Assembly: GCA_947624745.1 (NCBI GenBank)
Contig: CANQLR010000001.1
Coordinates: 1 to 64,000 of the forward strand
Direction: 5' to 3'
Length of the DNA: 64,000 bases
Origin: an uncultured Clostridia bacterium
GTDB taxonomy: Bacteria > Bacillota > Clostridia > Oscillospirales > Ruminococcaceae
In this document: piece after piece, positions 1 to 64,000 of the stretch
Position numbering within the stretch: position 1 is the stretch's first letter
Layout of the letters: the number at the start of each line of letters is the position of its first letter
Notes under the pieces: generated by a model
Databases searched by the model: none
What the model was told of the DNA's origin: nothing
What the model saw: the letters and a program-made list of their open reading frames with translations, nothing else
Program-made: the position numbers and the translations under genes

Positions 1-17
1 CGCGGGACAGCTTTTGT

Positions 18-46
18 ATTATACCTCACCCATCACCGATTGTCAA
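18..46 (-). promoter_or_regulatory. Sigma-A-type promoter firing off the left edge
   Basis: Reading the minus strand there is TTGACA (41-46), a 17-bp spacer and TATAAT (18-23). It points left, so its gene lies outside the window. The ~120 bp between it and the stop of the DHHW gene at 171 are AT-rich and hold no gene. Confidence 0.75.
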
Positions 47-170
47 GGGGTTTTTTAAAATTTTTTTGATTTAGGCGCATAGCACAAACGCTTTACAACA
101 TTTTTCGTGGCGTTTGGCTATTTTGGCAATTTATTTCCGCCAATATATTTACTTATATAATAGTATATGC

Positions 171-1304
171 CTATCCTCCGATTTTTGCCACATTAGCGTC
201 CGTCGCGAAGGTCGCGGCGTTATATAAGATCAGCACGCGGTCGAAATCCTCGGGGTCGCAAACGTCCTGAAGGTGCATAGTATAGCGCAGATCGACCGCC
301 GCGACGCGGGAAAAATGCTTTGAAAGAAGCGGCAGGAAGCAGTTTGCGTAGCTGTCCTTTATCACCAAGACCGACCCGCCCGAGGCGTCGGAATTTATCT
401 CCAAATACGGGACGTTCTCGCCGAGATAGCTTAGGTACTTATCCTTTTTTTCCAAGTTTTCGCGGAAGATCGGGCTGTCGTAAACCTCCTCGCGGCCGTC
501 GGGGAAAAGCTTTGTCACCGAGGTTATCTCCGCGCCGCCCGAGCTGTAGAAGTCGACGGTGTCCGGCTCGGCGTAGTCGCTTAGGACTTTTGAGTAGAGC
601 GAGCCCCGGAAGCCCTGCCCGGCGTGCTCGACGTTTATTTTCCCGAGCGGAACGGGGTCGTAGCCGTAGGCCGAGATGAGCGCGCAATAGGCGACGTATG
701 CGCCGCGCTGGGTCCAGTGGTGGTCGGTGCGGTAGTAGATGTAATCGCCCCGGGCGGCGTAGAGCTCGTCGTAGACGTCGGCGATGAGGATATCCGGCGA
801 GACGTTTCGGTAGACGTATCGCATCATCATCCGCTGCTCCGGCGCGGGGGCGTAATCGGGCAGGCGGTCGGAGTATATCTGCGCCGAGGTCGGGACTATC
901 ATCAAAGCGAGCCTGCTGCCGAGCCTTTCGCCGAGCGAATTTATCGCCTCGACCGAGCGGTCGATGAGCTCGTAATCATACGGCTCCTCGGCCCCGTAAA
1001 AAGCGCCGTCCGCGAAGTAAACGCCGTTTATCTCGGTCTTTCCGGACATTCTCTCGATCCCTGTGCGCAGGCCGATGAAGCGGGTGCGAAGCGCAAAGCG
1101 GTCGGAGATATACTCGGAGATCTCGCCGCCGAACCTCCCCGAGAACCAGCTTTTCGCGGTCAGCGAAGGCAGGTCTGCAAGGTAGCGGTTTTCGGCCTCG
1201 CTGAAATCCTGCTTCGGCAAAAACAGGGTCAGGAGCGCAAAAGCGGTCAGAAAGCCGAAGAATAGCGCGGCGGTGATTATCCGGAAAATTTTCGTGATCT
1301 TCAT
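171..1304 (-). CDS. DHHW family protein (AlgX/AlgJ-like O-acetylation partner)
   Basis: 377 aa with an N-terminal hydrophobic anchor (about residues 10-30) and the rest extracellular. The motif DHHWTQRGAY near residue 195 is the signature of DHHW proteins, which resemble SGNH/AlgX-AlgJ enzymes that finish acetyl transfer to exported polysaccharide. It follows an MBOAT gene by 9 bp, the usual pairing, so the two probably O-acetylate a cell-wall or surface glycan. ESDRF-type catalytic placement cannot be verified by eye. Last gene of the minus-strand operon that starts with comEC. The acceptor is unknown. Confidence 0.88.
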   Translation of the reverse strand: MKITKIFRIITAALFFGFLTAFALLTLFLPKQDFSEAENRYLADLPSLTAKSWFSGRFGGEISEYISDRFALRTRFIGLRTGIERMSGKTEINGVYFADGAFYGAEEPYDYELIDRSVEAINSLGERLGSRLALMIVPTSAQIYSDRLPDYAPAPEQRMMMRYVYRNVSPDILIADVYDELYAARGDYIYYRTDHHWTQRGAYVAYCALISAYGYDPVPLGKINVEHAGQGFRGSLYSKVLSDYAEPDTVDFYSSGGAEITSVTKLFPDGREEVYDSPIFRENLEKKDKYLSYLGENVPYLEINSDASGGSVLVIKDSYANCFLPLLSKHFSRVAAVDLRYTMHLQDVCDPEDFDRVLILYNAATFATDANVAKIGG

Positions 1305-1313
1305 GCGCGCCTC

Positions 1314-2786
1314 CTAAAAGTTGAAGTACAAAAACGGGTTGTAGCCCTCGCCGACGAGATACGCCGCCGAAGCCAGAAGCAGGCTTAACATCACCGCGGG
1401 CTCGGTCAGCTCGAACACGCTGAATTTGAGCCCCGCGAGCCTGAGCCGCCCGTCAATCCGCGAGCGGTAGGCCCCCGGCGCGCCCGAAGCAAGGAAGAGG
1501 CATATCGCCGCCGTGACCGAGTTTTCGCAGAAAAGCCTAAGGCTGAACGGGTCTGCAAAAACGCCCGATCGCCCGAACATCGCGCCGAAATAGCTTATGG
1601 CGAAATCGGCAGAAGGGGCCTCGAACAGCACCCAGCCGAACAGCACCGCCAAAAACGTGTATAGCCAGCCGAAAAAGGGTGGGATTTTTTCAAGGAGCCT
1701 CCCCAAAAACAGCCGCTCGGCGATTATGAGGAGCCCGAACCACGCCCCCCAAAGAAGGAAATTGAGCCGCGCGCCGTGCCAAAGGCCGGTCAGAAGCCAG
1801 ACTATCGCGAGATTTCTCACCGTTTTGAGCGTGCCGCAGCGGCTTCCGCCGAGGGGGATATAAACGTAGGAGCGGAACCACTGCCCGAGGCTTATGTGCC
1901 AGCGCTGCCAGAACTCGCGGACGCTTTTTGAGGTATAGGGCAGGTCGAAGTTTTCGGGGAAGTCGAAGCCGAGCATTTTCCCGAGGCCGATGGCCATGTC
2001 GGAATAGCCGGAGAAGTCGAAGTATATCTGAAACGCGAAGGCGATTATCCCGAGCCAAGCGCCGAAAACGGAGAGGGTCGAAAGGTCGCTCGCCTTGACG
2101 TCCCGCCACAGAAGGCCGATGTTGTTTGCCAGAAGCACCTTTTTCGCAAGTCCCCTCACGAAGCGGCAAATGCCGGTATAAAGCCCGTCGAGGCTCACCC
2201 TGCGGGACTTAAGCTTTTCCGAAACGTCGCGGTAGCGAACGATGGGCCCGGCGACTATCTGCGGGAAGCAGGTGACATAGGCGGAAAAGTCGACGAAGCT
2301 TTTTTGCACCTCGATATTTCCGAGGTAAAGATCCACCGTGTAGGACATGCTCTGGAACGTGAAGAAGGAAATGCCGATGGGAAGGGCTATCTCGGCGAGG
2401 GAGAACGAGGTGCCGAAGAGTGAGTTCGCGATACCCGCGAAGATGTTTTTCGGGAGCGCAAGCCCCGTAACGGCGTTGATCAGCCCGACCGCGAAGCCGG
2501 TGTATTTAAATATGCCGAGAATGCCGAGATCAAGTATCAGCGAGACGACGAGCACCGCCCTTTTTCGGCGGATGTCGCGATCATATCTGGATATCAGCAG
2601 CCCCGCGGCGTAGTTTATCGCGCAGCAAAGAAGGAGCAGAAGGACGTTTTTCGGCTCGCCGAAGGAGTAGAACAAAAGCCCCGACAGAAACAGCCAGGCG
2701 TTTTTCAGCTTTTTCGGCAGGGCGTAATATATTCCCAGCGCGGCGGGAAGGAAGAAAAACAGAAATTCCAAGGAAGAAAATACCAT
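1314..2786 (-). CDS. MBOAT family membrane O-acyltransferase (AlgI/DltB-like)
   Basis: 490 aa, about ten membrane segments. The central stretch has the family motif FWQRWHISLGQWFRSY followed by YIPLGGSR, and TGLWHGA carries the expected catalytic histidine. Family members move acyl groups from cytoplasmic donors across the membrane to alginate, cellulose, teichoic acid or peptidoglycan. No D-alanine ligase (dltA) is nearby, and the downstream partner is DHHW rather than DltD, so an AlgI-like acetylation role is favoured (inference). Four bp separate it from the upstream TOPRIM gene, so the two are probably cotranscribed. Confidence 0.92.
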   Translation of the reverse strand: MVFSSLEFLFFFLPAALGIYYALPKKLKNAWLFLSGLLFYSFGEPKNVLLLLLCCAINYAAGLLISRYDRDIRRKRAVLVVSLILDLGILGIFKYTGFAVGLINAVTGLALPKNIFAGIANSLFGTSFSLAEIALPIGISFFTFQSMSYTVDLYLGNIEVQKSFVDFSAYVTCFPQIVAGPIVRYRDVSEKLKSRRVSLDGLYTGICRFVRGLAKKVLLANNIGLLWRDVKASDLSTLSVFGAWLGIIAFAFQIYFDFSGYSDMAIGLGKMLGFDFPENFDLPYTSKSVREFWQRWHISLGQWFRSYVYIPLGGSRCGTLKTVRNLAIVWLLTGLWHGARLNFLLWGAWFGLLIIAERLFLGRLLEKIPPFFGWLYTFLAVLFGWVLFEAPSADFAISYFGAMFGRSGVFADPFSLRLFCENSVTAAICLFLASGAPGAYRSRIDGRLRLAGLKFSVFELTEPAVMLSLLLASAAYLVGEGYNPFLYFNF

Positions 2787-2790
2787 ATTT

Positions 2791-3375
2791 TTACTCCGAG
2801 ATCAGGCTCACGAGCCTTTTGTATTCGTCATATCCGACCGAGGCGTTCAGAACGTCCAGCAGCCCCGAGGTCGAAAGATACTCCGGCAGATCGAGCTTTT
2901 TTAAAAGCTCCGAGCGCTTTTTCGAGCTGTCCGGGCCGCCGAAAAGCCCGTCCGAATAAAGCTCGGCGCGGGTGATAGGGCTTTGCTTGGCGGCTACCTC
3001 CCCCGTAATCCCCGCGGCCAAAAACGCCTGCTCGATAACCTTATCGGGGACGCCCTCGACCCCGAGCTTTCCCTCCTTCGAGGGGGCTCGCTTTCGCCTC
3101 TCGCGGCCGAAAATGTCGGGGATATAGACGTTTTTGACCTCGCTTTTCGGGACCGCGCCCTTTATGAAGCTTCGGATCTTAAAGCCCGCGGCGTCGCTGT
3201 CGGTGAGGATAACTATCCCCCCGTTTTTCGCGAAATGCCTTATCAGCGCGAGCTTTTCGGGGCTTTTAAAAACGCCGAAGCCGTCGGTCGTGATTATGGG
3301 GCAGTCGACTATCCGCGAGAGCTTGATTTTGTCATATTTTCCCTCGCAGACCACCGCGCCGTCAACATGAAGCAT
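2791..3375 (-). CDS. rnmV: RNase M5-like TOPRIM protein with C-terminal DUF4093
   Basis: 194 aa. TOPRIM signatures are visible: VVCEGKYDK at the N terminus supplies the catalytic Glu, and LTDSDAAGFKIR supplies the DxD pair. The second half (from about residue 115) resembles DUF4093. RNase M5 trims 5S rRNA precursors in Firmicutes. The gene normally sits near ksgA, but here it follows holA by one base, so the specific M5 function is inferred from domain layout. It is a cytoplasmic enzyme in the comEC-holA operon. Confidence 0.82.
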   Translation of the reverse strand: MLHVDGAVVCEGKYDKIKLSRIVDCPIITTDGFGVFKSPEKLALIRHFAKNGGIVILTDSDAAGFKIRSFIKGAVPKSEVKNVYIPDIFGRERRKRAPSKEGKLGVEGVPDKVIEQAFLAAGITGEVAAKQSPITRAELYSDGLFGGPDSSKKRSELLKKLDLPEYLSTSGLLDVLNASVGYDEYKRLVSLISE

Positions 3376-3376
3376 T

Positions 3377-4423
3377 TTAAACCTCCGAAAGCATTTTCGT
3401 CACCGCTTCCTCGAACAAAACCCGGTCGTCGGTGCGAAGACTTTTTATCCCGGCGTCGCACTCGGCCATCACCGAAATGCAGCGCCGAAGCCGCTCTATC
3501 GGTATCCTCTGGCAGTCGCGCAGGGCGTATCGGACGGCGAACTCCCGCCCTTTATAGTTAAAGAGCTTAGCGACGTCCTGCTCGCTTCGGCCGCTCATGA
3601 GGGCGAGCTTGGCGCGGTAGAGGTCCAAAAGCGAGCCGCTCACGGCGGAGGTCAGCGACAGGGTCTCCTTCTGGAGCATATAGAGGCGGTTTAAAACGTC
3701 GAACGCCTCGGCGCTTTTTCCCTCGGTGATGAGCCGCGCGAGCTTATAGGCGTCGGCCTCTATCTGCCCGGTCACGAGCTCCTCGACGTCGCCGACCGAG
3801 ATCTCTCCCCCGAAGCGGTAAGCCGAGAGCTTTTGCACCTCGTTTTTTATCATTAAAAGGTCGCCCTTGCAGCGGCGGCTCAGAAGCCTTGCGGCCTCCT
3901 GTGAGATATGCGAGCCCTCCTGCTCGGTCTGCCGTTCGATGTATTTGACGATGTCGCTCTCGCTTCTCACCGAAAATTCGCAGACCGCCCCGCCGCTCTT
4001 GAAAATGTGCTCGGCGAGCTTTTTGTTCGGCTCGGTGAGGGACTTTTTCCCGCCGCACATATCTATCGCGGTGGCGTAGAAGATGAGGGTGGTGGTCTCG
4101 GGGTCGAGGTCGGTTATTATGCCCTTGAGGGCGGCCATGTCCTTCGGGGTGAGACTGCCGGCATTGAGGTCGTTCACGGCGATGACCACGCGGTCGGAAA
4201 AGATCGGCAGGGCCATTGCGGCGTCGCCCAAGGCGTCGATGTCAAAGCCGCCGGCGGGGAAGAAGTGGTAGTTAAGGTCCTCGGCGCCGCTCGGCAGGAG
4301 CTTTTTTATCAGCTTTTTCACCGTCGCCTCGAGGGTCGCGACGTCGGCGCCGTAAAACTGATAGCAGGGGCGGACGGCCTTGCGTATGTCCGAAACAAGC
4401 TGCTGCTCGGTGAAAATTGTCAT
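3377..4423 (-). CDS. holA: DNA polymerase III delta subunit
   Basis: 348 aa, the usual length for HolA. The N-terminal region (YQFYGADVATLEATVKKL, then LPIFSDRVVIAVNDL) and the helical C-terminal part (QKETLSLTSAVSGSLLDLYR) match the delta subunit, the wrench that opens the beta sliding clamp within the clamp loader. The start overlaps the comEC stop by 4 bp, so translation is probably coupled. comEC followed by holA is a very common Firmicute order, which supports the call. Confidence 0.93.
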   Translation of the reverse strand: MTIFTEQQLVSDIRKAVRPCYQFYGADVATLEATVKKLIKKLLPSGAEDLNYHFFPAGGFDIDALGDAAMALPIFSDRVVIAVNDLNAGSLTPKDMAALKGIITDLDPETTTLIFYATAIDMCGGKKSLTEPNKKLAEHIFKSGGAVCEFSVRSESDIVKYIERQTEQEGSHISQEAARLLSRRCKGDLLMIKNEVQKLSAYRFGGEISVGDVEELVTGQIEADAYKLARLITEGKSAEAFDVLNRLYMLQKETLSLTSAVSGSLLDLYRAKLALMSGRSEQDVAKLFNYKGREFAVRYALRDCQRIPIERLRRCISVMAECDAGIKSLRTDDRVLFEEAVTKMLSEV

Positions 4424-6297
4424 GCTCTGTCGCTCCTTTCCATGCTCAGGCGGAAGTCCCCCGAAAAGGCCGAAATTTCGCCGTTTTTTCGGCGAAGGAC
4501 GGTTATGCCGTCCAAAAGTGTTATTTCGCCGTCGGGGAGGGTCATATGCCCGTCGGCAACGGTCGCGGTCTTCCCGTTGGGGGAGGTCAGCGCGGCAGCG
4601 CCGGGGCTGAAGTATATTTTATCCGCCGGGAGGAGGCTTTGGTAGCCGCCCTTTGCGGAGGAATAATTTTCAAATAAAATCGCGGCGGTGAGGTCGTAAC
4701 CGTTTCGCTCGGCAAGATCAAGTATTTTTCGGCGAGCGCTGCCGTCAAGGTCGGCGCAGACGGCCGAGCTGCCGTGGGTCAGAAGCGCCGCGCGCTCGCC
4801 GCCGCTGTTTATAATATAAACACTATCGGGGCGGCGGACCGAGAATCCGACCGCAAGGGCAAAGACCGAGATACAGACCGTTCCGAAGCCGAAAAGAGCC
4901 GTCCCGCGAACGTTTTTACGGAAAAGATAAATTGCCGTAACTGCCGCCATCAGCAAAAAAGCGGCCGCGGCGCAGAGCTTTCCGCCGGCGGGAAGGTATG
5001 AACCGCGAAAGCCGGAAAGAGCCGCGCAGAGGGCGGTCACGGGCTTTAAAACGAGCCCCGCGAGCTTTATCAGCGGCAGCATGGTGCAGCCGGTCGCGGC
5101 GTAGGCAAGGCCCATGATCAGCGAGATCGAGAAAAGCGGCAGCGCCAAAAGGTTCGTCAGCGGGCTGAGGACGGATATACTATTAAAATAGAGGAGAGCG
5201 AACGGGGCGGTCATCGCCGAGACCGCGAGGGAGACGGTCATCGCCGCAAGTACGGGGGAAGTCATTTTGAACGCCTTGATTATAGCCGGCGCTACGGCGG
5301 CTGCCCCCAAAACCCCCGCGAAGGAGAGCTGAAAGGACGCGTCTGCGGCGGCGCAGGGTGAAACTGCGCAGATGAGGGCCGCGGTCACCGAGATAGTGTT
5401 GACCGGGTCGGTCTTTCGCCCGAAAAGCCCCGCCAAAAGCAGCGCGAGAGTCATGATGCCCGCGCGGACGGCGGAAACGCGCATCCCCGAAAAGACAATG
5501 AACAGGGCGATGAAGGCCGCTGCGGCTGCGGCGGAAAGCGGGCGCGGCAGGCGCAGCTTTTTGAGTATCCACAAGACCGCGAACGCCGCGGCCGAGACGT
5601 GGAGCCCCGAAACCGAGGCGATGTGCGACACTCCCCCGCGGGAAAGCGAGCGGGAGAGGCTGTCCGAGATCACCGAGCGGTCGCCCGTCACCGAGGCGCA
5701 CAGAAGCTCGCCCTCGTCGCCCGAAACGGCGGCGAGAATGCTCTTTGAAACGCGGGCGCTGTAGCTGCGAATTCGGTAAAACAGGCCGGAGCCCCGCCCG
5801 ACGGAATTGACCCGAGAGATCCTCCCGGCGGCGTAAATGCCGTCCGGAAAAAGCGAGGGGTCGCTTTGGGGGAGGATTCGGGCCTCCAGGGAAACTGTAT
5901 CGCCCTCGGAAGCGGCTATTCCCCCGCCGTAAAGGAGGATCCTGCCCCTTTCGCCGCCGATCTCGCCCTTGACCGTCAGGGTGACGGTATCGGAGCCGGA
6001 AGCGCGGATCACGACTCCCGAGACGGGGACGGTCTCGCCCTCAAGAGCCGAAAAAGGGGCAATTTTTGCGTATCGGAGCCACAGCATCTGACCGAAGCCG
6101 AGCGAGAGCCCGACGGTCAGCAAAAGCGCGCGGGAGCGGAAATTCCCCCGACAGCAGAGTGCGGACAGGAAAAGGAGGGCTGCCGCGACGGCGGCGGCGA
6201 GCGGCGCGTGCGGCAGCGGCCTTGCGGCCAGCGGGTAGAAGCCCAGAAACGTGCCCGCGACAAAGCCGCAGCATATCGGTATCGCCCGCCGGGTCAT
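4420..6297 (-). CDS. comEC: ComEC/Rec2 family DNA-uptake channel with degenerate MBL tail
   Basis: 625 aa with about ten membrane segments. The competence core is recognised from GGVSHIASVSGLHVSAAA and the following FSGMRVSAVRAGIMT. ComEC forms the inner-membrane channel for single-stranded DNA during transformation. The C-terminal ~130 residues sit where a metallo-beta-lactamase domain is expected, but no HxHxDH zinc motif is present (ILFENYSSAKGGYQ occupies the position). The protein may import DNA without the tail nuclease, or may be vestigial. It is first in a five-gene operon with its own promoter at 6358-6385. Confidence 0.92.
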   Translation of the reverse strand: MTRRAIPICCGFVAGTFLGFYPLAARPLPHAPLAAAVAAALLFLSALCCRGNFRSRALLLTVGLSLGFGQMLWLRYAKIAPFSALEGETVPVSGVVIRASGSDTVTLTVKGEIGGERGRILLYGGGIAASEGDTVSLEARILPQSDPSLFPDGIYAAGRISRVNSVGRGSGLFYRIRSYSARVSKSILAAVSGDEGELLCASVTGDRSVISDSLSRSLSRGGVSHIASVSGLHVSAAAFAVLWILKKLRLPRPLSAAAAAAFIALFIVFSGMRVSAVRAGIMTLALLLAGLFGRKTDPVNTISVTAALICAVSPCAAADASFQLSFAGVLGAAAVAPAIIKAFKMTSPVLAAMTVSLAVSAMTAPFALLYFNSISVLSPLTNLLALPLFSISLIMGLAYAATGCTMLPLIKLAGLVLKPVTALCAALSGFRGSYLPAGGKLCAAAAFLLMAAVTAIYLFRKNVRGTALFGFGTVCISVFALAVGFSVRRPDSVYIINSGGERAALLTHGSSAVCADLDGSARRKILDLAERNGYDLTAAILFENYSSAKGGYQSLLPADKIYFSPGAAALTSPNGKTATVADGHMTLPDGEITLLDGITVLRRKNGEISAFSGDFRLSMERSDRA

Positions 6298-6357
6298 GGT
6301 ATCACCTCCGGGTTGTAGTTGGCGAGGGGATTAAGGTTGTTAGTGGTCTTTTATATT

Positions 6358-6385
6358 ATTATAGCAGGTTGGGGGGAGATGTCAA
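6358..6385 (-). promoter_or_regulatory. Promoter of the comEC operon
   Basis: Minus strand TTGACA (6380-6385), 16-bp spacer, TATAAT (6358-6363). The spacer is G-rich on the plus strand (GGTTGGGGGGAG). The comEC start codon lies about 60 bp downstream. Confidence 0.75.
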
Positions 6386-6524
6386 GGGGGAGGGGAAGGT
6401 AAGATGTGGCCGAAGCCGCATTAAGAAGGCAAAAGTCAGAATTATAGAGTGTCACCTTCGGTGAGGAATTAAATGCGGGCGATAAGGAGGGAGGTGCTCG
6501 CGGGAAATGGTGGGTGGTTGGGGT

Positions 6525-6619
6525 GGGGCGAAGCCCCTGCGCGGGACCCTGTCCCGCGCGGCCGGGAGGCTCCGCCTCCCGGCCTAACGGACGCTCCGCG
6601 TCCGTTAGGGGCTTCGCCC
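6525..6619. repeat. Triple-hairpin element, class I, copy 1
   Basis: Ends are GGGGCGAAGCCCC (6525-6537) and GGGGCTTCGCCC (6608-6619), which are reverse complements. Between them are three perfect hairpins: 6539-6559 (stem GCGCGGGAC, loop CCT), 6560-6584 (stem GGCCGGGAGGC, loop TCC) and 6585-6607 (stem TAACGGACGC, loop TCC). It sits between the serA terminator and the comEC promoter. The rest of the 430-bp gap (6386-6524, 6620-6664) has only a small TCACC/TTC/GGTGA hairpin near 6449. Confidence 0.9.
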
Positions 6620-6664
6620 ACCCCGCACACCCCACTTCTCAGCCCCATCTTTCCCCCTAAAAAA

Positions 6665-6704
6665 GCCTCTCCCCCAACAGCCGCAGGGCTGCCGGGGAGG
6701 GGTT
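6665..6704 (-). terminator. Probable terminator of serC-serA
   Basis: Stem built from CTCCCC with CAGC pairing to GCTG and GGGGAG, two small internal bulges. Read on the minus strand it is followed by a T-run (AAAAAA on the plus strand, 6659-6664). About 30 bp beyond the serA stop. Confidence 0.65.
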
Positions 6705-6733
6705 CACAATAACACGAAACAATTCGACGAAGT

Positions 6734-7888
6734 TTAGATTACTCTCACGCCGGTCACGCCGTCGATCTTTTCGATGTTCGCGGTGTTCACGGCGCCGGTG
6801 ACGTCGAGCATGGTATACGCCCAATCCTTCTTGGATTTCGAGGCGATATTCTCGATGTTTCCGCCGTCCGCCGAGATAACGCCGGTTATCTGGGTGATGA
6901 TGGCGGGCACGTTCTTATGGATAACGCAGACAAGACAGTCCGCGGTTTTTGCGAGGTCTACGTCGGGCAGGTTTACCGAGTTGTGCACCCTGCCGTGCTC
7001 CAGATAGTCGATGAGCTCGCGGGCGGCCATAACCGCGCAGTTGTCCTCCGATTCGGGGGTGGAAGCGCCAAGGTGAGGTATCGCGGTCACGCCCTCCGCG
7101 CCGATCTGTTCGTCTGTCGGGAAGTCGGTGATGTACGCGGCGACCTTCTTTTCGGCGAGCGCGGCCAGAATGTCGGCCGAATTGACAAGCTCGCCCCTTG
7201 CGAAGTTGAGTATCCTCACGCCGTCCTTCATCTTCGCGATGGCTTCGGCGTTCACGGTGTCCTTGGTGTCCTTGTTGTAGGGCAGGTGCAGGGTCAGGTA
7301 ATCCGCGGCGGCGAAAACGTCGGCGGTCGACTTCGCGATATTCACTCTCGGGTCGAGGCCCAGAGCGGCGTTCACCGACAGGAACGGGTCATACCCGACG
7401 ACGGTCATGCCCAGCGAGAGCGCGGTGTTCGCGACCTTGACGCCGATCGCGCCGAGGCCTATGATACCGAGAGTCTTGCCCATGATCTCGGGCCCCGCGA
7501 ACTGGCTCTTGCCCTTTTCGATGAGTTTAGATACCTCGTCGCCGCTGCCCTTAAGGGTCTTTGCCCAATCAATGGCGGCGGGAATTTTGCGGGAGGTCAG
7601 AAGAAGTCCCGCGATGACGAGCTCTTTAACGGCGTTGGCGTTCGCGCCGGGGGTGTTGAATACGCAGATGCCCTCTTCGGAGCAGCGCTCGACCGGAATG
7701 TTGTTTACGCCCGCGCCCGCCCTCGCGATGGCCTTGAGGGTGGGGGCGAATTTTTCCTCGAGCATATTTGCCGAGCGTACCATAATGCCGTCGGGCGATG
7801 CCTCGTTGTCGGTGACGGTGTACTTTTCGCGGTCGAAAAGATCCGTCCCGCAGGCGGCGATCTTATTTAAGGTCAGAATATTGAACAT
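6734..7888 (-). CDS. serA: D-3-phosphoglycerate dehydrogenase
   Basis: 384 aa. Oxidises 3-phosphoglycerate to 3-phosphohydroxypyruvate with NAD, the first step of serine synthesis. The Rossmann motif GLGAIGVKVA is near residue 145, RGELV carries the substrate arginine region, and HLGASTPESE carries the catalytic histidine. The last ~70 residues (CLVCVIHKNVPAIITQITGV) form an ACT-like regulatory domain, so serine feedback is likely. It follows serC by 39 bp, and the pair forms most of the serine pathway; a phosphoserine phosphatase is not in the window. Confidence 0.96.
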   Translation of the reverse strand: MFNILTLNKIAACGTDLFDREKYTVTDNEASPDGIMVRSANMLEEKFAPTLKAIARAGAGVNNIPVERCSEEGICVFNTPGANANAVKELVIAGLLLTSRKIPAAIDWAKTLKGSGDEVSKLIEKGKSQFAGPEIMGKTLGIIGLGAIGVKVANTALSLGMTVVGYDPFLSVNAALGLDPRVNIAKSTADVFAAADYLTLHLPYNKDTKDTVNAEAIAKMKDGVRILNFARGELVNSADILAALAEKKVAAYITDFPTDEQIGAEGVTAIPHLGASTPESEDNCAVMAARELIDYLEHGRVHNSVNLPDVDLAKTADCLVCVIHKNVPAIITQITGVISADGGNIENIASKSKKDWAYTMLDVTGAVNTANIEKIDGVTGVRVI

Positions 7889-7927
7889 AGCGATTTCCTT
7901 TCGTTTTCGGGGCTTTTTGGCCCTATT

Positions 7928-9007
7928 TTAAGCGTTTTCGGCTTCAAACTTGCGCATGAACGCGACCAGCTTCTCAACGCCCTCAACAGGCATTGCGTTA
8001 TAGATCGACGCTCTCATGCCGCCGACCGAGCGGTGGCCCTTGATGTTGATGAAGCCGGCCTTCTTGGCCTCCGAAACGAACTTCGCGTCCATTTCGTCGT
8101 TGCCGGTCACGAACGGAATGTTCATGATCGAGCGCTCCGGCCCGGTGACTGTGGGCTTGAAGAGCTTCGAGCCGTCGAGGAAATCATAGAGTATCGCGGC
8201 CTTTTTCTCGTTGATCTTCTTCATCGCCTCAAGGCCGCCCTTTTCCTTCACCCAATCGAGGACAAGGCCGAGGATATAGATGCCGTAGGTCGGGGGAGTG
8301 TTATACATCGACCCATTTTCGGCGTGAGTCTTATAGTTGAACATGGTCGGGGTGATGTCGCGGGCGTTCCCGATGAGATCCTCCCTGATGATGACGACGG
8401 TCAGACCCGCAGGGCCCATATTCTTCTGCGCGCCGGCGTAGATGAGGCCGAACTTCGAGACATCGACAGGCTCGGAAAGGATGCAGCTCGAAAGGTCGGC
8501 CACAAGCGGGACCTTGCCGGTGTCGGGCAGCTCGGGGAAGCGGGTGCCGTAGATGGTGTTGTTGAGGCAGATGTGGAAGTAGTCGGCGTCGGGAGTGAAC
8601 TCCTTCGGGTCGAGCTTCGGGATATATGAGAAGGTCTTATCCTTCGAGCTTGCGACGACCTTGCACTCGCCGTAGCGCGAGGCTTCCTGATAGGCCTTGG
8701 TTGCCCACTGGCCGGTCAGGACGAAATCAGCCTTGCCGGAACCGTTCATCAGGTTGAGCGGGACCATGGCGAACTGGCTCGAAGCGCCGCCCTGCAAAAA
8801 CAGTACCTTGTAGTTGTCGGGGATAGACATGACCTCGCGGAGCTTGGCCTCGACCGAGTCGATGATCGCCTGATATTCCTTCGAGCGGTGAGACATCTCC
8901 ATGACCGACTGGCCGGTCTCGCCGTATTCAAGCATCTCGTCGGCGGCTTTTTTAAGTACCTCTTCGGGCAGCATTGCGGGGCCCGCGCTGAAATTGTAAA
9001 CTCTCAT
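7928..9007 (-). CDS. serC: Phosphoserine aminotransferase
   Basis: 359 aa, standard SerC length. N-terminal VYNFSAGPAMLPEEVL, the substrate-binding FLQGGASSQFAMVPLNL and the PLP lysine in AGAQKNMGPAGLT are all present. It converts 3-phosphohydroxypyruvate plus glutamate to phosphoserine (and may also serve pyridoxine synthesis). First gene of serC-serA, with a strong promoter 36 bp upstream and the ribosome site AGGAGG (reading minus strand) before ATG 9007. Confidence 0.97.
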   Translation of the reverse strand: MRVYNFSAGPAMLPEEVLKKAADEMLEYGETGQSVMEMSHRSKEYQAIIDSVEAKLREVMSIPDNYKVLFLQGGASSQFAMVPLNLMNGSGKADFVLTGQWATKAYQEASRYGECKVVASSKDKTFSYIPKLDPKEFTPDADYFHICLNNTIYGTRFPELPDTGKVPLVADLSSCILSEPVDVSKFGLIYAGAQKNMGPAGLTVVIIREDLIGNARDITPTMFNYKTHAENGSMYNTPPTYGIYILGLVLDWVKEKGGLEAMKKINEKKAAILYDFLDGSKLFKPTVTGPERSIMNIPFVTGNDEMDAKFVSEAKKAGFINIKGHRSVGGMRASIYNAMPVEGVEKLVAFMRKFEAENA

Positions 9008-9042
9008 GATAAGTCCTCCTGTTACAAAATTGGATCATATAA

Positions 9043-9071
9043 ATTATACGCCATCGGCGCACAAGTGTCAA
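9043..9071 (-). promoter_or_regulatory. Promoter of serC-serA
   Basis: Minus strand TTGACA (9066-9071), 17-bp spacer, TATAAT (9043-9048): both hexamers match the sigma-A consensus. No attenuator or riboswitch is evident in the short leader. Confidence 0.85.
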
Positions 9072-9247
9072 CCCCACAAAGACAAAAATATTAAGAACAC
9101 TTTCCGCGCGGTTTTGTAAATATTGACGAACGCCGCGAAGGCGCGCAGATACAGCAAGTGCGCCCCTAAGGACGCACCTGCTGCAAGAAGTGGTTTATAC
9201 AATTTGAAGATGGCAATTATCAGGCGGGAATGTCCCGCAGGACCGTT

Positions 9248-12214
9248 TTAGGCAACGATCTCGAAGCCGTAGAGGACAGCTCCGTCCTCGGCAACGACAT
9301 AGACGTTTCTCCAGCTGCTGTCGGCGATGCAGTCCTTACCGGCCGCCAGGAAGTCGGCAACAGGAAGGGTGATGATGGTGAAGTCGTCGCCTTCTTCAAC
9401 AACGATGTTCTCCATGTCGACTATGCCGCCGTTCTCCGACTCGATACCGAAAGCGGTGATGGTGCCGGTGTAGGTGATCTTGATGGTCGCGTCGGCGTTC
9501 TTGTTCATCGCGTCGATGAGAGCGTTGTAAACGGTGCCGGAACCGACCCAGCTGGTCGCGAGGCGGGTCCTGCCGTCGCTGGTCACGAGCTTAAGCCCGC
9601 CCGCGATGGTGAGATCCTCGAAGTTTTGACCGGCGGTGGTCTCCATTACATAGAGCGCGTCCTCGGCGGGAGTATAGTTGAGCTTCGGCTTAGCGGGAGC
9701 CTTAGTCTCGGTGGTTTCGGTCTTGTTGACCTTGTAGGCCTCGGGCTGAGTCTCGCCGCAGATTATGCACTTGCCGTCGACGAACTGGTGAGGCACGGTG
9801 AGCATTCTGCCCTTGACGAGGTGGCCGTGGTACTGCTTGGTGATCCTGATCGGATAGGCGAAGGTCTTGCCCTCCTCCTCGGGACGGTAGCCGCCGCAAT
9901 CCGGGCAGGTCTTCTGGCCGTTCACGAACGGGCACTTCTCGGCCTTATCAATAGTCTCGCCGCACTTGGTGCAGACGACCGTGTGGGTGCCGTCGCCGTT
10001 CGGGGTGTACTCAAGCTTATCCTCGGGGTGCTTGCAGGCAGCCTTAGCGCCGCACTTGGTGCAGATCTCGTCCGCGCCGTAGGTGCAGGCCTCGGTCTCG
10101 ACCTTTTCATACTTGCAATCCGGGCAGGTAGTGGTCACGGTGTGCTTGCCGTCAGCCGCAGGAGTGTAAACAGCCTTGGCGTTCTTATGCTCGCAGCCGC
10201 GGCCGCAGTCCTTGCAGGCGTGGGTCTTTTCGTCGTAAACGCACTTGGCGGTGGTAGTCTTAACGACCTCGCCGCAGACGGTGCAGGTCTCGGTAGTGAT
10301 GTGCTGATCGTCGTTCTTTTCGTCCTTGACGGTCTTGGACTCGGTCTTAGCGTGCTCGCACTTGATACCGCAGACGGTGCAAACGCCGTCCTTATAGGTG
10401 CACTTCGCGGTCTCGACCTTCTCATAGTCGCACTTGGTGCAGACGGTGGTGATAGTGTGGACGCCGTCCTTAGCGGTCTTGGTGACCTTAAGGGTGTGCT
10501 CCTCGCTGTCGATGACCTTCTTGCAGTTCGAGCAAACTACGTTGTGGGTCTTGCCGTCCTTAGCGTCGGCGTATGTAGTCTCGTAGCCTTCGTGCTTGCA
10601 GGCCTTCTTCTCCTCGGGCATTTCGGCGCCGCAAACGGTGCACTTTTCGTCGGAGCCGTAGGAGCAGTCGGAAGTGGTGGTCTTAACTACCGCGCCGCAG
10701 GTGTCGCAGGTGGTAGTGATAGTATGGGTCTCGGTGTCTTCTACATGGACAGCCTTGCCCTCGGTGGTGTCTTCGTGAGCGCACTTAGCGCCGCAGACGG
10801 TGCAAACGCCGTCCTTTTCGGACCAATCGTGCTTTTCAGCGGGTAAAGTGGAGAGGTCATGAACCTGTCCGCATTCCGCGCAATAGAAGGTGACAGAGTG
10901 AGTGCCGTCGCCATTGTCCTTGATTTCGGGCTTAGCATCGTTAGCGGGTTCGCATTCAACGCCGGCTTTGGTGACCTCGCCGCAGGTGTCGCAGACTAAA
11001 TCATGAGTTTTGCCGTCTTCGTTAGATACGGCAGTAGTCTTTTCATGCGGGCACTTTGCACCGCAAAAAGTGCAAACGCCCTTTTCGTAGGTGTGCTTTC
11101 CAGTAGTGGAAGGAAGCTCCTGCTCGCAAAGTGTGCAAACAGCGCTTACAGTATGCGTGCCGTCCTCGTTGTCAACAGCAGTACCCTTGCCAGAGCAATC
11201 TTCCGTGGTGCCTATAGCCTCGCCGCAATCAAGGCAGCGAACGATAGTGTGGGTCTTGCCGTCAGCATTGGACTTGTATTCCAAGGTCTCGTGCTCACAT
11301 TCGGGAATAGCGGTAACGGTGGTAATAAGAGTGAACGTATCACCTTCTTTGACGTGAGTGGTGACATCAGATACGTCATAATTAGGATTCCAGCAAAGCT
11401 GCGAGGCATTGTCTTTCTCTAAGGCTGCCAAAAGTGTCGCAGCAGGAATAGAAACAGTTGTTCCGTTTACGGTCGTATCTGCGCTCAAATTTTCCCATCT
11501 TGTGAAAGATGTTGCATTAGAATAGCTTTGGTTTTGAATAACCAGCTGGCACCAGAACGAATATTGTGATACATGGTCTATATCAGCTTCCGGAACCAAT
11601 ACGGAGAATTTCGCGCCGGGAAGGGCAAGAGCCTCCATAAAATCAGCTATTTTGTCCCCCCCCACAACATTAGCCCATCCGCCTTGGCCAATTGAAGTAA
11701 CCGCGCCGGCAGTGGAAGTAGAGGTGTTTGTGAAAGCAGTGAAAATATCATTGCCGTCTTCTTTATGTAAAATAGAACGGGCAATGGTAGTAGTAGAGGT
11801 GTTTTCGTCTTTAGTCTGGAAGAAAATCTTTACAATAGTTTTTTCGGGGTCTATTGACAAAACTGCACCAGTATCGCCCTTAGTAACGCCTATCATGTTG
11901 CTCGTTCCGTCGTCATACTCAACGCAAAGCTGCAAATTACAGCCAGAGCCGCCTTCGCCGAACAAAACGCCGTAGGAATCGTAGCCGGTTACATTAAGGG
12001 TATCATAACCAAGCATGCCCCACTGATTTGTGAAGGTAAGGACATGAGTTTCCTCGTCGTATGAGCCCTGAGCGTTCATAGACGTCATCGGCGTGAACAG
12101 ATTTATCGGGTTTTTCTCGGGCGCCGCGCTCGCAGCGCTCGCCGAAACGGACAGCGCGCCCACCGACAGAATCATGGCAAGTGCTAAGAGCGCTGCCAAT
12201 ATTTTCTTTGTCAT
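9248..12214 (-). CDS. Large secreted protein with 18 CxxC motifs in tandem repeats
   Basis: 988 aa. A signal peptide (MTKKILAALLALAMILSVGA, cleavage near ASA) is followed by a ~280-residue domain of beta-rich look. Residues ~300-830 contain 18 CxxC pairs (for example CTVCG, CDTCG, CTKCG, CPDCG) in 25-50-residue units with recurring DGTHTV or GKTHNV between pairs. The C-terminal ~130 residues (from YVMETTAGQNFEDL) resemble the N-terminal domain in style. Such units could bind zinc or form disulfides outside the cell; no function is known to me. No sortase motif or surface-binding domain was seen. Its 5' third (11.3-12.2 kb) is visibly more AT-rich than the repeats. Confidence 0.9.
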   Translation of the reverse strand: MTKKILAALLALAMILSVGALSVSASAASAAPEKNPINLFTPMTSMNAQGSYDEETHVLTFTNQWGMLGYDTLNVTGYDSYGVLFGEGGSGCNLQLCVEYDDGTSNMIGVTKGDTGAVLSIDPEKTIVKIFFQTKDENTSTTTIARSILHKEDGNDIFTAFTNTSTSTAGAVTSIGQGGWANVVGGDKIADFMEALALPGAKFSVLVPEADIDHVSQYSFWCQLVIQNQSYSNATSFTRWENLSADTTVNGTTVSIPAATLLAALEKDNASQLCWNPNYDVSDVTTHVKEGDTFTLITTVTAIPECEHETLEYKSNADGKTHTIVRCLDCGEAIGTTEDCSGKGTAVDNEDGTHTVSAVCTLCEQELPSTTGKHTYEKGVCTFCGAKCPHEKTTAVSNEDGKTHDLVCDTCGEVTKAGVECEPANDAKPEIKDNGDGTHSVTFYCAECGQVHDLSTLPAEKHDWSEKDGVCTVCGAKCAHEDTTEGKAVHVEDTETHTITTTCDTCGAVVKTTTSDCSYGSDEKCTVCGAEMPEEKKACKHEGYETTYADAKDGKTHNVVCSNCKKVIDSEEHTLKVTKTAKDGVHTITTVCTKCDYEKVETAKCTYKDGVCTVCGIKCEHAKTESKTVKDEKNDDQHITTETCTVCGEVVKTTTAKCVYDEKTHACKDCGRGCEHKNAKAVYTPAADGKHTVTTTCPDCKYEKVETEACTYGADEICTKCGAKAACKHPEDKLEYTPNGDGTHTVVCTKCGETIDKAEKCPFVNGQKTCPDCGGYRPEEEGKTFAYPIRITKQYHGHLVKGRMLTVPHQFVDGKCIICGETQPEAYKVNKTETTETKAPAKPKLNYTPAEDALYVMETTAGQNFEDLTIAGGLKLVTSDGRTRLATSWVGSGTVYNALIDAMNKNADATIKITYTGTITAFGIESENGGIVDMENIVVEEGDDFTIITLPVADFLAAGKDCIADSSWRNVYVVAEDGAVLYGFEIVA

Positions 12215-12276
12215 ATATATGACCTCCTAATTCATTTTTCAAATTACACCCTCTCGGGCAATAATCCACGTTACTA

Positions 12277-12305
12277 ATTTTGCCACATTTCTTACGAAAT
12301 GTCAA
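12277..12305 (-). promoter_or_regulatory. Promoter of the CxxC-repeat protein gene
   Basis: Minus strand TTGACA (12300-12305), 17-bp spacer, CAAAAT (12277-12282). The leader to ATG 12214 is about 55 nt and contains AGGAGG just before the start. Confidence 0.75.
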
Positions 12306-12376
12306 GCACTATTTTGTATTTTCGTTAAAATTTCTGATTATTGCCCGCGAAATTATTGATTTTGACGAATTTTCCC

Positions 12377-12405
12377 TTGACAAATCGCCGAAAGCGCGTT
12401 AAAAT
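12377..12405 (+). promoter_or_regulatory. Promoter of glyQS
   Basis: TTGACA (12377-12382), 17-bp spacer, TAAAAT (12400-12405). The ATG at 12440 is only ~28 nt from the expected transcript start, which leaves no room for a T-box leader, although T-boxes often regulate this gene in Firmicutes. Confidence 0.82.
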
Positions 12406-12439
12406 AGCCTCAACAATTTATTTTTTAAGGAGACTTCTC

Positions 12440-13819
12440 ATGGAAAATACCCAAAAATCTATGTCGAAAATCGTTGAGCTTTGCAAGGGCCGCGGGTTCA
12501 TCTTCCCCGGCTCGGACATCTACGGCGGCCTCGCCAACACCTGGGACTATGGGCCGCTCGGCTCGCGGCTCAAAAACAACGTCAAGGACACCTGGCGCAA
12601 GCGCTTTATCCAGGAGCGGAAAAATTCCTACGAGGTCGACGCGGATATCCTCATGCACCCGCGCGTGTGGGAGGCTTCGGGCCACGTCGCGAGCTTTTCC
12701 GACCCGCTTCTTGATTGCCGCGAGTGCAAGACCCGCCACCGCGCCGACAGCCTTATCGAAGCGTTCGACCCCGAGGCTCACCCCGATTCGATGTCGAAGC
12801 AGGAGATGTTCGAGTTCATCAAGGCGCACCACATACCCTGCCCGAAGTGCGGCAAGCACGATTTCACCGAGATCCGCGAGTTCAACCTGATGTTCCAGAC
12901 ATACCGGGGAGTCACGAACGATTCAAAGAGCGTGATATATCTCCGCCCCGAAAACGCCCAGGGCGAGTATGTCAATTTCCTGAATGTGCAGCGCACGATG
13001 CGCGCGAAGCTGCCGTTTTCCATCGGCCAGATAGGCAAGGCGTTCCGCAACGAGATCACCCCCGGAAACTTCACCTTCCGCACGATCGAGTTTGAGCAGA
13101 TGGAGTTCCAGACCTTCTGCAAAGAAGGCACCGACGGCGAGCTTTACGACTACTTCAAGGCCTACGGCAAGAAGTATTTCGAGGACCTCGGGATACCCGC
13201 CGAGCACCTTCGGTATCACGACCACGAGAAGCTTGCGCACTATGCGAAGGCGGCCTGCGACATCGAGTTCCTGTTCCCGTTCGGCTGGGGAGAGATAAAC
13301 GGCACCCACAACCGCACCGATTTCGACCTCACCCGCCATCAGGAATACTCCGGCACGAACATGTCATATCTCGACCCCGAGACCAACGAGAGATATATTC
13401 CTTATATAATAGAGTCGACCTACGGCCTCGACCGCACCGTTCTGGCGCTTTTGTGCGAGGCTTACGACGAGGAGGTCATCGACGCCGAGAAAAACGACGT
13501 GAGAACGGTCCTGCACTTAAGCCCCGCCGTCGCGCCGTATAAGTGCGCGGTGCTGCCGCTGTCGAAAAAGCTCTCCGCCGAGGCGATGGAGGTCTACTCC
13601 TCGTTCGCGGGCGAGTTCATGACCGACTATGACGAGACCGGCTCGATCGGAAAGCGCTACCGCCGCGAGGACGAGATCGGCACGCCTTGGTGCGTGACCG
13701 TCGACTTCGACTACGCGACGGACAAGAAGGTAACCGTCCGCGACCGCGACACCATGGAGCAGCAGCGCCTCAGCGTTGAGGAAGCGGTAAAGTTCATCAA
13801 GGACAGGATAGGGTTCTGA
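12440..13819 (+). CDS. glyQS: Glycyl-tRNA synthetase, single-chain alpha2 type
   Basis: 459 aa from ATG 12440, chosen because AAGGAG lies 7 bp before it; the same frame is open back to 12341, but the added residues are not conserved-looking and precede the promoter. Class II synthetase: N-terminal KGRGFIFPGSDIYGG, motif 2 FRNEITPGNFTFRTIEFEQM and motif 3 YGLDRTVLALLCEAY are clear, and the C-terminal anticodon-binding domain begins near VAPYKCAVLPLSK. It charges tRNA-Gly. Transcribed alone and ended by a strong terminator. Confidence 0.97.
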   Translation: MENTQKSMSKIVELCKGRGFIFPGSDIYGGLANTWDYGPLGSRLKNNVKDTWRKRFIQERKNSYEVDADILMHPRVWEASGHVASFSDPLLDCRECKTRHRADSLIEAFDPEAHPDSMSKQEMFEFIKAHHIPCPKCGKHDFTEIREFNLMFQTYRGVTNDSKSVIYLRPENAQGEYVNFLNVQRTMRAKLPFSIGQIGKAFRNEITPGNFTFRTIEFEQMEFQTFCKEGTDGELYDYFKAYGKKYFEDLGIPAEHLRYHDHEKLAHYAKAACDIEFLFPFGWGEINGTHNRTDFDLTRHQEYSGTNMSYLDPETNERYIPYIIESTYGLDRTVLALLCEAYDEEVIDAEKNDVRTVLHLSPAVAPYKCAVLPLSKKLSAEAMEVYSSFAGEFMTDYDETGSIGKRYRREDEIGTPWCVTVDFDYATDKKVTVRDRDTMEQQRLSVEEAVKFIKDRIGF

Positions 13820-13832
13820 TATGATAACATAT

Positions 13833-13869
13833 CCCCGGCACAGGCGGTGAGTCTGCGCCGGGGGTTTTT
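13833..13869 (+). terminator. Rho-independent terminator of glyQS
   Basis: CCCCGGC (13833-13839) pairs with GCCGGGG (13857-13863), with an inner CAG/CTG stem, followed by GTTTTTATTTTTT. The T-run overlaps the stop codon of the convergent XRE gene. Confidence 0.85.
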
Positions 13870-14422
13870 ATTTTTTGGGAGTTTTCAGCTTCGCAAAAGC
13901 CTTTTTCGCGGGCTTTGATGTCAGGACGAAGTATATGAGTCCCGCCAGAAAGATCAGCCAAAGCAGGGCGGCAAGAAGCTCGAGATCGTACTCCGAAATA
14001 AAATAGATATAGCTCCTGCCCTTGAGCTTGCCCCACTCGTACATTTTTACGCCGTTTTCATAGTAGGTCCGCGGCACCATGACCGGTATGAACCGCGAGA
14101 GAATGTAGATGACACCGTTCCCAAAAAGCCCGAACGCCATCGCGGGAAACGCGGCCGCGCGTTTGAAGGTGTTTTTCCACGCCTTTTCGGCAGCCTTCAC
14201 TGCCGGGACGTCGCCGTCGCCATCGTATTCGTCGTTTAAGAGGTAGTCGGCGGTCACCCCAAAGATGCGGCTAAGCCGGTGTATGTTCACGGCGCCGGGG
14301 ATCGCGGTTCCGACCTCCCACCGAGACACCGCCTGCCGTAAGACGTCGAGCTTTTCGGCGAGCTCCTCCTGCGACATGCCGGACTTTTTCCGAAGTTCAT
14401 AAATTTTCTCGCACAGTTTCAT
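13868..14422 (-). CDS. XRE-family HTH regulator with C-terminal membrane segments
   Basis: 184 aa from ATG 14422, preferred over the in-frame ATG 14440 because AAAGGAGG lies 8 bp upstream of it. The first ~65 residues are an HTH_3 domain (LRKKSGMSQEELAEKL, then AVSRWEVG). Two hydrophobic segments follow, around residues 95-120 and 150-175, so this is a membrane-tethered repressor-like regulator of the kind common in clostridia. Targets are unknown. It converges on glyQS. Confidence 0.88.
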   Translation of the reverse strand: MKLCEKIYELRKKSGMSQEELAEKLDVLRQAVSRWEVGTAIPGAVNIHRLSRIFGVTADYLLNDEYDGDGDVPAVKAAEKAWKNTFKRAAAFPAMAFGLFGNGVIYILSRFIPVMVPRTYYENGVKMYEWGKLKGRSYIYFISEYDLELLAALLWLIFLAGLIYFVLTSKPAKKAFAKLKTPKK

Positions 14423-14440
14423 GAGAAAACCTCCTTTCAT

Positions 14441-14740
14441 GCGTCAATTCTACAGCATTTTGGGGGAAAATTCAAGCACCCCGGGTTTACAATTGCGCAA
14501 TTGGGGGTTACATGGGGGAGGCGGGCGCTTTGATGCGGTGGGGCAGGGGGCGCGGGGGCGAAGCCGCCGCTACGGCGGGTTTGATGCGCAATGGGAACTA
14601 AGGTACGAGTCAGAAGTCGAGTGGGCGTTGCGCCCCCTTCCGGTGGGATGGGGTGTTCCCCATACTTAAAGGCCCGCAGCCAATTCCCACGCTAACAAAT
14701 AAAATTAGAGCCTCAGTCAATCCATGCACAGGACTGACTG
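14441..14740. other. Gene-free spacer with degraded repeat remnants and a plus-strand hairpin
   Basis: No convincing gene. It holds a fragment of the triple-hairpin end (GGGGGCGAAGCC near 14570), a partial GAGTCAGAAGTC motif near 14608, and a hairpin near 14713-14737 (CTCAGTC... GACTGGGG) followed by TTTT that looks like a plus-strand terminator without a surviving gene in front of it. Base composition is strongly G-rich on the plus strand. Confidence 0.5.
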
Positions 14741-14752
14741 GGGTTTTCTTGA

Positions 14753-14833
14753 TTATATTACAACATTCACAATTATCCCCGTCACCAAGGAAAACGCCAT
14801 GACGAAGGCGAGATATAGCAAAAACCGCTTCAT
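14753..14833 (-). CDS. Possible 26-residue membrane peptide
   Basis: MKRFLLYLAFVMAFSLVTGI followed by six more hydrophobic residues, a single membrane segment. The ATG overlaps the TGA of the fragment upstream as ATGA, which suggests translational coupling, but no independent ribosome site is clear. It could equally be chance in decayed sequence. Confidence 0.35.
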   Translation of the reverse strand: MKRFLLYLAFVMAFSLVTGIIVNVVI

Positions 14834-14958
14834 CCCATCACGATTTTTATTGCGCCGAGGTTTGTGATTTTGATCGAGGGGTCTGTCAGCTCCGCACTGC
14901 CGAAATCCTTCACGCCCGTCAGCTGTCCGCTTTTTTTGCCGGTTTTCCTTTGCGCCCA
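14830..14958 (-). pseudogene. Orphan C-terminal coding fragment, family not recognised
   Basis: An open stretch of 42 codons without a usable start codon; it ends GSAELTDPSIKITNLGAIKI plus VMG and a TGA. Codon use looks like real protein, and a stop codon lies immediately upstream in frame, so the 5' part of the gene has been lost. I do not recognise the family. Confidence 0.4.
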
Positions 14959-14973
14959 TCAACTGCGCGGTTA

Positions 14974-15002
14974 TTGCGCCCCTGCCCGATTCGTGGTATA
15001 CT
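14974..15002 (+). promoter_or_regulatory. Promoter of the frameshifted XRE gene
   Basis: TTGCGC (14974-14979), 17-bp spacer, TATACT (14997-15002). The ribosome site AAGGAGG (15010-15016) follows, 8 bp before ATG 15025. Confidence 0.6.
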
Positions 15003-15024
15003 GTTCGCGAAAGGAGGGTTAGGA

Positions 15025-15683
15025 ATGACCCATTTACAGGATTTTTGCAACATCATCGCACGCCTGCGGAGAGAAAGAGGCTGGTCGCAGACGGCGTTCG
15101 CGGAAAAGCTGTGCATTTCTCCGCAGGCGATCTCCAAATGGGATGTGGGGTCGGGCTGCCCGACGTCACCTTGTTTCCCGCGATCGCGGAGGCGCTGGGC
15201 GTGCCGATTGGCGCTCTGTTCGGAGAAAAAATCGAGGAAAAGGTGCAGTTGGGCGAAATGACAAACCCGGAGCGGACAATAGCCGACGGGTGCGTGGCGA
15301 CGGTGTTTCAACGGGAATGGGAACCGTGCTGGCAGATCGACGTGGCGGTAGGCAACGCGTGCAAGATTTTGTTCTATGACGGAGCGCGGGACAGGGCGCT
15401 GCTCCAGGCAGTGGGGGATCCCACGTTTGTCAGGTATTTTTCGGCGGAAAACGAGGACGGCAGGCTGCTCATTGAGGTAAAAAATCCGTCCGGGTCGGCG
15501 GAGAAATGGGCTCCCTACGACCGCGACGGCCTGAACGGGGAAAATCTTGTGCGGGTTTTCACGGGCATGGCGCAGACGGATATTTGCGTGACAAATTATC
15601 TCGACCTTTGCTGTCGGGCTTCGACGCCGGAGCAAAATGCGTACGAAGTAAACGTTGCGCTGCCGAGAACAGCAATAGCATGA
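15025..15683 (+). pseudogene. XRE-family regulator broken by a one-base deletion in a G-run
   Basis: Frame 1 gives an HTH_3 domain (RLRRERGWSQTAFAEKL, ISPQAISKWDVG). After GGGG at 15147-15150 the protein continues in another frame as GLPDVTLFPAIAEALGVPIG, then ~160 residues to 15683. Restoring one G rebuilds the family consensus WxxGxGLPD. The promoter and ribosome site are intact, so the lesion is recent, is a sequencing error, or is a switchable homopolymer. The C-terminal domain (SAENEDGRLLIEVKNPSGSA) is not recognised. Confidence 0.8.
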
Positions 15684-15739
15684 CCTTTGAAAAGGGAAAG
15701 GACGACGTCTGCGGATATTTGAAACTACCCCTGCAATTC

Positions 15740-16318
15740 TCACCAACATTTTTCATCAATACAAAGCTCACATCTTTGCGCGATTTGGAACGCTTGAAAA
15801 TACCGTTCTTCCAACGGGATCCATTTTTGCTGAAAAATCTTCGCTTGGTTGGGCCCGTTTCGTGCCTGAATGCGGCTCAGTTGCTCGTCCTGCGAAACGG
15901 ACAGGAAGATATGCAGGTCGTAATAATCCCATAATTTCGGGTGACAGCTATAAGAGCCATCCGCCACGGTGAGCCTGTTTGGTATAACCGAAATCGGCTC
16001 GCGAAAGTCCTGTAAATGGCAGTCGTAGGGGCGGTAGGAAAAGGGAACGCCATGCCGAAATGGGTTCAGCACTTCTTCCCGAAAACGCCCCCAATCAATA
16101 TTACCTCCCGGCTGCCGCAGCCGGTCCTCAGTTCGCTGCTCCGGGCGGAGGAAAAAGTCGTCCATGTGAATAACATTACAGCCCAAACCATTTTGCATTT
16201 GCGCCGCAAGAGTGGTTTTTCCGGCAGCGCAGCGCCCGTCCACGGCAATCAGAGGGGCGGGATTTGTTTGTAAAATTATCTGAATTTCTTTCCGAATGAT
16301 GTCCGGCACCCGCCTCAT
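15740..16318 (-). CDS. P-loop small-molecule kinase of the uridine kinase/phosphoribulokinase type
   Basis: 192 aa from ATG 16318, which overlaps the stop of the ECF gene as ATGA. Walker A is VDGRCAAGKTTLAAQM, followed by VIHMDDFFLRPEQR (the substrate-side Asp region of uridine kinase-like folds) and VADGSYSCHP. Substrate is probably a nucleoside, riboside or vitamin precursor. Because it is cotranscribed with an ECF S component, it may trap the imported compound by phosphorylation (inference). Confidence 0.82.
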   Translation of the reverse strand: MRRVPDIIRKEIQIILQTNPAPLIAVDGRCAAGKTTLAAQMQNGLGCNVIHMDDFFLRPEQRTEDRLRQPGGNIDWGRFREEVLNPFRHGVPFSYRPYDCHLQDFREPISVIPNRLTVADGSYSCHPKLWDYYDLHIFLSVSQDEQLSRIQARNGPNQAKIFQQKWIPLEERYFQAFQIAQRCELCIDEKCW

Positions 16319-16887
16319 TTTAAATTCTCCGCAGTATCGGACGATTGCTGTGCGCGGTGAAAACGGACAAGCCCGGTGCGATTCAGCGCGACCATTATCG
16401 CGGGAATGAGTATGAGCTGGATAATTATTCCGGGTATCGCGTTGAGAAACGCGCCGGCCATGAAAGCCTGCCAAGTGAACGCCTCGCCGCCTATGCCAAG
16501 GATTATGATTTCCGTCACGCCCCAGACTGCGCGACCCGCAATCATCGCTACAAGAAGCGAGCGATAGAGCGAAATCACGCACTGCCAGCGGGATTTGGAA
16601 TACATCAGCCCGACAACAAGACCGTATGTCAGAAGCTCCATCGCCATCGCGACCGCAGTCGGGTAGAACGGGGGCATGCCGAATAAAAGCGAGCGCAGGA
16701 GCGGGGTTATAAGCCCCACCGCGGCGCCGTACTGCCAACCGCAGATGAGCCCGCAGAGAAAGGCGGGAATGTGCATCGGCAGGAGCATGCTCCCGATTCG
16801 GGGTATCTGCCCGGTCAGGAACGGTAGCACCAACCCGAGCGCAAGAAACATCGCCGCCAAAACCGTATTTTTGATATTTTGCTTCAT
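16315..16887 (-). CDS. ECF transporter substrate-binding (S) component
   Basis: 190 aa, five or six membrane segments. The N-terminal AAMFLALGLVLPFLTGQIP and PMHIPAFLCGLICGWQYGA are typical of the ECF S-component fold. S components bind vitamins or their precursors and share an EcfA/A'/T energising module encoded elsewhere. The substrate cannot be read from sequence; the coupled kinase points to a phosphorylatable compound such as a nucleoside or vitamin alcohol. No riboswitch fits into the ~40 bp upstream. Confidence 0.88.
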   Translation of the reverse strand: MKQNIKNTVLAAMFLALGLVLPFLTGQIPRIGSMLLPMHIPAFLCGLICGWQYGAAVGLITPLLRSLLFGMPPFYPTAVAMAMELLTYGLVVGLMYSKSRWQCVISLYRSLLVAMIAGRAVWGVTEIIILGIGGEAFTWQAFMAGAFLNAIPGIIIQLILIPAIMVALNRTGLVRFHRAQQSSDTAENLK

Positions 16888-16929
16888 TGTGATCTCTCCT
16901 ATATGTAAATTTTTCCTTTGCGAATCGTT

Positions 16930-17348
16930 TTACATGCCTAATTTATCCGCAAAATCTGCCATAGCCTCGGAGACCTTGATCTGCTGCGGGCAGACGGCTT
17001 CACAGCTCCTGCAACCTATACAGGCGCTCGGCAGCTTGTCATTCGGATACGAAGACAGCGCCATCGGCGCGATAAATCCGCCTTCGGTGAAGCAGTGCTC
17101 GTTATATAAAGCCAGCAAGGTTGGGATATCCAGTCCCTGCGGGCAGTGGCTCACGCAGTACCGGCAAGCGGTGCAGGGCAGGACGATCTTGTGTCGTAAT
17201 AATTCACGCCCTGCTCCATGGCATAAGCGACCATTTCTTTTACGGCGGCTTCATCGATTTTGGAATCATCTCCGTCCAATACCGGGAGCCGCATGGCGCC
17301 CATGCCGAGAGAGGATAATTTCAAATCTTGAAAATCTTTGTAAATCAT
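16930..17348 (-). pseudogene. Aldo/keto reductase remnant with internal deletion (copy 1)
   Basis: The first ~53 codons from ATG 17348 encode the start of an AKR barrel (LSSLGMGAMRLPVL, then EQGVNYYDT). Within about 30 bp the sequence jumps, out of frame, to the C-terminal [4Fe-4S] domain (CTACRYCVSHCPQGLD, then CIGCRSCEAVCPQQIKV). Some 230 codons of the barrel are missing. The junction lies near 17170-17200. Confidence 0.85.
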
Positions 17349-17363
17349 AAGTTTGCCTCCTTG

Positions 17364-18134
17364 TTAATTCGTGTATTTCAATCCATCCAGCCACTCAATA
17401 ACATCTTCTTTAGCTTCCTCCTGCTCATTCTGCGCAACGCTGCCTCGAACGGCGAGACCGTCCAAAACCGTCGCGCCGGGGCAGGCATTTTCTATGCTGC
17501 TCTTTGTATCCGAAAGTCCGCTGCCCTCATGCGTACAGAACGGGATCACGGTCTTGCCGGCAAAATCGCAGCTTTCGAGGAACGTATAGACAGCCATCGG
17601 CAAATCGCCCCACCAAATCGGATAACCGATAAAGACCGTATCGTACTGATCCGGATTCTCCGGAGGATTGATGATTTCCGGGCGGGCATTGTCGTTTTGC
17701 TCCTGCTTTGCCACATCCGTACATTCATCGTAAGTATCGGGATACGGATTGACTGTGGCGATCTCAAACAGATCCGCCCCGGTTTCTTCCGCGATCATAT
17801 CCGCGATAATATGGGTGTTGCCTTTCTCGATGACGCCGACGCCGTAATTTTCGCCGGTATGTGAGAAATAGGCGACAAGGATTTTGCTGTCAGACGCACC
17901 GCTATCGGTTTCCTCCGATGAATCAGTCGCGGGAGCTGCTGTACTTTCGGGAAAAGTGGTTTTAGCTTCTTGGGATCCTGAGCTTTCATTCGGGATCTGT
18001 TCATCTGACGGCGCAGAATTGCCGCTATCGGACGGTGTAGTTTCTGCATTTCCCGCACAGGCAGCAAGGGATAAAACCATGATCGCCGACAGGTGAAGCG
18101 CAAATAATTTTCTTAATGTTTTGGCACTTGACAT
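17364..18134 (-). CDS. Flavodoxin-domain lipoprotein
   Basis: 256 aa from ATG 18134 (AGGAGG 8 bp before it). A lipoprotein signal ends LSLAAC at Cys26. A Ser/Thr/Glu-rich linker to about residue 85 leads to a flavodoxin domain: ILVAYFSHTGENYG for the FMN phosphate, then IGYPIWWGDLPMAVYTFLE and IPFCTHEGSGLSDTKSSI. These surface flavodoxins probably carry electrons at the membrane. It is intact although both neighbours are broken aldo/keto reductases. Confidence 0.9.
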   Translation of the reverse strand: MSSAKTLRKLFALHLSAIMVLSLAACAGNAETTPSDSGNSAPSDEQIPNESSGSQEAKTTFPESTAAPATDSSEETDSGASDSKILVAYFSHTGENYGVGVIEKGNTHIIADMIAEETGADLFEIATVNPYPDTYDECTDVAKQEQNDNARPEIINPPENPDQYDTVFIGYPIWWGDLPMAVYTFLESCDFAGKTVIPFCTHEGSGLSDTKSSIENACPGATVLDGLAVRGSVAQNEQEEAKEDVIEWLDGLKYTN

Positions 18135-18212
18135 AAGCTGTCCTCCTATTATTTTTTTACCGGAGAAAGCCACGAATCAGATCAACTCTTTCTGTATTCC
18201 ATAATAACCTCA

Positions 18213-19340
18213 TTATACGCGGTCAAACTGTGCCGCACAGTCATTCAGTCTTGTTATAACATTGATCTGCTGAGGGCATACCAGCTCGCACTGACCGCAT
18301 GCGATGCAATCGGAAGCACGACCGCCATTATTTACTGCCTCTGCATATTGACGTGTGCCTTCCTTCAACTGCCCCATACGAGCTGTTGGTTACGGGCGGC
18401 AAAAATCTCAGGAATCGCGATCTTTTTCGGACAGCCAGCCGTGCAGTACCGGCAGGCGGTGCAGGGAATGGATTTTACACCGGTCATAATTTCCTGTGCC
18501 TTGCGGACGATAGCCTGTTCCGCACTGTTCAAAGACTTGAAATCTTTCATGTAGGAGAGATTGGCCCTCATTTGGTCTATGTTGCTCATGCCGGACAGCA
18601 CCGTGATGATCCCGTCCAGAGAAGCGGCGTAGCGGATCGCCCAAGAAGCCAAGGAAGTGTTCGGATCAGCTTCCCGGAATACCTTTTGCACTGCCGCGGG
18701 CGGGTTTGCCAGCGCGCCGCCTTTGACCGGCTCCATTACCACGATGGATTTGCCGTGGCGTCTGGCGACCTCGTAATTCTCACGAGCCGTCACATCGGGA
18801 TTTTCCCAATCGGCGTAATTTTGAGCTGAAGTTGCACAAAATCAGCGTCTGGGTGGGCGGTGAGCAATTCGTCCAGAATATCCGGCGTGGCATGGAAAGA
18901 AAAGCCCCAATGCCGGTTCAGCCCTTTTTCCTTCTGCGCCTTTACAAAATCCCAGATGTGGTATTTGTCATAGGTTTTGTAGTTATCCGCTTTCAAAGCA
19001 TGGAGCAGATAGTAGTCGAAATAGCCTGCGCAGGTTCGCTCAAGACTTGTATAAAACTGCTGCTTGGCGGTCTGCTCATTGTGAGCGCCAACCAAGCGCA
19101 CAGCTTGGTCGCCAGCGTAAAACTCTCACGGGGATAGCGGTCTACCAAAGCCGCTTTCGCTGCCCGCTCGGAATCACCGTCGCCATACACATAGGCGGTA
19201 TCGAAATAGGTCAGTCCCGCCTCCATGAACAGATCCACCATCTTTTTGACCTGTTCCACATCAATTCTTCCTCCCCGTTTGGGCAGACGCATCAGGCCAA
19301 AACCTAGCTTCGGGGTGTTTTCTCCAAAATATCGTTCCAC
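18213..19340 (-). pseudogene. Aldo/keto reductase with three frameshifts (copy 2)
   Basis: Starts at ATG 19340 (PKLGFGLMRLPKRGGRIDVE, GLTYFDTAYVYGDG). Frame changes occur near 19095 (ATKLCAWL to VGAHNEQTAK), near 18813 (VQLQL to NYADWENPDVTAREN) and near 18375 (ending the frame before MGQLKEGTRQYAEAV). The C terminus keeps both cysteine clusters (CTACRYCTAGCPKKI and CIACGQCELVCPQQI). Full length would be ~375 aa, an iron-sulfur AKR. Several lesions in one gene favour true decay. Confidence 0.88.
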
Positions 19341-19383
19341 GGTATCCTCCTCTTACTGTCATGCTTTTATTGCCCATTCGCAT

Positions 19384-20512
19384 TTAATCCATATATGTCT
19401 GATGGTTATTTGTTGCATGATATGTGGCAGCCTCCCGCACGGCAGCCGTGACGTCAAACGCCCCGCCGATCTTCTCGGTCTGCGCCGTGTAATCCCCTGT
19501 CTCAAAAGCACGGTCATAGGCGCTGAGGAAGCTCTTATAATAGTTCAGCTCCGCGCAGAAGGTGGGGTCGGGTTGGATCAACATGCTGTTGTAGACCCTG
19601 ATAATGCCGGACACGGGCACGCCGTAGGCGTTATCGTCAAGGTCGGACCAGTCGCTGCAGCGGTATTTCCAGCTCTCCCGATATTTCTCTTTCATTTCGA
19701 CCAAAGCCTGCTTTTCGTTGTCGGTGAGGGGTCCAGCGTCCTGCATATAGCCGGTGTTGTCCGTCACCTGTGCAAGATCGCTCATGCCCGAGAGAACGGC
19801 AAGCACACCCTCCTGCGAGGTGGCAAAGCGGATCGCAAAGCTTGCAGGGGAGGCGTTGGGGTTAATATTCTGAAAGATATGTTCCGCGCCGGTGGGGACT
19901 TTTGCCAACATGCCGCCCTTTACCGACTCCATGACGATGACCTGCTTGTCGTGCTTGCGAATGACCTCGTAACACTTTTTCGACTGAATAAGCGGCTCCT
20001 CCCAGTCGTAGTAATTGAGAACGATCTGAACGGCGTCGACCTCCGGGTGCTCGGTCAGGATTAGATCCAGATGGGCGGCGTCATCATGATAAGAAAACGC
20101 GATGTGGCGGATCTTACCCTGTTCTTTCCACTGCTTCATGTGGTCAAAGAGATGGGCGTCCTGCACCTACGTGGCATATAGGTAACGGTTCAATAGTCGA
20201 AATATTCCACCCCGCACTTGTCCAGCTGCTCCCCCAAAATAGCTTCCACCTTGTCCTCGGCGGGCGTTTGAAATGTAGGAAATTTCGACACCAGCAGGAA
20301 GCTCTCCCGCGGGTGGCGCTTGACAAGAGTCTCCCGGATCGCGGTCTCGGAAACGCCGTCATGATACACATAGGAGGTATCAAAGTAGGTGAATACCCGC
20401 TCAAGGAAAAGGTCTACCATCTGTTTGAACTGTTCCATGTCGATGTCTGTTGCATTGTCGCTTTTTTGGGAAGGTGCATCAGCCCAAATCCCAATTTTTT
20501 GATTTCACACAT
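19384..20512 (-). pseudogene. Aldo/keto reductase with frameshifts and a stop (copy 3)
   Basis: ATG 20512 follows AGGAGG and begins MCEIKKLGFGLMHLPKK. A shift in the A-run near 20470 leads to DIDMEQFKQMVDLFLE; a second lesion near 20175-20190 (YFDY then stop, and TAG before VQDAHLFDHMKQWKEQGK) breaks the barrel again. From there ~260 codons are open to 19384. The end (SGIIRVYNSMLIQPDPTFC) has no iron-sulfur cluster cysteines, so this copy belongs to a different subgroup from copies 1 and 2. Confidence 0.85.
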
Positions 20513-20527
20513 TGTCAGTTCCTCCTG

Positions 20528-20795
20528 TTATTTATTTTCATTGATATAGGGTCGTATCATGGCCGGTAAAAATAATCTGCAAAATTCTTTTGTGCGTTCC
20601 TCAAAGCTGTATGCGCCGCCCGACATATCCCAACAGAGCATTTCACCGTAGATCACATCTATTAGCGCGCCCGCGAGCGCGTCTACGGGCGTACCGTCCG
20701 TCAGTTCGCCCCGCTCGATTCCCGCTTCGATCATACCCTTCATAGAATCAATATCCATGCGAAGTTTGTCCGTGTTGTACCCCAGGGGAATAAAC
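20528..20795 (-). pseudogene. TetR/AcrR regulator, C-terminal fragment only
   Basis: An open frame carries FEFIPLGYNTDKLRMDIDSM, then IEAGIERGELTDGTPVDALA and FCRLFLPAMIRPYINENK, the ligand-binding end of a TetR protein. The DNA-binding half is absent: the frame runs into the pstS ribosome site on the other strand near 20795. The simplest reading is that a rearrangement joined the pst operon to the middle of this gene. The regulator probably once controlled the adjacent aldo/keto reductases. Confidence 0.72.
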
Positions 20796-20812
20796 TCAAA
20801 GGAGAAATGAAA

Positions 20813-21616
20813 ATGAAAAAAATAATTTTGATTATGCTCACGGCAATTTTTACGACATCTATGCTCACCTCCTGTTCATCTCAAACCAGCTCCACCGTTT
20901 CCACCGACGGCTCAACCTCAATGGAGGAGGTCATCGGAATATTGGGCGAGGCGTTTGAGGAAAAGTTCGGCATTTCATTCACCTACAACCCCACAGGCTC
21001 GGGCTCGGGGATCCAAGCGGTCAAGGAGGGGCGGTGCGACATCGGGCTTTCGAGCCGCAATCTCAAACCCGAGGAAAAGGCTGACGGGCTGTCGGAAACC
21101 GTTTTGGCGAACGATGGAATCGCTGTCATCATCAATCCGCAAAATCCCGTAATCGACCTCGACGTGGAAACTATCGCGAAAATCTACACCGGCGAAATCT
21201 CGAATTGGTCGCAGGTCGGCGGGAACGACGCCGAAATCGTCGTTATCGGGCGCGAGGCAGGCAGCGGCACGCGTGACGGTTTTGAATCGATCACCGGCAC
21301 GGAGGACGCCTGCAAATACCGCCAGGAGCTGACCTCGACCGGCGACGTTATCACCACAGTTTCGCAGAACCCCGACGCGATTGGTTATGCTTCCCTCGCG
21401 GCTGTCGGCGACGGCATCAAGGCCCTTTCGGTGGGCGGCGTTCTGCCGAGCGAGGACACCGTCAAGGACGGCAGCTACGTCATTCAGCGCCCATTCGTGC
21501 TGGTGACAAAAGACGATACCGAGCTTTCCGAAGCGGCTCAAAAATTCTTCGATTTTGCGACATCTGCCGACGCGGCCCGGTACATCTCGCAGGCGGGCGC
21601 GGTGCCTGTAAATTGA
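20813..21616 (+). CDS. pstS: Phosphate-binding lipoprotein PstS
   Basis: 267 aa from ATG 20813, preferred over ATG 20807 because AAAGGAG (20798-20804) is 8 bp from the former and only 2 bp from the latter. The lipobox LTSC ends the signal at Cys21. The mature protein has the phosphate-pocket stretches DGSTSMEEVIG, NPTGSGSGIQAV and GREAGSGTRDGFES. It binds phosphate outside the membrane and hands it to PstC/PstA. First gene of pstSCAB-phoU. Confidence 0.96.
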   Translation: MKKIILIMLTAIFTTSMLTSCSSQTSSTVSTDGSTSMEEVIGILGEAFEEKFGISFTYNPTGSGSGIQAVKEGRCDIGLSSRNLKPEEKADGLSETVLANDGIAVIINPQNPVIDLDVETIAKIYTGEISNWSQVGGNDAEIVVIGREAGSGTRDGFESITGTEDACKYRQELTSTGDVITTVSQNPDAIGYASLAAVGDGIKALSVGGVLPSEDTVKDGSYVIQRPFVLVTKDDTELSEAAQKFFDFATSADAARYISQAGAVPVN

Positions 21617-21626
21617 GAGGTGCGGA

Positions 21627-22490
21627 ATGAAAAAGCAAAGGGCTTTTGAGGATTTCGTTCACGGAATTTTCCTGTTTTTGGGACTTGTAACAGTCGGCTT
21701 TGTGCTGCTGATAACGGTTTACCTCGTCATCGCGGGAATCCCCGCTATCCGCGAAATCGGCATTTTGAACTTCCTGTTCAACATAAAATGGGCTTCAACC
21801 GCGAGCGAGCCGTCCTACGGGATTTTGCCGTTCATTCTGACGAGCGTTTACGGAACGGCGGGGGCGATAATTCTGGGCGTGCCTGTCGGGTTTCTGACCT
21901 CGGTATACCTCGCAAAATTAGCTCCCGAAAAAATTCGGACGGTCGTCTCGGGCGCGGTCAGCCTTTTGGCGGGGATACCGTCGGTCGTTTACGGACTTGT
22001 GGGCATGATGGTGCTTGTCCCGGGCATTCGCAGGCTGTTTCACATTCCCGACGGAGCGAGCCTTTTCGCGGCGATAATCGTGCTTGCGATAATGATTCTG
22101 CCGTCCATCATCAACGTGTCTATAACGGCTCTGGAAGCCGTTCCGCGCGAATATGAGGACGCTTCCCTCGCCCTCGGCGCAACGCCTGTCGAAACATATT
22201 TCAGGGTGTCTGTCCCTGCGGCAAAAAGCGGAATCGCGGCTGCGGTCGTGCTTGGTGTCGGGCGGGCAATCGGCGAAGCTATGGCAGTTATGATGGTGTC
22301 CGGCAACGCGCCGAATATGCCCGAGCTTTTCGGGAGCGTGCGCTTTCTGACGACGGCGGTCGCGAGCGAAATGTCCTATTCAAGCGGCTTGCAGCGGCAG
22401 GCGCTGTTCTCAATCGCCCTTGTCCTGTTTTTGTTTATTATGCTAATCAACGCGGCTCTGAATTTCTTCTTGAAGCGCAGTAAGGAGTGA
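21627..22490 (+). CDS. pstC: Phosphate ABC transporter permease PstC
   Basis: 287 aa, six membrane segments. SVYGTAGAIILGVPVGFLTSV, the gate region AGIPSVVYGLVGMMVLVPG and the EAA-type loop ALGATPVETYFRVSVPAAKSG (contacts PstB) are typical. Ten bp after pstS, with GAGAGG before the ATG. It forms the membrane channel with PstA. Confidence 0.96.
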   Translation: MKKQRAFEDFVHGIFLFLGLVTVGFVLLITVYLVIAGIPAIREIGILNFLFNIKWASTASEPSYGILPFILTSVYGTAGAIILGVPVGFLTSVYLAKLAPEKIRTVVSGAVSLLAGIPSVVYGLVGMMVLVPGIRRLFHIPDGASLFAAIIVLAIMILPSIINVSITALEAVPREYEDASLALGATPVETYFRVSVPAAKSGIAAAVVLGVGRAIGEAMAVMMVSGNAPNMPELFGSVRFLTTAVASEMSYSSGLQRQALFSIALVLFLFIMLINAALNFFLKRSKE

Positions 22491-22495
22491 CGGAG

Positions 22496-23341
22496 ATGAA
22501 ACGAAAAATCAAAATCGCGCTTCTGCGGGCGCTCTGCATAATCAGCGCGACTTTCACCTGCGCGCTTGTGCTGTTCCTCCTCGTCTACATACTCGCAAAG
22601 GGCGTTCCAAACATCTCTTGGGAGCTGCTAAGCGAGAAACCGAGCTACCTTTCGGGCAAAATCGGCATTCTCCCCGACATTCTGAACACCGTTTACATCA
22701 TCGTCGCAACGCTGATTTTCGTCCTGCCGCTCGGGGTTGGGGCGGCGGTCTATCTCACGGAATACGCAAAAAACAAGCGGCTCGTCGCCGTCATCGAATA
22801 CGCCGCCGAAACGCTCTCGGGCATTCCGTCGATAATCTACGGCTTGGTGGGAATGCTGTTTTTCTGCCAATTTTTAGGTATGCAAACCTCGCTTCTGGCG
22901 GGCGCGCTGACCCTCGTCATCATGAACCTCCCGACCGTCATGCGCACCACGCAGGAGAGCTTGAAAACCGTTCCGCAGTCCTACCGGGAGGGCGCGTTCG
23001 GGCTTGGCGCGGGCAAATGGCGGGTAATTCGCACGGTCGTCCTGCCCGGCTGTATCGACGGCGTTATCACGGGCTGTATTCTGTCCGTCGGTCGAATTCT
23101 GGGAGAATCGGCGGCACTGCTGTTTACGGCAGGAACGGCGCACGCGCTCAACGGCTTTTTTGGCGGTCTGCGAAGCTCCGGATCTACTCTGACCGTTTCC
23201 CTTTATATGTACGTCAAGGAGGAGGGCGAGTTCGGCGTGGGATTTGCGATTGCAGCCATTTTAATGGTACTGACGCTGCTCGTAAATCTCCTCGCCATGC
23301 TTGTGGGTCGGTGGTTCAAAAGGAAGCGGAACTATGAATGA
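22496..23341 (+). CDS. pstA: Phosphate ABC transporter permease PstA
   Basis: 281 aa from ATG 22496, with AAGGAG 8 bp upstream; a GTG at 22487 overlapping the pstC stop is the alternative. Six membrane segments, [19 protein letters not shown] and the coupling loop [20 protein letters not shown] are visible. It pairs with PstC. The 3' end overlaps the start of pstB by 8 bp. Confidence 0.95.
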
Positions 23342-24089
23342 AATAATTAAGGTGACTGATTTAAATCTTTGGTACGGGGCGGCGCAGGCACTCCGCCATG
23401 TCAATCTGAATATCCCCGAAAAGACGATTACGGCGCTGATCGGGCCGTCCGGCTGCGGAAAATCAACATTTCTGAAAACGCTTAACCGCATGAACGACCT
23501 TATCCCGAACGTCAGAATTTCGGGCGAGATTTTATACAAGGGTCAGGACATTTTCGCCCGCGACGTTGATGTAAACCTGCTTCGCAAGGAGATCGGCATG
23601 GTGTTCCAAAAGCCGAATCCGTTCCCGATGTCGGTCTACGACAACATCGCCTACGGCCCGCGCACGCACGGGATAAAGAGCCGTGCAAGGCTTGACGATA
23701 TAGTCGAGCAGTCGCTTAAGGACGCGGCGATTTGGGACGAGATCAAGAACAGGTTGAAGAAAAATGCTCTCGGCCTTTCTGGCGGTCAGCAGCAGAGGCT
23801 TTGTATCGCCCGGGCGCTTGCAGTCGAGCCGCAGGTGCTTTTGATGGACGAGCCGACCTCGGCGCTTGACCCGATTTCGACCTCAAAAATCGAGGAATTA
23901 TGTATGCAGCTTAAAGAAAAATACACGATAATCACGGTCACACACAACATGCAGCAGGCGGTGCGAATATCCGATAAAACGGCGTTTTTCCTCTTGGGCG
24001 AGCTTGTAGAGTTCGGCGACACCGAGAAAATTTTCTCGAATCCTGCGGACAAGCGAACCGAGGATTACATCACAGGGAGGTTTGGTTGA
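23334..24089 (+). CDS. pstB: Phosphate ABC transporter ATPase PstB
   Basis: 251 aa from ATG 23334, inside the end of pstA. Walker [16 protein letters not shown]-loop [16 protein letters not shown], signature [15 protein letters not shown], Walker [13 protein letters not shown] and the switch histidine in [10 protein letters not shown] are complete. The QKPNPFPMS segment is specific to PstB among ABC ATPases. It drives phosphate import. Confidence 0.97.
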
Positions 24090-24739
24090 TGAGGAAAAAT
24101 TTTGATAATCAGCTTAAGGATTTACACCGCGAGCTGACCGCCATGGGAGCAATGTGTGAAAACGCCATCGCGCTCTCGGCAAAGGCGATAAACGGCGGCG
24201 AAAGACCCGAAAATGTGACCGCTCTCACCGTGAAAATCGACGAAAAAGAGCGGGACATCGAGGGAATGTGCATGAAGCTTTTGCTGCAACAGCAGCCCGT
24301 GGCGCGGGATTTGCGGGTGATTTCGTCGGCGCTGAAAATGGTGACGGACATGGAGCGCATCGGCGACAACTCGGGCGACATCGCGGAAATCGTGTCGCTC
24401 GGGCATATCACCCCCGCGCACGACAAGTTAGACATCGACAGCATGGCGCGCGCTACCGTTAAGATGGTTACGGATTCTATCGACGCATTCGTCAAGGGCG
24501 ACGAGGCTCTGGCGCGGTCGGTTATCGCCTATGACGACGTGGTCGACGGTCATTTTAATCGCATAAAAACCGCGCTGATAGCCGCTTTGCAGGGCGTTCA
24601 CGCTGACGGAGAATACGTGCTCGATTTACTTATGATAGCTAAATATTTTGAGCGAATGGCTGACCACGCGGCGAACATAGCGGGGTGGGTCATTTACGCG
24701 CTGACGGGAAAAAAGGCGGAGGGGCAGGGCGCGGGGTGA
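24089..24739 (+). CDS. phoU: PhoU phosphate-signalling protein
   Basis: 216 aa from ATG 24089, overlapping the pstB stop (TGATG) with GGGAGG upstream. Two PhoU three-helix repeats are seen; the first has MCMKLLLQQQPVARDLRVIS and MERIGDNSGDIAEI, the second YFERMADHAANIAGWV. PhoU links the Pst transporter state to the PhoR kinase and holds the Pho response off when phosphate is plentiful. Confidence 0.95.
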   Translation: MRKNFDNQLKDLHRELTAMGAMCENAIALSAKAINGGERPENVTALTVKIDEKERDIEGMCMKLLLQQQPVARDLRVISSALKMVTDMERIGDNSGDIAEIVSLGHITPAHDKLDIDSMARATVKMVTDSIDAFVKGDEALARSVIAYDDVVDGHFNRIKTALIAALQGVHADGEYVLDLLMIAKYFERMADHAANIAGWVIYALTGKKAEGQGAG

Positions 24740-24770
24740 CTGACTTTTCTTTAGGGGACTGCGGGAGGAG

Positions 24771-24871
24771 GGCTCGGGGCGAAGCCCCGACGGTCGCTTC
24801 GCGACCGTCGCTCGGCTCCTTCGGAGCCGAGCGGTGCGCCCTCAGGGCGCACCGGGGGCTTCGCCCGAGCC
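24771..24871. repeat. Triple-hairpin element, class I, copy 2
   Basis: Ends GGCTCGGGGC/GAA/GCCCC (24771-24788) and GGGGC/TTC/GCCCGAGCC (to 24871). Arms: 24789-24809 (stem GACGGTCGC, loop TTC), 24810-24832 (stem GCTCGGCTCC, loop TTC), 24833-24853 (stem GGTGCGCCC, loop TCA). None of these three arms recurs elsewhere in the window, yet the layout is identical. It separates phoU from the phoP promoter by sitting exactly between them. Confidence 0.92.
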
Positions 24872-24892
24872 CGCTGTTTCAGCACTTTCCCC

Positions 24893-24921
24893 TTGATTTT
24901 CCCGCGCCCGCAAGGTATAAT
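24893..24921 (+). promoter_or_regulatory. Promoter of phoP-phoR
   Basis: TTGATT (24893-24898), 17-bp spacer, TATAAT (24916-24921), 19 bp before ATG 24941. It begins 21 bp after the triple-hairpin element, so phoPR can be expressed independently of pst. A PhoP box could not be recognised. Confidence 0.8.
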
Positions 24922-24940
24922 ATAGTGCAGAGGTGATTTT

Positions 24941-25615
24941 ATGATTTACTGCGTTGAAGATGACGGCGGGATCCGCGATCTGATGATATACGCTCTGACC
25001 TCGGCGGGGTTCGAGGCAAAGGGGTTTGAGCGCGGCTCGGAGCTGTTCGATGCCCTAAAAACCGCGCTCCCCGAGCTTATCATGCTCGACATTATGCTCC
25101 CCGGAGAGGACGGCATCGAGATACTCAAAAAGCTGCGCGAAAGCCCTAAAACCGCCGAGATCCCGATAATCATGGCGACTGCAAAAGGGACTGAATATGA
25201 CAAAGTCATCGGGCTTGACCTCGGCGCGGACGATTACCTCGCGAAGCCGTTCGGCATGCTGGAAATGGTTTCCCGCGTGCGTGCGGTGCTTCGGCGGACG
25301 GGCAAAAAGGAGCAAACCGCGACGCTTCGGCTCGGAGGCATCGTCATGAACACCGCCGAGCACACCGTGACCGCCGACGGCGGACGGGTTGTCCTGACCC
25401 TCAAAGAGTACGATTTGCTTAAGCTATTTATGGAAAATATCGGCAAGGTTTTCACCCGCGAACAGCTTCTTTCAGCAGTCTGGGGCGGCGATTTTTACGG
25501 CGAAACCCGCACCGTTGACGTCCACATAAACACCCTGCGCGCGAAATTGGACGGTTGCGGCGGCATGATCGAAACGGTGCGCGGGGTCGGCTACAAAATG
25601 GAGGAAAAACGATGA
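24941..25615 (+). CDS. phoP: OmpR-family response regulator PhoP
   Basis: 224 aa. Receiver domain with acidic pocket EDDG, phospho-acceptor Asp in IMLDIMLPGEDGIEIL and Lys in YLAKPFGMLEMVSRV; C-terminal winged helix with LTLKEYDLLKLFMENIGKVF and RTVDVHINTLRAKLD. It lies directly behind pst-phoU and overlaps a PhoR-type kinase, so control of the phosphate-starvation regulon is the natural role. Confidence 0.94.
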   Translation: MIYCVEDDGGIRDLMIYALTSAGFEAKGFERGSELFDALKTALPELIMLDIMLPGEDGIEILKKLRESPKTAEIPIIMATAKGTEYDKVIGLDLGADDYLAKPFGMLEMVSRVRAVLRRTGKKEQTATLRLGGIVMNTAEHTVTADGGRVVLTLKEYDLLKLFMENIGKVFTREQLLSAVWGGDFYGETRTVDVHINTLRAKLDGCGGMIETVRGVGYKMEEKR

Positions 25616-27270
25616 CAAGGCGAATTTTCCGCTCGATTTTTCTCGTCGCGATGGCGGTTTTTGCGGCGTCGGTGCTGCTGTTTTCGATTATGCTGTATAA
25701 CTATTTTTCGGAAGTTCGGCAGGAGCAGCTTCGGGTTCAGACCGAGCTTGCCGCCAAAGCCGTCACCGCCGAGGGGATCGCATATTTTGACGATTTGGAC
25801 GCGCGCGAGTACCGAATCACACTTATCGCGCCCGACGGCGAGGTAATTTTTGACAGCCGCTCGGACACCGGCGAAATGGAGAATCATCTTGAGCGCGAGG
25901 AGATCAAAAAAGCCCTTGAAACGGGCTTCGGCGAGAGTTCGAGGTATTCGGTCACGCTGATGGAGCGGGCGTTATATTGCGCCGAAAGGCTCCCCGACGG
26001 CTCGGTGCTGCGAATGTCGGTCAGCCAAAACACGCTGCTGACCCTGCTTTTCGGAATGTCCCAGCCGCTCGCCGCGATAATCCTGATCGCGGTCGCGCTG
26101 TCGATGTTTTTGGCGTACCGCCTGTCAAGGCAAATCGTCAAGCCGCTTAATAATCTCAATCTCGACGACCCGCTCTCAAACGGGCAATACGACGAGCTCG
26201 CGCCGCTTTTGCACCGAATCGACAGCCAGCAGCGGCAGATTAAAAAGCAGGCCGACGAGCTGCGGAAGCGGCAGGAGGAGTTTGCCGCCGTTACCGAAAA
26301 TATGGCAGAGGGAATCGTCGTTCTCGGCACGTCGGGCGAGATTTTGAGCATAAATCCCGCCGTGGCAAGGCTTTTTGACGCTTCGGGGAATGTCGTCGGG
26401 CAGCACATGCTGGCCCTGAACCGCATTCCCGAGGTTTCCGAGCTGCTTTCGGCGATGGAAAATGGCAGCCATGCCGAGAAATTTCTCGATTTAAAGGGCA
26501 GAAAATTTCAGCTCGACATCAGTCCCGTTTCGGACGGCGAAAAGGTGTCGGGCGGGGTGCTGCTGATCCTCGACGTGACCGAAAAGGAGCGCGCCGAGCA
26601 GCTTCGGCGGGAGTTCACCGCGAATGTTTCGCACGAGCTGAAAACCCCGCTGCAAACGATTTCGGGAGCGGCGGAGCTCTTGGAAAACGGGCTTGTAAAA
26701 GAGCCTGACAAGCAGGAATTTTACGCGCGTATTCACGGCGAATCCCAAAGAATGATTAGTTTGGTTGAAGATATTATCCGCCTGTCGCACCTCGACGAGG
26801 GCGCGCAGGATATGCCGCGCGAGCGGGTCGATTTGTTTAAGCTTGCTAAGGAAACGGCAAAGCAACTCCTGCCCGAAGCTGAGGCGGCAAAAATCGCCCT
26901 CGAAGTCAGCGGTGAGCCGACCGAAATCAGCGGTATCCCGCAGCTTTTGAGCAGTATAATCTATAATCTGATTGATAATGCGATTAAATATAATCATGAG
27001 GGTGGGCGGGTCGCCGTAAGCGTGAAAAATGCCGATAATAGGGCGATTTTGGCTGTTGAGGATACGGGCATCAGCATTCCGGAAGAGCATCAGGAGCGCA
27101 TTTTCGAGCGGTTCTACCGCGTCGACAAAAGCCGCTCCAAAGCCCTCGGCGGCACGGGTCTCGGGCTGTCGATCGTCAAGCACGCCGCCATGATTCATGG
27201 GGCGAGAATTGGGGTCGAGAGCGAGGTCGGGAAGGGAACGAGGGTGGAGGTGGATTTTCCAAAAGAGTAA
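25612..27270 (+). CDS. phoR: Sensor histidine kinase PhoR
   Basis: 552 aa from ATG 25612 (ATGA overlap with phoP). A membrane segment at ~8-30, a short extracytoplasmic region, a second segment at ~150-170, HAMP-like linker, a PAS domain (GIVVLGTSGEILSINPAVAR), HisKA with FTANVSHELKTPLQTISG, and HATPase_c with IDNAIKYN, EDTGISIPEEH and GGTGLGLSIVKH. It phosphorylates PhoP; PhoU and Pst supply the phosphate signal. Confidence 0.94.
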   Translation: MTRRIFRSIFLVAMAVFAASVLLFSIMLYNYFSEVRQEQLRVQTELAAKAVTAEGIAYFDDLDAREYRITLIAPDGEVIFDSRSDTGEMENHLEREEIKKALETGFGESSRYSVTLMERALYCAERLPDGSVLRMSVSQNTLLTLLFGMSQPLAAIILIAVALSMFLAYRLSRQIVKPLNNLNLDDPLSNGQYDELAPLLHRIDSQQRQIKKQADELRKRQEEFAAVTENMAEGIVVLGTSGEILSINPAVARLFDASGNVVGQHMLALNRIPEVSELLSAMENGSHAEKFLDLKGRKFQLDISPVSDGEKVSGGVLLILDVTEKERAEQLRREFTANVSHELKTPLQTISGAAELLENGLVKEPDKQEFYARIHGESQRMISLVEDIIRLSHLDEGAQDMPRERVDLFKLAKETAKQLLPEAEAAKIALEVSGEPTEISGIPQLLSSIIYNLIDNAIKYNHEGGRVAVSVKNADNRAILAVEDTGISIPEEHQERIFERFYRVDKSRSKALGGTGLGLSIVKHAAMIHGARIGVESEVGKGTRVEVDFPKE

Positions 27271-27285
27271 ATTTGTAATGATAGA

Positions 27286-27320
27286 CACAAAAGCCGTGGC
27301 GATCGTTCACGGCTTTTGCG
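27286..27320 (+). terminator. Terminator of phoP-phoR
   Basis: AAAAGCCGTG and CACGGCTTTT form a 10-bp perfect stem with a nine-base loop, followed by GCGTTGTATTTTG. 16 bp after the phoR stop. Confidence 0.82.
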
Positions 27321-27432
27321 TTGTATTTTGTAAACGTGGGAATAGATCGTGGGTCTTTAAGTGTGGGGAACCCCCCTGCCCCCCACGCCCCGTCCCGCCC
27401 TGCCGTGTGCCCTCGCCTCGCGACCTGCCGGA

Positions 27433-27468
27433 CCCCCGTCCACCCCGTCCTTCTCCCCCGAACCCCCC
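27433..27468 (-). other. Candidate G-quadruplex / extreme C-rich tract
   Basis: Plus-strand runs CCCCC, CCCC, CCCCC and CCCCCC are separated by 5, 8 and 3 bases, giving a four-run G motif on the minus strand. It sits in a ~100-bp C-rich stretch (27365-27468) between converging transcripts, just beyond a terminator. Confidence 0.5.
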
Positions 27469-27470
27469 AA

Positions 27471-27512
27471 AAAAGCACGCCCCTCTCGGAGCGTGCTTTC
27501 GTTTTACTTTTT
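27471..27512 (-). terminator. Terminator of the 27.5-kb lipoprotein gene
   Basis: AAAGCACGC and GCGTGCTTT form a 9-bp stem around a short loop; the minus-strand side is followed by TTTTTT (AAAAAA on the plus strand), and the plus-strand side is also T-rich, so it may work in both directions. Confidence 0.75.
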
Positions 27513-27527
27513 TACCTCAGCCCTTGA

Positions 27528-27929
27528 TCACTCAGCCTCGGGAGCGCCGGCATAGTAGGTGGTGCCTGCACCCGCGATCGGGTCGACGTCGGCGTACTGG
27601 GCAACGACGTTCTGAGCGGGATCGTAGATCATGAAGCCTTCGATGACGGAGCCGCCGTCGGGAGTGAAGTCAACAAAGTAGGTGCCGGCGTCGGGATCGT
27701 TGACGGCGACAGCAAAGGTGCCGGAGACGACCTGAACATCCTCCATGACCGAGAAGGTCACGCTGAGGGAGCCGGAGTTGGCCTTTTCGTCCCAACCGGA
27801 GAACTCGGCTACGTAAGAGCCGGATTCGCTCGAATAGGTGCCGTTAGGAGCCTGAAGAGTCTCGCCGCAGGCGGTGAGGACCATCATGGCCATCATGAGA
27901 ACAAGAGCTAATGAAAGGATTTTTTTCAT
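27528..27929 (-). CDS. Small lipoprotein of unknown function
   Basis: 133 aa. Signal peptide MKKILSLALVLMMAMMVLTA with lipobox Cys21. The mature part (PNGTYSSESGSYVAEFSGWD, then GTYFVDFTPDGGSVIEGFMI) looks like a small beta-sandwich and ends in an acidic tail. No family recognised. Monocistronic, with a very strong promoter (27981-28009), suggesting high expression. Confidence 0.85.
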   Translation of the reverse strand: MKKILSLALVLMMAMMVLTACGETLQAPNGTYSSESGSYVAEFSGWDEKANSGSLSVTFSVMEDVQVVSGTFAVAVNDPDAGTYFVDFTPDGGSVIEGFMIYDPAQNVVAQYADVDPIAGAGTTYYAGAPEAE

Positions 27930-27980
27930 AGTAAATTATCCCCCGATAAAAATAGTAGTCGATTTTTATATCGCTATCCT

Positions 27981-28009
27981 ATTATAAACCTAAGAATTTA
28001 AATTGTCAA
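27981..28009 (-). promoter_or_regulatory. Consensus promoter of the small lipoprotein gene
   Basis: Minus strand TTGACA (28004-28009), 17-bp spacer, TATAAT (27981-27986): a perfect match to both sigma-A hexamers. Confidence 0.88.
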
Positions 28010-28167
28010 TAAAATATTCCAAACATTGTTATGTTTGCACAATTTTATTTTTGAATTTTGGTCAATTTTGCGCTTGTTTAATGTTGAAAACCCGCGTTTT
28101 TGCCCCGCCTGTTTTTGCCGAGCCCCTTTTCCGACCTGTTTTTACATCAAAAGGGGGTATAATTTTT

Positions 28168-28578
28168 TCAGTCCTTATAGGCGAGGTATTTCATGATGCT
28201 CCGCCGGGTGACTATCCCGATATACACCCCGTCGTCGTCGGTCACGGGGACGAAGTTCTGGTTCATCGCGAGCTCCACAAGCTCGTTTCGCGAGGCGGTT
28301 ATCCTCACCGGGTGATATTCCCGCGAGCTTCGGCTGTTAAGTATGTCCTTAAGCTTCAATTCCTCGGCAGAGTGCATCGACACCCCGCCGGTGGTATCCA
28401 GAAGGTACCAGAGAAAATCCCCCTCGCCGACGACGGTGATATACTCTCCGCCGCGCGAGATCACGGGTATTCTCGTATAGCCGTGGGCCCTCATCTTCTC
28501 GAGCGCCTGCCTCACGGTGCAGTCGTCGAAGAGGTACGCCGTGTCCTGCTTCGGTATCAAAAAATATGCAATGTTCAT
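28168..28578 (-). CDS. CBS-pair protein
   Basis: 136 aa, two CBS motifs: DDCTVRQALEKMRAHGYTRI with PVISRGGEYITVVGEGDFLW, and ASRNELVELAMNQNFVPVTD with DDGVYIGIVTRRSIM. Such stand-alone pairs bind adenosyl nucleotides and act as energy or redox sensors; the partner is unknown. It lies 18 bp downstream of a D,D-carboxypeptidase gene in the same transcription unit, which may be only convenience. Confidence 0.88.
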   Translation of the reverse strand: MNIAYFLIPKQDTAYLFDDCTVRQALEKMRAHGYTRIPVISRGGEYITVVGEGDFLWYLLDTTGGVSMHSAEELKLKDILNSRSSREYHPVRITASRNELVELAMNQNFVPVTDDDGVYIGIVTRRSIMKYLAYKD

Positions 28579-28596
28579 AGTAAGTCTCCGTTTTCC

Positions 28597-29709
28597 TCAG
28601 CTTCCCAAAAGCTCCTCGAGGCACTCGCCCGAAGCCATTACCGCCTCGGCGTTCTCCATGCCCACATAGCGATAGTGCCACGGCTCGTAGATATAGCCGG
28701 TGAGGTCCTCCTTGCCCTTGGGGTATCTCAAAATAAAGCCGTATTCGGTGCAGTGCTCCGAAAGCCACTCAAATTCGGGGGTGTTTTCAAACTCCTCGTA
28801 TGTGTCCCAGTGGTTGTAATCTATTATGTCGACCGCGAGGCCCGCGTTGTGCTCGCTCCCGCCGGGAGGCGCGATGTTTATCGACACGTCGTAGACCGCC
28901 TCGTCATAGCTCATGCCGTAGTCGTCCATTCTCTGCTTTACGTTTCTCTCGAAAAGGTTTTTCTGATACTCCACGGTGCGGTATGCCGAAAGCACCTTTA
29001 AGCGTATCCCGTCCTTCTCGGCGGCTTCGATCATCTCGCGGCAGTGCCTCGCGGCGACCGCTTCAAGCTCATAGCTGCCCTGCACAAACTCGGTCTCGAT
29101 CTCGTAATCGTCCGGCAGGAAAACTTCCTTGTTCACAAGGAAGTAATAGTCGGAATCACTTTTAAAATAGTAATCCTCCGGCAGATCGGACACCTCCTCG
29201 GTAATTTTCGGCTCCTCGGCGGAAAGATACTCGGAGTATACCCACGCCTTCACGCCGTTGAAGTTAATGACGAGCCAGTCCCCGCCCGGCGCTCTGCCGA
29301 CCGCTTCTACGCCGTCTCCGGGGTTCAGCTGGCCGACTATCTTCGCCTCGGTCGTGGGGTATTGCCGAACGTTCAGGGTGACGGTCGAATACATATACGT
29401 CGCCGCGCCGAACGGCTCGTACGGATAGTCCGCTTCGGTCGTAACGGCAGGCTCTGTGGGCTCGGCAGGCTCGGTCGAGGGCTCCGTTGAGAGCTCAGTG
29501 GTCTCTTCGGTTGTCGCGGGCTCGGTCGCTTCGTCGGTCGCAGCCTCGGTATCGGCCGTTCCTTCCGCCTCTGCGGGCTCGTCGGCGACAGTCTGCATAC
29601 CTATTTTAATGTCCCCCGAAGCGGGAGGCTCGGCGGGCTGCTTCGCCTTCCCCGCGCAGGCGGAAAGGATCATCGCCGAAAGGACGGCGGCAAGAAAAAT
29701 TTTCCTCAT
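28597..29709 (-). CDS. Lipoprotein with SH3 domain and VanY-type D-Ala-D-Ala carboxypeptidase
   Basis: 370 aa. Lipobox Cys18 (MILSAC), a Thr/Glu-rich linker rich in TEPA repeats to about residue 100, a bacterial SH3 domain (TVTLNVRQYPTTEAKIVGQL, then GVKAWVYSEYL), then a peptidase M15 domain. Zinc ligands are in SEHNAGLAVDI (His, Asp) and EPWHYRYVG (His). It trims the terminal D-alanine of peptidoglycan stem peptides at the cell surface; the SH3 domain probably holds the wall. Confidence 0.92.
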   Translation of the reverse strand: MRKIFLAAVLSAMILSACAGKAKQPAEPPASGDIKIGMQTVADEPAEAEGTADTEAATDEATEPATTEETTELSTEPSTEPAEPTEPAVTTEADYPYEPFGAATYMYSTVTLNVRQYPTTEAKIVGQLNPGDGVEAVGRAPGGDWLVINFNGVKAWVYSEYLSAEEPKITEEVSDLPEDYYFKSDSDYYFLVNKEVFLPDDYEIETEFVQGSYELEAVAARHCREMIEAAEKDGIRLKVLSAYRTVEYQKNLFERNVKQRMDDYGMSYDEAVYDVSINIAPPGGSEHNAGLAVDIIDYNHWDTYEEFENTPEFEWLSEHCTEYGFILRYPKGKEDLTGYIYEPWHYRYVGMENAEAVMASGECLEELLGS

Positions 29710-29776
29710 ATATCGTATACCTCTTATATTTTATGTCGGTCGGCGGGAGATAGAACCCTTCCCCCCGCCACGAAAG

Positions 29777-29805
29777 ATTATACCACAGTCGGCCGAAGAT
29801 TTCAA
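29777..29805 (-). promoter_or_regulatory. Promoter of the VanY-CBS unit
   Basis: Minus strand TTGAAA (29800-29805), 17-bp spacer, TATAAT (29777-29782), in the 168-bp divergent gap with spoIIP. Confidence 0.78.
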
Positions 29806-29877
29806 TAACTCTTTTTTGAAGATTCGTTTAAAAATCGGTTACAGTTTTATTAAATTTATGAACAGGGGGCAACCTAA

Positions 29878-31017
29878 GTGCAAAAAAATGCTACTGCGCA
29901 GTTCATGGGCGGGGTCCTGACCGCCGCCTCGGTTTTTATCAGCCTAACGCTTCTTTCGGGGATACTCTCGGGGCTTCCGGGCGGGCGGTTCGGGCGGGGT
30001 CTTGCGGTGATGTCGGCGCGCCTGAACGGCCTTCCGGGGATCTTCGGGGAGGATAATGATCCTCCCGAGGAAGAAAGCGAAGCGAAAAAAACCGAAAATG
30101 CCCCGTCCTTGGGGGCGAGGCTCTCGCGCGAGCTGATAGTTCTTTCGGGCTTCGGCGGGTGGGAGGAGATAAACATAAAGCCCGCCCCCGAGCCCGAAAA
30201 GCCGGAGGACGAGCCTCCCGAAAAAGCGGGAAAGATAGGCGGGGAGATAATCCGAAAGACATATACATACCGCGAGACGGAGAGCTGCTTTTCTCTCCCC
30301 GGCGGCGGAATGATAAGAAACTGCACCGACATCTCGGCGGAATATCTTTTGGAGCAGGCGGCGAAGGCCCCGGACTTCTCGCCCGCGGCGGACGGCCCGC
30401 TGATCCTCATAATGCACACCCACACGACTGAATGCTATGAAAGCCGCGAGTCGGAGGTATACTATGAGGACAGCCCCACCCGCACGACAGACCTTGAAAA
30501 GAGCGTCGTCAAGGTCGGCGAGGCGGTAGCGGAGGAGCTCGAGGCCGCGGGGATAGGAGTCATTCACGACAAAACGCTGCATGACTATCCGCAGTACACC
30601 GGGGCCTACGACCGAAGTGCCGAGACGGTCGCGGGGTATCTCAAGAAGTACCCGAGCATTAAGATCGTAATTGACCTTCACCGCGACGCCATCGAGGAGG
30701 ACGGGGTTCGATATGCCCCGACGGCGGTTATAAACGGAAAAAGCGCCGCGCAGGTCATGATGATCGTCGGCTGCAAGAACGTGCCGGGGTATCGGTATAA
30801 CCTGCGGATCGCGGCGAGGGTGCAGTCGAAGCTCGAGAGCCTCAGCCCCGGGCTCACCCGGCCGATACTTTTCGACGAGCGGAACTATAACCAGGAGCTG
30901 ACCCACGGGAGCTTTCTGGTCGAGGTCGGCGCGGCGGCAAATACCCTCGAGGAGGCGGTGTATGCAGGCGAGCTGTTCGGAAAGGCGCTGGCGGGGGTCG
31001 TGGGGGAGGGGTGGTAG
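29878..31017 (+). CDS. spoIIP: Stage II sporulation protein P (spore cortex-engulfment peptidoglycan hydrolase)
   Basis: 379 aa from GTG 29878 (GGGGG-rich weak ribosome site; the next in-frame ATG is at 29902). One N-terminal membrane segment, a Pro/Glu-rich linker, then the SpoIIP amidase/endopeptidase domain: IMHTHTTECYE, IVIDLHRDAI and LTHGSFLVEVGAAANTLEEA carry the expected zinc ligands and catalytic Glu. With SpoIID and SpoIIM it degrades septal wall during engulfment of the forespore. The nearby gpr and other sporulation genes are not in the window. A sporulation sigma factor promoter was not identified. Confidence 0.93.
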   Translation: MQKNATAQFMGGVLTAASVFISLTLLSGILSGLPGGRFGRGLAVMSARLNGLPGIFGEDNDPPEEESEAKKTENAPSLGARLSRELIVLSGFGGWEEINIKPAPEPEKPEDEPPEKAGKIGGEIIRKTYTYRETESCFSLPGGGMIRNCTDISAEYLLEQAAKAPDFSPAADGPLILIMHTHTTECYESRESEVYYEDSPTRTTDLEKSVVKVGEAVAEELEAAGIGVIHDKTLHDYPQYTGAYDRSAETVAGYLKKYPSIKIVIDLHRDAIEEDGVRYAPTAVINGKSAAQVMMIVGCKNVPGYRYNLRIAARVQSKLESLSPGLTRPILFDERNYNQELTHGSFLVEVGAAANTLEEAVYAGELFGKALAGVVGEGW

Positions 31018-31034
31018 GGGCGAGGAGATGGGGG
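31002..31034 (+). other. Candidate G-quadruplex at the spoIIP 3' end
   Basis: GGGGG, GGGG, GGGG and GGGGG with spacers of 1, 5 and 9 bases, overlapping the spoIIP stop codon. No ordinary terminator follows, so this may mark the transcript end together with the composite repeat locus behind it. Confidence 0.4.
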
Positions 31035-31070
31035 CGTATGGACGTTAGGTGCTCTGATGGAAAACGGGGG

Positions 31071-31226
31071 GAGGCGAAGCCCCAAAGCCCACGAAGTGGG
31101 CTTTGTCCGCCGTCCGGAAAGATTAGTACAGTTTTTTTAAAAGGCAGAAAATTCGACGGTTTGCAAAGCTTTGTAAATACTGCGACGGCGGGAAGCACGC
31201 CGAAGGCGTGCTTAGGGCTTCGCCCT
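31071..31226. repeat. Triple-hairpin element, class II, copy a (reverse orientation)
   Basis: Ends GAGGC/GAA/GCCCC (31071-31083) and GGGC/TTC/GCCC (31215-31225). Arms: 31084-31104 (stem AAAGCCCAC, loop GAA); a long middle arm CCGCCGTC (31107-31114) pairing with GACGGCGG (31184-31191); and 31193-31213 (stem AAGCACGCC, loop GAA). The ~70-nt interior of the middle arm is AT-rich and, read in reverse, contains AGCTTTGCAAACCGTCGAAT, shared with the other class II copies. Confidence 0.88.
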
Positions 31227-31510
31227 CACCCCCTGCGCCTTGCAGAATTTCGCGATAAACCCTCATGAGTTGCTATAAGGTATTCGCTTCGCTCATGCTA
31301 TCTTTAGCCCCCTCCCCTGCCCCTCCCCGGTGGGAAGGGGTGGCTCGACGAACTTTGAACAAAATTTGTAAGGGGAACAGACCCCGGGCAACCCATAAAA
31401 GGTATTCGCTCGCACACTCGCTCATGCTATTTTCAGCCCCACCCCCTCCAAGCTTTGAGCTGACTTGCAGCTATACGGCAGCCCCCTCCTGGTGGGAGGG
31501 GGCTCTTTGT
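31227..31510. repeat. Composite repeat locus A, middle part (two AATACCTT blocks and a GGGAGGGGGC hairpin)
   Basis: Read in reverse this holds, in order, a hairpin of GCCCCCTCCT/GGT/GGGAGGGGGC (31481-31503), a block matching GGGGCT, AATAGCATGAGCG and GCGAATACCTT (about 31395-31449), a CCCCTCCCC-type hairpin (31316-31341), a second block copy (31275-31317), and CGCGAAATTCTGCAAGGCGC leading into the class II element. Two other loci share this order. There is no gene in 31018-31625. Confidence 0.8.
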
Positions 31511-31519
31511 CTGCGCGTG

Positions 31520-31618
31520 AGGGCGAAGCCCCGGGGTGTGCGCTCCGTGCACACCCGCCGGACCCGCAAGCGGGTCGGGCACGGCGGCAGCTTCGCTGCC
31601 GCCTCGGGCCTTCGCCCT
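31520..31618. repeat. Triple-hairpin element, class I, copy 3
   Basis: Ends AGGGC/GAA/GCCCC (31520-31532) and GGGC/CTTCG/CCCT (to 31618). Arms: 31536-31554 (stem GTGTGCGC with one G-T pair, loop TCC), 31561-31576 (stem GACCCG, loop CAAG) and 31583-31603 (stem GGCGGCAGC, loop TTC). It flanks composite locus A and ends just before the GNAT gene stop. Confidence 0.9.
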
Positions 31619-31625
31619 CCTCCCC

Positions 31626-32069
31626 TCACACCCCCTCCCTCCCCATCTCCCTATACCCCATCTCCCTGTACCCCATTTTCTCGTACAGCGCTATCGCCGG
31701 CCTATTATCCCCCTCCGCCTCGAGGCGCTTGAAATGCCCGGGGAAACGCCGGTCGATATACTCAAAAAACGCCCGCCCGAGCCCCTTCCTTCGGTGCTCG
31801 GGGAGGATATACAGGTCCTCGATCCACAGGCAGGGCCTTCCGAACTCGGTCGAAAAGCTGTGGGCGAGCATCGCATACCCCGCCGCCTCGCCGTCAAGCT
31901 CGATGACAAGCCCCTCAAGGTAAGGGCTGCCGCTCACGCAGGCCGAAAAATCCGCCTCGAAGATCTCCTCCGAGCCGTTGCTCAAGACCGCCGGCGAGCG
32001 GTAAAATGTGCGCATCATGCCGATGACGAGCTCCCGGTCGCGCTCCTCCATTTTCCTGAAATTTACCAT
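31626..32069 (-). CDS. GNAT family N-acetyltransferase
   Basis: 147 aa from ATG 32069. The acetyl-CoA loop LPEHRRKGLGRAFFEYID, preceded by WIEDLYI and followed by RPAIALYEKMGY, is diagnostic of GNAT enzymes; the fold and the AEGDNRPAIALYEK segment recall small-amine acetylases. The C terminus carries an 18-bp tandem duplication (MGYREMGYREM, 31640-31676) right beside the repeat locus. Lies 8 bp behind rlmH. Substrate unknown. Confidence 0.9.
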   Translation of the reverse strand: MVNFRKMEERDRELVIGMMRTFYRSPAVLSNGSEEIFEADFSACVSGSPYLEGLVIELDGEAAGYAMLAHSFSTEFGRPCLWIEDLYILPEHRRKGLGRAFFEYIDRRFPGHFKRLEAEGDNRPAIALYEKMGYREMGYREMGREGV

Positions 32070-32077
32070 TTTCTCAC

Positions 32078-32548
32078 CTACTTGTGATATTTCGTCCCCG
32101 CCGCTATCGAGAGCGCGCGGTACGCCTGCTCCAAAAGCACCACCCGGCAAAGCCTGTGCGGCAGGGTCATTTTTGATATCGAGAGCCTGAGCTGGCACTC
32201 CCGCTTTACCTCCTCCGCGAGCCCGAACGAGCTCCCGATGTAAAAATATACCGTCCCGAGCCCCGCGCCCGCGGCAGCCGAGAGCCGCCTTGAAAGCTCC
32301 TCGCTCGACATCTCCTCCCCCTCGACGCAAAGCGCGACATGAAGCGCCCCTTTTTTTGAAAGATACGGCCGAAGCGCCTCCGCCTCGCGGGAGAGCGCCG
32401 CCTTGATCTCGCCGTCCGTGGGGGATTCCGGCAGCTTCGCCTCCGAAAGCTCGACCACCTCCGCCTTGCCGAAAGCCCCGAGCCGCTTCAGATATTCCGC
32501 GCAGGCCTCCTTAAAATAGGCCTCCTTCATTTTTCCGACCGCTATCAC
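32078..32548 (-). CDS. rlmH: 23S rRNA pseudouridine-1915 N3-methyltransferase
   Basis: 156 aa from GTG 32548. SPOUT knot: YFYIGSSFGLAEEV and the C-terminal LPHRLCRVVLLEQAYRALSI, ending GTKYHK, are highly typical of RlmH, a small dimeric enzyme methylating pseudouridine 1915 in helix 69. The weak ribosome site and the 8-bp gap after the MBL gene suggest coupled translation. Confidence 0.95.
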   Translation of the reverse strand: MIAVGKMKEAYFKEACAEYLKRLGAFGKAEVVELSEAKLPESPTDGEIKAALSREAEALRPYLSKKGALHVALCVEGEEMSSEELSRRLSAAAGAGLGTVYFYIGSSFGLAEEVKRECQLRLSISKMTLPHRLCRVVLLEQAYRALSIAAGTKYHK

Positions 32549-32556
32549 CCTTACGT

Positions 32557-33342
32557 TCAGAAGCTCACCCCCAGTCCCGCAGTCTCGACCGGAGCGACTG
32601 TCAGAAGATAGTCCCGGTTGCGCTTAAGCCCGCCGAGCGCCTCGGTAAGCGTTCTTTCGGCAAGCTCGGGAGTGTTGTTCTCGCGGCTCAAATGTCCCAA
32701 AATTATCCTCTGTGTGCCGGCCTCGACCAGCCTTTTGACCTCTTTCGCGCTGTCCGGGTTCGACAGGTGCCCGAGCTCCGAGCTTATCCTTTTTTTGAGT
32801 TGCGCGGGGTAACTCCCGAGCCGCAGCATTCTTTCGTCATAGTTCGATTCAAGCATAACAAGGTCGCACCCGCGAAGCCGCGCGTCCGTCTCGGGCGAAA
32901 CGAACCCGAGGTCGGTGCAGACCGCCGCCGTCTTCCCGTCGGGGGTGTTTATCCTGTAAAAAACGCTCTCTATCGCGTCGTGCGGGGTGTGATACGCCTT
33001 GACATAAAACCCCGCGCACTCCTCCCCCTCGTCGGTGATGACCCTCGGCTCGCATGACGGGTCGATCTGCGACGAGTTCACAAGATATGTAAGCGTCCCC
33101 TTCGAGGCGTAGACCGGTATCCCCCGCCCCTTCGTGAACACCCGAAGCGCCGAGATGTGATCACTGTGGTCGTGGGTTATGAATATCGCCTTCACCGCGC
33201 TCTCGGGGATATCGCACCGCGAAAGCGCCGCCAAAAGCCGCCGGCAGCTCGTGCCCGCGTCGATGAGTATCCCCGAGGAGGCGCTGCCTATAAAGCAGGA
33301 GTTGCCCGAGCTCGAGGAAAAAAGTGGATAAATTTGCGCCAT
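32557..33342 (-). CDS. MBL-fold metallohydrolase, YycJ/WalJ type
   Basis: 261 aa. Metallo-beta-lactamase fold with zinc motif THDHSDHI near residue 55, the substrate loop CTDLGFVSPE and late histidine in IILGHLSRENNTPELAE. YycJ/WalJ proteins usually sit beside WalRK and affect wall metabolism or DNA-repair coupling; here the neighbours are rlmH and murA, and in many Firmicutes yycJ and rlmH are adjacent, which supports the assignment. No walRK in this segment. Confidence 0.88.
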   Translation of the reverse strand: MAQIYPLFSSSSGNSCFIGSASSGILIDAGTSCRRLLAALSRCDIPESAVKAIFITHDHSDHISALRVFTKGRGIPVYASKGTLTYLVNSSQIDPSCEPRVITDEGEECAGFYVKAYHTPHDAIESVFYRINTPDGKTAAVCTDLGFVSPETDARLRGCDLVMLESNYDERMLRLGSYPAQLKKRISSELGHLSNPDSAKEVKRLVEAGTQRIILGHLSRENNTPELAERTLTEALGGLKRNRDYLLTVAPVETAGLGVSF

Positions 33343-33369
33343 ATGCCCTTCTCCCTGAAAATTATTTCC

Positions 33370-33404
33370 AAAAAAGCCCCCATTCAGGCGCTGCCCAAAT
33401 GGGG
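33370..33404 (-). terminator. Terminator of murA
   Basis: CCCCATT (33378-33384) pairs with AATGGGG (33398-33404); minus-strand T-run from AAAAAA at 33370-33375. Just beyond the murA stop. Confidence 0.75.
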
Positions 33405-33410
33405 AACGAT

Positions 33411-34691
33411 TTATACCGCCATTCTTGACTTGTCGTAGTAGTTTACCCGCTCGATGTCGGCTCCGAGGGCCCGAAGCTTGTCGTCGATGTTCTCATAGCC
33501 CCTCTCGATGTGGTAGATGTCCTCCACCACCGTGGTGCCGTTCGCCATAAGCCCCGCGATAACGAGAGCTGCGCCCGCCCGAAGGTCGGTGGCCTTCACC
33601 GTCGCGCCCTTAAGCTCGTCGACCCCCTGGATAACCGCCGTAGTGCCCTCGACGGTGACCTCTGCGCCGAAGCGCCGAAGCTCGTTCACATATCTGAACC
33701 GGTTGTCGAAGATGCTGTCGGTGACGACGCTCACGCCGTCCGCAGTCGAGAGCATGGTCGAAAACTGGGGCTGCATATCGGTCGGGAAGCCGGGGTGGGG
33801 CATGGTCTTGAAGCTGGTCTTCATAAGCCTGCCCTCGGCCTTGACGTGTATCGCCTCGTCGAATTCCTCCACCGTTGCGCCCGCTTTTCTGAGCTTGTCC
33901 GTTATGGATTCGAGGTGCTTCGGGATAACTCCCTTGATGACGACGTCGCCTTTTGTCGCCGCCGCCGCGACCATGTATGTTCCCGCCTCGATGGGGTCGG
34001 GGATAATGCCGTATGTCACGCCCTTAAGATACTTGACTCCGCGGATCTTTATGACGTCGGTGCCGGCGCCCATGATGTCCGCGCCCATCGAGTTCAGAAA
34101 GTTCGCGAGGTCAACTATCTGCGGCTCCTTGGCGGCATTTTCGATCACCGTGAGGCCGTCCGCCTTCACCGCCGCGAACATCGCGTTGATGGTCCCTCCG
34201 ACGGTGACGATGTCGAAGTATATCTGGCTGCCGACCAAGCTGTCCGCCCGAAGCGACACTACGCCGCCGTCGATGGTGTGCGTGGCTCCCAAAATATTGA
34301 AGGCCTTAAGGTGCTGATCTATCGGCCGATCGCCTAAGTCGCACCCGCCAGGCATCGGGACGTCCGCCTTGTGGAAGCGGCCCAGAAGGGTCCCCAAAAA
34401 GTAGCTCGACCCGCGGCAGGCCCTTGCCAGCTCATACGGAACGACGGGGTCGGTGATCCCCCGGGTGTCGATGCGAATGGTGTTTTTGTCGATTATTTTT
34501 ATGCTCGCGCCCATCTCGTAGAGGATCTTGACGCAGGCGTTGATATCGCGGATCTCGGGTACGTTCTCCAGAACGCAGGGCTGGTCGGAAAGGATGGTCG
34601 CCGCAACCACGGCGACAGCAGCGTTTTTGGCGCCGCTGATGACCACTTCGCCGTGAAGCGGTTTGCCGCCCTTTATTATAAATTTTTCCAT
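33411..34691 (-). CDS. murA: UDP-N-acetylglucosamine 1-carboxyvinyltransferase
   Basis: 426 aa from ATG 34691, chosen for its position after GGGAGAG; the open frame extends 28 codons further without a better start. N-terminal IISGAKNAAVAV-type motif (VVISGAKNAAVAVV), the flexible loop GGCDLGDRPIDQH with the catalytic Cys (fosfomycin target), and HPGFPTDMQPQ are present. It adds enolpyruvate to UDP-GlcNAc, the first committed step of peptidoglycan precursor synthesis. Confidence 0.97.
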   Translation of the reverse strand: MEKFIIKGGKPLHGEVVISGAKNAAVAVVAATILSDQPCVLENVPEIRDINACVKILYEMGASIKIIDKNTIRIDTRGITDPVVPYELARACRGSSYFLGTLLGRFHKADVPMPGGCDLGDRPIDQHLKAFNILGATHTIDGGVVSLRADSLVGSQIYFDIVTVGGTINAMFAAVKADGLTVIENAAKEPQIVDLANFLNSMGADIMGAGTDVIKIRGVKYLKGVTYGIIPDPIEAGTYMVAAAATKGDVVIKGVIPKHLESITDKLRKAGATVEEFDEAIHVKAEGRLMKTSFKTMPHPGFPTDMQPQFSTMLSTADGVSVVTDSIFDNRFRYVNELRRFGAEVTVEGTTAVIQGVDELKGATVKATDLRAGAALVIAGLMANGTTVVEDIYHIERGYENIDDKLRALGADIERVNYYDKSRMAV

Positions 34692-34765
34692 ATATATTAC
34701 TCTCCCGCCGTTGAGTTTATTTTTTAAAGCCCCGTAAGGCCGTAGTAATTCATCATACTCTTTAT

Positions 34766-34794
34766 ATAATACCACAGTATCCTCAAAATAGCAA
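34766..34794 (-). promoter_or_regulatory. Promoter of murA
   Basis: Minus strand TTGCTA (34789-34794), 17-bp spacer, TATTAT (34766-34771). Confidence 0.7.
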
Positions 34795-34965
34795 TTACAA
34801 AACCGTTACAATTTCAAAATTTTTTAGGTTTTTTTGCTGATTTTTCTCAAAAACCCTCCCGAAGATGGCGAAAGCTGCGAACCGATGTTCTTGGAGCCCT
34901 TTGGCGCGGTCGCAAAATGCCCAACATTTACGCCGATTTTTTTATCATTCTGTCTAATTTCCCTA

Positions 34966-34995
34966 TTGACCCCCGGACGGGTTTCGGTTTATAAT
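34966..34995 (+). promoter_or_regulatory. Promoter of typA
   Basis: TTGACC (34966-34971), 18-bp spacer, TATAAT (34990-34995), about 50 bp before ATG 35049. The remaining gap back to murA is AT-rich with no gene. Confidence 0.78.
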
Positions 34996-35048
34996 ATTAG
35001 TTTGGTAATTGATAATCGGTTTAATTTGAGCTTAAAAGGAAGGTCTGT

Positions 35049-36869
35049 ATGATTAGAAACGATCTGCGAAACGTCGCAATTATCGCCCACGTCGACCACG
35101 GAAAGACGACTTTGGTCGACGGAATGCTCCGCCAGTCGGGCACTTTCCGCCAGAACCAGGCGGTCGCCGAGAGGGTAATGGACTCGAACGACATCGAGCG
35201 GGAGAGGGGCATTACTATTTTGGCCAAAAACACTTCGGTGATGTATAAAAATGTAAAGATAAACATCGTCGACACCCCCGGCCACGCCGATTTCGGCGGC
35301 GAGGTCGAGCGCATCTTAAAGATGGTGGACGGGGTAATCCTTCTTGTCGACGCCGCCGAGGGGCCCATGCCGCAGACGAGGTTCGTTTTGCAGCACGCCT
35401 TGGAGCTCGGCCACAGGGTAATTATAGTCATTAACAAGATCGACCGCCCCGACGCGAGGATAGACGAGGTCATCGACGAGTGCTACGAGCTTTTGATGGA
35501 CCTCAACGCCTCGGACGTGCAGCTCGACAGCCCTATTCTGTTCTGCTCGGGCCGCGACGGCACTGCCTCGTTAGATGAACACACCGTCGGCACCGACCTT
35601 GTTCCGCTTTTCGACAAAATTTTGGAATACATTCCCGCCCCCGAGGGCGAGCCGGAGCAGCCGCTCCAGATGCTCGTCAGCTCGATCGACTACAACGAAT
35701 ACGTCGGCAGGATCGCCATCGGAAAGATCGAGCGGGGGACGGTAAAGGTCAACCAGGAGGTCATGATCTGCGACTATCACCACTCGAAGAAGGAGTACCG
35801 CGGCAAGGTCGTAACGCTTTATCAGATCAACGGTCTCGAGCGCACACCCGCCGAGAGCGCAATGGTCGGAGACATCGTCTGCATCAGCGGGATCGAGAAC
35901 ATCACCATCGGGGACACCGTATGCGACTATCAGAACCCCGAGCCTCTGCCGTTCGTGAAGATAAGCGAGCCGACGGTCGAGATGACGTTTTCTGTCAACG
36001 ACAGCCCGTTTGCGGGGCGTGAGGGGAAATATGTCACCTCTCGGCATATCCGCGAGAGGCTTTTCAGGGAGCTTCTGAAGGACGTTTCCCTGAGGGTCAC
36101 CGAGACCGATTCGACCGACAGCTTCAAGGTCGCGGGCAGGGGCGAGATGCACCTGTCGATACTCATTGAAAACATGCGCCGCGAGGGGTACGAGCTCGGC
36201 GTTTCGACCCCAAGGGTTTTGTATAAAGAGGTTGAGGGGAAGCTCTGCGAGCCTATCGAGGAGCTTGTCGTCGACGTTCCGGAGGCGTCGTTGGGCGCCG
36301 TCATGGAGAAAATGGGCACAAGAAAGGGCGAGATGGTCTCGATGACGCCGATGGGCTCGCGCATGAGGGCAGTGTTCCACGTCCCCGCGAGAGGGCTTTT
36401 CGGCTATCGCAACGAATTTCTCACCGACACCAAGGGCGAGGGGATCATGAGCTCGGTATTTCACGGCTACGAGCCCTATAAGGGGGATATCCCGCGAAGA
36501 ACGAGCGGCTCGCTGGTCGCGTTCGAGGCGGGCGAGGCGGTCACCTATGGGCTTTATAACGCTCAGGAGAGGGGAGCTCTGTTCATCGGCGCGGGCGTGC
36601 CGGTCTATGAGGGGATGATCGTCGGAGTCTCGCCGAAGCCGGGGGATCTCGTCGTGAACGTATGCAAGCGCAAGCACCTCACGAACACCCGCGCAAGCGG
36701 CTCGGACGACGCCTTACGGCTGATCCCGCCGAGGATCTTAAGCCTCGAGGACAGCTTGGAGTTCATCGCGGACGACGAGCTCGTCGAGATCACGCCGAAG
36801 AATATCAGACTTAGGAAGAAGACGCTGTCGAACGTGCAGAGGGCGAAGGATAACTCGAAGTTGAAATAG
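35049..36869 (+). CDS. typA: Translational GTPase TypA/BipA
   Basis: 606 aa, normal length. G1 AHVDHGKTTLVDGML, switch region NDIERERGITILAKNTS, G3 DTPGHADFGGEVERIL and G4 NKIDRPDAR are complete; domains II, III and V and the BipA-specific C-terminal part (GYRNEFLTDTKGEGIMSSVF) follow. It is a ribosome-associated GTPase needed for 50S assembly and stress growth. Monocistronic, AAGGAAGG ribosome site. Confidence 0.97.
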   Translation: MIRNDLRNVAIIAHVDHGKTTLVDGMLRQSGTFRQNQAVAERVMDSNDIERERGITILAKNTSVMYKNVKINIVDTPGHADFGGEVERILKMVDGVILLVDAAEGPMPQTRFVLQHALELGHRVIIVINKIDRPDARIDEVIDECYELLMDLNASDVQLDSPILFCSGRDGTASLDEHTVGTDLVPLFDKILEYIPAPEGEPEQPLQMLVSSIDYNEYVGRIAIGKIERGTVKVNQEVMICDYHHSKKEYRGKVVTLYQINGLERTPAESAMVGDIVCISGIENITIGDTVCDYQNPEPLPFVKISEPTVEMTFSVNDSPFAGREGKYVTSRHIRERLFRELLKDVSLRVTETDSTDSFKVAGRGEMHLSILIENMRREGYELGVSTPRVLYKEVEGKLCEPIEELVVDVPEASLGAVMEKMGTRKGEMVSMTPMGSRMRAVFHVPARGLFGYRNEFLTDTKGEGIMSSVFHGYEPYKGDIPRRTSGSLVAFEAGEAVTYGLYNAQERGALFIGAGVPVYEGMIVGVSPKPGDLVVNVCKRKHLTNTRASGSDDALRLIPPRILSLEDSLEFIADDELVEITPKNIRLRKKTLSNVQRAKDNSKLK

Positions 36870-36905
36870 GGGGCAGCCGGGGCGGGGGTTGATGTATATT
36901 GGGGT

Positions 36906-36999
36906 GGGGCGAAGCCCGTGTGCGCGCGGAGCGCGCACACGCCCGCCGAGTTTTCTCGGCGGGTACGGCGGCAGCGAAGCTGCCGCCCGGGCTTCGCCC
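36906..36999. repeat. Triple-hairpin element, class I, copy 4
   Basis: Ends GGGGC/GAA/GCCC (36906-36917) and GGGC/TTC/GCCC (36989-36999). Arms: 36918-36940 (stem GTGTGCGCGC, loop GGA), 36942-36963 (stem CCCGCCGAG, loop TTTT), 36967-36987 (stem GGCGGCAGC, loop GAA). The third stem equals that of copies 3, 5 and 7, but the loop is GAA here. It starts about 37 bp after the typA stop. Confidence 0.92.
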
Positions 37000-37163
37000 G
37001 TACGCGAATACAAAGTGCCCCCTCCCGCCGGGAGGGGGCTTTCGCATAGTCATAATTCTGCACAAACTTTGAGGGGGTGGGGCTTAAAATAGCATGAGCG
37101 TAGCGAATACCTTATGGCAACTCAGGCGGGGCTTATCGCGAAATTCCGCAAGGCGCGGGGGGA
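37000..37163. repeat. Composite repeat locus B, middle part
   Basis: A hairpin GCCCCCTCCC/GCC/GGGAGGGGGC (37017-37039), then 33 bp of unpaired sequence, the block GGGGCTTAAAATAGCATGAG and CGTAGCGAATACCTT (37073-37116), then GCGAAATTCCGCAAGGCGC leading into the class II element. The order matches locus C in the same orientation and locus A in reverse. Confidence 0.82.
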
Positions 37164-37316
37164 GGGGCGAAGCCCTAAGCACGCTACCGCGTGCTTCCCG
37201 CCGTCGCAGAATTCACAGGCTTTGCAAAATGTCGAATTTTCTTCAATTTGTAAGGATAGCACAAACCCGACTGACGGCGGACAAAGCCCATTTCATGGGC
37301 TTTGGGGCTTCGCCCC
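37164..37316. repeat. Triple-hairpin element, class II, copy b
   Basis: Ends GGGGC/GAA/GCCC (37164-37175) and GGGGC/TTC/GCCCC (37304-37316). Arms: 37177-37196 (stem AAGCACGC, loop TACC), a long arm CCGCCGTC (37198-37205) with GACGGCGG (37273-37280), and 37283-37303 (stem AAAGCCCAT, loop TTC). The long-arm interior contains GGCTTTGCAAAATGTCGAAT, identical in copy c over this stretch. Confidence 0.9.
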
Positions 37317-37426
37317 GGTCACTGCCTCTCCGCCCCCCCTTGCAAAATTCCGCACTTTCCTGCCCCTACTTGTATGTGCAGGCCCACACTTTACTGCATT
37401 AGAGGCACAAAGCGCAGGCTCAGCGC

Positions 37427-37518
37427 GGGCGAAGCCCGTGTGCGCGTCTTACGCGCACCGCCCTCCGAGCAAGCTCGGAGGGCATGGCGGCAGCTCCGCT
37501 GCCGCCCGGGCTTCGCCC
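37427..37518. repeat. Triple-hairpin element, class I, copy 5
   Basis: Ends GGGC/GAA/GCCC (37427-37437) and GGGC/TTC/GCCCC (37508-37518). Arms: 37440-37458 (stem GTGCGCGT, loop CTT), 37461-37482 (stem CCCTCCGAG, loop CAAG), 37486-37506 (stem GGCGGCAGC, loop TCC). It closes locus B. The 110 bp between it and class II copy b contain CTTGTATGTGCAGGCCCACA-like sequence also found before copy 7 (53560-53612). Confidence 0.92.
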
Positions 37519-37568
37519 CCGCCCTACTCCCCCAAAAACCGTCCCCGGGCAGCCCCGCATAAAACAGC

Positions 37569-37597
37569 AAAAGCAGACGTAAAAACGCCTGCTTTTT
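37569..37597 (-). terminator. Terminator of the 37.6-kb lipoprotein gene
   Basis: AAAAGCAG...CGT pairs with ACG...CTGCTTTT around AAAA, each side with one unpaired base; T-rich on both sides, so probably bidirectional. Confidence 0.7.
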
Positions 37598-37629
37598 GTG
37601 TATAGAAGTGCGCATATAAAAATCGGAAT

Positions 37630-38052
37630 TTATTTCTCTGATTTTTCCAAGGCAAACGAGAACCTGCCGTCGTTGCTTTTACCGTCCGATTCAATTATTA
37701 TGTAAATTGTTTTATTGCCTGCAAAAGCGTTGGTTTTTCCTTCAAAAGAACCGTTAGCTTCAAGCTCAAATAAGTTCAGCTTCTCATCGTTATAATCATA
37801 GTAAACTTTTATATCCCCCTCTCCCAACGCCGCTTCATAATTTATAAACACCTCATCTGCGCTTTTGTTCTTTAACTTTATTACATATGTTCCGCTAAAA
37901 CTGTCAAATGAAACCGACGCGTTATTCGGGGTGTTTTCCCTTACCATCAGCATAGCGCTATAATGGCTCACATATTTATTTCCGCAAGCAGATAATGTAA
38001 AACACAATACCAGTGCTGCCGCTGCAATGATTGCCCTTGTAAATTTTTTCAT
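37630..38052 (-). CDS. Small lipoprotein, AT-rich, function unknown
   Basis: 140 aa. Signal peptide with lipobox TLSAC (Cys23), then a ~115-residue domain (SFSGTYVIKLKNKSADEVFI, then GNKTIYIIIESDGKSN) of probable all-beta type. Its codons are clearly more AT-rich than the flanking genes, which suggests acquisition. No family recognised. Bounded by the composite repeat locus on one side and rmuC on the other. Confidence 0.82.
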   Translation of the reverse strand: MKKFTRAIIAAAALVLCFTLSACGNKYVSHYSAMLMVRENTPNNASVSFDSFSGTYVIKLKNKSADEVFINYEAALGEGDIKVYYDYNDEKLNLFELEANGSFEGKTNAFAGNKTIYIIIESDGKSNDGRFSFALEKSEK

Positions 38053-38094
38053 AATTCATTCCTCCGGTAAATCCCGATGTCTCTTATTGCCTAT

Positions 38095-39354
38095 CTACTC
38101 CGGCTCCCCGAAGCCTTGCTGACCGCTGTCGTCGAGGCGCTCGACGTTTTTGAGAGCGCGGAGGATCGTGTTCGTGCGGGTGCCGACAAGCGCCGTCAGG
38201 TCGTCCTCGACCTGCTTCATGTGGCGCTGGGTCTTGGTCAGGGCGTCCTCGAACTTGTCAAATTCTCCCTTTACCTTGCCGAGGACCTGCCACACCTCGT
38301 CGCTGCGCTTTTGGATCGCGAGCGTGCGGAAGCCCATGTAGAGCGAATTCAGGAGCGCCGCCATCGTCGACGGGCCGGCGATGTTCACCTGGTACTGCTT
38401 CTGGAGCTCCTCCAAAAGGCCGCGGTTCACGACCTCGGCGTAAAGCCCCTCAAAGGGCAGGAACATTATCCCGAAATTGGTAGTATAAGGCGGGCGGACG
38501 TACTTGTCGCGGATGTCCTTGGCGCAGCCCCGTATGCGCACCGTGAGCTCGCGGATTGCCTGGTCTATCCTCTCGCGATCGCCCGAATCGTAGGCCTCCT
38601 GAAGCGTGGAATAGGTCTCGCCGGGGAATTTCGAGTCGATGGGGAGCCAGACCGTCTCCTCGCCGTCGCCGGGAAGGCGTATCGCAAACTCGACCCGAAA
38701 GCCGCTTCCGGGCACCGTTTCGACGTTTTCGTCATACTGCTCGGGGGCCAAGATATCCGAGAGGATCGCGCCGAGCTGCATTTCTCCTAAAATTCCCCTG
38801 TTTTTGACGTTCGAGAGCACCTTTTTCAGCCCGCCGACGTCGGAGGCAAGGTTTTGCATCTCGCCGAGGCCCTTGTAGACCTGCTCTAACTGCTCGCTCA
38901 CCGTCTTGAACGAGCGAGTCATCTTCTCCTCCAAGGTTTTTTGGAGGTTTTCGTCGACCGTTACCCGAATTTTTTCCAGCCTCTCCGAGTTGTCCTTTTT
39001 GATCTCGCCGAGCTGCCGCTCCATCGTCTCCTGCATGTTCGCGATGGCGCCCCGGTTGCTTCGCTCGATGCTCTCGAAGCGCTCCTCAAGGGCTTTTAAG
39101 CGGTTGTCGAGCGATTGGTCCGAGAGCTTTTGCCGCTCGGTCAGGATTCCCGAAAGGCCGGCGACCGAATCGGACAGCTCCTTTCTTAAAAGCGACTGGG
39201 ACTGGTTCTCGCTCAGGGCGAGGCGCTCTATCCTGTCCGAGACCGCGTCGAAGCGGACCGCCGTATCCTCGCTTTTTTGAGTAAAGAGCTTAACCATTAC
39301 GATCACGAGCGCCAAAAGGATAAGCGCCGAAAGTATCAGAATTGCCGTCTCCAT
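38095..39354 (-). CDS. rmuC: RmuC family protein
   Basis: 419 aa: one N-terminal membrane segment, a coiled coil to about residue 140, then the RmuC nuclease-like domain with WLPIDSKFPGETYSTLQEAY, YVRPPYTTNFGIMFLPFEGL and NIAGPSTMAALLNSLYMGFR. RmuC limits rearrangement at inverted repeats in E. coli, which is of interest beside this window's palindromic repeats (inference). It lies 3 bp behind a GH5 gene. Confidence 0.92.
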   Translation of the reverse strand: METAILILSALILLALVIVMVKLFTQKSEDTAVRFDAVSDRIERLALSENQSQSLLRKELSDSVAGLSGILTERQKLSDQSLDNRLKALEERFESIERSNRGAIANMQETMERQLGEIKKDNSERLEKIRVTVDENLQKTLEEKMTRSFKTVSEQLEQVYKGLGEMQNLASDVGGLKKVLSNVKNRGILGEMQLGAILSDILAPEQYDENVETVPGSGFRVEFAIRLPGDGEETVWLPIDSKFPGETYSTLQEAYDSGDRERIDQAIRELTVRIRGCAKDIRDKYVRPPYTTNFGIMFLPFEGLYAEVVNRGLLEELQKQYQVNIAGPSTMAALLNSLYMGFRTLAIQKRSDEVWQVLGKVKGEFDKFEDALTKTQRHMKQVEDDLTALVGTRTNTILRALKNVERLDDSGQQGFGEPE

Positions 39355-39357
39355 TTT

Positions 39358-40377
39358 TTACCTCACTGTTGAAAGTCCCTCCGAAAGTCCCTGCATTACG
39401 GGCTCGCCCGCTTCGCAGAGCTTCAGGGCGCGGCGGTCGAGGAGCTTAAAGTCCCTCCCGCCGTTGTCCCACCAGACCGAGAGAATATCCCTCTCGGCGG
39501 CTGCGCGGACGAAATATCTGCACCACTCGCGCCGATCGTCCGGGTTATTCTTGTCGACGATGCCCATTTCACCGATGATGACCGGCACGCCGTTTACGAC
39601 GAATTTGTTATACGCTCCGTCAAGGAGCCGATCGACCGTTTTTTTCGCCGCCTCGTCGAAGCGGGTGTTTTCGGGATCCGGCAAAAGCGCCAGACCCTGA
39701 GGGTCGTAGATGTGAATGGATACTATAGGCGCGTTCGCCTTGTCCTCGGGGAGCTTAAACTCCGGCATATAGGCGTGCGCGGGGCCCGCGGCGTAGGAGG
39801 GCACCATCAGAAGCCGCTTTTCGTTGTCCCCGCCCGAGGCGCGGACGGTATCCGTAAAAATTTGGTTATATTTGTTAATATATTCCGCTGCTGCGCGGCA
39901 TTTTTCGTCCTGCATGTCAAGGTGCCATTCGTGCGGGTCGCGAAGTATTCTCGGCTCGTTCATGCCCTCGAATATAAGCCTTTGGGGAGCGGATCTGAAG
40001 CGCTCCGCGATCTGCGACCATATCGCCGAGAGATAAGTACAGCCGCGATTGAAACCCTCAAGGGTAGGCTGAAATTCGTGATTATCGTGATGGATATTTA
40101 TTATCCCGTACATGCCCTCATCCAGCACATAGCCGACTGTCTCCTCGACCCGGGACATGAATTCGGGGGAGATGTTTAAATTTTCGTCGGTATGGCGGTG
40201 CCACGACACGGGCAGGCGCACCGTGTTGAAGCCGAGGTCTTTGATCTTTTTTATCATTTCCCGCGTGGTTACGGGGTTGCCCCAGCCGGTCTCGCCGGAA
40301 GGGGCGTCGAGCGTGTTGCCGAGGTTCCAGCCAAGGCGCATATCGGTGATAAGACGGTGTATCAGGCTTCGCTCCAT
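39358..40377 (-). CDS. GH5 family glucanase without signal peptide
   Basis: 339 aa. Starts directly in the barrel (MRLGWNLGNTLDAPSGETGW), with catalytic acid Glu in EGMNEPRIL and nucleophile Glu in VIIGEMGIVD; NTVRLPVSWHRHTD and HHDNHEFQP line the cleft. GH5 enzymes cut beta-1,4-glucans or related polymers. No signal or anchor is seen, so it should be cytoplasmic, acting on imported oligosaccharides. Twelve bp behind a secreted paralogue, with which it is about half identical by eye. Confidence 0.92.
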   Translation of the reverse strand: MERSLIHRLITDMRLGWNLGNTLDAPSGETGWGNPVTTREMIKKIKDLGFNTVRLPVSWHRHTDENLNISPEFMSRVEETVGYVLDEGMYGIINIHHDNHEFQPTLEGFNRGCTYLSAIWSQIAERFRSAPQRLIFEGMNEPRILRDPHEWHLDMQDEKCRAAAEYINKYNQIFTDTVRASGGDNEKRLLMVPSYAAGPAHAYMPEFKLPEDKANAPIVSIHIYDPQGLALLPDPENTRFDEAAKKTVDRLLDGAYNKFVVNGVPVIIGEMGIVDKNNPDDRREWCRYFVRAAAERDILSVWWDNGGRDFKLLDRRALKLCEAGEPVMQGLSEGLSTVR

Positions 40378-40389
40378 GATAATACTCCT

Positions 40390-41616
40390 TTACTCGGGAC
40401 GGGAGGACTTTATTTCGTCGAGCGGGGTCTCAAGTCCCGCTATAAGCCCGTCGTAGGGCGGTTTTGAGGTATCGAAGACGGTGAGGTTAGTTCGGTCGAA
40501 GAGGCCGAAGGATTCGTTTCCGGGGTCGGTGTGGCCGTTGTCCCACCAGCAGCAGACCATGCCGAGGCTCTTGGCCTTCGCGACAAAGTAGGTCGCCCAG
40601 TCCTGACGGTCGAACGGGTTGTTTTTGTTGATTATCCCCATTTCGTCGATGATGACGCCGACGCCGTTTTTGCCGAATTTGTCATACTGGCGCTGGAAGA
40701 TCTGATCGAGCTCGCGCTTTTCGCTGTCCCCGAATGTGCGGAAGTTCACGTCGGAGTTCATCGCAAGATTATAGGGGGAATAGGCGTGGACGGATATCAG
40801 CTGGTGCCCCTCGGTGGGGTCGTCGGGGAGCTTGAAGGGATCTTGAAGGGAAAATTCGGGCGAGCCGCAGTAGGAGCAAAGGAGGAGGTATCTCTTTTCG
40901 TTTTCGCCGCCCGAGGCGCGCACAACGTCGGTGAATTTTTGGTTGCAGGAGTTTATGACCTCGATGGCTTCGAGGCACTCGGCGTTGTTATAGTCGACCC
41001 ACCACTCGTAGTTGGTGCCGGTGAGGCGGGGCTCGTTCATCGACTGGAAGATGAGGTGCTGGTCATAGTCCTTGAAGCGCTCGGCTATCTGAGTCCAGAT
41101 CTTTTCGATATAGTTGACGCTCTCGGCCTCGTGGGCTTTCGAGGGGTAGTAGAAGTCGTTGTCGTGGTGGGAGTTCAGGATCACGAACATATCGTTTGAG
41201 AGGCAGTAGTTCACGACCTCCTCGACCCGCTGCATCCAGTCCTCGTCGATGACGTAATCGGGCGCGCCGGAGGTGTGGAGCCCCCACGAGGTCGGGACGC
41301 GGACGGTGTTGAAGCCGAGCTCCTTTATCTTGTCGATCATCTCTTTTGTGGTGACCGGCTGGCCCCACGAGGTCTCGCCGTCGGGGGCGTCAAGGGTGTT
41401 GCCGAGGTTCCAGCCGAGCTTCATCTCATCAAGAAGCTCATCCATGGTGTAGTCCTTGGCGGTCTCGGAGCTTTGGTGGACGTTTTCGGCTATCTCGCCG
41501 TCGGTGTGAACGCCTTCAGAGCCTTCGGTCTCGGGGGTCTCGACGGGGGTGTCCCCGCAGGAAACAAGGCTTAAAAGCAGGGTCAGGCTTAAAAGCAGGG
41601 TCAGAAGTCTTTTCAT
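40390..41616 (-). CDS. GH5 family glucanase lipoprotein
   Basis: 408 aa. Lipobox Cys20 (LVSC); a 35-residue Glu/Thr-rich linker precedes the GH5 barrel: MKLGWNLGNTLDAPDGETSW, catalytic Glu in QSMNEPRLT and in VIIDEMGIIN. It should be tethered outside the cell and degrade beta-glucan before the cytoplasmic paralogue finishes the products (inference). No carbohydrate-binding or dockerin module. The signal peptide contains an 18-bp perfect tandem duplication (41567-41602), giving LLLSLT twice. Confidence 0.93.
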   Translation of the reverse strand: MKRLLTLLLSLTLLLSLVSCGDTPVETPETEGSEGVHTDGEIAENVHQSSETAKDYTMDELLDEMKLGWNLGNTLDAPDGETSWGQPVTTKEMIDKIKELGFNTVRVPTSWGLHTSGAPDYVIDEDWMQRVEEVVNYCLSNDMFVILNSHHDNDFYYPSKAHEAESVNYIEKIWTQIAERFKDYDQHLIFQSMNEPRLTGTNYEWWVDYNNAECLEAIEVINSCNQKFTDVVRASGGENEKRYLLLCSYCGSPEFSLQDPFKLPDDPTEGHQLISVHAYSPYNLAMNSDVNFRTFGDSEKRELDQIFQRQYDKFGKNGVGVIIDEMGIINKNNPFDRQDWATYFVAKAKSLGMVCCWWDNGHTDPGNESFGLFDRTNLTVFDTSKPPYDGLIAGLETPLDEIKSSRPE

Positions 41617-41633
41617 GGTTTTGCCTCCTTGGT

Positions 41634-42272
41634 TCAGCTTATCTTTTCAAACGCGACTGCGCCGCATTCGTAAGGATGGTCGTAAAAAAGGGTCTCCCCT
41701 CGGCTTTTATATGTTAGGATCTTGAAGATTATGATGAGGTCTCCCCCGCCGCCCAGGATCAGAACTGCCGCCAAAAGCTCGACAGACCAAAGGCCGGTGA
41801 CGGAGGCGAGCGCCGTGAGGCCGATACCGATGATGAGGGTGGGCATGGCGCTGCCCAAGACGTACTGCCATTTTTTGAGAGGCTCGGAGCAGGTGCAGTA
41901 GGGGGTGAGCATCTTCCAGATAATGCCGAATTCAATTGATTTGAAGTGACTTTTCGCGAAGGCTCCCCATGTCAGGCCGTGGAGGGCTTCGTGGAGGACG
42001 GCGAGAAGGATTATCCCAAGAAGAAGGATAAGCCAGTCGGCGACGGGGCGGGAACGCTCGGTCGAGGCGGAGGGGTTCGCGGCGAAGAATATCACGGCGG
42101 AAACAAAGACGAAGGGAAGCATCACGACGATCGAGAGGACGTTTGCCTTCACGACGCCGATTATTAGGTCGGTGCGCTTATAGCCGCTTTCGAGCATTTC
42201 GGCGCTGACCCTTTCAAAGACCTCCTTACGCTTTTTCTCGCCGGCGGAGAGCTTTCTTTCTTTTTCTTTCAT
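41634..42272 (-). CDS. DUF3267 family membrane zincin-like protein
   Basis: 212 aa with four hydrophobic segments. HEALH inside VLHEALHGLTWGAFAKSH is an HEXXH zinc motif, and CTCSEPLKKWQYVLGSAMPT follows, as in DUF3267 putative membrane metallopeptidases. The substrate is unknown. The N-terminal ~45 residues are very charged (KEKERKLSAGEKKRKEV). Eleven bp behind pgsA. Confidence 0.85.
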   Translation of the reverse strand: MKEKERKLSAGEKKRKEVFERVSAEMLESGYKRTDLIIGVVKANVLSIVVMLPFVFVSAVIFFAANPSASTERSRPVADWLILLLGIILLAVLHEALHGLTWGAFAKSHFKSIEFGIIWKMLTPYCTCSEPLKKWQYVLGSAMPTLIIGIGLTALASVTGLWSVELLAAVLILGGGGDLIIIFKILTYKSRGETLFYDHPYECGAVAFEKIS

Positions 42273-42282
42273 GTTTTCCTCC

Positions 42283-42843
42283 TTATTTGGTCGGGTCTAT
42301 GACCTTCCAGTAGGCCGCGAGGTACTGGATTCCCGAGGCGACGGTGAGAAGGGCGGATATCCATATCAGGGCGCGGCAAAGTATGTCCGTGAACGGGAGG
42401 ACGACCCCCAAGGGCTCGAGCGCTTTTAAGAGCATCGTCGCGCAGAGGGAGGTCATCGTGAAGGCGGTCTTTATCTTGCCGAACCGGCCCGCCGGGACGA
42501 CCACGCCGCCGTCCTTGACGACGAGGCGAAGGGCCGAGACCCCGAACTCGCGGAAAAGGATTATCACGACGGGGACAGAGCCGCACCAGCCGAGCTCGAC
42601 AAAGATGACGAGGGCGGCCATGACGAGGGCTTTGTCGGCGAGGGGGTCCAAAAACTTGCCGAAATCGGTAATTAAGTTATACTTTCGCGCTATCTTGCCG
42701 TCGAAGAGGTCGGTCAGAGAGGCGAGGGCGAAGATCAGGAGCGCGATGAGGATATTGAAGCGGGAGAAATCCCACAGCAAAAAGAGCATGAAAAAGGGTA
42801 TCATTATCACCCGAAGAAGGGTGAGCTTGTTCGGTAGGTTCAT
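42283..42843 (-). CDS. pgsA: CDP-diacylglycerol--glycerol-3-phosphate phosphatidyltransferase
   Basis: 186 aa, five membrane segments. The CDP-alcohol phosphatidyltransferase signature is complete: SLTDLFDGKIARKYNLITDF then GKFLDPLADK. It makes phosphatidylglycerol-phosphate. Start overlaps rimO by 4 bp (ATGA), as commonly seen in Firmicutes. Confidence 0.95.
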   Translation of the reverse strand: MNLPNKLTLLRVIMIPFFMLFLLWDFSRFNILIALLIFALASLTDLFDGKIARKYNLITDFGKFLDPLADKALVMAALVIFVELGWCGSVPVVIILFREFGVSALRLVVKDGGVVVPAGRFGKIKTAFTMTSLCATMLLKALEPLGVVLPFTDILCRALIWISALLTVASGIQYLAAYWKVIDPTK

Positions 42844-44165
42844 AGTTCTGCCTCCCCCAAAAGGTCGTAATCAAGGGTGCCGGTAAGCCGGACCGGGACA
42901 AATTCGCCGACGGAAAGCGGTTTTTCGGACGTGAAGAAGATCTTTCCGTCTATCTCGGGGGCTTCCTTGGAGCTTCGGCCGAAGAAACATTCGGCATAGC
43001 GGTCCCAGCCCTCGACGACGACTTCCTCCAAGGTGCCGACCCGCTTTTGGTTCGCGCGGTCGCTTATGTAAGACTGGGTCTCCATGATGATGTCGGCGCG
43101 GCGCTGCTTTTCCTCCTCGGGGATCTGGTCCTTCATTCGCGCGGCGGCGGTGCCCTCCTCCTCGGAGTAGGCAAAGCAGCCGAGACGGTCGAATTCGGTC
43201 TCGTTCACGAAGCTGCAGAGGCGGTCAAACTCCTCCTCGGTCTCGCCGGGAAAGCCCGCTATCAGGGTGGTTCGCAGGATTATCCCCGGGACGCGGGCGC
43301 GAAGGGTCTGTATCAGGGAGACAAGCTCGTCGTGGGTCGAGCGGCGGTTCATGAGCTTTAATATCCTGTCCTCCGAGTGCTGAATGGGGATATCGAGGTA
43401 TTTTACAAGCTTTTCCTCGTTTGCCAAAAGCTCGATCAGCTCGCCGTCGATGCGCTCGGGGTAGCAGTAGAGCATGCGTATCCACTTGAGGCCGTCGATC
43501 TTGCAGAGCTCGCGCAGGAGCTCGCAGAGCATCGGCTTTCCGTAGATATCCTCGCCGTAGACGGTGGTGTCCTGGGCGACCAAGATTATCTCCTTAAAGC
43601 CTATTTTTGCGAGCCATTTTGCCTCGGCGACGACGCTTTCGAGCTTTCGGCTGCGGAGCTTGCCGCGGATAGAGGGTATCGCGCAGTAGGTGCAGTGATT
43701 CGAGCAGCCCTCGGCGATCTTAAGATACGCGAAGGCGTCGGTGGAAATTAAGCGGCGGGAGTCGATGACAAGAGAGTATTTGTCGCCGCGAAGATCGAAG
43801 CTTTCGCCCGCGGCGGCCTTTTTTACGGCCTCAAACAAAAGCTCGTTCGCGCCGAGGCCCAAGATCGCGTTGACCTCGGGGATCTCGCGGCGGATATCGT
43901 CAAAATATCTCTCGGAAAGGCAGCCGGTGACGACGACCCCCTTTATCCTGCCCTCCTGCTTTAAGGTGCAGAACTCGAGTATCGTGTCGATGGCCTCCTG
44001 CTTCGCGCTTTCGATGAAGGCGCAGGTGTTTATTATCACAACGTCGGCGAGGCCGGCTTCGGAGATTATCTCGCAGCCGCACTCCCGCAAATTATAAAGC
44101 ATATGCTCGGCGTCGACCTGGTTTTTCGGGCAGCCGAGCGATACCATGCCTACCCTTATCGGCAT
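42840..44165 (-). CDS. rimO: Ribosomal protein S12 methylthiotransferase
   Basis: 441 aa. N-terminal MTTase domain (VGMVSLGCPKNQVDAEHM), radical SAM cluster EGCSNHCTYCAIP (CxxxCxxC) and C-terminal TRAM domain. Uses two [4Fe-4S] clusters and SAM to thiomethylate the conserved Asp of S12. Cotranscribed between recX and pgsA. Confidence 0.96.
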   Translation of the reverse strand: MPIRVGMVSLGCPKNQVDAEHMLYNLRECGCEIISEAGLADVVIINTCAFIESAKQEAIDTILEFCTLKQEGRIKGVVVTGCLSERYFDDIRREIPEVNAILGLGANELLFEAVKKAAAGESFDLRGDKYSLVIDSRRLISTDAFAYLKIAEGCSNHCTYCAIPSIRGKLRSRKLESVVAEAKWLAKIGFKEIILVAQDTTVYGEDIYGKPMLCELLRELCKIDGLKWIRMLYCYPERIDGELIELLANEEKLVKYLDIPIQHSEDRILKLMNRRSTHDELVSLIQTLRARVPGIILRTTLIAGFPGETEEEFDRLCSFVNETEFDRLGCFAYSEEEGTAAARMKDQIPEEEKQRRADIIMETQSYISDRANQKRVGTLEEVVVEGWDRYAECFFGRSSKEAPEIDGKIFFTSEKPLSVGEFVPVRLTGTLDYDLLGEAEL

Positions 44166-44166
44166 T

Positions 44167-44793
44167 TCAGTCCTCCTCGGTATCGTATTCTTCGTATTCC
44201 TTTAGCAGGGCGTTTATCTCGGAAAAGCCGTAGCCCTGCCGCACGAGCGCCGCCTTGACCTTTTCGGCGCCGCCCGGCTCATTAAGCTTTCGCAGGTATT
44301 TTCTTTCGATGAGATCCTTTAAGCGCTCGGGGGCGGTGCCGTCGTATTTTTCGAGGGCTTCGTCTATGAGCTCCTTCGGGATCCCCCGGCGGCGCATCTC
44401 CTCGGCCGCGCGGTAACACCCGCGCTGCTTCGTGACGACGTAGTATTCGGCGCACTTTTCGGCGTAGCGCCGATCGTCTATAAGCCCCGCGGAGGCAAGC
44501 CCGTTCACGACGGCGTAGCAGACCTCCTCGTCGTAGTTTTGGCTGAGCTTTTTAAACATCTCGACGTAGCCGTAGTCGCGGTTGTCCAAAAGATACAGGG
44601 CGCGCTCGCGGGCGCGGCGGATGTCGTTTCGCCGGACAGCCTCGGAGATTTTTTTCTCGCTTAGGCACATGCCCTGCCGCAGGCCGAGATCGTAGATGAC
44701 CGAGCAGTGAAGAAAGATCGGGTCGCGATCCTCGAAATCGACCTGAACGGTCTCGCCCTTATAGCGGGCGACGGCGGTTATTTTATGCTCCAT
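44167..44793 (-). CDS. recX: RecA regulatory protein
   Basis: 208 aa, with the three-helix RecX repeats (RARERALYLLDNRDYGYVEM, RRYAEKCAEYYVVTKQRGCY, KVKAALVRQGYGFSEINALL). Inhibits or remodels RecA filaments. Directly after recA, which confirms the call. Confidence 0.94.
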   Translation of the reverse strand: MEHKITAVARYKGETVQVDFEDRDPIFLHCSVIYDLGLRQGMCLSEKKISEAVRRNDIRRARERALYLLDNRDYGYVEMFKKLSQNYDEEVCYAVVNGLASAGLIDDRRYAEKCAEYYVVTKQRGCYRAAEEMRRRGIPKELIDEALEKYDGTAPERLKDLIERKYLRKLNEPGGAEKVKAALVRQGYGFSEINALLKEYEEYDTEED

Positions 44794-44796
44794 GGC

Positions 44797-45987
44797 TTAT
44801 TCGTTTTCGACGGGGGTAAACTCCAGAAAATCGTCGTCGGCGTCGACCACGACAGAGCCTCCCGAGCCCCCGGACTTCGGCGCGGAGGCTGCGGCCTGAG
44901 CGGCTGCGGCAAGCTCGGCGTCCTTCGATGCCGCCTTGGAGGCAAGATCGAGCTCGTTGCGGCGGCTGTAGATCTTCTCCTCGATCTCGGCGAGCATTTC
45001 GGGGTGGGAAAGAAGGTATTCCTTGGTGTTCTCGCGGCCCTGCGCAATTTTTGCGCCGTCATAGCTGAACCACGCGCCGGATTTGTGGATTATGTCGAGC
45101 TCGGAGCCCATGTCGACGATCTCGCCGATCTTGGAGATACCCTTGCCGTAGATCATGTCGAACTCGGCCTCCTTGAATGGCGGGGCGACCTTGTTTTTCA
45201 CGACCTTGCAGCGGACGCGGTTGCCTATCGGCTCGGAGCCGTTCTTCAAGATCTCGCCCTTGCGGACCTCGATCCGGACCGACGAATAGAACTTGAGTGC
45301 GCGGCCGCCCGGGGTGGTCTCGGGGTTGCCGTAGAGAACGCCTATCTTCTCACGGACCTGGTTTATAAATACCGCCACGCAGTTTGACTTCGCGATGACG
45401 CTTGTGAGCTTTCTCATCGCCTGGGACATAAGCCTCGCGAGCTGTCCGACGTGGGCGTCCCCCATTTCGCCGTCGATCTCGGCCCGGGTGACCATCGCGG
45501 CGACCGAGTCGAGGACTATGCAGTCTATCGCGCCGGAGCGAACGAGAGCCTCGGCGATCTCGAGGGCCTGCTCGCCGGAATCGGGCTGGGAGACGAGCAT
45601 ATTGTTGATGTCGACGCCGAGCTGGGCGGCGTAGACGGGATCAAGCGCGTGCTCGACGTCGATGAACGCGACCTCGCCGCCGAGCTTTTGAGCCTCGGCG
45701 ATAATGTGCAGGGCGACGGTGGTCTTGCCGGAGCTTTCCGGCCCGTATATCTCGACGATCCTGCCGCGCGGCACTCCCCCTATGCCGAGCGCCATGTCAA
45801 GGGTCATTGAGCCGGTGGATATCGCCTCGACGTTGAGGGTAGTGGTCTGCCCGAGGCGCATTACCGCCCCCGCGCCGTAGGCCTTTTCAAGCTGGGCAAT
45901 GGCGGTCTCGAGCGCCTTGTGCTTCTCCTCCTTGGTCTGCTGGGCGGTGGGCATCGTCTTTTTTTCGGTAGTCTTTTTTACGGCCAT
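44797..45987 (-). CDS. recA: Recombinase RecA
   Basis: 396 aa. Walker [35 protein letters not shown] and [18 protein letters not shown] loops are standard. The long acidic C terminus ends [13 protein letters not shown]. Ribosome site GAGGAGG just before ATG 45987. Its promoter region carries an imperfect dyad that may be a LexA site. Confidence 0.98.
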
Positions 45988-46007
45988 AATTATTCCTCCT
46001 CAATTCT

Positions 46008-46035
46008 ATTATAACCCGCGAACTGTCCGTTTGTT
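46008..46035 (-). promoter_or_regulatory. recA promoter with possible LexA-like dyad
   Basis: Minus-strand TATAAT at 46008-46013; the -35 region is weak. On the plus strand CGAACTGTCCGTTTG (46018-46032) resembles the Firmicute SOS box, but its half sites are spaced by 5 rather than 4 bases, so the assignment is tentative. Confidence 0.4.
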
Positions 46036-46054
46036 TGGACTCCGGCGGTAAATT

Positions 46055-46888
46055 TCAGATTTTTTCGGCAAAGACCGCTCGGGGCAGCCCGGCAAGGTCT
46101 TTGACTGTCTGTATATTTTTATATCCCGCCTTTGAAAGAAGGGCGGAGACGGCTTCGGTCTGGGTAGAACCCGTCTCGAACGCGACGCGGCCGCCGGGTT
46201 TCAGGGAGCGGTACCAGAGGGCGGGGAGAGTGCGGTAGAAGTCGAGGCCGTCGGGGCCGCCGTAGAGGGCGGTCGAGGGCTCGCGGGCGACCTCGGGCTG
46301 AAGATTAAGCATATCCTCCTCGGTGAGATAGGGCGGGTTTGAGACGATGAGATCAAGTTCATTAAATTTTTCGGGGACGGCGGGATCAAGCGCGTCGGCC
46401 TCGATGATGTCAATGTCCCGGCCGCGGAGGTTCTCGCGAAGATACTTGAGGGCGGCGGGGGAAAGCTCCAAGGCGGCGACATGGGCGTCGGGGCGCTTTG
46501 ATTTTATCGCGGCGGCGATACAGCCGGAGCCGGAGCAGAGATCCATGACGCGGGGCGTCTCAATATCCTTGATGAGGCTGAGCGCCGTATCGACGAGGGT
46601 CTCGGTGTCCTGCCGGGGGATAAGCACGCCTTCGCCGAGCCTGAAGGTGAGGCCATAAAACTCCCAGCTGCCGACGGCGTACTGTAAGGGGCGGCCGGAA
46701 AGGCGCTCGTGAAGAATTTTTTTCGCGGCGGCGGCTTTTTCGGGGGTGAAAACGCTCTCGCCCTTGAGCTCTTTTAAGCGGTAGCCGCGGCCGAAGGCCT
46801 CCTCCATTATCACATTAGCCTCGAACTCGGGGTCGGGGGTGACGGGGCGAAGATCCCGCAGGATCTCGTTATAAAGGGACTTTACCAC
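46055..46888 (-). CDS. prmC: Release-factor glutamine N5-methyltransferase
   Basis: 277 aa from GTG 46888, which overlaps the yqhQ stop (GTGGTAA). Class I methyltransferase with DLCSGSGCIAAAIK for SAM and the target motif SNPPYLTEEDM that holds the glutamine. It methylates the GGQ glutamine of peptide release factors. In Firmicutes prmC often follows prfA and yqhQ-like genes; prfA is not in this window. Confidence 0.95.
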   Translation of the reverse strand: MVKSLYNEILRDLRPVTPDPEFEANVIMEEAFGRGYRLKELKGESVFTPEKAAAAKKILHERLSGRPLQYAVGSWEFYGLTFRLGEGVLIPRQDTETLVDTALSLIKDIETPRVMDLCSGSGCIAAAIKSKRPDAHVAALELSPAALKYLRENLRGRDIDIIEADALDPAVPEKFNELDLIVSNPPYLTEEDMLNLQPEVAREPSTALYGGPDGLDFYRTLPALWYRSLKPGGRVAFETGSTQTEAVSALLSKAGYKNIQTVKDLAGLPRAVFAEKI

Positions 46889-47832
46889 CTGTCGGCGCCC
46901 TCGGTTTTGGGGATGCAGGGCTTGAAGGCGGCAATCGCGCACTCTATCTGGCCGTCGTCCGGCTCGCGGGTGGTGAGGCGCTGGATCCAGAGGCCGGGGG
47001 CGGAGATTATCTTCGTTAAGATATTGTCGTAGCGGCCGGCGAGCTTTATCAGCTCATACGCGACGGCGACTATCACGGGAAGGATGAGGAGCTTGCAGCC
47101 GACGCGAAGCCAGAGATTCCCCCACTGAACGCGGAAAAGCGAGGTCACGATTATTGATATAAAGAGCACTAAAAACATGAAGGAGGTGCCGCAGCGCGGG
47201 TGGAAGCGGCGGTGCTTTTTGACGTTTTCTACGGTGAGCTCCTCGCCCGCCTCGTAGCAGGCGATGGTCTTATGCTCGGCACCGTGGTATTCGTAGGTGC
47301 GGCGGATGTCCTTTAAAAGCGAGGTCAGGGCGATGTAGGCGATGAATACCGCCATTTTTATGACCCCCTCGATGACGTTTTTCGCGATGTCGGGGAGCTC
47401 GACCACCTTGGAGATCGCCTTTGTAATGCTCGCGGGGACGAGGATAAAGAGGCCGAGGGCGATGGCAACCCCCAAGACGGAGGCTATCACCATGACTATC
47501 GACATGAGCTTGTCGCCCAATTTATCGGTCAGCCATTTTTCAAACTTCGAGGGCTCCTCCTCGATTCCCTGCATCGACTTGTCGGCCGATTTCGACAGGC
47601 ACTTGTAGCCGTCGATAAGGGTCACGACGAAGTTTATCGGGCCGCGAAGAAAGGGGACCTTGCGGTACCACGGGGCGGGCTTTAAGTCCCACTGCTCAAG
47701 ATCAATTTCGCCCGAGGGCAGGCGGACAGCCATCGCTTCGACCTCGGGGCCCTTCATCATTACGCCCTCCAAAAGCGCCTGGCCGCCTATCTGCGTTTTG
47801 AAGGTTGTCTTTTTTTCGACATTTTTCGACAT
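46882..47832 (-). CDS. DUF1385 membrane protein (YqhQ)
   Basis: 316 aa, about five membrane segments. The N-terminal KTQIGGQALLEGVMMKGPEV and RRTYEYHGAEHKTIACYEAG with RFHPRCGTSFMFLVL are typical of DUF1385. The His/Cys-rich loop suggests metal binding; function is unestablished. Cotranscribed with prmC. Confidence 0.93.
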   Translation of the reverse strand: MSKNVEKKTTFKTQIGGQALLEGVMMKGPEVEAMAVRLPSGEIDLEQWDLKPAPWYRKVPFLRGPINFVVTLIDGYKCLSKSADKSMQGIEEEPSKFEKWLTDKLGDKLMSIVMVIASVLGVAIALGLFILVPASITKAISKVVELPDIAKNVIEGVIKMAVFIAYIALTSLLKDIRRTYEYHGAEHKTIACYEAGEELTVENVKKHRRFHPRCGTSFMFLVLFISIIVTSLFRVQWGNLWLRVGCKLLILPVIVAVAYELIKLAGRYDNILTKIISAPGLWIQRLTTREPDDGQIECAIAAFKPCIPKTEGADRW

Positions 47833-47849
47833 ATTATGCCTCCGTAAAA

Positions 47850-49268
47850 TTATGACTTTGTGCGCTGCTCGGTGGGAAGGGTTATCACAACGGTGGTGCC
47901 CTTGTGCTCCTCGCTGCGGATAATAAGCTCCCCGCCGTGCATGGAAATTATTTCGTCCGCGACGGCAAGCCCGATGCCCGAGCCGCGCCGCGTTTGGTTT
48001 GCCTTGTAAAATTTTTGCTTTATCTTCGGAAGATCCTCGGCGGGGATCCCCACGCCGGTGTCCGAGATGGACACAACGACCCGGCCGTTTTGCTCGTAGG
48101 CCTCGATCGAGACCTTGCCGCCGGGGTTAGAGTATTTGACGGCGTTGTCGATTATGTTGATGAATACCTGCCTGAGCCGCGCGGGGTCGCCCCAGACGAA
48201 TGGCAGCATTTCGGGCTCGAAGTATTCTATATCTATACCGAGCTCCTTCGCGCGCTCGGTGTAGATCAGAACCGCGTCGCCGAGCTCGGCCAGAATGTCG
48301 GTGGTCTGCTTGTTTAAGGTGAAGCGGCCGTCGCTTATGCGCGAAAAGTCTAAAAGCTCCTCGACCATGTCGGAGAGGCGCTGGGTCTCGCCCGAGATGA
48401 CCCGCATTCCCTTTTTGACCGTTTCGGGGTCGTTTTCCATGACGCTCAGGGTCTCGCTCCAGCCCTTTATCGCGGTGAGGGGGGTGCGGAGCTCGTGGGA
48501 GACGGAGGAGATGAACTCGTTTTTCATCTTTTCGGTGCTCTCGAGGGTGCCGGCCATGTAGTTTATAGAGTCGCAGAGGTCTCCCAGCTCGTCGTCGGAG
48601 CGCTTTTCTATTCGCTCGGAGAAGTCGCCCTCGGCGTAGCTGCGGGCGATGTCGCTTATCTGGCGGACGGGGAGAACGATGGATTTGACGAAGTAAAGTC
48701 CCGAGGCGAGCATTAAAAGCACCATTACCGCGGCGACGGCGGTCACCGTGGCGGCGATGGCGCGGACCTGAGCGTCGACGGCGTCGAGGGAGGTCATTAT
48801 CATCATGGCGGAATATTCGCGGCTGAGCCCCGGGAGGAGCTTGGTGTAGCGGAGGATATGCTCGCCGCTTTCGAGCTTAAGATCGGAAAAAACGCCGCCG
48901 TCGGGGGAATCCTCGGCCGCCCAGAAATCGCCGGTGGGGAGCCAGTCGGACGGCTGAAAGCCGGAGCTTGTTAAAGTCACCCCGCCCGCGTCGGAGAGGG
49001 CCATAAGCTCGAATTTGTCCTTTTCGGAGAACTGCTCGACGATGTTTCGGACCTCGGTGCGGTAGGCCGAGGCGGAGGTGAACCGCCCGAGGGCGGAGCT
49101 TATCGTCTCCATGCGGGAGGCAAGATACTGCTCGGCGGAGCTGTTATAGTAGTTTCGCGCGATGGTGAGAAGGAGTATCTCGGCAAGAATGAGCATTACG
49201 ACCACGAGGCCGAGCGTGTTTACCGCCCAGCGCACCGTTATTGATCTTTTCAGCCCCATTTTGCGCAT
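47850..49268 (-). CDS. Sensor histidine kinase with HAMP domain
   Basis: 472 aa: TM segments at ~14-36 and ~165-187, a ~125-residue extracellular sensor without a recognised fold, HAMP, HisKA with FISSVSHELRTPLTAIKGWS, and HATPase_c with NIIDNAVKYSNPG, SDTGVGIPAED and GSGIGLAVADEI. Sensed signal unknown. Sixteen bp behind its response regulator. Confidence 0.94.
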   Translation of the reverse strand: MRKMGLKRSITVRWAVNTLGLVVVMLILAEILLLTIARNYYNSSAEQYLASRMETISSALGRFTSASAYRTEVRNIVEQFSEKDKFELMALSDAGGVTLTSSGFQPSDWLPTGDFWAAEDSPDGGVFSDLKLESGEHILRYTKLLPGLSREYSAMMIMTSLDAVDAQVRAIAATVTAVAAVMVLLMLASGLYFVKSIVLPVRQISDIARSYAEGDFSERIEKRSDDELGDLCDSINYMAGTLESTEKMKNEFISSVSHELRTPLTAIKGWSETLSVMENDPETVKKGMRVISGETQRLSDMVEELLDFSRISDGRFTLNKQTTDILAELGDAVLIYTERAKELGIDIEYFEPEMLPFVWGDPARLRQVFINIIDNAVKYSNPGGKVSIEAYEQNGRVVVSISDTGVGIPAEDLPKIKQKFYKANQTRRGSGIGLAVADEIISMHGGELIIRSEEHKGTTVVITLPTEQRTKS

Positions 49269-49284
49269 AGCTCTACCCTCTCCG

Positions 49285-49980
49285 TCAGTTTCCGCTCCAC
49301 TTGTAGCCGTAGCCCCAGATGGTGGTTATGTAGCGCGGGTTCGAGGGCTCGTCCTCTATCTTCATGCGTATGCGGCGGATATTTACGTCGACTATCTTTT
49401 CGCCGTAGTAGCTGTCGCCCCAGATGAGGCGGAGTATGGTCGAGCGGTCGAGCGCGGTGTTCTGGTTTTTGAGAAAATATTCGATTATCTGATACTCGAC
49501 CTGAGTAAGATCTATCGGGACGCCGTTTTTGCGAAGAGTTCTCGACTGGGTGTCGCACTCGAACGGCCCCGAGACGATGATACGGCCGCTCTGGGCCTTG
49601 CCGACGGTCATCGAGACGCGGCGGCATACGGCGTCGACCCGGGCGACCAGTTCCGTCACCGAAAAAGGCTTTGTGATATAGTCGTCGGCGCCCATCATTA
49701 AGGCGCTGACCTTGTCTATCTCCTGCGATTTCGCGGAGAGCATGATTATGCCTATCTTATCGCTTCGTTCGCGGATACGCTTGCAGACCTCGAAGCCGTC
49801 TATGCCGGGCATCATGATGTCCAGAAGCGCGGCGTCAAAGTCGCACCCGCCCGCCTCGAATGCCTTCAGAGCGTCCTCGCCGCAGGAGACGTCGGTGACG
49901 TCGTATCCCGAGCGCCGCAGGTTTAAAACAATAAATTCGCGTATCGAGGCTTCGTCCTCGCAGACTATGATCTTTCTCAT
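49285..49980 (-). CDS. OmpR-family response regulator
   Basis: 231 aa. Receiver with EDEAS acidic pair, Asp in ALLDIMMPGIDGFEVCK and Lys in YITKPFSVTELVA, then a winged helix (QSRTLRKNGVPIDLTQVEYQ, VDVNIRRIRMKIED). Partner of the kinase downstream. The upstream lipoprotein gene may be the signal arm of this system or one of its targets (inference from tandem layout). Confidence 0.95.
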   Translation of the reverse strand: MRKIIVCEDEASIREFIVLNLRRSGYDVTDVSCGEDALKAFEAGGCDFDAALLDIMMPGIDGFEVCKRIRERSDKIGIIMLSAKSQEIDKVSALMMGADDYITKPFSVTELVARVDAVCRRVSMTVGKAQSGRIIVSGPFECDTQSRTLRKNGVPIDLTQVEYQIIEYFLKNQNTALDRSTILRLIWGDSYYGEKIVDVNIRRIRMKIEDEPSNPRYITTIWGYGYKWSGN

Positions 49981-49992
49981 GGCTTTCCTCCG

Positions 49993-51273
49993 TCACGGGA
50001 TCACATAGAAATTGTCCCTTATTTCGTCCATCGTCAGGCTGAGCGGCATATCGGGGCCCGCCTCAGTCCTGACGTAGAATATTTTTCTGTCGTTTTCGTA
50101 AAGCACCTCGTAGCCCGCCTCCTCGTAGGCCGAGGGGCCGCCCGGCTCCTTCGAGGCAAAGCTCACTATCGGTTCGCCGCGCTGGCTCTCGGAAGATGGA
50201 TCCAAGGCGTAGAAGGTGAGGGTTCCCGTTCCCTCCTCGCGGCCGACGGTGACGAGGTTTCGCCAGCGGTTCGGGATAGTTAAGATATATCCGTCGCGGA
50301 TATTGGTGTAGGAGACCGATTTTATCTCGAACGCGCGGCCGTCGTCGGTCAGGCTTAACCAGCTCGTTAAAAATTCGCTCTCGCCCCAAGGGGTGTTCTC
50401 ATAGCCCGTGAACGCCGTCAGATAGGGCGTTTCGACCCGGCCGTCGCCGTCATAGTCGAGGCTTAAATATCCTCCCGGGCGGAGAGTTTGGGAGGAGAGG
50501 CCGCCCATCGCGGTGGGGCAGGCAAGCTCGCCGTTTTCAAGGTAAATTATCTCGGTGAGAAGGCTGCCGGTGTCGGTCGTGATGTCGAGATAGAGGGCTG
50601 TGCGGCCACCTAACGAGCCGGTCACGAAGGAGGTTATATCGGCGGCGCTTTCCTCGATCTGGGAGCTGTAGGCGGTGTAGCTGCCGTCGTCAAGAGGCTT
50701 TAAAAGCTCTGTCTCTATCCCGAGGCCGGAGCGGCGGACTATCGCTATTTCGTCGCGGCCGCAGCCGTCCGAATCAAAGGTCTCCAGAACGCTGTAGGTG
50801 CCCTCGTAGATCGGTTCGAGCCTTCCCGAGGAGTAGCGGTAGAGGCGGACGGCGTTTTCCTCGTAGTCCTGCGCGGAATAGCCGACGACCATGTCGCCGC
50901 CCGAAAAGAGGACCTTTTCGACGGCAGTCCCCGCGCCCGCAAGCTCGAAGGTCGAGCGCCACTCTCCGCCGGGATCGCGGTCCAAAACGGCGATCTTTAC
51001 GTTCTGATCGTCGACGGAATAAAAGGCAAGGGTCTCCTCCTCGCGGTCGCCGTCGATGTCATATAAAATGAATGCCGAGCGGTACTCTCCCCCGCGGGGA
51101 TATTTCAGGGATATGCCCCTGCCGGCGCTTTCGATGAGCGCTTCGTATATGGCGCTCTGCTCATCGGCGACCTTGGGAGCCTTCAGAAGCTCGTCAAGAG
51201 TGAAGGTTATGCCCTGACAGCCGCTTAAAAGCAGCGCGCAGACAAGTATCACGGAAATTGCCGCTCTGCGCAA
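49993..51273 (-). CDS. Lipoprotein with FG-GAP/VCBS-like repeats, upstream of a two-component system
   Basis: 426 aa from TTG 51273, chosen because GGAGG lies 7 bp before it; no ATG or GTG fits. Lipobox LLLSGC at Cys19. Calcium-site-like motifs recur: YDIDGDREEETLAFY, FDSDGCGRDEIAIV, LDYDGDGRVETPYL, as in beta-propeller proteins. It is the first gene of lipoprotein-RR-HK-yqhQ-prmC and could act as an accessory sensor. Function not known. Confidence 0.82.
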   Translation of the reverse strand: MRRAAISVILVCALLLSGCQGITFTLDELLKAPKVADEQSAIYEALIESAGRGISLKYPRGGEYRSAFILYDIDGDREEETLAFYSVDDQNVKIAVLDRDPGGEWRSTFELAGAGTAVEKVLFSGGDMVVGYSAQDYEENAVRLYRYSSGRLEPIYEGTYSVLETFDSDGCGRDEIAIVRRSGLGIETELLKPLDDGSYTAYSSQIEESAADITSFVTGSLGGRTALYLDITTDTGSLLTEIIYLENGELACPTAMGGLSSQTLRPGGYLSLDYDGDGRVETPYLTAFTGYENTPWGESEFLTSWLSLTDDGRAFEIKSVSYTNIRDGYILTIPNRWRNLVTVGREEGTGTLTFYALDPSSESQRGEPIVSFASKEPGGPSAYEEAGYEVLYENDRKIFYVRTEAGPDMPLSLTMDEIRDNFYVIP

Positions 51274-51294
51274 GAGCTCACCTCCGAAAAAACA

Positions 51295-51319
51295 GGATAA
51301 GGCAAAGTACGCCTTATCC
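51295..51319 (-). terminator. Terminator of citrate synthase overlapping the next promoter
   Basis: GGATAAGGC (51295-51303) pairs with GCCTTATCC (51311-51319), followed on the minus strand by TTTTTT (51285-51294 has AAAA AA). The hairpin directly abuts the -10 box of the lipoprotein promoter. Confidence 0.78.
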
Positions 51320-51320
51320 C

Positions 51321-51349
51321 ATTTTAGCACAAATATTCTTATTTTGCAA
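51321..51349 (-). promoter_or_regulatory. Promoter of the lipoprotein/two-component operon
   Basis: Minus strand TTGCAA (51344-51349), 17-bp spacer, TAAAAT (51321-51326). Transcription would start inside the terminator hairpin of the preceding gene. Confidence 0.65.
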
Positions 51350-51383
51350 GAGCTTTGTATCAGCTTTTTGGAAATACCGAGTT

Positions 51384-52742
51384 TCAGCCCCTGTCCTCTA
51401 AGCGGGAGTAGGCCTTCGGCTTGCTGACGGCCTTGTAGGCGGGGCGGATTATCCGGCCGCCGGTGAGGCGCTCCTCGATCCTGTGGGCCGCCCAGCCGGC
51501 GATCCTTGCTGTCGCGAACATCGGCGTGCAGAGCTCGTCGTTGAAGCCGAGCATGCGGTAGCACATTCCCGAGTACATATCGACGTTGGCGCAGAGGGTC
51601 TTTTCCTTGCCGGTGACGGAGGCGAAGACGTCCTGGGCGTTGCGCTCGACCGACTCCAAAAGGGCTATTTCCTCCTCGTATTCGGTGCCGGCGGCGAGCT
51701 TTTTCGCCTCGCGCTTCAAAATTACCGCGCGGGGGTCGGAAAGGGTGTAGACCGCGTGGCCCATGCCGTAGAGCTTGCCGGAGCGGTCGCCCGCCTCTTT
51801 AAGAAGTATCTTTTTGAGCATGTCGCGGACCTCGCCCTCGTCGTGCCAGTTGCGGATATTGGCCTTGAGGTAGTCGAGCTGCTCCAAGATTTTCTGGTTC
51901 GCGCCGCCGTGCAGGGGGCCCTTTAACGCGCCGACCGCAGCGGAGTAGGCGGAGTAGGGGTCTGTTCCCGAAGAAGTAAGCACCCGGCAGGCGAAGGCGG
52001 AGTTGTTGCCGCCGCCGTGCTCGGCGTGGAGCATGAGCATCAGATCGAGCAGCTTTGCCTCCTCGAAGGTATATTTACGGTCGAACCGAAGAAGCGAAAG
52101 AAGGGTTTCGGCGGTGGATTCCTCGGGGCGGACCTGGTGCATATAGAGGGTCTGGGAGTCGTAAAAACGGCGTTTTGCCTGATACGCCGAGGCGACTATC
52201 ACCGGGAGCTTCGCGATTATCGAGATCGCGGTCATAAGCTCTTCCTCGGGGCTTTTGGCCTCGGGGGCGTCGTCGTAGGAATAAAGCGCCAGAATGGAGC
52301 GGGAAATTTTGTTCATTATATTTCTCGACGGGGCCTTGAGGATCATATCCTCGAAAAAGCCGTCGGGAAGCTCGCGGTTGGTGGCAAGGGCATAATCGAA
52401 CGCGCGAAGGGCGTTTTTGGTCGGCAGATTGCCCATCAGAAGGAGGTAGACGACCTCCTCGAAGCCGAAGCGGTCCTCGGTCTCGATGGCTGAGACGATG
52501 TCGGCGATGTTGTAACCGCGGTAGTAAAGCTCGCCGTCGATGTTTTGCTTCTCGCCCTCGTTCATGACGTAGCCGTGGACGTTGCAGATGTTCGTGATAC
52601 CCGCCACGACGCCGGTGCCGTCGGCGTTCCGAAGGCCGCGCTTTACGTCGTACCGGGAGTAATATTTAGGGTCGATGACGTTGTGCTGTTCGATCTTTTC
52701 GATGAGTATCCGTTTCGTGTTCTCTTCAAGCTTCAGCTTCAT
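51384..52742 (-). CDS. gltA: Citrate synthase
   Basis: 452 aa, the longer Firmicute form with an N-terminal extension. Active-site His in EHGGGNNSAFACRVLTSSGT and GPLHGGANQKILEQLD with MGHAVYTLSDPRAVILK, and the Asp in CANVDMYSGMCYRMLGF. It condenses oxaloacetate and acetyl-CoA, feeding glutamate synthesis; no aconitase or isocitrate dehydrogenase lies nearby. Monocistronic with a good promoter. 2-methylcitrate synthase cannot be excluded by motif alone. Confidence 0.94.
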   Translation of the reverse strand: MKLKLEENTKRILIEKIEQHNVIDPKYYSRYDVKRGLRNADGTGVVAGITNICNVHGYVMNEGEKQNIDGELYYRGYNIADIVSAIETEDRFGFEEVVYLLLMGNLPTKNALRAFDYALATNRELPDGFFEDMILKAPSRNIMNKISRSILALYSYDDAPEAKSPEEELMTAISIIAKLPVIVASAYQAKRRFYDSQTLYMHQVRPEESTAETLLSLLRFDRKYTFEEAKLLDLMLMLHAEHGGGNNSAFACRVLTSSGTDPYSAYSAAVGALKGPLHGGANQKILEQLDYLKANIRNWHDEGEVRDMLKKILLKEAGDRSGKLYGMGHAVYTLSDPRAVILKREAKKLAAGTEYEEEIALLESVERNAQDVFASVTGKEKTLCANVDMYSGMCYRMLGFNDELCTPMFATARIAGWAAHRIEERLTGGRIIRPAYKAVSKPKAYSRLEDRG

Positions 52743-52773
52743 GCGCGTTCATCCTTTCGGGGTAGTAAAGACT

Positions 52774-52802
52774 ATTTTAACACAGCGCGGGGGTTTTGTC
52801 AA
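52774..52802 (-). promoter_or_regulatory. Promoter of citrate synthase
   Basis: Minus strand TTGACA (52797-52802), 17-bp spacer, TAAAAT (52774-52779), 32 bp before ATG 52742. Confidence 0.82.
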
Positions 52803-52964
52803 GCAATTTGCATAAATTGAAGGGCGATTATTCATTTTTTGTCGGGAACGGCAAAAAAGTGGGAGAAACGGGGAGGGAATTTGCAGGATTTATGTGGGGG
52901 AATGCAGGGGGGAGACACGCTTGAGGGGGGAAGGCGGGGAGGGTGGGACGGAGCAGGTTGGGGA

Positions 52965-53059
52965 GGGCGAAGGCCCGAGGCGCCCACGGAGTGGGCGCCA
53001 GACCGGGAGGCTCCGCCTCCCGGCCGCGCGGGACAGGGTCCCGCGCAGGGGCTTCGCCC
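52965..53059. repeat. Triple-hairpin element, class I, copy 6
   Basis: Ends GGGC/GAA/GGCCC (52965-52976) and GGGGC/TTC/GCCC (53048-53059). Arms: 52979-52999 (stem GGCGCCCAC, loop GGA), 53003-53023 (stem CCGGGAGGC, loop TCC), 53026-53046 (stem GCGCGGGAC, loop AGG). The second arm equals the second arm of copy 1, and the third is the reverse complement of copy 1's first arm. Upstream, 52803-52964 contains only G-rich sequence. Confidence 0.92.
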
Positions 53060-53351
53060 ACCGCTTAGGCAAGAGCCCCCTCCCGGCGGGAGGGGGCTGC
53101 CGTAGGGCTATGATTTTGCTCAAAGCTCGCTGAGGGTGGGGCTTAAAATAGAATGAGCGAAGCGAATACCTTATGGTGCTCCCCGAGAGAGCTGCTTGAT
53201 TTTTCGGTTTCCCCTCAAAGTCCGACGAGTCCCCTCCCCATCGGGGAGGGGCAGGGGTGGGGGCTCGTAATAGCATAAGTGAGCTCGCGAGCGAATACCT
53301 TTTGCCAGCAAGGTGGGGCAAAAACGAAATTCAGCAAGGCGCAGGGGGTGA
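53060..53351. repeat. Composite repeat locus C, middle part
   Basis: Hairpin GCCCCCTCCC/GGC/GGGAGGGGGC (53075-53097), block copy (53133-53176, GGGGCTTAAAATAGAATGAG and CGAAGCGAATACCTT), a ~50-bp unique stretch, hairpin CCCCTCCCC/ATC/GGGGAGGGG (53231-53251), a second block copy (53254-53303), then AACGAAATTCAGCAAGGCGC into class II copy c. Locus A has the same double-block order. Confidence 0.82.
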
Positions 53352-53504
53352 GGGCGAAGCCCTAAGCACGCTGCCGCGTGCTTCCCGCCGTAGCAGAATT
53401 TCCAAGGCTTTGCAAAATGTCGAATTTCCTGCCTTTTAAATAGACCGTTCTAACCTCTCCGACGGCGGACAAAGCCCATTTCATGGGCTTTGGGGCTTCG
53501 CCCC
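53352..53504. repeat. Triple-hairpin element, class II, copy c
   Basis: Ends GGGC/GAA/GCCC (53352-53362) and GGGGC/TTC/GCCCC (53492-53504). Arms: 53364-53383 (stem AAGCACGC, loop TGCC), long arm CCGCCGT (53385-53391) with ACGGCGG (53462-53468), and 53471-53491 (stem AAAGCCCAT, loop TTC). Middle-arm interior carries GGCTTTGCAAAATGTCGAAT (53406-53425) and CTGCCTTTTAAA, the latter shared with copy a. Confidence 0.9.
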
Positions 53505-53612
53505 GGTCAGTGCCTCTCCCAAAGTTTCGCAAAATCGCTCGCCTTGTGCCCCTACTTACATGTGCAAGCCCGCACTTTTCTGCGTTAGAGGTACAAAGTG
53601 CAGACTCAGCGT

Positions 53613-53708
53613 GGCGAAGCCCCGGGCGCCCACTCCGTGGGTGCCAAAGGCCGCGCTTCGCGCGGCCTTTACGGCGGCAGCTCCGCTGCCGCCTCGGGGC
53701 TTCGCCCC
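53613..53708. repeat. Triple-hairpin element, class I, copy 7
   Basis: Ends GGC/GAA/GCCCC (53613-53624) and GGGGC/TTC/GCCCC (53696-53708). Arms: 53625-53645 (stem GGCGCCCAC with one T-G pair, loop TCC), 53646-53670 (stem AAAGGCCGCGC, loop TTC), 53673-53693 (stem GGCGGCAGC, loop TCC). The first stem equals that of copy 6 but the loop there is GGA, its complement. Confidence 0.92.
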
Positions 53709-53758
53709 ACCCTTGCACACGCCCCCTCCTTTCTCCTTGCACTCACCCTGCTGCAGCG

Positions 53759-53957
53759 TTTGCCTCGCTCATCGCTCGCCAAATTCGGATTGCACCCCCA
53801 CCCTTGTGCGCCACCGTTTACTTCTGCTGTAGCCCCGGCTTTTCTTTGCCTCTCTCCCCGCTCGGCAAATTAGGATCGTATCCCCACCCCTGAGCCCAAC
53901 CGTTTATTTCTGATGTAACCCTGCCTTCTCTTTGCCTCGCTCATCGCTCGGCAAATA
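53759..53957. repeat. Tandem repeat with 86-bp period
   Basis: Units start at 53759, 53845 and 53931 with TTTGCCTCGCTCATCGCTCG or a close variant; later landmarks CCCCCACC, CCGTTTACTTCTG and TGTAGCCC recur at the same offset. Two units are complete, the third stops after 27 bp at the next hairpin. 86 is not a multiple of 3 and no gene is encoded. Confidence 0.82.
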
Positions 53958-54123
53958 GGGGACCCCCGGCGAGGGTCCCCTACGCGAAAACAGTCCACCG
54001 GACTGTTTGGCCTACCCTCCTGCGATATTTTGGAAAAGGGGATTTCGCGCTCTGCGGAGCGCGACGAGGGCTTCTCGCCCTCGACCTCGCGGCCTTTTGA
54101 GGAAAGGCCGGCGAAACCTTTTT
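53956..54123. repeat. Hairpin cluster and a divergent three-arm element (class III)
   Basis: Two hairpins come first: 53956-53982 (stem TAGGGGACCC) and 53988-54008 (stem AAACAGTCC, loop ACC). Then AAAAGGGGATTTCGC pairs with GCGAAACCTTTTT (54035-54123) around three arms: 54046-54063 (stem CGCGCTC, loop TGCG), 54065-54083 (stem CGAGGGC, loop TTCTC) and 54091-54109 (stem GGCCTTT, loop TGAGG). Same three-arm plan as classes I and II but different sequence and larger loops. Confidence 0.72.
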
Positions 54124-54193
54124 AGTTTGTCTCCCCGCAACGCTCGCTGTTGCCCGCCTCTGACCTCTGCCTGTCTGACTTCTGTCTTCCGGC

Positions 54194-54222
54194 TTGACTT
54201 TTCCCCTCAATCGTGCTAAAAT
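54194..54222 (+). promoter_or_regulatory. Promoter of the nucleotidyltransferase gene
   Basis: TTGACT (54194-54199), 17-bp spacer, TAAAAT (54217-54222), then AAGGAG and ATG 54255. The 54124-54193 stretch holds TCTGAC-type heptads. Confidence 0.8.
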
Positions 54223-54254
54223 ATCTTCAATAACTTCCGAAAGGAGCGCTAATT

Positions 54255-55127
54255 ATGAGATCCACACTTTTAATTCTTGCCGCGGGGCTGGGCTCGCGGT
54301 TCGGCGGAGACAAGCAGATCTCCCACGTCGGGCCGAACGGTGAATTTCTGATGGAATATTCCATTCACGACGCCCTCAAGGCCGGCTTCGACAAGGTCGT
54401 CTTCGTCCTTAAGGAGGAGATGGTCGACACCGTCAGGCGCGAGGTCGGCGACAAAATAAACGGCCGCGCAGAGGTCTGCTACGCCGTTCAGGACTTCTCG
54501 AAGGTCCCCGCGTGGTACAACGTCCCGCCCGAGCGGACAAAGCCCTTCGGCACCACCCACGCCGTTTTATGCGCGAAGGAGTTTCTCACCGAGCCGTTCG
54601 TGACCGTCAACGCCGACGACTACTACGGCGCCGAGTGCTTTAAGCTCATGCGCGAGATGCTCCCGAAGCTCGACCGCATGACCGGCGCGATGGTCCCCTA
54701 TATCCTCAAAAACACCGTTTCCGAAAACGGCGGAGTCACCCGCGGCGTCTGCAAGATCCGTGACGGCGAGCTCTTAAGCGTCAACGAGACCGGCGGCATT
54801 ATCCCCCGCGACGGAAAGATCGTGAGCGACCAGGGTGAGGTCGACCCCGAGGCTGAAGTCTCGATGAACTTCTGGGGATTCTCTCACGAGACCCTGCCCG
54901 CCATGGAGACCTATTTCGAGGATTTCCTGAAGGTCAACCAGAATATCAAGGGCGAGTGCCTGCTGCCCTCTATGGTAAACGACATGCTCCGCGAGGGGTA
55001 CAAGGTTTTGGCGAAGCCCTCGCCCGACCGGTGGTTCGGCATCACCTATAAGGAGGATAAGCCGGACACCGAGAAGGAGCTCCTGTCGCTTCACAAAAAG
55101 GGAATGTATCCCGAAAAGGTGCTGTAA
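54255..55127 (+). CDS. Sugar-phosphate nucleotidyltransferase-like protein
   Basis: 290 aa. N-terminal LILAAGLGSRFGGDKQISHV is the nucleotide-binding loop of NTP_transferase enzymes, PFVTVNADDYYG holds the metal Asp, and a late MNFWGFSHETLPAMETYFED segment is typical of this subgroup. It should activate a sugar phosphate with an NTP for a surface polymer, in keeping with the capsule genes that follow in the opposite direction. Sugar and nucleotide are not readable. Confidence 0.88.
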   Translation: MRSTLLILAAGLGSRFGGDKQISHVGPNGEFLMEYSIHDALKAGFDKVVFVLKEEMVDTVRREVGDKINGRAEVCYAVQDFSKVPAWYNVPPERTKPFGTTHAVLCAKEFLTEPFVTVNADDYYGAECFKLMREMLPKLDRMTGAMVPYILKNTVSENGGVTRGVCKIRDGELLSVNETGGIIPRDGKIVSDQGEVDPEAEVSMNFWGFSHETLPAMETYFEDFLKVNQNIKGECLLPSMVNDMLREGYKVLAKPSPDRWFGITYKEDKPDTEKELLSLHKKGMYPEKVL

Positions 55128-55150
55128 ATCGGCAAACAGGCATAAAAATA

Positions 55151-55178
55151 CCCCCGGTCATTGATCGGGGGTTAATTT
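55151..55178. terminator. Bidirectional terminator between converging genes
   Basis: CCCCCG and CGGGGG (55151-55171) with GTC/GAT wobble pairing inside; AAAAATA on the left and TTAATTTTT on the right. Ends both the nucleotidyltransferase and LCP transcripts. Confidence 0.85.
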
Positions 55179-56483
55179 TTACTGCGCCTTTTTGTAGTAG
55201 AGGTCGACCACAAGGTCCATGACCTCGTTTGTGCCGATGTAGCGCGCCTTGGTGCCGTTCTTGTCGGGTCCCCACTCGCCGTCGAGGCGGTAGAAGCCCT
55301 TGAAGTCATAGTCGTAAAGCGCGGTTATCCACTTTGTGACGTCTGCGCGGCCCATGTCGGTGCGGAGGGTCGACATCGTGTTGTCGTACACGTCGACCAG
55401 CTCTCTTGCCGAGAGGGTCTTGCACTTTTCGATGAACGCGTTGCAGAAGGCCATCTGACGGGACATTCTGTACTCGTTGGTGTTGCCGTCGTGCATCGCC
55501 ATTCTCGCGCGGACGAAGGTCTCGGCGTGCTTGCCCTTAAGGGTCACCGTCGTACCCTTGACGAGGGTGCTGTCGACCCCGGTGAAGTCGTCCTCGATAA
55601 GGACCGGCACTCCTCCGACGGCGTCGGCAAGCTTCGTGATGATGGTCGTGGGCGCGGCAATGTAGCCCAAAAACGGCAGCGTTTCGGCGAAGATGAAGTC
55701 GAGAGACTGCATCGCGAGCCGTCCGCTCACCCTCGAACCGTCGCCGTAGGCGTAGCTTAAGCAGATCTGCTCCTCGACAAAGCCGTAGCTCTCGCCCGAC
55801 TTGGAGAAGTTCTCGACCATCGAGCAAAGGTCGCGGTTGACGGTTATGAACCAGTATTCCTTCTTGGCGAGGTCCATCGAAAGGACCATCATGACATCGC
55901 ACTGACCGCCGGTGCGGTAGTCGGTGTGGGTGCCGAGGGACGTCTTGTCGATGCCGAGAAGCACTATGTTCTTGATGTTGTTGTTGTATCCGGTCGCCGA
56001 GTAGTTGCCCTTGACCTCTTCAAGGATCTCCTTGACCTCCTCGATGTCATAGCTTAACGTCTCGGGGGGAGCGCCGGTGTCCTCCTTCATCGTGACCGCT
56101 TCGGGGTCGACGAATACGGGATCCGGCTCGGTCTCGGGAACGGGCTCGGGCTCGGACGGCTCGGTAGCCTCGGGCGCGGGGGTCTCGGAACCCTCCGGCA
56201 AAGGCTCTGTCGAAGCGGGAGCGGTCTCGGGCGCTTGATCGGGAGTAGTCTCCTCGGGGAGCGTCTCCGGCTCGGTCGCTTCGGTATCTTCGGTGAGCGC
56301 AGGCTCGTCCGTTACGACGGGCGCGGTGGTATATTTCGGCGTGTCGTCGCGGTCGTTGGCGTTTTTCTTCGGCGAACGGTCGACGAGGGCAGAGATCACC
56401 AGCACGCCGACGAGCACCGCCGCCAAAACCGCCGCGACCACCAAAATATCGCGCTTACGGAACATCTGTGGAGTTTTGGACAT
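55179..56483 (-). CDS. LytR-CpsA-Psr family wall-polymer ligase
   Basis: 434 aa. One N-terminal membrane segment (~12-34), a long Pro/Glu/Thr-rich stalk (to ~residue 130, many TEPE and PETE units), then the LCP domain with NIVLLGIDK, YRTGGQCDVMMVLSMDL, FITVNRDL and the lipid-pocket arginines in FVRARMAMHD. LCP enzymes attach polymers from lipid carriers to peptidoglycan. It follows CpsD, so capsule attachment is likely. Confidence 0.93.
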   Translation of the reverse strand: MSKTPQMFRKRDILVVAAVLAAVLVGVLVISALVDRSPKKNANDRDDTPKYTTAPVVTDEPALTEDTEATEPETLPEETTPDQAPETAPASTEPLPEGSETPAPEATEPSEPEPVPETEPDPVFVDPEAVTMKEDTGAPPETLSYDIEEVKEILEEVKGNYSATGYNNNIKNIVLLGIDKTSLGTHTDYRTGGQCDVMMVLSMDLAKKEYWFITVNRDLCSMVENFSKSGESYGFVEEQICLSYAYGDGSRVSGRLAMQSLDFIFAETLPFLGYIAAPTTIITKLADAVGGVPVLIEDDFTGVDSTLVKGTTVTLKGKHAETFVRARMAMHDGNTNEYRMSRQMAFCNAFIEKCKTLSARELVDVYDNTMSTLRTDMGRADVTKWITALYDYDFKGFYRLDGEWGPDKNGTKARYIGTNEVMDLVVDLYYKKAQ

Positions 56484-56505
56484 TCAAAACACCTGCCTTA
56501 TGCGC

Positions 56506-57216
56506 TTAGTAGCGGTATTCCGAGTTGTACTTGTAGTACTTGGAATATTTGTACTTTCCGCCGTAGCGGGAGCTCTCGCTGCCGACCTTGTTCAGTACGC
56601 ACCCTAAAACGTTCGCGCCGACGCGAAGGAGCTGGTTCTTGGCCTCGTTGACCTGGCGGTAGTCGACCTCGTTTGCCGAAACGACGATTATCGCGCCGTT
56701 GCAGTTTTTGGAGATGATGGCGGCGTCGATGACCCGTCCGAGAGGCGGGGTATCAATGATGATGAAGTCGAACGCCTTCTTGAGCACGTCGAGCATGGCG
56801 GTGAAGATCTTCCCCGAGAAGAGCGGGGTGGGGTTCAGAACATAGTTTCCGACCGGGAGGACGTAGGCGTTGGGTATATTTGTCTTATACACGGCGTCGT
56901 TGATCTCGCCCTTGCCGGAGAGCACGTCCGCGAGACCGACAAGAGCAAGTCCGTCGTCCGAGGTCGCGCCGTATCTCGCCGCGAATACCGATTTACGGAG
57001 GTCCGCGTCGATAAGAAGGGTCTTCATGCCGGCGTTGGCGTAGTTTCTCATCATCTCGAAGGAGATGAGCGACTTACCGGCGTTTTCGTCGACCGAGGTG
57101 ATCGCGATGAGCTTTACGCCCTCGCCCGAGTAGGAGACGTTCGTCCTTAAAACGTTCATCGCCTCGCTCATTTCATAGCTGGGGTCCTTGATATCCTTAA
57201 TGGTTATGCTTCTCAT
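56506..57216 (-). CDS. cpsD: CpsD/CapB-type tyrosine kinase
   Basis: 236 aa. P-loop SVDENAGKSLISFEMM, Walker A-prime TLLIDADLRKSVF and Walker B FDFIIIDTPPLG define a bacterial tyrosine (BY) kinase. The C terminus is a tyrosine cluster (KYKYSKYYKYNSEYRY) that would be autophosphorylated. It needs the membrane activator CpsC encoded directly upstream; the two genes overlap by 4 bp. Confidence 0.95.
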   Translation of the reverse strand: MRSITIKDIKDPSYEMSEAMNVLRTNVSYSGEGVKLIAITSVDENAGKSLISFEMMRNYANAGMKTLLIDADLRKSVFAARYGATSDDGLALVGLADVLSGKGEINDAVYKTNIPNAYVLPVGNYVLNPTPLFSGKIFTAMLDVLKKAFDFIIIDTPPLGRVIDAAIISKNCNGAIIVVSANEVDYRQVNEAKNQLLRVGANVLGCVLNKVGSESSRYGGKYKYSKYYKYNSEYRY

Positions 57217-58067
57217 TTGCGCTCACCTCCGTCGGATTTCTTCGCGTTTTTGGCCTTTACCTCCGAAGCGGACTTGGAGCCGTAGCCATAGCCGTAGCCG
57301 TAACCGTAGCCGTAGCCCTTGCGCTTCTTGCCGCCCTCGTAGTAGACCTTGGTAAGGGTAACCATGCCGCAGCGCTGCTCGATATCCTCGGCGGTCTTGA
57401 CGGTGGTATCCATGACGGCGATGAAGATTATTACGCCCGCCGCGAGGACAGCGCCCAGAACAAAGGCGATGACAACGGTCTTCGTGAGGCTCGGGAAGCT
57501 CGGCTTCTCGGCGGCGATGGCGGTATCGTAGATGTTCGGCACCGAAACGTCCATGATTATGGACAGCTGATCGACGGCGTAGGTCGCGAGGTTATTTGCG
57601 ATATCTCTCGCGAGGACGGGGTCGGGGTCGGTGACGGTGATCTTTATGATGTGGGTGTCGGTCGGGTTCACGACCTCGACGTTCTCGTAGAGCTCCTCAT
57701 AACGGTACTCGAGCTGCATCGACTCAATCATGTGCTCCAAGATAGAGCGGGACTTGATGATGTCGACATAGTCGGGCGCGATGGATTTCGAGACGTTCAA
57801 AAGGCTCGACATATCGCCGATGAGGGAGCTGTCGGTCGAGACCAGATAAATTGAGGTCGTCGACTCGTAGAGCGGAGTGAGAAAGAACTGGCAGACGATA
57901 CCCGCGATAAGAGCGAACAGAAGCGCTGACGCGGCTATAACCAGGATATGTCTGCGGAGTGCGTTAAAGAGCAGAAGAAGGTCTATTTCCTGGGTCTCCT
58001 CCTGGGCTCCCGCCGCGACGGTGTTCTTCATTAAAACGCCGTCCTGCTGGTTAAGATTTTCGTTCAT
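57213..58067 (-). CDS. cpsC: Wzz/CpsC chain-length and kinase-activator protein
   Basis: 284 aa from ATG 58067 (GAGGT before it; the frame opens 12 codons earlier). Two membrane segments (~40-62 and ~195-220) surround the Wzz domain (YESTTSIYLVSTDSSL). The cytoplasmic tail should activate CpsD, but it carries an unusual run of Gly-Tyr pairs (GYGYGYGYGYG near residue 255) encoded by a six-base microsatellite (57283-57322), then a Lys-rich end. Confidence 0.93.
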   Translation of the reverse strand: MNENLNQQDGVLMKNTVAAGAQEETQEIDLLLLFNALRRHILVIAASALLFALIAGIVCQFFLTPLYESTTSIYLVSTDSSLIGDMSSLLNVSKSIAPDYVDIIKSRSILEHMIESMQLEYRYEELYENVEVVNPTDTHIIKITVTDPDPVLARDIANNLATYAVDQLSIIMDVSVPNIYDTAIAAEKPSFPSLTKTVVIAFVLGAVLAAGVIIFIAVMDTTVKTAEDIEQRCGMVTLTKVYYEGGKKRKGYGYGYGYGYGYGSKSASEVKAKNAKKSDGGERK

Positions 58068-58151
58068 AAATACCTCAAAATTAGCACTTATTGAAATCAG
58101 CAAACCATAGGCTTGCTGATTTCATTGGTTTGTTTTGTTTTAGTTCAGTTA

Positions 58152-58829
58152 TTATCTCTTCTTGGAGACAACGGCAGCAGCCGCAGCAACGAGCATCGGA
58201 ACGACCGCAAGGGCGATACCGGTGGTCGGGTTGTTGTCCTCGGCAGGAGCGGGAGCAGCAGTCTCGGTCTCGTCGGCAGGAGCGTCTACTTCCTCGCCCT
58301 CGGTCTCGTTGGAGCCGCCCTCGGCAGGAGTATTGACGGTAGCGGAATCCCAGCTGGAGACGATGGCTACATAGTGGTAGGAGTTAAGAACGCCGGCAGG
58401 AGCGGAGATGATAGCGCGGTTGCCGTTGACGGTGAGGGTGACATCCGGGAGGACTTCCCACTCGTCGCGAACGATAACGATGCTGTCAGCAGTCGCACCG
58501 GGAGCGTATACGTCGATGTTGACGATCTCGTCAGCGCTGACGGCGGAGGTGATATTGATGTAGTACATAGCAATAACACCGGCGGACTTTACTTCGTCAT
58601 AAACGGCACCGGAAGAAACGGCGTCGACGGAAGCGGTCAGCGGAGCACCGGAAGCGGTCTTAGCGGAGTGAGTGTAAGCCGAGTTGAGGCTTCCGCCGGA
58701 AGCGGAAGGTGCACCTGCACCGGGGTTGATAGTCGGAGACTTAGGAACCGACGGGCTCGAAGCGAACGCAGTCACGCTAAGAGAAAGGACCAGGCAAACT
58801 GCCAGAACGACTGAAAGAATTTTCTTCAT
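58152..58829 (-). CDS. Secreted surface protein with NPTTG sortase-type anchor
   Basis: 225 aa. Signal peptide (ending SVTAFASS), a ~130-residue beta-rich domain (GVIAMYYINITSAVSADEIV, then TLTVNGNRAIISAPAG), an acidic Pro/Glu-rich linker and a C-terminal NPTTG, hydrophobic span and KKR tail, the plan of sortase substrates. The recognised motif differs from LPXTG. It sits between cpsC and cpsB with its own promoter at 58945-58974, so it may be a structural surface protein made with the capsule. Confidence 0.85.
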   Translation of the reverse strand: MKKILSVVLAVCLVLSLSVTAFASSPSVPKSPTINPGAGAPSASGGSLNSAYTHSAKTASGAPLTASVDAVSSGAVYDEVKSAGVIAMYYINITSAVSADEIVNIDVYAPGATADSIVIVRDEWEVLPDVTLTVNGNRAIISAPAGVLNSYHYVAIVSSWDSATVNTPAEGGSNETEGEEVDAPADETETAAPAPAEDNNPTTGIALAVVPMLVAAAAAVVSKKR

Positions 58830-58944
58830 GAGTAATTCCCCACTTTCATTTACGTTTTTGAAATTCTTCGGAACATTTTACGGCGTTCCGTACCGTTAAT
58901 TCATTTCGCACGGCCAAACCATGCCCCGAAGTGAATCCACGCTT

Positions 58945-58974
58945 ATAATACACCAAACCCCCTGCGATTGTCAA
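58945..58974 (-). promoter_or_regulatory. Promoter of the surface protein and capsule genes
   Basis: Minus strand TTGACA (58969-58974), 18-bp spacer, TATTAT (58945-58950), with a ~115-nt leader to ATG 58829. Nothing else is seen in 58830-59031. Confidence 0.75.
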
Positions 58975-59031
58975 GCCTTTGAAGCAAATTTTCGCGAAAT
59001 TCGTCATACTTGCCAAAATATAAGCGGCATT

Positions 59032-59787
59032 TTAAGGTGAAATGTTCAAAATGCCCATCGGCCTGTGTATGAATAGGGCGTGGGCCGCGTGCTCGCCGAA
59101 ATGCTCGCATACATAGGCGTAGCACTCGGAGATCGGCGGGTCGCCGCGGGTGCGGTTGTGGCGGTCGTCCGAGATGACGTCGATCGCGCCCTGCTCGACG
59201 AGGCGGGAGATCAGCTTTCTGCGGCTCGACTCGAACGCGGCGGTGTTTATCTGGAGCTTTACGCCGAGGCTTTTGAGCTCGTAGATGTCGTCGATATCGT
59301 CAAGCTTGTCGTATCTTTCGATATGCGCGAAGAGAGGCGTGTAGCCCTGGCCTATCAGGCCGACGGTATAGCGGCGCATCTCGTCGTAGCTCGTCGACGG
59401 GTGAAACTCGGTCAAAACCGTCCGAGAATCGCCCAGAGGCTTGCAGGAGCCGTCGCGAAGGCGGTCCAAGGTGTCGGGGCGCATGAAGACCTCGTTTCCC
59501 AAAAACAGTCGCATATCGGCGTAATTCGTCGCCACGTAGCTCTTTGCAAGCTCAAAGGCGCTGCGTATGCCTTCGGGGTCGGGCTCGAAAAGCGCGGGGT
59601 TATAGTGCGGCGTGAAGCAAAGATAGCGCACGCCGAAGGAGTATTCGGTCTTGATGAGCTCGTACATCTGCTCCTCGGTCTTGGCGCCGTCGTCGACGCC
59701 GAAAAGGATGTGGCAGTGCAGGTTGCACAGCCCCGCGGGGACTTCGGGCGGCTCGGCAGACGCGTTTTTCCTTTTTCCGAACAGCAT
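59032..59787 (-). CDS. cpsB: CpsB/CapC-type PHP tyrosine phosphatase
   Basis: 251 aa. PHP metal ligands: NLHCHILFGVDDGAK at the N terminus, YLCFTPHYNP, FAHIERYDK and ISDDRHNR. It dephosphorylates CpsD and completes the capsule control set. Separate promoter 59826-59854; transcribed toward the surface protein gene. Confidence 0.93.
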   Translation of the reverse strand: MLFGKRKNASAEPPEVPAGLCNLHCHILFGVDDGAKTEEQMYELIKTEYSFGVRYLCFTPHYNPALFEPDPEGIRSAFELAKSYVATNYADMRLFLGNEVFMRPDTLDRLRDGSCKPLGDSRTVLTEFHPSTSYDEMRRYTVGLIGQGYTPLFAHIERYDKLDDIDDIYELKSLGVKLQINTAAFESSRRKLISRLVEQGAIDVISDDRHNRTRGDPPISECYAYVCEHFGEHAAHALFIHRPMGILNISP

Positions 59788-59825
59788 TTTTATTCCCCCT
59801 TTCTATTATGCTTTGGATAATGGAT

Positions 59826-59854
59826 ATAATACCACAAACGGAATAAAAAATCAA
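59826..59854 (-). promoter_or_regulatory. Promoter of cpsB
   Basis: Minus strand TTGATT (59849-59854), 17-bp spacer, TATTAT (59826-59831). Farther out (59866-59935) are degraded CAGAAGTCAGA heptads and a GTCGCC/TGC/GGCGAC triloop hairpin. Confidence 0.72.
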
Positions 59855-59943
59855 GTAGAAAACAAAGGACAGAAGTCAGAAAACAGAATTTCAAGGCGTC
59901 GCCTGCGGCGACGGATCTTAAATTGTGCGGGCTGCATACACTA

Positions 59944-60588
59944 TTATAATATAAAGGAGCATATCTCCCCCGCGCTCCTTGCTATCCCCGCCGCGCCGGC
60001 TTGTTCGAGCTCCTCCCTGCTGCCGTAGCCGTAGGTCACGCCGAGGCAGACAAGGCCGTTTTGCTTGGCCCCGAAAACGTCATAGTCGCGGTCGCCGACC
60101 ATGACCGCCTCTTCGGGATCCCCGACCCCGAGAGCTTCGAGGGTCGCGGCGACGACCTCTGCCTTGGTCATGTCCTCGCCGTCGAGGGGAATGCCCTTTA
60201 TCACCTCGAAAAAGCCGTCGAGGCCGAAATGCTCAAGAATTTTTTTCGAGAAAACCTCAGGCTTCGAGGTCGCGACGGCAAGGCGCTTTCCCGCGCTCCG
60301 AAGGCGCTTAAGGCACTCCTCGACCCCGGGATAGACCGCGTTTTCAAACATTCCCCGCTCGGTGAAATATTCGCGGTAGACGTCGACCGCCTCCCGAGCC
60401 TTATCCTCCGAAAAGCCGGCGTATTTCATGAAGGATTCGATGAGCGGCGGGCCGACAAAGCGGCGAAGCTCGCCGTCGGGAGGGATCTTCAGCCCGTAGC
60501 GGCGGTAGGTGTATTTTACCGAGTTAAGTATTCCCGGCGCGCTCTCGGTGAGCGTTCCGTCGAGATCAAAAAGTACGAATTTATACAT
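59944..60588 (-). CDS. HAD-family phosphatase (phosphoglycolate phosphatase-like)
   Basis: 214 aa from ATG 60588; a GTG at 60603 is the alternative and lies in a heptad repeat. HAD motif I FVLFDLDGTLTES, motif II VATSKPEVFSKKIL and motif III VGDRDYDVFGAKQNG are complete, with a helical cap typed as in Gph/PpaX. Probably dephosphorylates a small sugar phosphate or pyrophosphate. Lies beyond polA on the same strand. Confidence 0.9.
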   Translation of the reverse strand: MYKFVLFDLDGTLTESAPGILNSVKYTYRRYGLKIPPDGELRRFVGPPLIESFMKYAGFSEDKAREAVDVYREYFTERGMFENAVYPGVEECLKRLRSAGKRLAVATSKPEVFSKKILEHFGLDGFFEVIKGIPLDGEDMTKAEVVAATLEALGVGDPEEAVMVGDRDYDVFGAKQNGLVCLGVTYGYGSREELEQAGAAGIARSAGEICSFIL

Positions 60589-60599
60589 AGCCTGCGTCT

Positions 60600-60634
60600 T
60601 CACCTCTGATTTCTGACTTCTGACCTCTGAAATC
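60600..60634. repeat. Heptad repeat of TTCTGAC type
   Basis: CTCTGATTTCTGACTTCTGA followed by CCTCTGAAATC: four 7-base units. Related degenerate strings appear at 54152-54185 and, on the other strand, at 59866-59890, always between genes. Confidence 0.6.
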
Positions 60635-63160
60635 TTAGCTTTTGGCGTCGTACCAGCTCTCGCCGGCGTTCACCTCGGCCGTGAGGGGGACCGCCATCTT
60701 CACGGCGCTCTGCATCTCCTCCGAAAGGGCCTTGGCGGCGGCTTCGCGGCACTCCTGCGATGCCTCGACTATGAGCTCGTCGTGCACCTGCAAAATCAGC
60801 TTCGCGTCGAGGTTTTCCTCCTTAAGGCGGCGGTAGACCCTTATCATCGCGATCTTTATGATGTCGGCTGCGGTGCCCTGAATGGGGGCGTTCATCGCGG
60901 CGCGCCTGCCGAAGGCCTTTAAATTGCGGTTCGACGCCTTGAGCTCGGGGATATATCTCCTTCGGCCGAAAAGGGTGGTGACGTAGCCGTCCCGCTCGGC
61001 GCCTTCGACAGTTTTTTGCATGAACTCGTCAATGCCGGGGTATGTCCCGAGGTAGTTTTTGATGTATCGGTCCGCCTCGGCGACCGAGCAGTTGATGTCC
61101 TTCGAGAGGCTGAACGCCCCGATGCCGTAGATTATCCCGAAGTTTACCGCCTTTGCCGCGCGGCGCATATTCGGGTCGACGAACTCCTCGGGAAGGCCGA
61201 AAACCTGTGAGGCGGTGCGGGTGTGGATATCCGCGCCGGACAGAAACGCCTCCTGCATATTTTTGTCGCCGCTCATCGAGCTCAAAACGCGCAGCTCTAT
61301 CTGGCTGTAGTCGGCGTCGAGGAGGATCTTCCCCTCTTCCGCAACGAAGAATTTTCTCATGTTGCGGCCGAGCTCCTTTCTCACCGGGATATTCTGCATA
61401 TTCGGGTTCGAGGAGGATATCCGCCCCGTCCTCGTCTCGGTCTGGCGGAATTCCGAGCGCACGCGGCCGTCGGGGCAGACCTCGGACAGAAGCCCGTCGA
61501 CATAGGTCGAAAGAAGCTTCGTGAGAGTGCGGTAATCGAGGATATCCTGCGCGATGGGGTGAATGTTCACGAGCTCATCCATCACCTCCGCCGAGGTCGA
61601 ATAGCCCCGGTGGTTCTTTTTGCCCCTCGGCAGGCCCATTTCGTCGAAGAGCACCTTACCGAGCTGCTTCGGGGAGCTTATGTTGAACTCGTGCCCCGCC
61701 TGTGCGTAGATTTTCTGCTCCAGCTCGCGAATGTCCGCTTTTAATCCCTCGCCGAAGGAGCGTATGCCGTCCGAATCGACCTTTACGCCCAAGACCTCCA
61801 TCGAGGCAAGGACCTCGCAGAGAGGCTGCTCGATGTCGTATAAAAGTGAGCTCATGCCGGTTTTTTCGACGCCGTCCGAAAGCGCCTCGGCAAGGCGGGG
61901 CAGGGCGCTGATGTCGGGATTTGCGCCGTCTTTGTTATACGAAACGTTATTAAACGCGCATAAATTACTTACAGTATAGTCTGTGGCCTGAGAATTCAGG
62001 AGATACCCCGCGAGGTCGCAGATAAATTTCAGCCCCTTAAGCTCGCGGCCGTTCTCAAAGCAGAGCTTGTATGCGCCCTTGGCAGAAAAGGCGGTCTTTT
62101 CGCAGTCGGCGCAAAGATAGTCTAAAATCAGCTCGGCGTCGGAGGTCCTGTAGGCCTTCCCGCCCGAGGCGATCTGCAGCCCGCCGTCCTCCAAAATAAA
62201 GAAGGAGGGGGCGCGCTTTATTTCGGAAAGAGCCTCGTCGGTGAGGGGGGCTTCCTCCAGATCGACCGCGGGGGCGGCGGCCTCGGAGGGAAGGTCGGCG
62301 GCGCGATCGAGCCCCAATCGGTCGAGGAGCTTGAAGCACTCGAGCTCGGTGAGCATTTTCGAGAGCGCCTCGCGGTCGGGCTCGCCGATCTTATATTCGT
62401 TAATGTCCTGCGGCACGGGGGCGTCGCGGACGATGGTCGCCAGCCATTTCGACTCGTAGGCGGAGTCTCGGCCGTTTTCGAGCTTCGACCTCACCCCCGG
62501 CGAGACCTTGAGCGCCGAAAGGTCGCCGTAAATGTTATCGAGAGAGCCGTACTCGCGGATAAGAGACAGCGCGGTCTTTTCGCCTATGCCGGGAACGCCC
62601 TTTATGTTGTCCGAGCTGTCGCCCATAAGCGCCTTTATGTCGGTGAGGCGGGGAGGCTCGACCCCGTAATTTTCCAAAAACAGGGCGCGGTCGTAGTTTA
62701 CCGTCTCGCGCATCGAGGAAAACCTTACCGTAACGCCGTCCGAGATGAGCTGCAATATATCGCGGTCGCCCGAGAGGAGGTAAGCCTCGCCGCCCGCATC
62801 TTTAAAGAGCTTTGAGACAGAGCCCAGAATGTCGTCGGCCTCGAAGCCGGGGAGCCCGATCACCCTTACGCCGAGGGCGGAAAGAATCTCCTTGACCTTC
62901 GGGAGCTGCTGTGCGAGCTCGTCGGGCATTCCGTGGCGGGTGGCCTTATAGTAGTCGCACTTTAAATGGCGGAAGGTCTTTTCCTTCATGTCAAAGGCCA
63001 CGGCGGCGAAATCGGGGGACAAAAGCTCGGTCTCGCGGAGGTAGATGTTCATGAAGCCGGTGATTGCGTTCGTCGGGAAGCCCTTCGAGCTGTTAAGCAC
63101 CTTTATCCCGTAAAACGCGCGGTTGAGTATCGAGTTGCCGTCGACGATCAGTATTCTCAT
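60635..63160 (-). CDS. polA: DNA polymerase I
   Basis: 841 aa. N-terminal 5'-nuclease domain (LLSGDRDILQLISD, ALMGDSSDNIKGVPGIGEKT); a middle domain at ~300-470 where a 3'-5' exonuclease is expected but the DxE acidic residues are not visible; C-terminal polymerase with motif A LDADYSQIELRVLSSMSGD, motif B RRAAKAVNFGIIYGIG and motif C LQVHDELIVEA. Repairs gaps and removes Okazaki primers. Proofreading appears to be lost, as in several Firmicute PolA proteins. Confidence 0.97.
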   Translation of the reverse strand: MRILIVDGNSILNRAFYGIKVLNSSKGFPTNAITGFMNIYLRETELLSPDFAAVAFDMKEKTFRHLKCDYYKATRHGMPDELAQQLPKVKEILSALGVRVIGLPGFEADDILGSVSKLFKDAGGEAYLLSGDRDILQLISDGVTVRFSSMRETVNYDRALFLENYGVEPPRLTDIKALMGDSSDNIKGVPGIGEKTALSLIREYGSLDNIYGDLSALKVSPGVRSKLENGRDSAYESKWLATIVRDAPVPQDINEYKIGEPDREALSKMLTELECFKLLDRLGLDRAADLPSEAAAPAVDLEEAPLTDEALSEIKRAPSFFILEDGGLQIASGGKAYRTSDAELILDYLCADCEKTAFSAKGAYKLCFENGRELKGLKFICDLAGYLLNSQATDYTVSNLCAFNNVSYNKDGANPDISALPRLAEALSDGVEKTGMSSLLYDIEQPLCEVLASMEVLGVKVDSDGIRSFGEGLKADIRELEQKIYAQAGHEFNISSPKQLGKVLFDEMGLPRGKKNHRGYSTSAEVMDELVNIHPIAQDILDYRTLTKLLSTYVDGLLSEVCPDGRVRSEFRQTETRTGRISSSNPNMQNIPVRKELGRNMRKFFVAEEGKILLDADYSQIELRVLSSMSGDKNMQEAFLSGADIHTRTASQVFGLPEEFVDPNMRRAAKAVNFGIIYGIGAFSLSKDINCSVAEADRYIKNYLGTYPGIDEFMQKTVEGAERDGYVTTLFGRRRYIPELKASNRNLKAFGRRAAMNAPIQGTAADIIKIAMIRVYRRLKEENLDAKLILQVHDELIVEASQECREAAAKALSEEMQSAVKMAVPLTAEVNAGESWYDAKS

Positions 63161-63189
63161 CTCAAAATTCTCCTTTCGTTGCTATAAGT

Positions 63190-63217
63190 AGTATAACACA
63201 TTCCGCCGCTCTTGAAA
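63190..63217 (-). promoter_or_regulatory. Probable polA promoter
   Basis: Minus strand TTTCAA (63212-63217), 16-bp spacer, TATACT (63190-63195), 30 bp before ATG 63160. The -35 is a weak match. Confidence 0.55.
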
Positions 63218-63240
63218 AGGGGCAGAAAAAATTTTTTCCG

Positions 63241-63275
63241 AAAAAAAGCCCGCCGCAGGCGGGAACCTGCGGCGG
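63241..63275 (-). terminator. Terminator of the ECF S-component gene
   Basis: CCGCCGCAGG (63250-63259) and CCTGCGGCGG (63266-63275) form a perfect 10-bp stem with a six-base loop; the minus-strand T-run is AAAAAAA at 63241-63247. Confidence 0.88.
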
Positions 63276-63372
63276 AAGGGTGGAAATGAGAGTGAAGAAG
63301 TCATAAATTTATTCTGCAAGTTGCATTATATCACAATTTTCTTCACTTGTCAAGGCCCTGTAAAAAATTTTT

Positions 63373-63960
63373 TCAGACTTTGGCTTTGCGCTTTTTGGCG
63401 TAGTCTATCACCCGGACGATAACCGTGCTGAAGATGAGGTTTATCGGGGTCTCGACGACGAAGTTGAGGCCGGTCATGCCGAACATCATGTAGACGGCGA
63501 GGTTTTCGGCCCCCGCGCCCGCGGCCCAGGTCTTTACGGTGTCAAGGAAGAACACCGCGCAGCCGAGAATGAATATCGCCTTGTTGACGAGCTGGCATGC
63601 GAGGGCGGCCAAAACGGTCGCGACCCAGACGTTTTTCTTCTCCAAAAGCTTATAGACGCCGGCTGCCGCGACGCCCGCGAGCATGCCCTTGAGCATTACG
63701 GTTATGACGGTCCCGGGGATATTTATCGCCAGGAACGTCGCCGCGTCGGTGATGAGAACGACAACGCCGAAGACGAAGCCGAGCCACGCGCCGGCCTTCC
63801 AGCCGTAGAGCGCCGCGCCGACGACTATCGGGACCAGAACGAGGGTAATGCTGAACGGGCCGAGGCGGATGCCTATCGCCATCGACTGCAAAACGATGAC
63901 TATCGCAGTCAGGATGCCCATCATGGTCATTGTCGTGATTTTTTCGTGTGAGTTTGACAT
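63373..63960 (-). CDS. ECF transporter S component (vitamin uptake)
   Basis: 195 aa with six membrane segments. The N-terminal TMMGILTAIVIVLQSMAIGI and FSITLVLVPIVVGAALYGWK are typical of S components, and the conserved GAWLGFVFGVVVLITD region follows. Substrate not readable. The start has GGAGGAG just upstream. The remaining 40 bp to the window edge (63961-64000) are too short to judge a riboswitch. Different from the ECF protein at 16.3 kb. Confidence 0.9.
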   Translation of the reverse strand: MSNSHEKITTMTMMGILTAIVIVLQSMAIGIRLGPFSITLVLVPIVVGAALYGWKAGAWLGFVFGVVVLITDAATFLAINIPGTVITVMLKGMLAGVAAAGVYKLLEKKNVWVATVLAALACQLVNKAIFILGCAVFFLDTVKTWAAGAGAENLAVYMMFGMTGLNFVVETPINLIFSTVIVRVIDYAKKRKAKV

Positions 63961-64000
63961 AGTTTCTCCTCCAGTGCGGCATGGTATCGACGGCGGGGGC

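What the first reader, a model, noticed from the sequence alone, without database searches (positions are those of the whole stretch)
6525..53708. A family of three-armed triloop elements in intergenic DNA
Seven ~95-bp copies (6525, 24771, 31520, 36906, 37427, 52965, 53613) share one layout: a left end GGGCGAAGCCC, exactly three perfect hairpins with stems of about 6-11 bp, and a right end GGGCTTCGCCC that is its reverse complement. Of 21 arms, 17 have a three-base loop. Sequences of arms differ but pairing is kept, which is the mark of selected structure. The end heptamer GCGAAGC is known to form an exceptionally stable DNA mini-hairpin. No U-tract follows them, so they are not ordinary terminators. 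I know of no named family with this plan. It could be a structured RNA, a cruciform-forming DNA site, or a non-autonomous mobile element.
Basis: partly seen in the sequence, partly recalled or inferred. Interest (0 to 1): 0.88.

Follow-up and report, generated by a model that had tools for sequence, protein, structure and literature searches.

The report
Three-armed cloverleaf repeats in gut Clostridia
Between the genes of some gut Clostridia lie many copies of a short DNA repeat that folds into a cloverleaf with one stem and three hairpins; the hairpin sequences change freely while the pairing stays, which points to an undescribed kind of small, probably mobile, folded DNA element.

Summary
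The seven copies fold as a cloverleaf: the two ends pair as an outer stem enclosing three hairpins. The genome holds 60 copies with exact 11-base ends and 146 with 10-base ends; the reversed pattern gives none. Of 107 copies found by their ends, 106 hold three hairpins. Arms are modules: 76 stem cores; 51 combinations in the 63 copies with all three arms scored. Loops are mostly GNA/TNC (213 of 245 triloops) or CTTG/CAAG, the kinds reported for Streptomyces telomeres, in both orientations equally. A longer relative (152-157 bp, same ends) shows covariation in its arms. A Ruminococcaceae genome (34% GC where read) carries the same plan and similar ends with AT-rich arms. Copies lie outside genes, more often in convergent gaps. 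Y1 and IS110 transposases do not track copy number and target duplications are not above control. Most likely they are non-autonomous mobile palindromes acting as folded DNA; movement is inferred, not shown.

The parts
6526..6619 (.). Short (type A) cloverleaf, 94 bp, between the ComEC-like gene and a 2-hydroxyacid dehydrogenase gene
24777..24866 (.). Type A cloverleaf, 90 bp, between phoU and a response-regulator gene (the latter name is my reading of the sequence); the same element sits at this site in five related species
31521..31617 (.). Type A cloverleaf, 97 bp, outer stem with one internal mismatch
36907..36999 (.). Type A cloverleaf, 93 bp, just downstream of bipA
37427..37518 (.). Type A cloverleaf, 92 bp
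52965..53059 (.). Type A cloverleaf, 95 bp, one extra G in the left end
53613..53707 (.). Type A cloverleaf, 95 bp
31073..31225 (-). Long (type B) element, same ends, middle arm with a long partly conserved loop
37165..37316 (+). Type B element, 152 bp
53352..53504 (+). Type B element, 153 bp
54041..54118 (.). Third family (T2): three hairpins with other ends (GATTTCGC / GCGAAACC); the outer stem is not formed in the best RNA folds of three members, so its cloverleaf is uncertain

Best explanation
These are interspersed, non-autonomous mobile (or formerly mobile) DNA repeats of about 90-97 bp whose working form is folded DNA: a four-way junction with an 11-12 bp outer stem and three hairpins. 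Shown: the plan, the copy number, pairing kept while arm sequence changes, discrete ends, location outside genes, different occupancy of one gene gap in related species. Inferred: an unidentified recombinase recognises the nearly constant ends (GGCGAAGCC / GGCTTCGCC) and perhaps the junction, and moves the unit in single-stranded or cruciform form without duplicating the target. The arms need only to be hairpins; they are re-mixed between copies, and replication template switching across the hairpins keeps the stems perfect and flips the loops.
For: 60 exact-end and 146 10-base-end copies, reversed control 0. 106 of 107 end-defined copies have three hairpins; all 46 end pairs of 80-99 bp in 449 kb have three. 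Of 12 pairs of copies at least 96.5% alike, 6 have all six flank segments at or below 70% identity (background about 55%), so likeness stops at the outer stem; in the others some flank is shared. Complementarity outside GGCGAAGCC/GGCTTCGCC does not exceed that of swapped flanks. Loop orientation is randomised: same loop 375, inverted 403 pairs; one loop is inverted whole (TTC to GAA) at an orthologous site. Loops are 213 of 245 GNA/TNC, 228 of 245 closed by C-G, the kind reported for Streptomyces telomeres. One gap holds four copies here, one T2 element in G319 and no cloverleaf in five other species. All 50 copies with called neighbours are outside genes. In G323 the outer stem pairs in 29 of 33 copies found without using it, against 10 when flanks are swapped.
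Against: No transposase was identified; Y1 and IS110 do not track copy number, though G319 has two intact Y1 genes. Target-site duplications are not clearly above the control. No exact empty site was found: 17 junction-spanning matches were listed, and the three aligned in full show none. One copy has stayed at its site in six species with stems conserved better than flanks (4 of 80 against 28 of 119 variable columns), which also fits a host function. The outer stem of type B shows no two-sided change. Structural scans of 80 kb each in G319 and G300, which do have copies elsewhere, found none.
Confidence: 0.5

Rival explanations
1. A host-used DNA structure: the cloverleaf is a binding site (four-way-junction binder, nucleoid protein, gyrase or topoisomerase) that insulates neighbouring genes, spread by recombination and kept by selection.
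For: Stem constraint at the phoU site; convergent gaps occupied 9 of 20 against 14 of 78 tandem and 5 of 32 divergent; DNA-type loops in both orientations.
Against: Patchy: exact ends absent from 17 of 31 genus members, 10-base ends absent from the 196 other genomes of the order sample; the same gap differs between species; ten genes beside clusters of copies are of varied kinds with no common theme.
Confidence: 0.2
2. An RNA-level element: transcribed at gene ends as a multi-hairpin 3' structure that stabilises mRNA, blocks read-through or acts as a small RNA.
For: Very stable RNA folds; enrichment in convergent gaps; type B keeps conserved unpaired sequence in its long loop. On the + strand overall, G.T non-pairs (22) outnumber A.C (12).
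Against: No T-run after the window copies; median distance to a neighbouring gene's 3' end is 433 bp, to a 5' end 391 bp; triloops of DNA type in both orientations; 0 of 14 non-pairs on the presumed sense strand are G.U (small numbers); no Rfam family reaches its cut-off in the window.
Confidence: 0.15
3. A mutational by-product: template switching at short inverted repeats makes and perfects palindromes, with no mobility or selection.
For: Loop inversion and arm homogenisation are the known footprint of template switching (PMC8604942, start of abstract shown; PMC8794818, passages) and are seen here.
Against: It does not predict three arms in 106 of 107 copies, one pair of end sequences in a fixed orientation, near-identical whole copies in unrelated flanks, or similar ends in a 34% GC genome.
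Confidence: 0.1

Closest known systems
REP / BIME / REPIN elements with RAYT (TnpA-REP) transposases
   Same: Many small palindromic repeats between genes, often clustered, proposed to be mobilised as folded single-stranded DNA (PMC8266576, start of abstract and passages).
   Different: REPs are 20-50 nt palindromes tagged mostly by GTAG; here there are three arms inside an outer stem, GTAG/CTAC within 12 nt of an end in 10 of 107, and only a broken Y1 remnant in the genome.
Streptomyces telomere palindromes ('rabbit ears' / 'clover leaves')
   Same: Several packed palindromes capped by GGA, GNA or CTTG loops with compensatory changes; cloverleaf models (PMC7205883, passages).
   Different: Those are ends of linear replicons; these are internal, with sequence on both sides, in many copies. 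Terminal-protein genes were not looked for.
MITEs
   Same: Short, no gene, inverted ends, many copies outside genes.
   Different: Target-site duplications not above control, no related full-length insertion sequence found (two families searched), and an inner part made of hairpins of free sequence. The definition of MITEs is recalled.
AAV-type terminal repeats (recalled, no call)
   Same: Small arms inside a longer stem, replicated as folded DNA with flip/flop orientations.
   Different: Viral genome ends with two arms; no relation by sequence is claimed.

Membership tests
REP/BIME/REPIN | 20-50 nt single palindrome | tested here: not met
   79-98 bp, three hairpins in an outer stem
REP/BIME/REPIN | GTAG (or CGTC) tag beside the palindrome | tested here: not met
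   GTAG/CTAC within 12 nt of an end in 10 of 107; CGTC/GACG in 4 (no shuffled control run)
REP/BIME/REPIN | RAYT gene in the genome | tested here: not met
   Own genome: only a broken Y1_Tnp remnant. In the genus Y1 hits do not follow copy number (G320 43 copies and G318 11 copies: none; G314 7 copies: ten; G319 41 copies: two) and six loci checked have no cloverleaf beside them
MITE | terminal inverted repeats | tested here: met
   Ends are reverse complements
MITE | target-site duplication | tested here: not met
   Direct repeats at the ends, n=107: 4 bases 25 against 20.5 with swapped flanks, 5 bases 10 against 8.5, 6 bases 3 against 2.3
MITE | related autonomous transposon | tested here: inconclusive
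   Only the Y1 and IS110 families were searched
Streptomyces-type telomere | palindromes capped by GNA or CTTG loops | tested here: met
   213 of 245 triloops GNA/TNC; 45 of 54 four-base loops CTTG/CAAG
Streptomyces-type telomere | located at replicon ends | tested here: not met
   50 of 53 copies in the contiguous sample lie between called genes; 3 near contig edges were not classified
Streptomyces-type telomere | terminal proteins Tpg/Tap | not tested
   not searched
Intrinsic terminator | T-run after the hairpin | tested here: not met
   None of the seven window copies
Rfam RNA families | score above gathering cut-off | tested here: not met
   0 matches in the window; best sub-threshold match at 36800-37650 is 25.8 bits against a cut-off of 48

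The most novel reading that the evidence does not exclude
A new class of selfish DNA element defined by fold: constant ends form the outer stem of a four-way junction, three arms are free modules that need only to be hairpins, and an unknown junction-recognising recombinase moves the folded DNA. Each lineage fits the arms and loops to its own base composition while the ends stay much the same.
Probability: 0.3. Interest if true: 0.9.

Novelty: new variant of a known kind. Interest (0 to 1): 0.74.

Why it matters
It looks like an interspersed repeat whose shared property is a shape (one stem, three hairpins) more than a sequence. It offers a natural collection of many junction-forming sites in one genome for testing DNA cruciform formation, template switching and loop inversion in vivo, and a concrete lead to an unknown enzyme that reads folded DNA.

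Tried and rejected
RAYT/Y1 transposase as mover: own genome has one broken remnant; in the genus, G320 (43 copies) and G318 (11 copies) have no hit while G314 (7 copies) has ten and G319 (41 copies) two. IS110 (RuvC-like): no link; G000 and G320 have one match each below the cut-off and G319 none. Phage carriage: one viral contig matched the pattern and it is not a three-armed element. Exact empty sites by joining flanks: 17 junction-spanning matches listed; the three aligned in full are a diverged repeat with a gap at the junction (L042), a simple-sequence match (L087) and a match that runs towards another copy (L020). The other 14 were not aligned one by one; several involve flanks that contain a neighbouring element.

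Energy ranking of triloops with the DNA and RNA parameter sets in ViennaRNA was uninformative: they give these loops equal energies. A covariance model was not built; a pairing-only detector and end patterns were used because arm registers differ. The first gene calling put most copies inside spurious ORFs; it was replaced by a codon-usage caller, and 3 copies near contig edges were left unclassified there. In G000 the outer-stem test without outer requirement is uninformative because the ends are constant (15 of 18 against 15.0 control). The DNA search for the 6526 neighbourhood matched only the dehydrogenase side, in 5 of 6 species; none of these 5 has a cloverleaf in the stretch taken, but gene order differs. 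For the type B alignment 24 of 38 matches were used; 13 partial ones and one diverged full-length one were left out.
Full report
WHAT IS THERE. Folding shows more than three hairpins in a row: the left and right ends pair with each other (11-12 pairs) and close a cloverleaf, a four-way junction with one stem and three hairpins; z-scores are -4.9 to -11.1, and 18 of 21 loops have three bases (the 52965 copy lacked its first 4 bases there). A detector that uses pairing only finds 6 of the 7 and one different element at 54041, and nothing in five shuffled windows. Two arms of copy 31521 and one of 53613 are not fully Watson-Crick.

COPY NUMBER AND SHAPE. The window's genome (2.57 Mb, 100 contigs) holds 60 copies with exact 11-base ends and 146 with 10-base ends; the reversed control pattern gives 0. 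In a 449-kb contiguous sample plus further stretches chosen around exact copies, 107 copies were found by their ends (up to one mismatch in each, length 79-98 bp); 106 of 107 contain three hairpins and one contains two. That search was limited to about 77-119 bp, so the length test was repeated without it: among nearest end pairs in the 449 kb, all 46 of 80-99 bp have three hairpins; one of 70-79 bp and one each of 110-119 and 120-129 bp have two; those of 140-169 bp (23) have three to five, mainly type B; 12 of 20-69 bp have one. No TTC-left/GAA-right pair occurs at 70-119 bp; two GAA..GAA pairs of 70-89 bp are an end beside a neighbouring sequence or an arm. In several stretches copies follow each other at spacings of about 107-138 bp.

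ARMS AND LOOPS. Of 320 arms 269 are perfectly paired. The 259 perfect arms of at least 7 bp use 76 different inner stems; in the 63 copies with all three arms scored there are 51 different combinations. Triloops number 245: TCC 58, GGA 51, GAA 50, TTC 48; 213 are GNA or TNC (30.6 expected if all triplets were equal), 104 against 109 in orientation, and 228 are closed by C-G. The middle arm has a four-base loop in 50 of 107 copies, arm 1 in 1 and arm 3 in 3; 45 of the 54 four-base loops are CTTG or CAAG. Among arms with the same stem core, loops are the same in 375 pairs, inverted in 403, otherwise one base apart in 431, two in 114 and three in 464.

PAIRING IS KEPT. Type B (152-157 bp, same ends, middle arm with a long partly conserved loop) was aligned from 24 of 38 matches: 97.3% of cells pair against 90.9% after shuffling, and 15 pairs show a change on both sides against 7.2, with no shuffle of 500 reaching either; the number of further pair types is not above shuffles (25 against 24.2). 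The two-sided changes lie in the three arms (7, 4 and 4 pairs); the outer stem of type B has none and so gives no covariation support. For type A, arm pairs differing at 1-2 of 8 stem positions show 4734 positions changed on both sides and 865 on one side; these comparisons are not independent. Against this, at the phoU site the four variable stem columns among six species are one-sided changes in every species.

ORTHOLOGOUS SITES. The copy between phoU and the response regulator is present in G000, G315, G319, G314, G148 and G044; G313 has phoU about 91% alike in DNA but another gene there and no copy. Over six species, 4 of 80 stem columns vary, 5 of 9 loop and linker columns, and 28 of 119 flank columns. 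In G315 the first loop is inverted whole, TTC to GAA. A second gap, after a peptidase gene, holds four copies here; in G319, where both sides align, it is 232 bp against 606 bp and holds one T2 element. In the 1.1-1.2 kb taken from G314, G313, G315, G148 and G044 there is no cloverleaf; the downstream side aligns in G314, G148 and G044 but not in G313 and G315. The 6526 site has no copy in five species, but gene order differs. Downstream of bipA one of six species, G319, has a cloverleaf.

UNIT AND INSERTION. Of 101 copies with enough flank, 12 pairs are at least 96.5% alike; in 6 of them no flank segment exceeds 70% identity (background about 55%), for example C1:64557 and C1:156846; in the other 6 some flank is shared. 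Some copies share a flank motif with CAAAG(C/T)G about 12-14 bases away. Complementarity does not extend beyond the ends, and direct repeats at the ends are hardly commoner than with swapped flanks (5 bases: 10 against 8.5; 6 bases: 3 against 2.3; n=107). Of 53 copies in the 449 kb, 50 have called neighbours and none of these is in a gene; 9 of 20 convergent, 14 of 78 tandem and 5 of 32 divergent gaps of at least 92 bp are occupied; convergent gaps hold 20 of 50 copies against 25% expected by length, a length to which the copies themselves add. Ten genes beside clusters of copies are of varied kinds (release factor, MscS-like, ChlI-like, M28 peptidase, solute-binding protein, MatE, choloylglycine hydrolase family, NUDIX, GH10 and others), none a transposase.

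WHO HAS IT. Exact ends: 14 of 31 genomes of the genus (G000 60, G320 43, G319 41, G318 11, the rest 1-9), and 3 of 297 in the family sample, all of the own genus; with 10-base ends only the own genome among 197 of the order sample. In 13 Clostridia MAGs of that scan the detector found copies; 12 of them give 209 of 248 triloops of GNA/TNC type, and the thirteenth, Ruminococcaceae RUG14213, 0 of 8. In the stretches of other phyla it found 2 structures in 88 kb of Roseomonas and none elsewhere. The RUG14213 genome (G323, 1.6 Mb) gives 47 matches to GGCGAAR..YTTCGCC against 4 for the control. In 227.5 kb of stretches chosen around such matches (34.2% GC) the detector finds 84 structures, some of them probably chance in AT-rich DNA, against 1 in a shuffle. 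Copies found there without using the outer stem pair their flanks (run of at least 7) in 29 of 33 cases, against 10.05 with flanks swapped; outer stems vary together, for example GGCGGCAAGCC with GGCTTGCCGCC. Loops there are mostly TTT, AAA and four-base AT loops, so the GNA rule does not hold in that lineage. The same plan with similar ends and AT-rich arms is the strongest sign that shape and ends matter, not arm sequence. Controls: 0 triples of perfect hairpins in about 336 kb of family genomes and 240 kb of three genus members without exact-end copies; the looser detector gave 5 irregular hits in the family sample, none in 80 kb each of G307, G308 and G310, but also none in 80 kb each of G319 and G300.

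HOW IT MAY WORK. DNA-level folding is favoured: DNA-type loops in equal orientation, no G.U among 14 non-pairs on the presumed sense strand (small; on the + strand overall G.T 22, A.C 12, other 50 of 2923), no T-run, distance from gene ends. Loop flipping and perfect stems match template switching: PMC8604942 (start of abstract) states that it homogenises inverted-repeat arms and inverts spacers, and PMC8794818 (passages) describes loop inversion and compensatory change. I take the elements to be non-autonomous mobile DNA moved by an unidentified enzyme that reads the constant ends. That step is inference: RAYT/Y1 and IS110 do not fit, no precise empty site was obtained, and a host-used DNA structure remains possible.

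KNOWN OR NEW. No Rfam family reaches its cut-off in the window (permissive search of 36800-37650). The listings of paper searches in the open library named no three-armed family that I recognised; I opened passages of three papers only, and most subscription papers are not held. REP membership fails on size, tag and transposase; MITE membership on target duplication; Streptomyces telomeres share the loops but not the place. I file it as a new variant of interspersed palindromic repeats.

Noticed in passing
31073-31225, 37165-37316, 53352-53504: A longer family (type B) with the same ends, a middle arm with a long partly conserved loop and covarying arms; its loop may carry a function of its own.
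   Followed up: partly
54041-54118; also G315 and G319 loci L206, L214: A third family (T2) of three hairpins with different ends; about ten members in the 449-kb sample and relatives in related species (listing cut). Its outer stem is uncertain.
   Followed up: partly
449-kb sample of G000: Twelve GGCGAAGCC..GGCTTCGCC pairs of 20-69 bp with a single hairpin inside; could be remnants, deletion products or precursors.
   Followed up: no
37075-37117 and 53134-53176: A 43-bp repeat (95% alike) between type A and type B copies; these intergenic regions are mosaics of several repeats.
   Followed up: no
flanks of some copies, e.g. just left of 37427 and 53613: A shared flank motif with CAAAG(C/T)GCAG 12-14 bases from the element on one side, and ACAAAGTGCCCCCTCCC on the other side of some copies.
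   Followed up: partly
9248-12214: Long ORF with repeated coding units of 39-48 bp.
   Followed up: no
40189-40344 and 41272-41427: 156-bp direct repeat, 74% alike, inside two neighbouring ORFs.
   Followed up: no
53759-53956: Three copies of a 26-bp repeat spaced 86 bp apart downstream of the last type A copy.
   Followed up: no
L172 (G313): At the phoU site this species has an unrelated gene between phoU and the response regulator and no cloverleaf.
   Followed up: no
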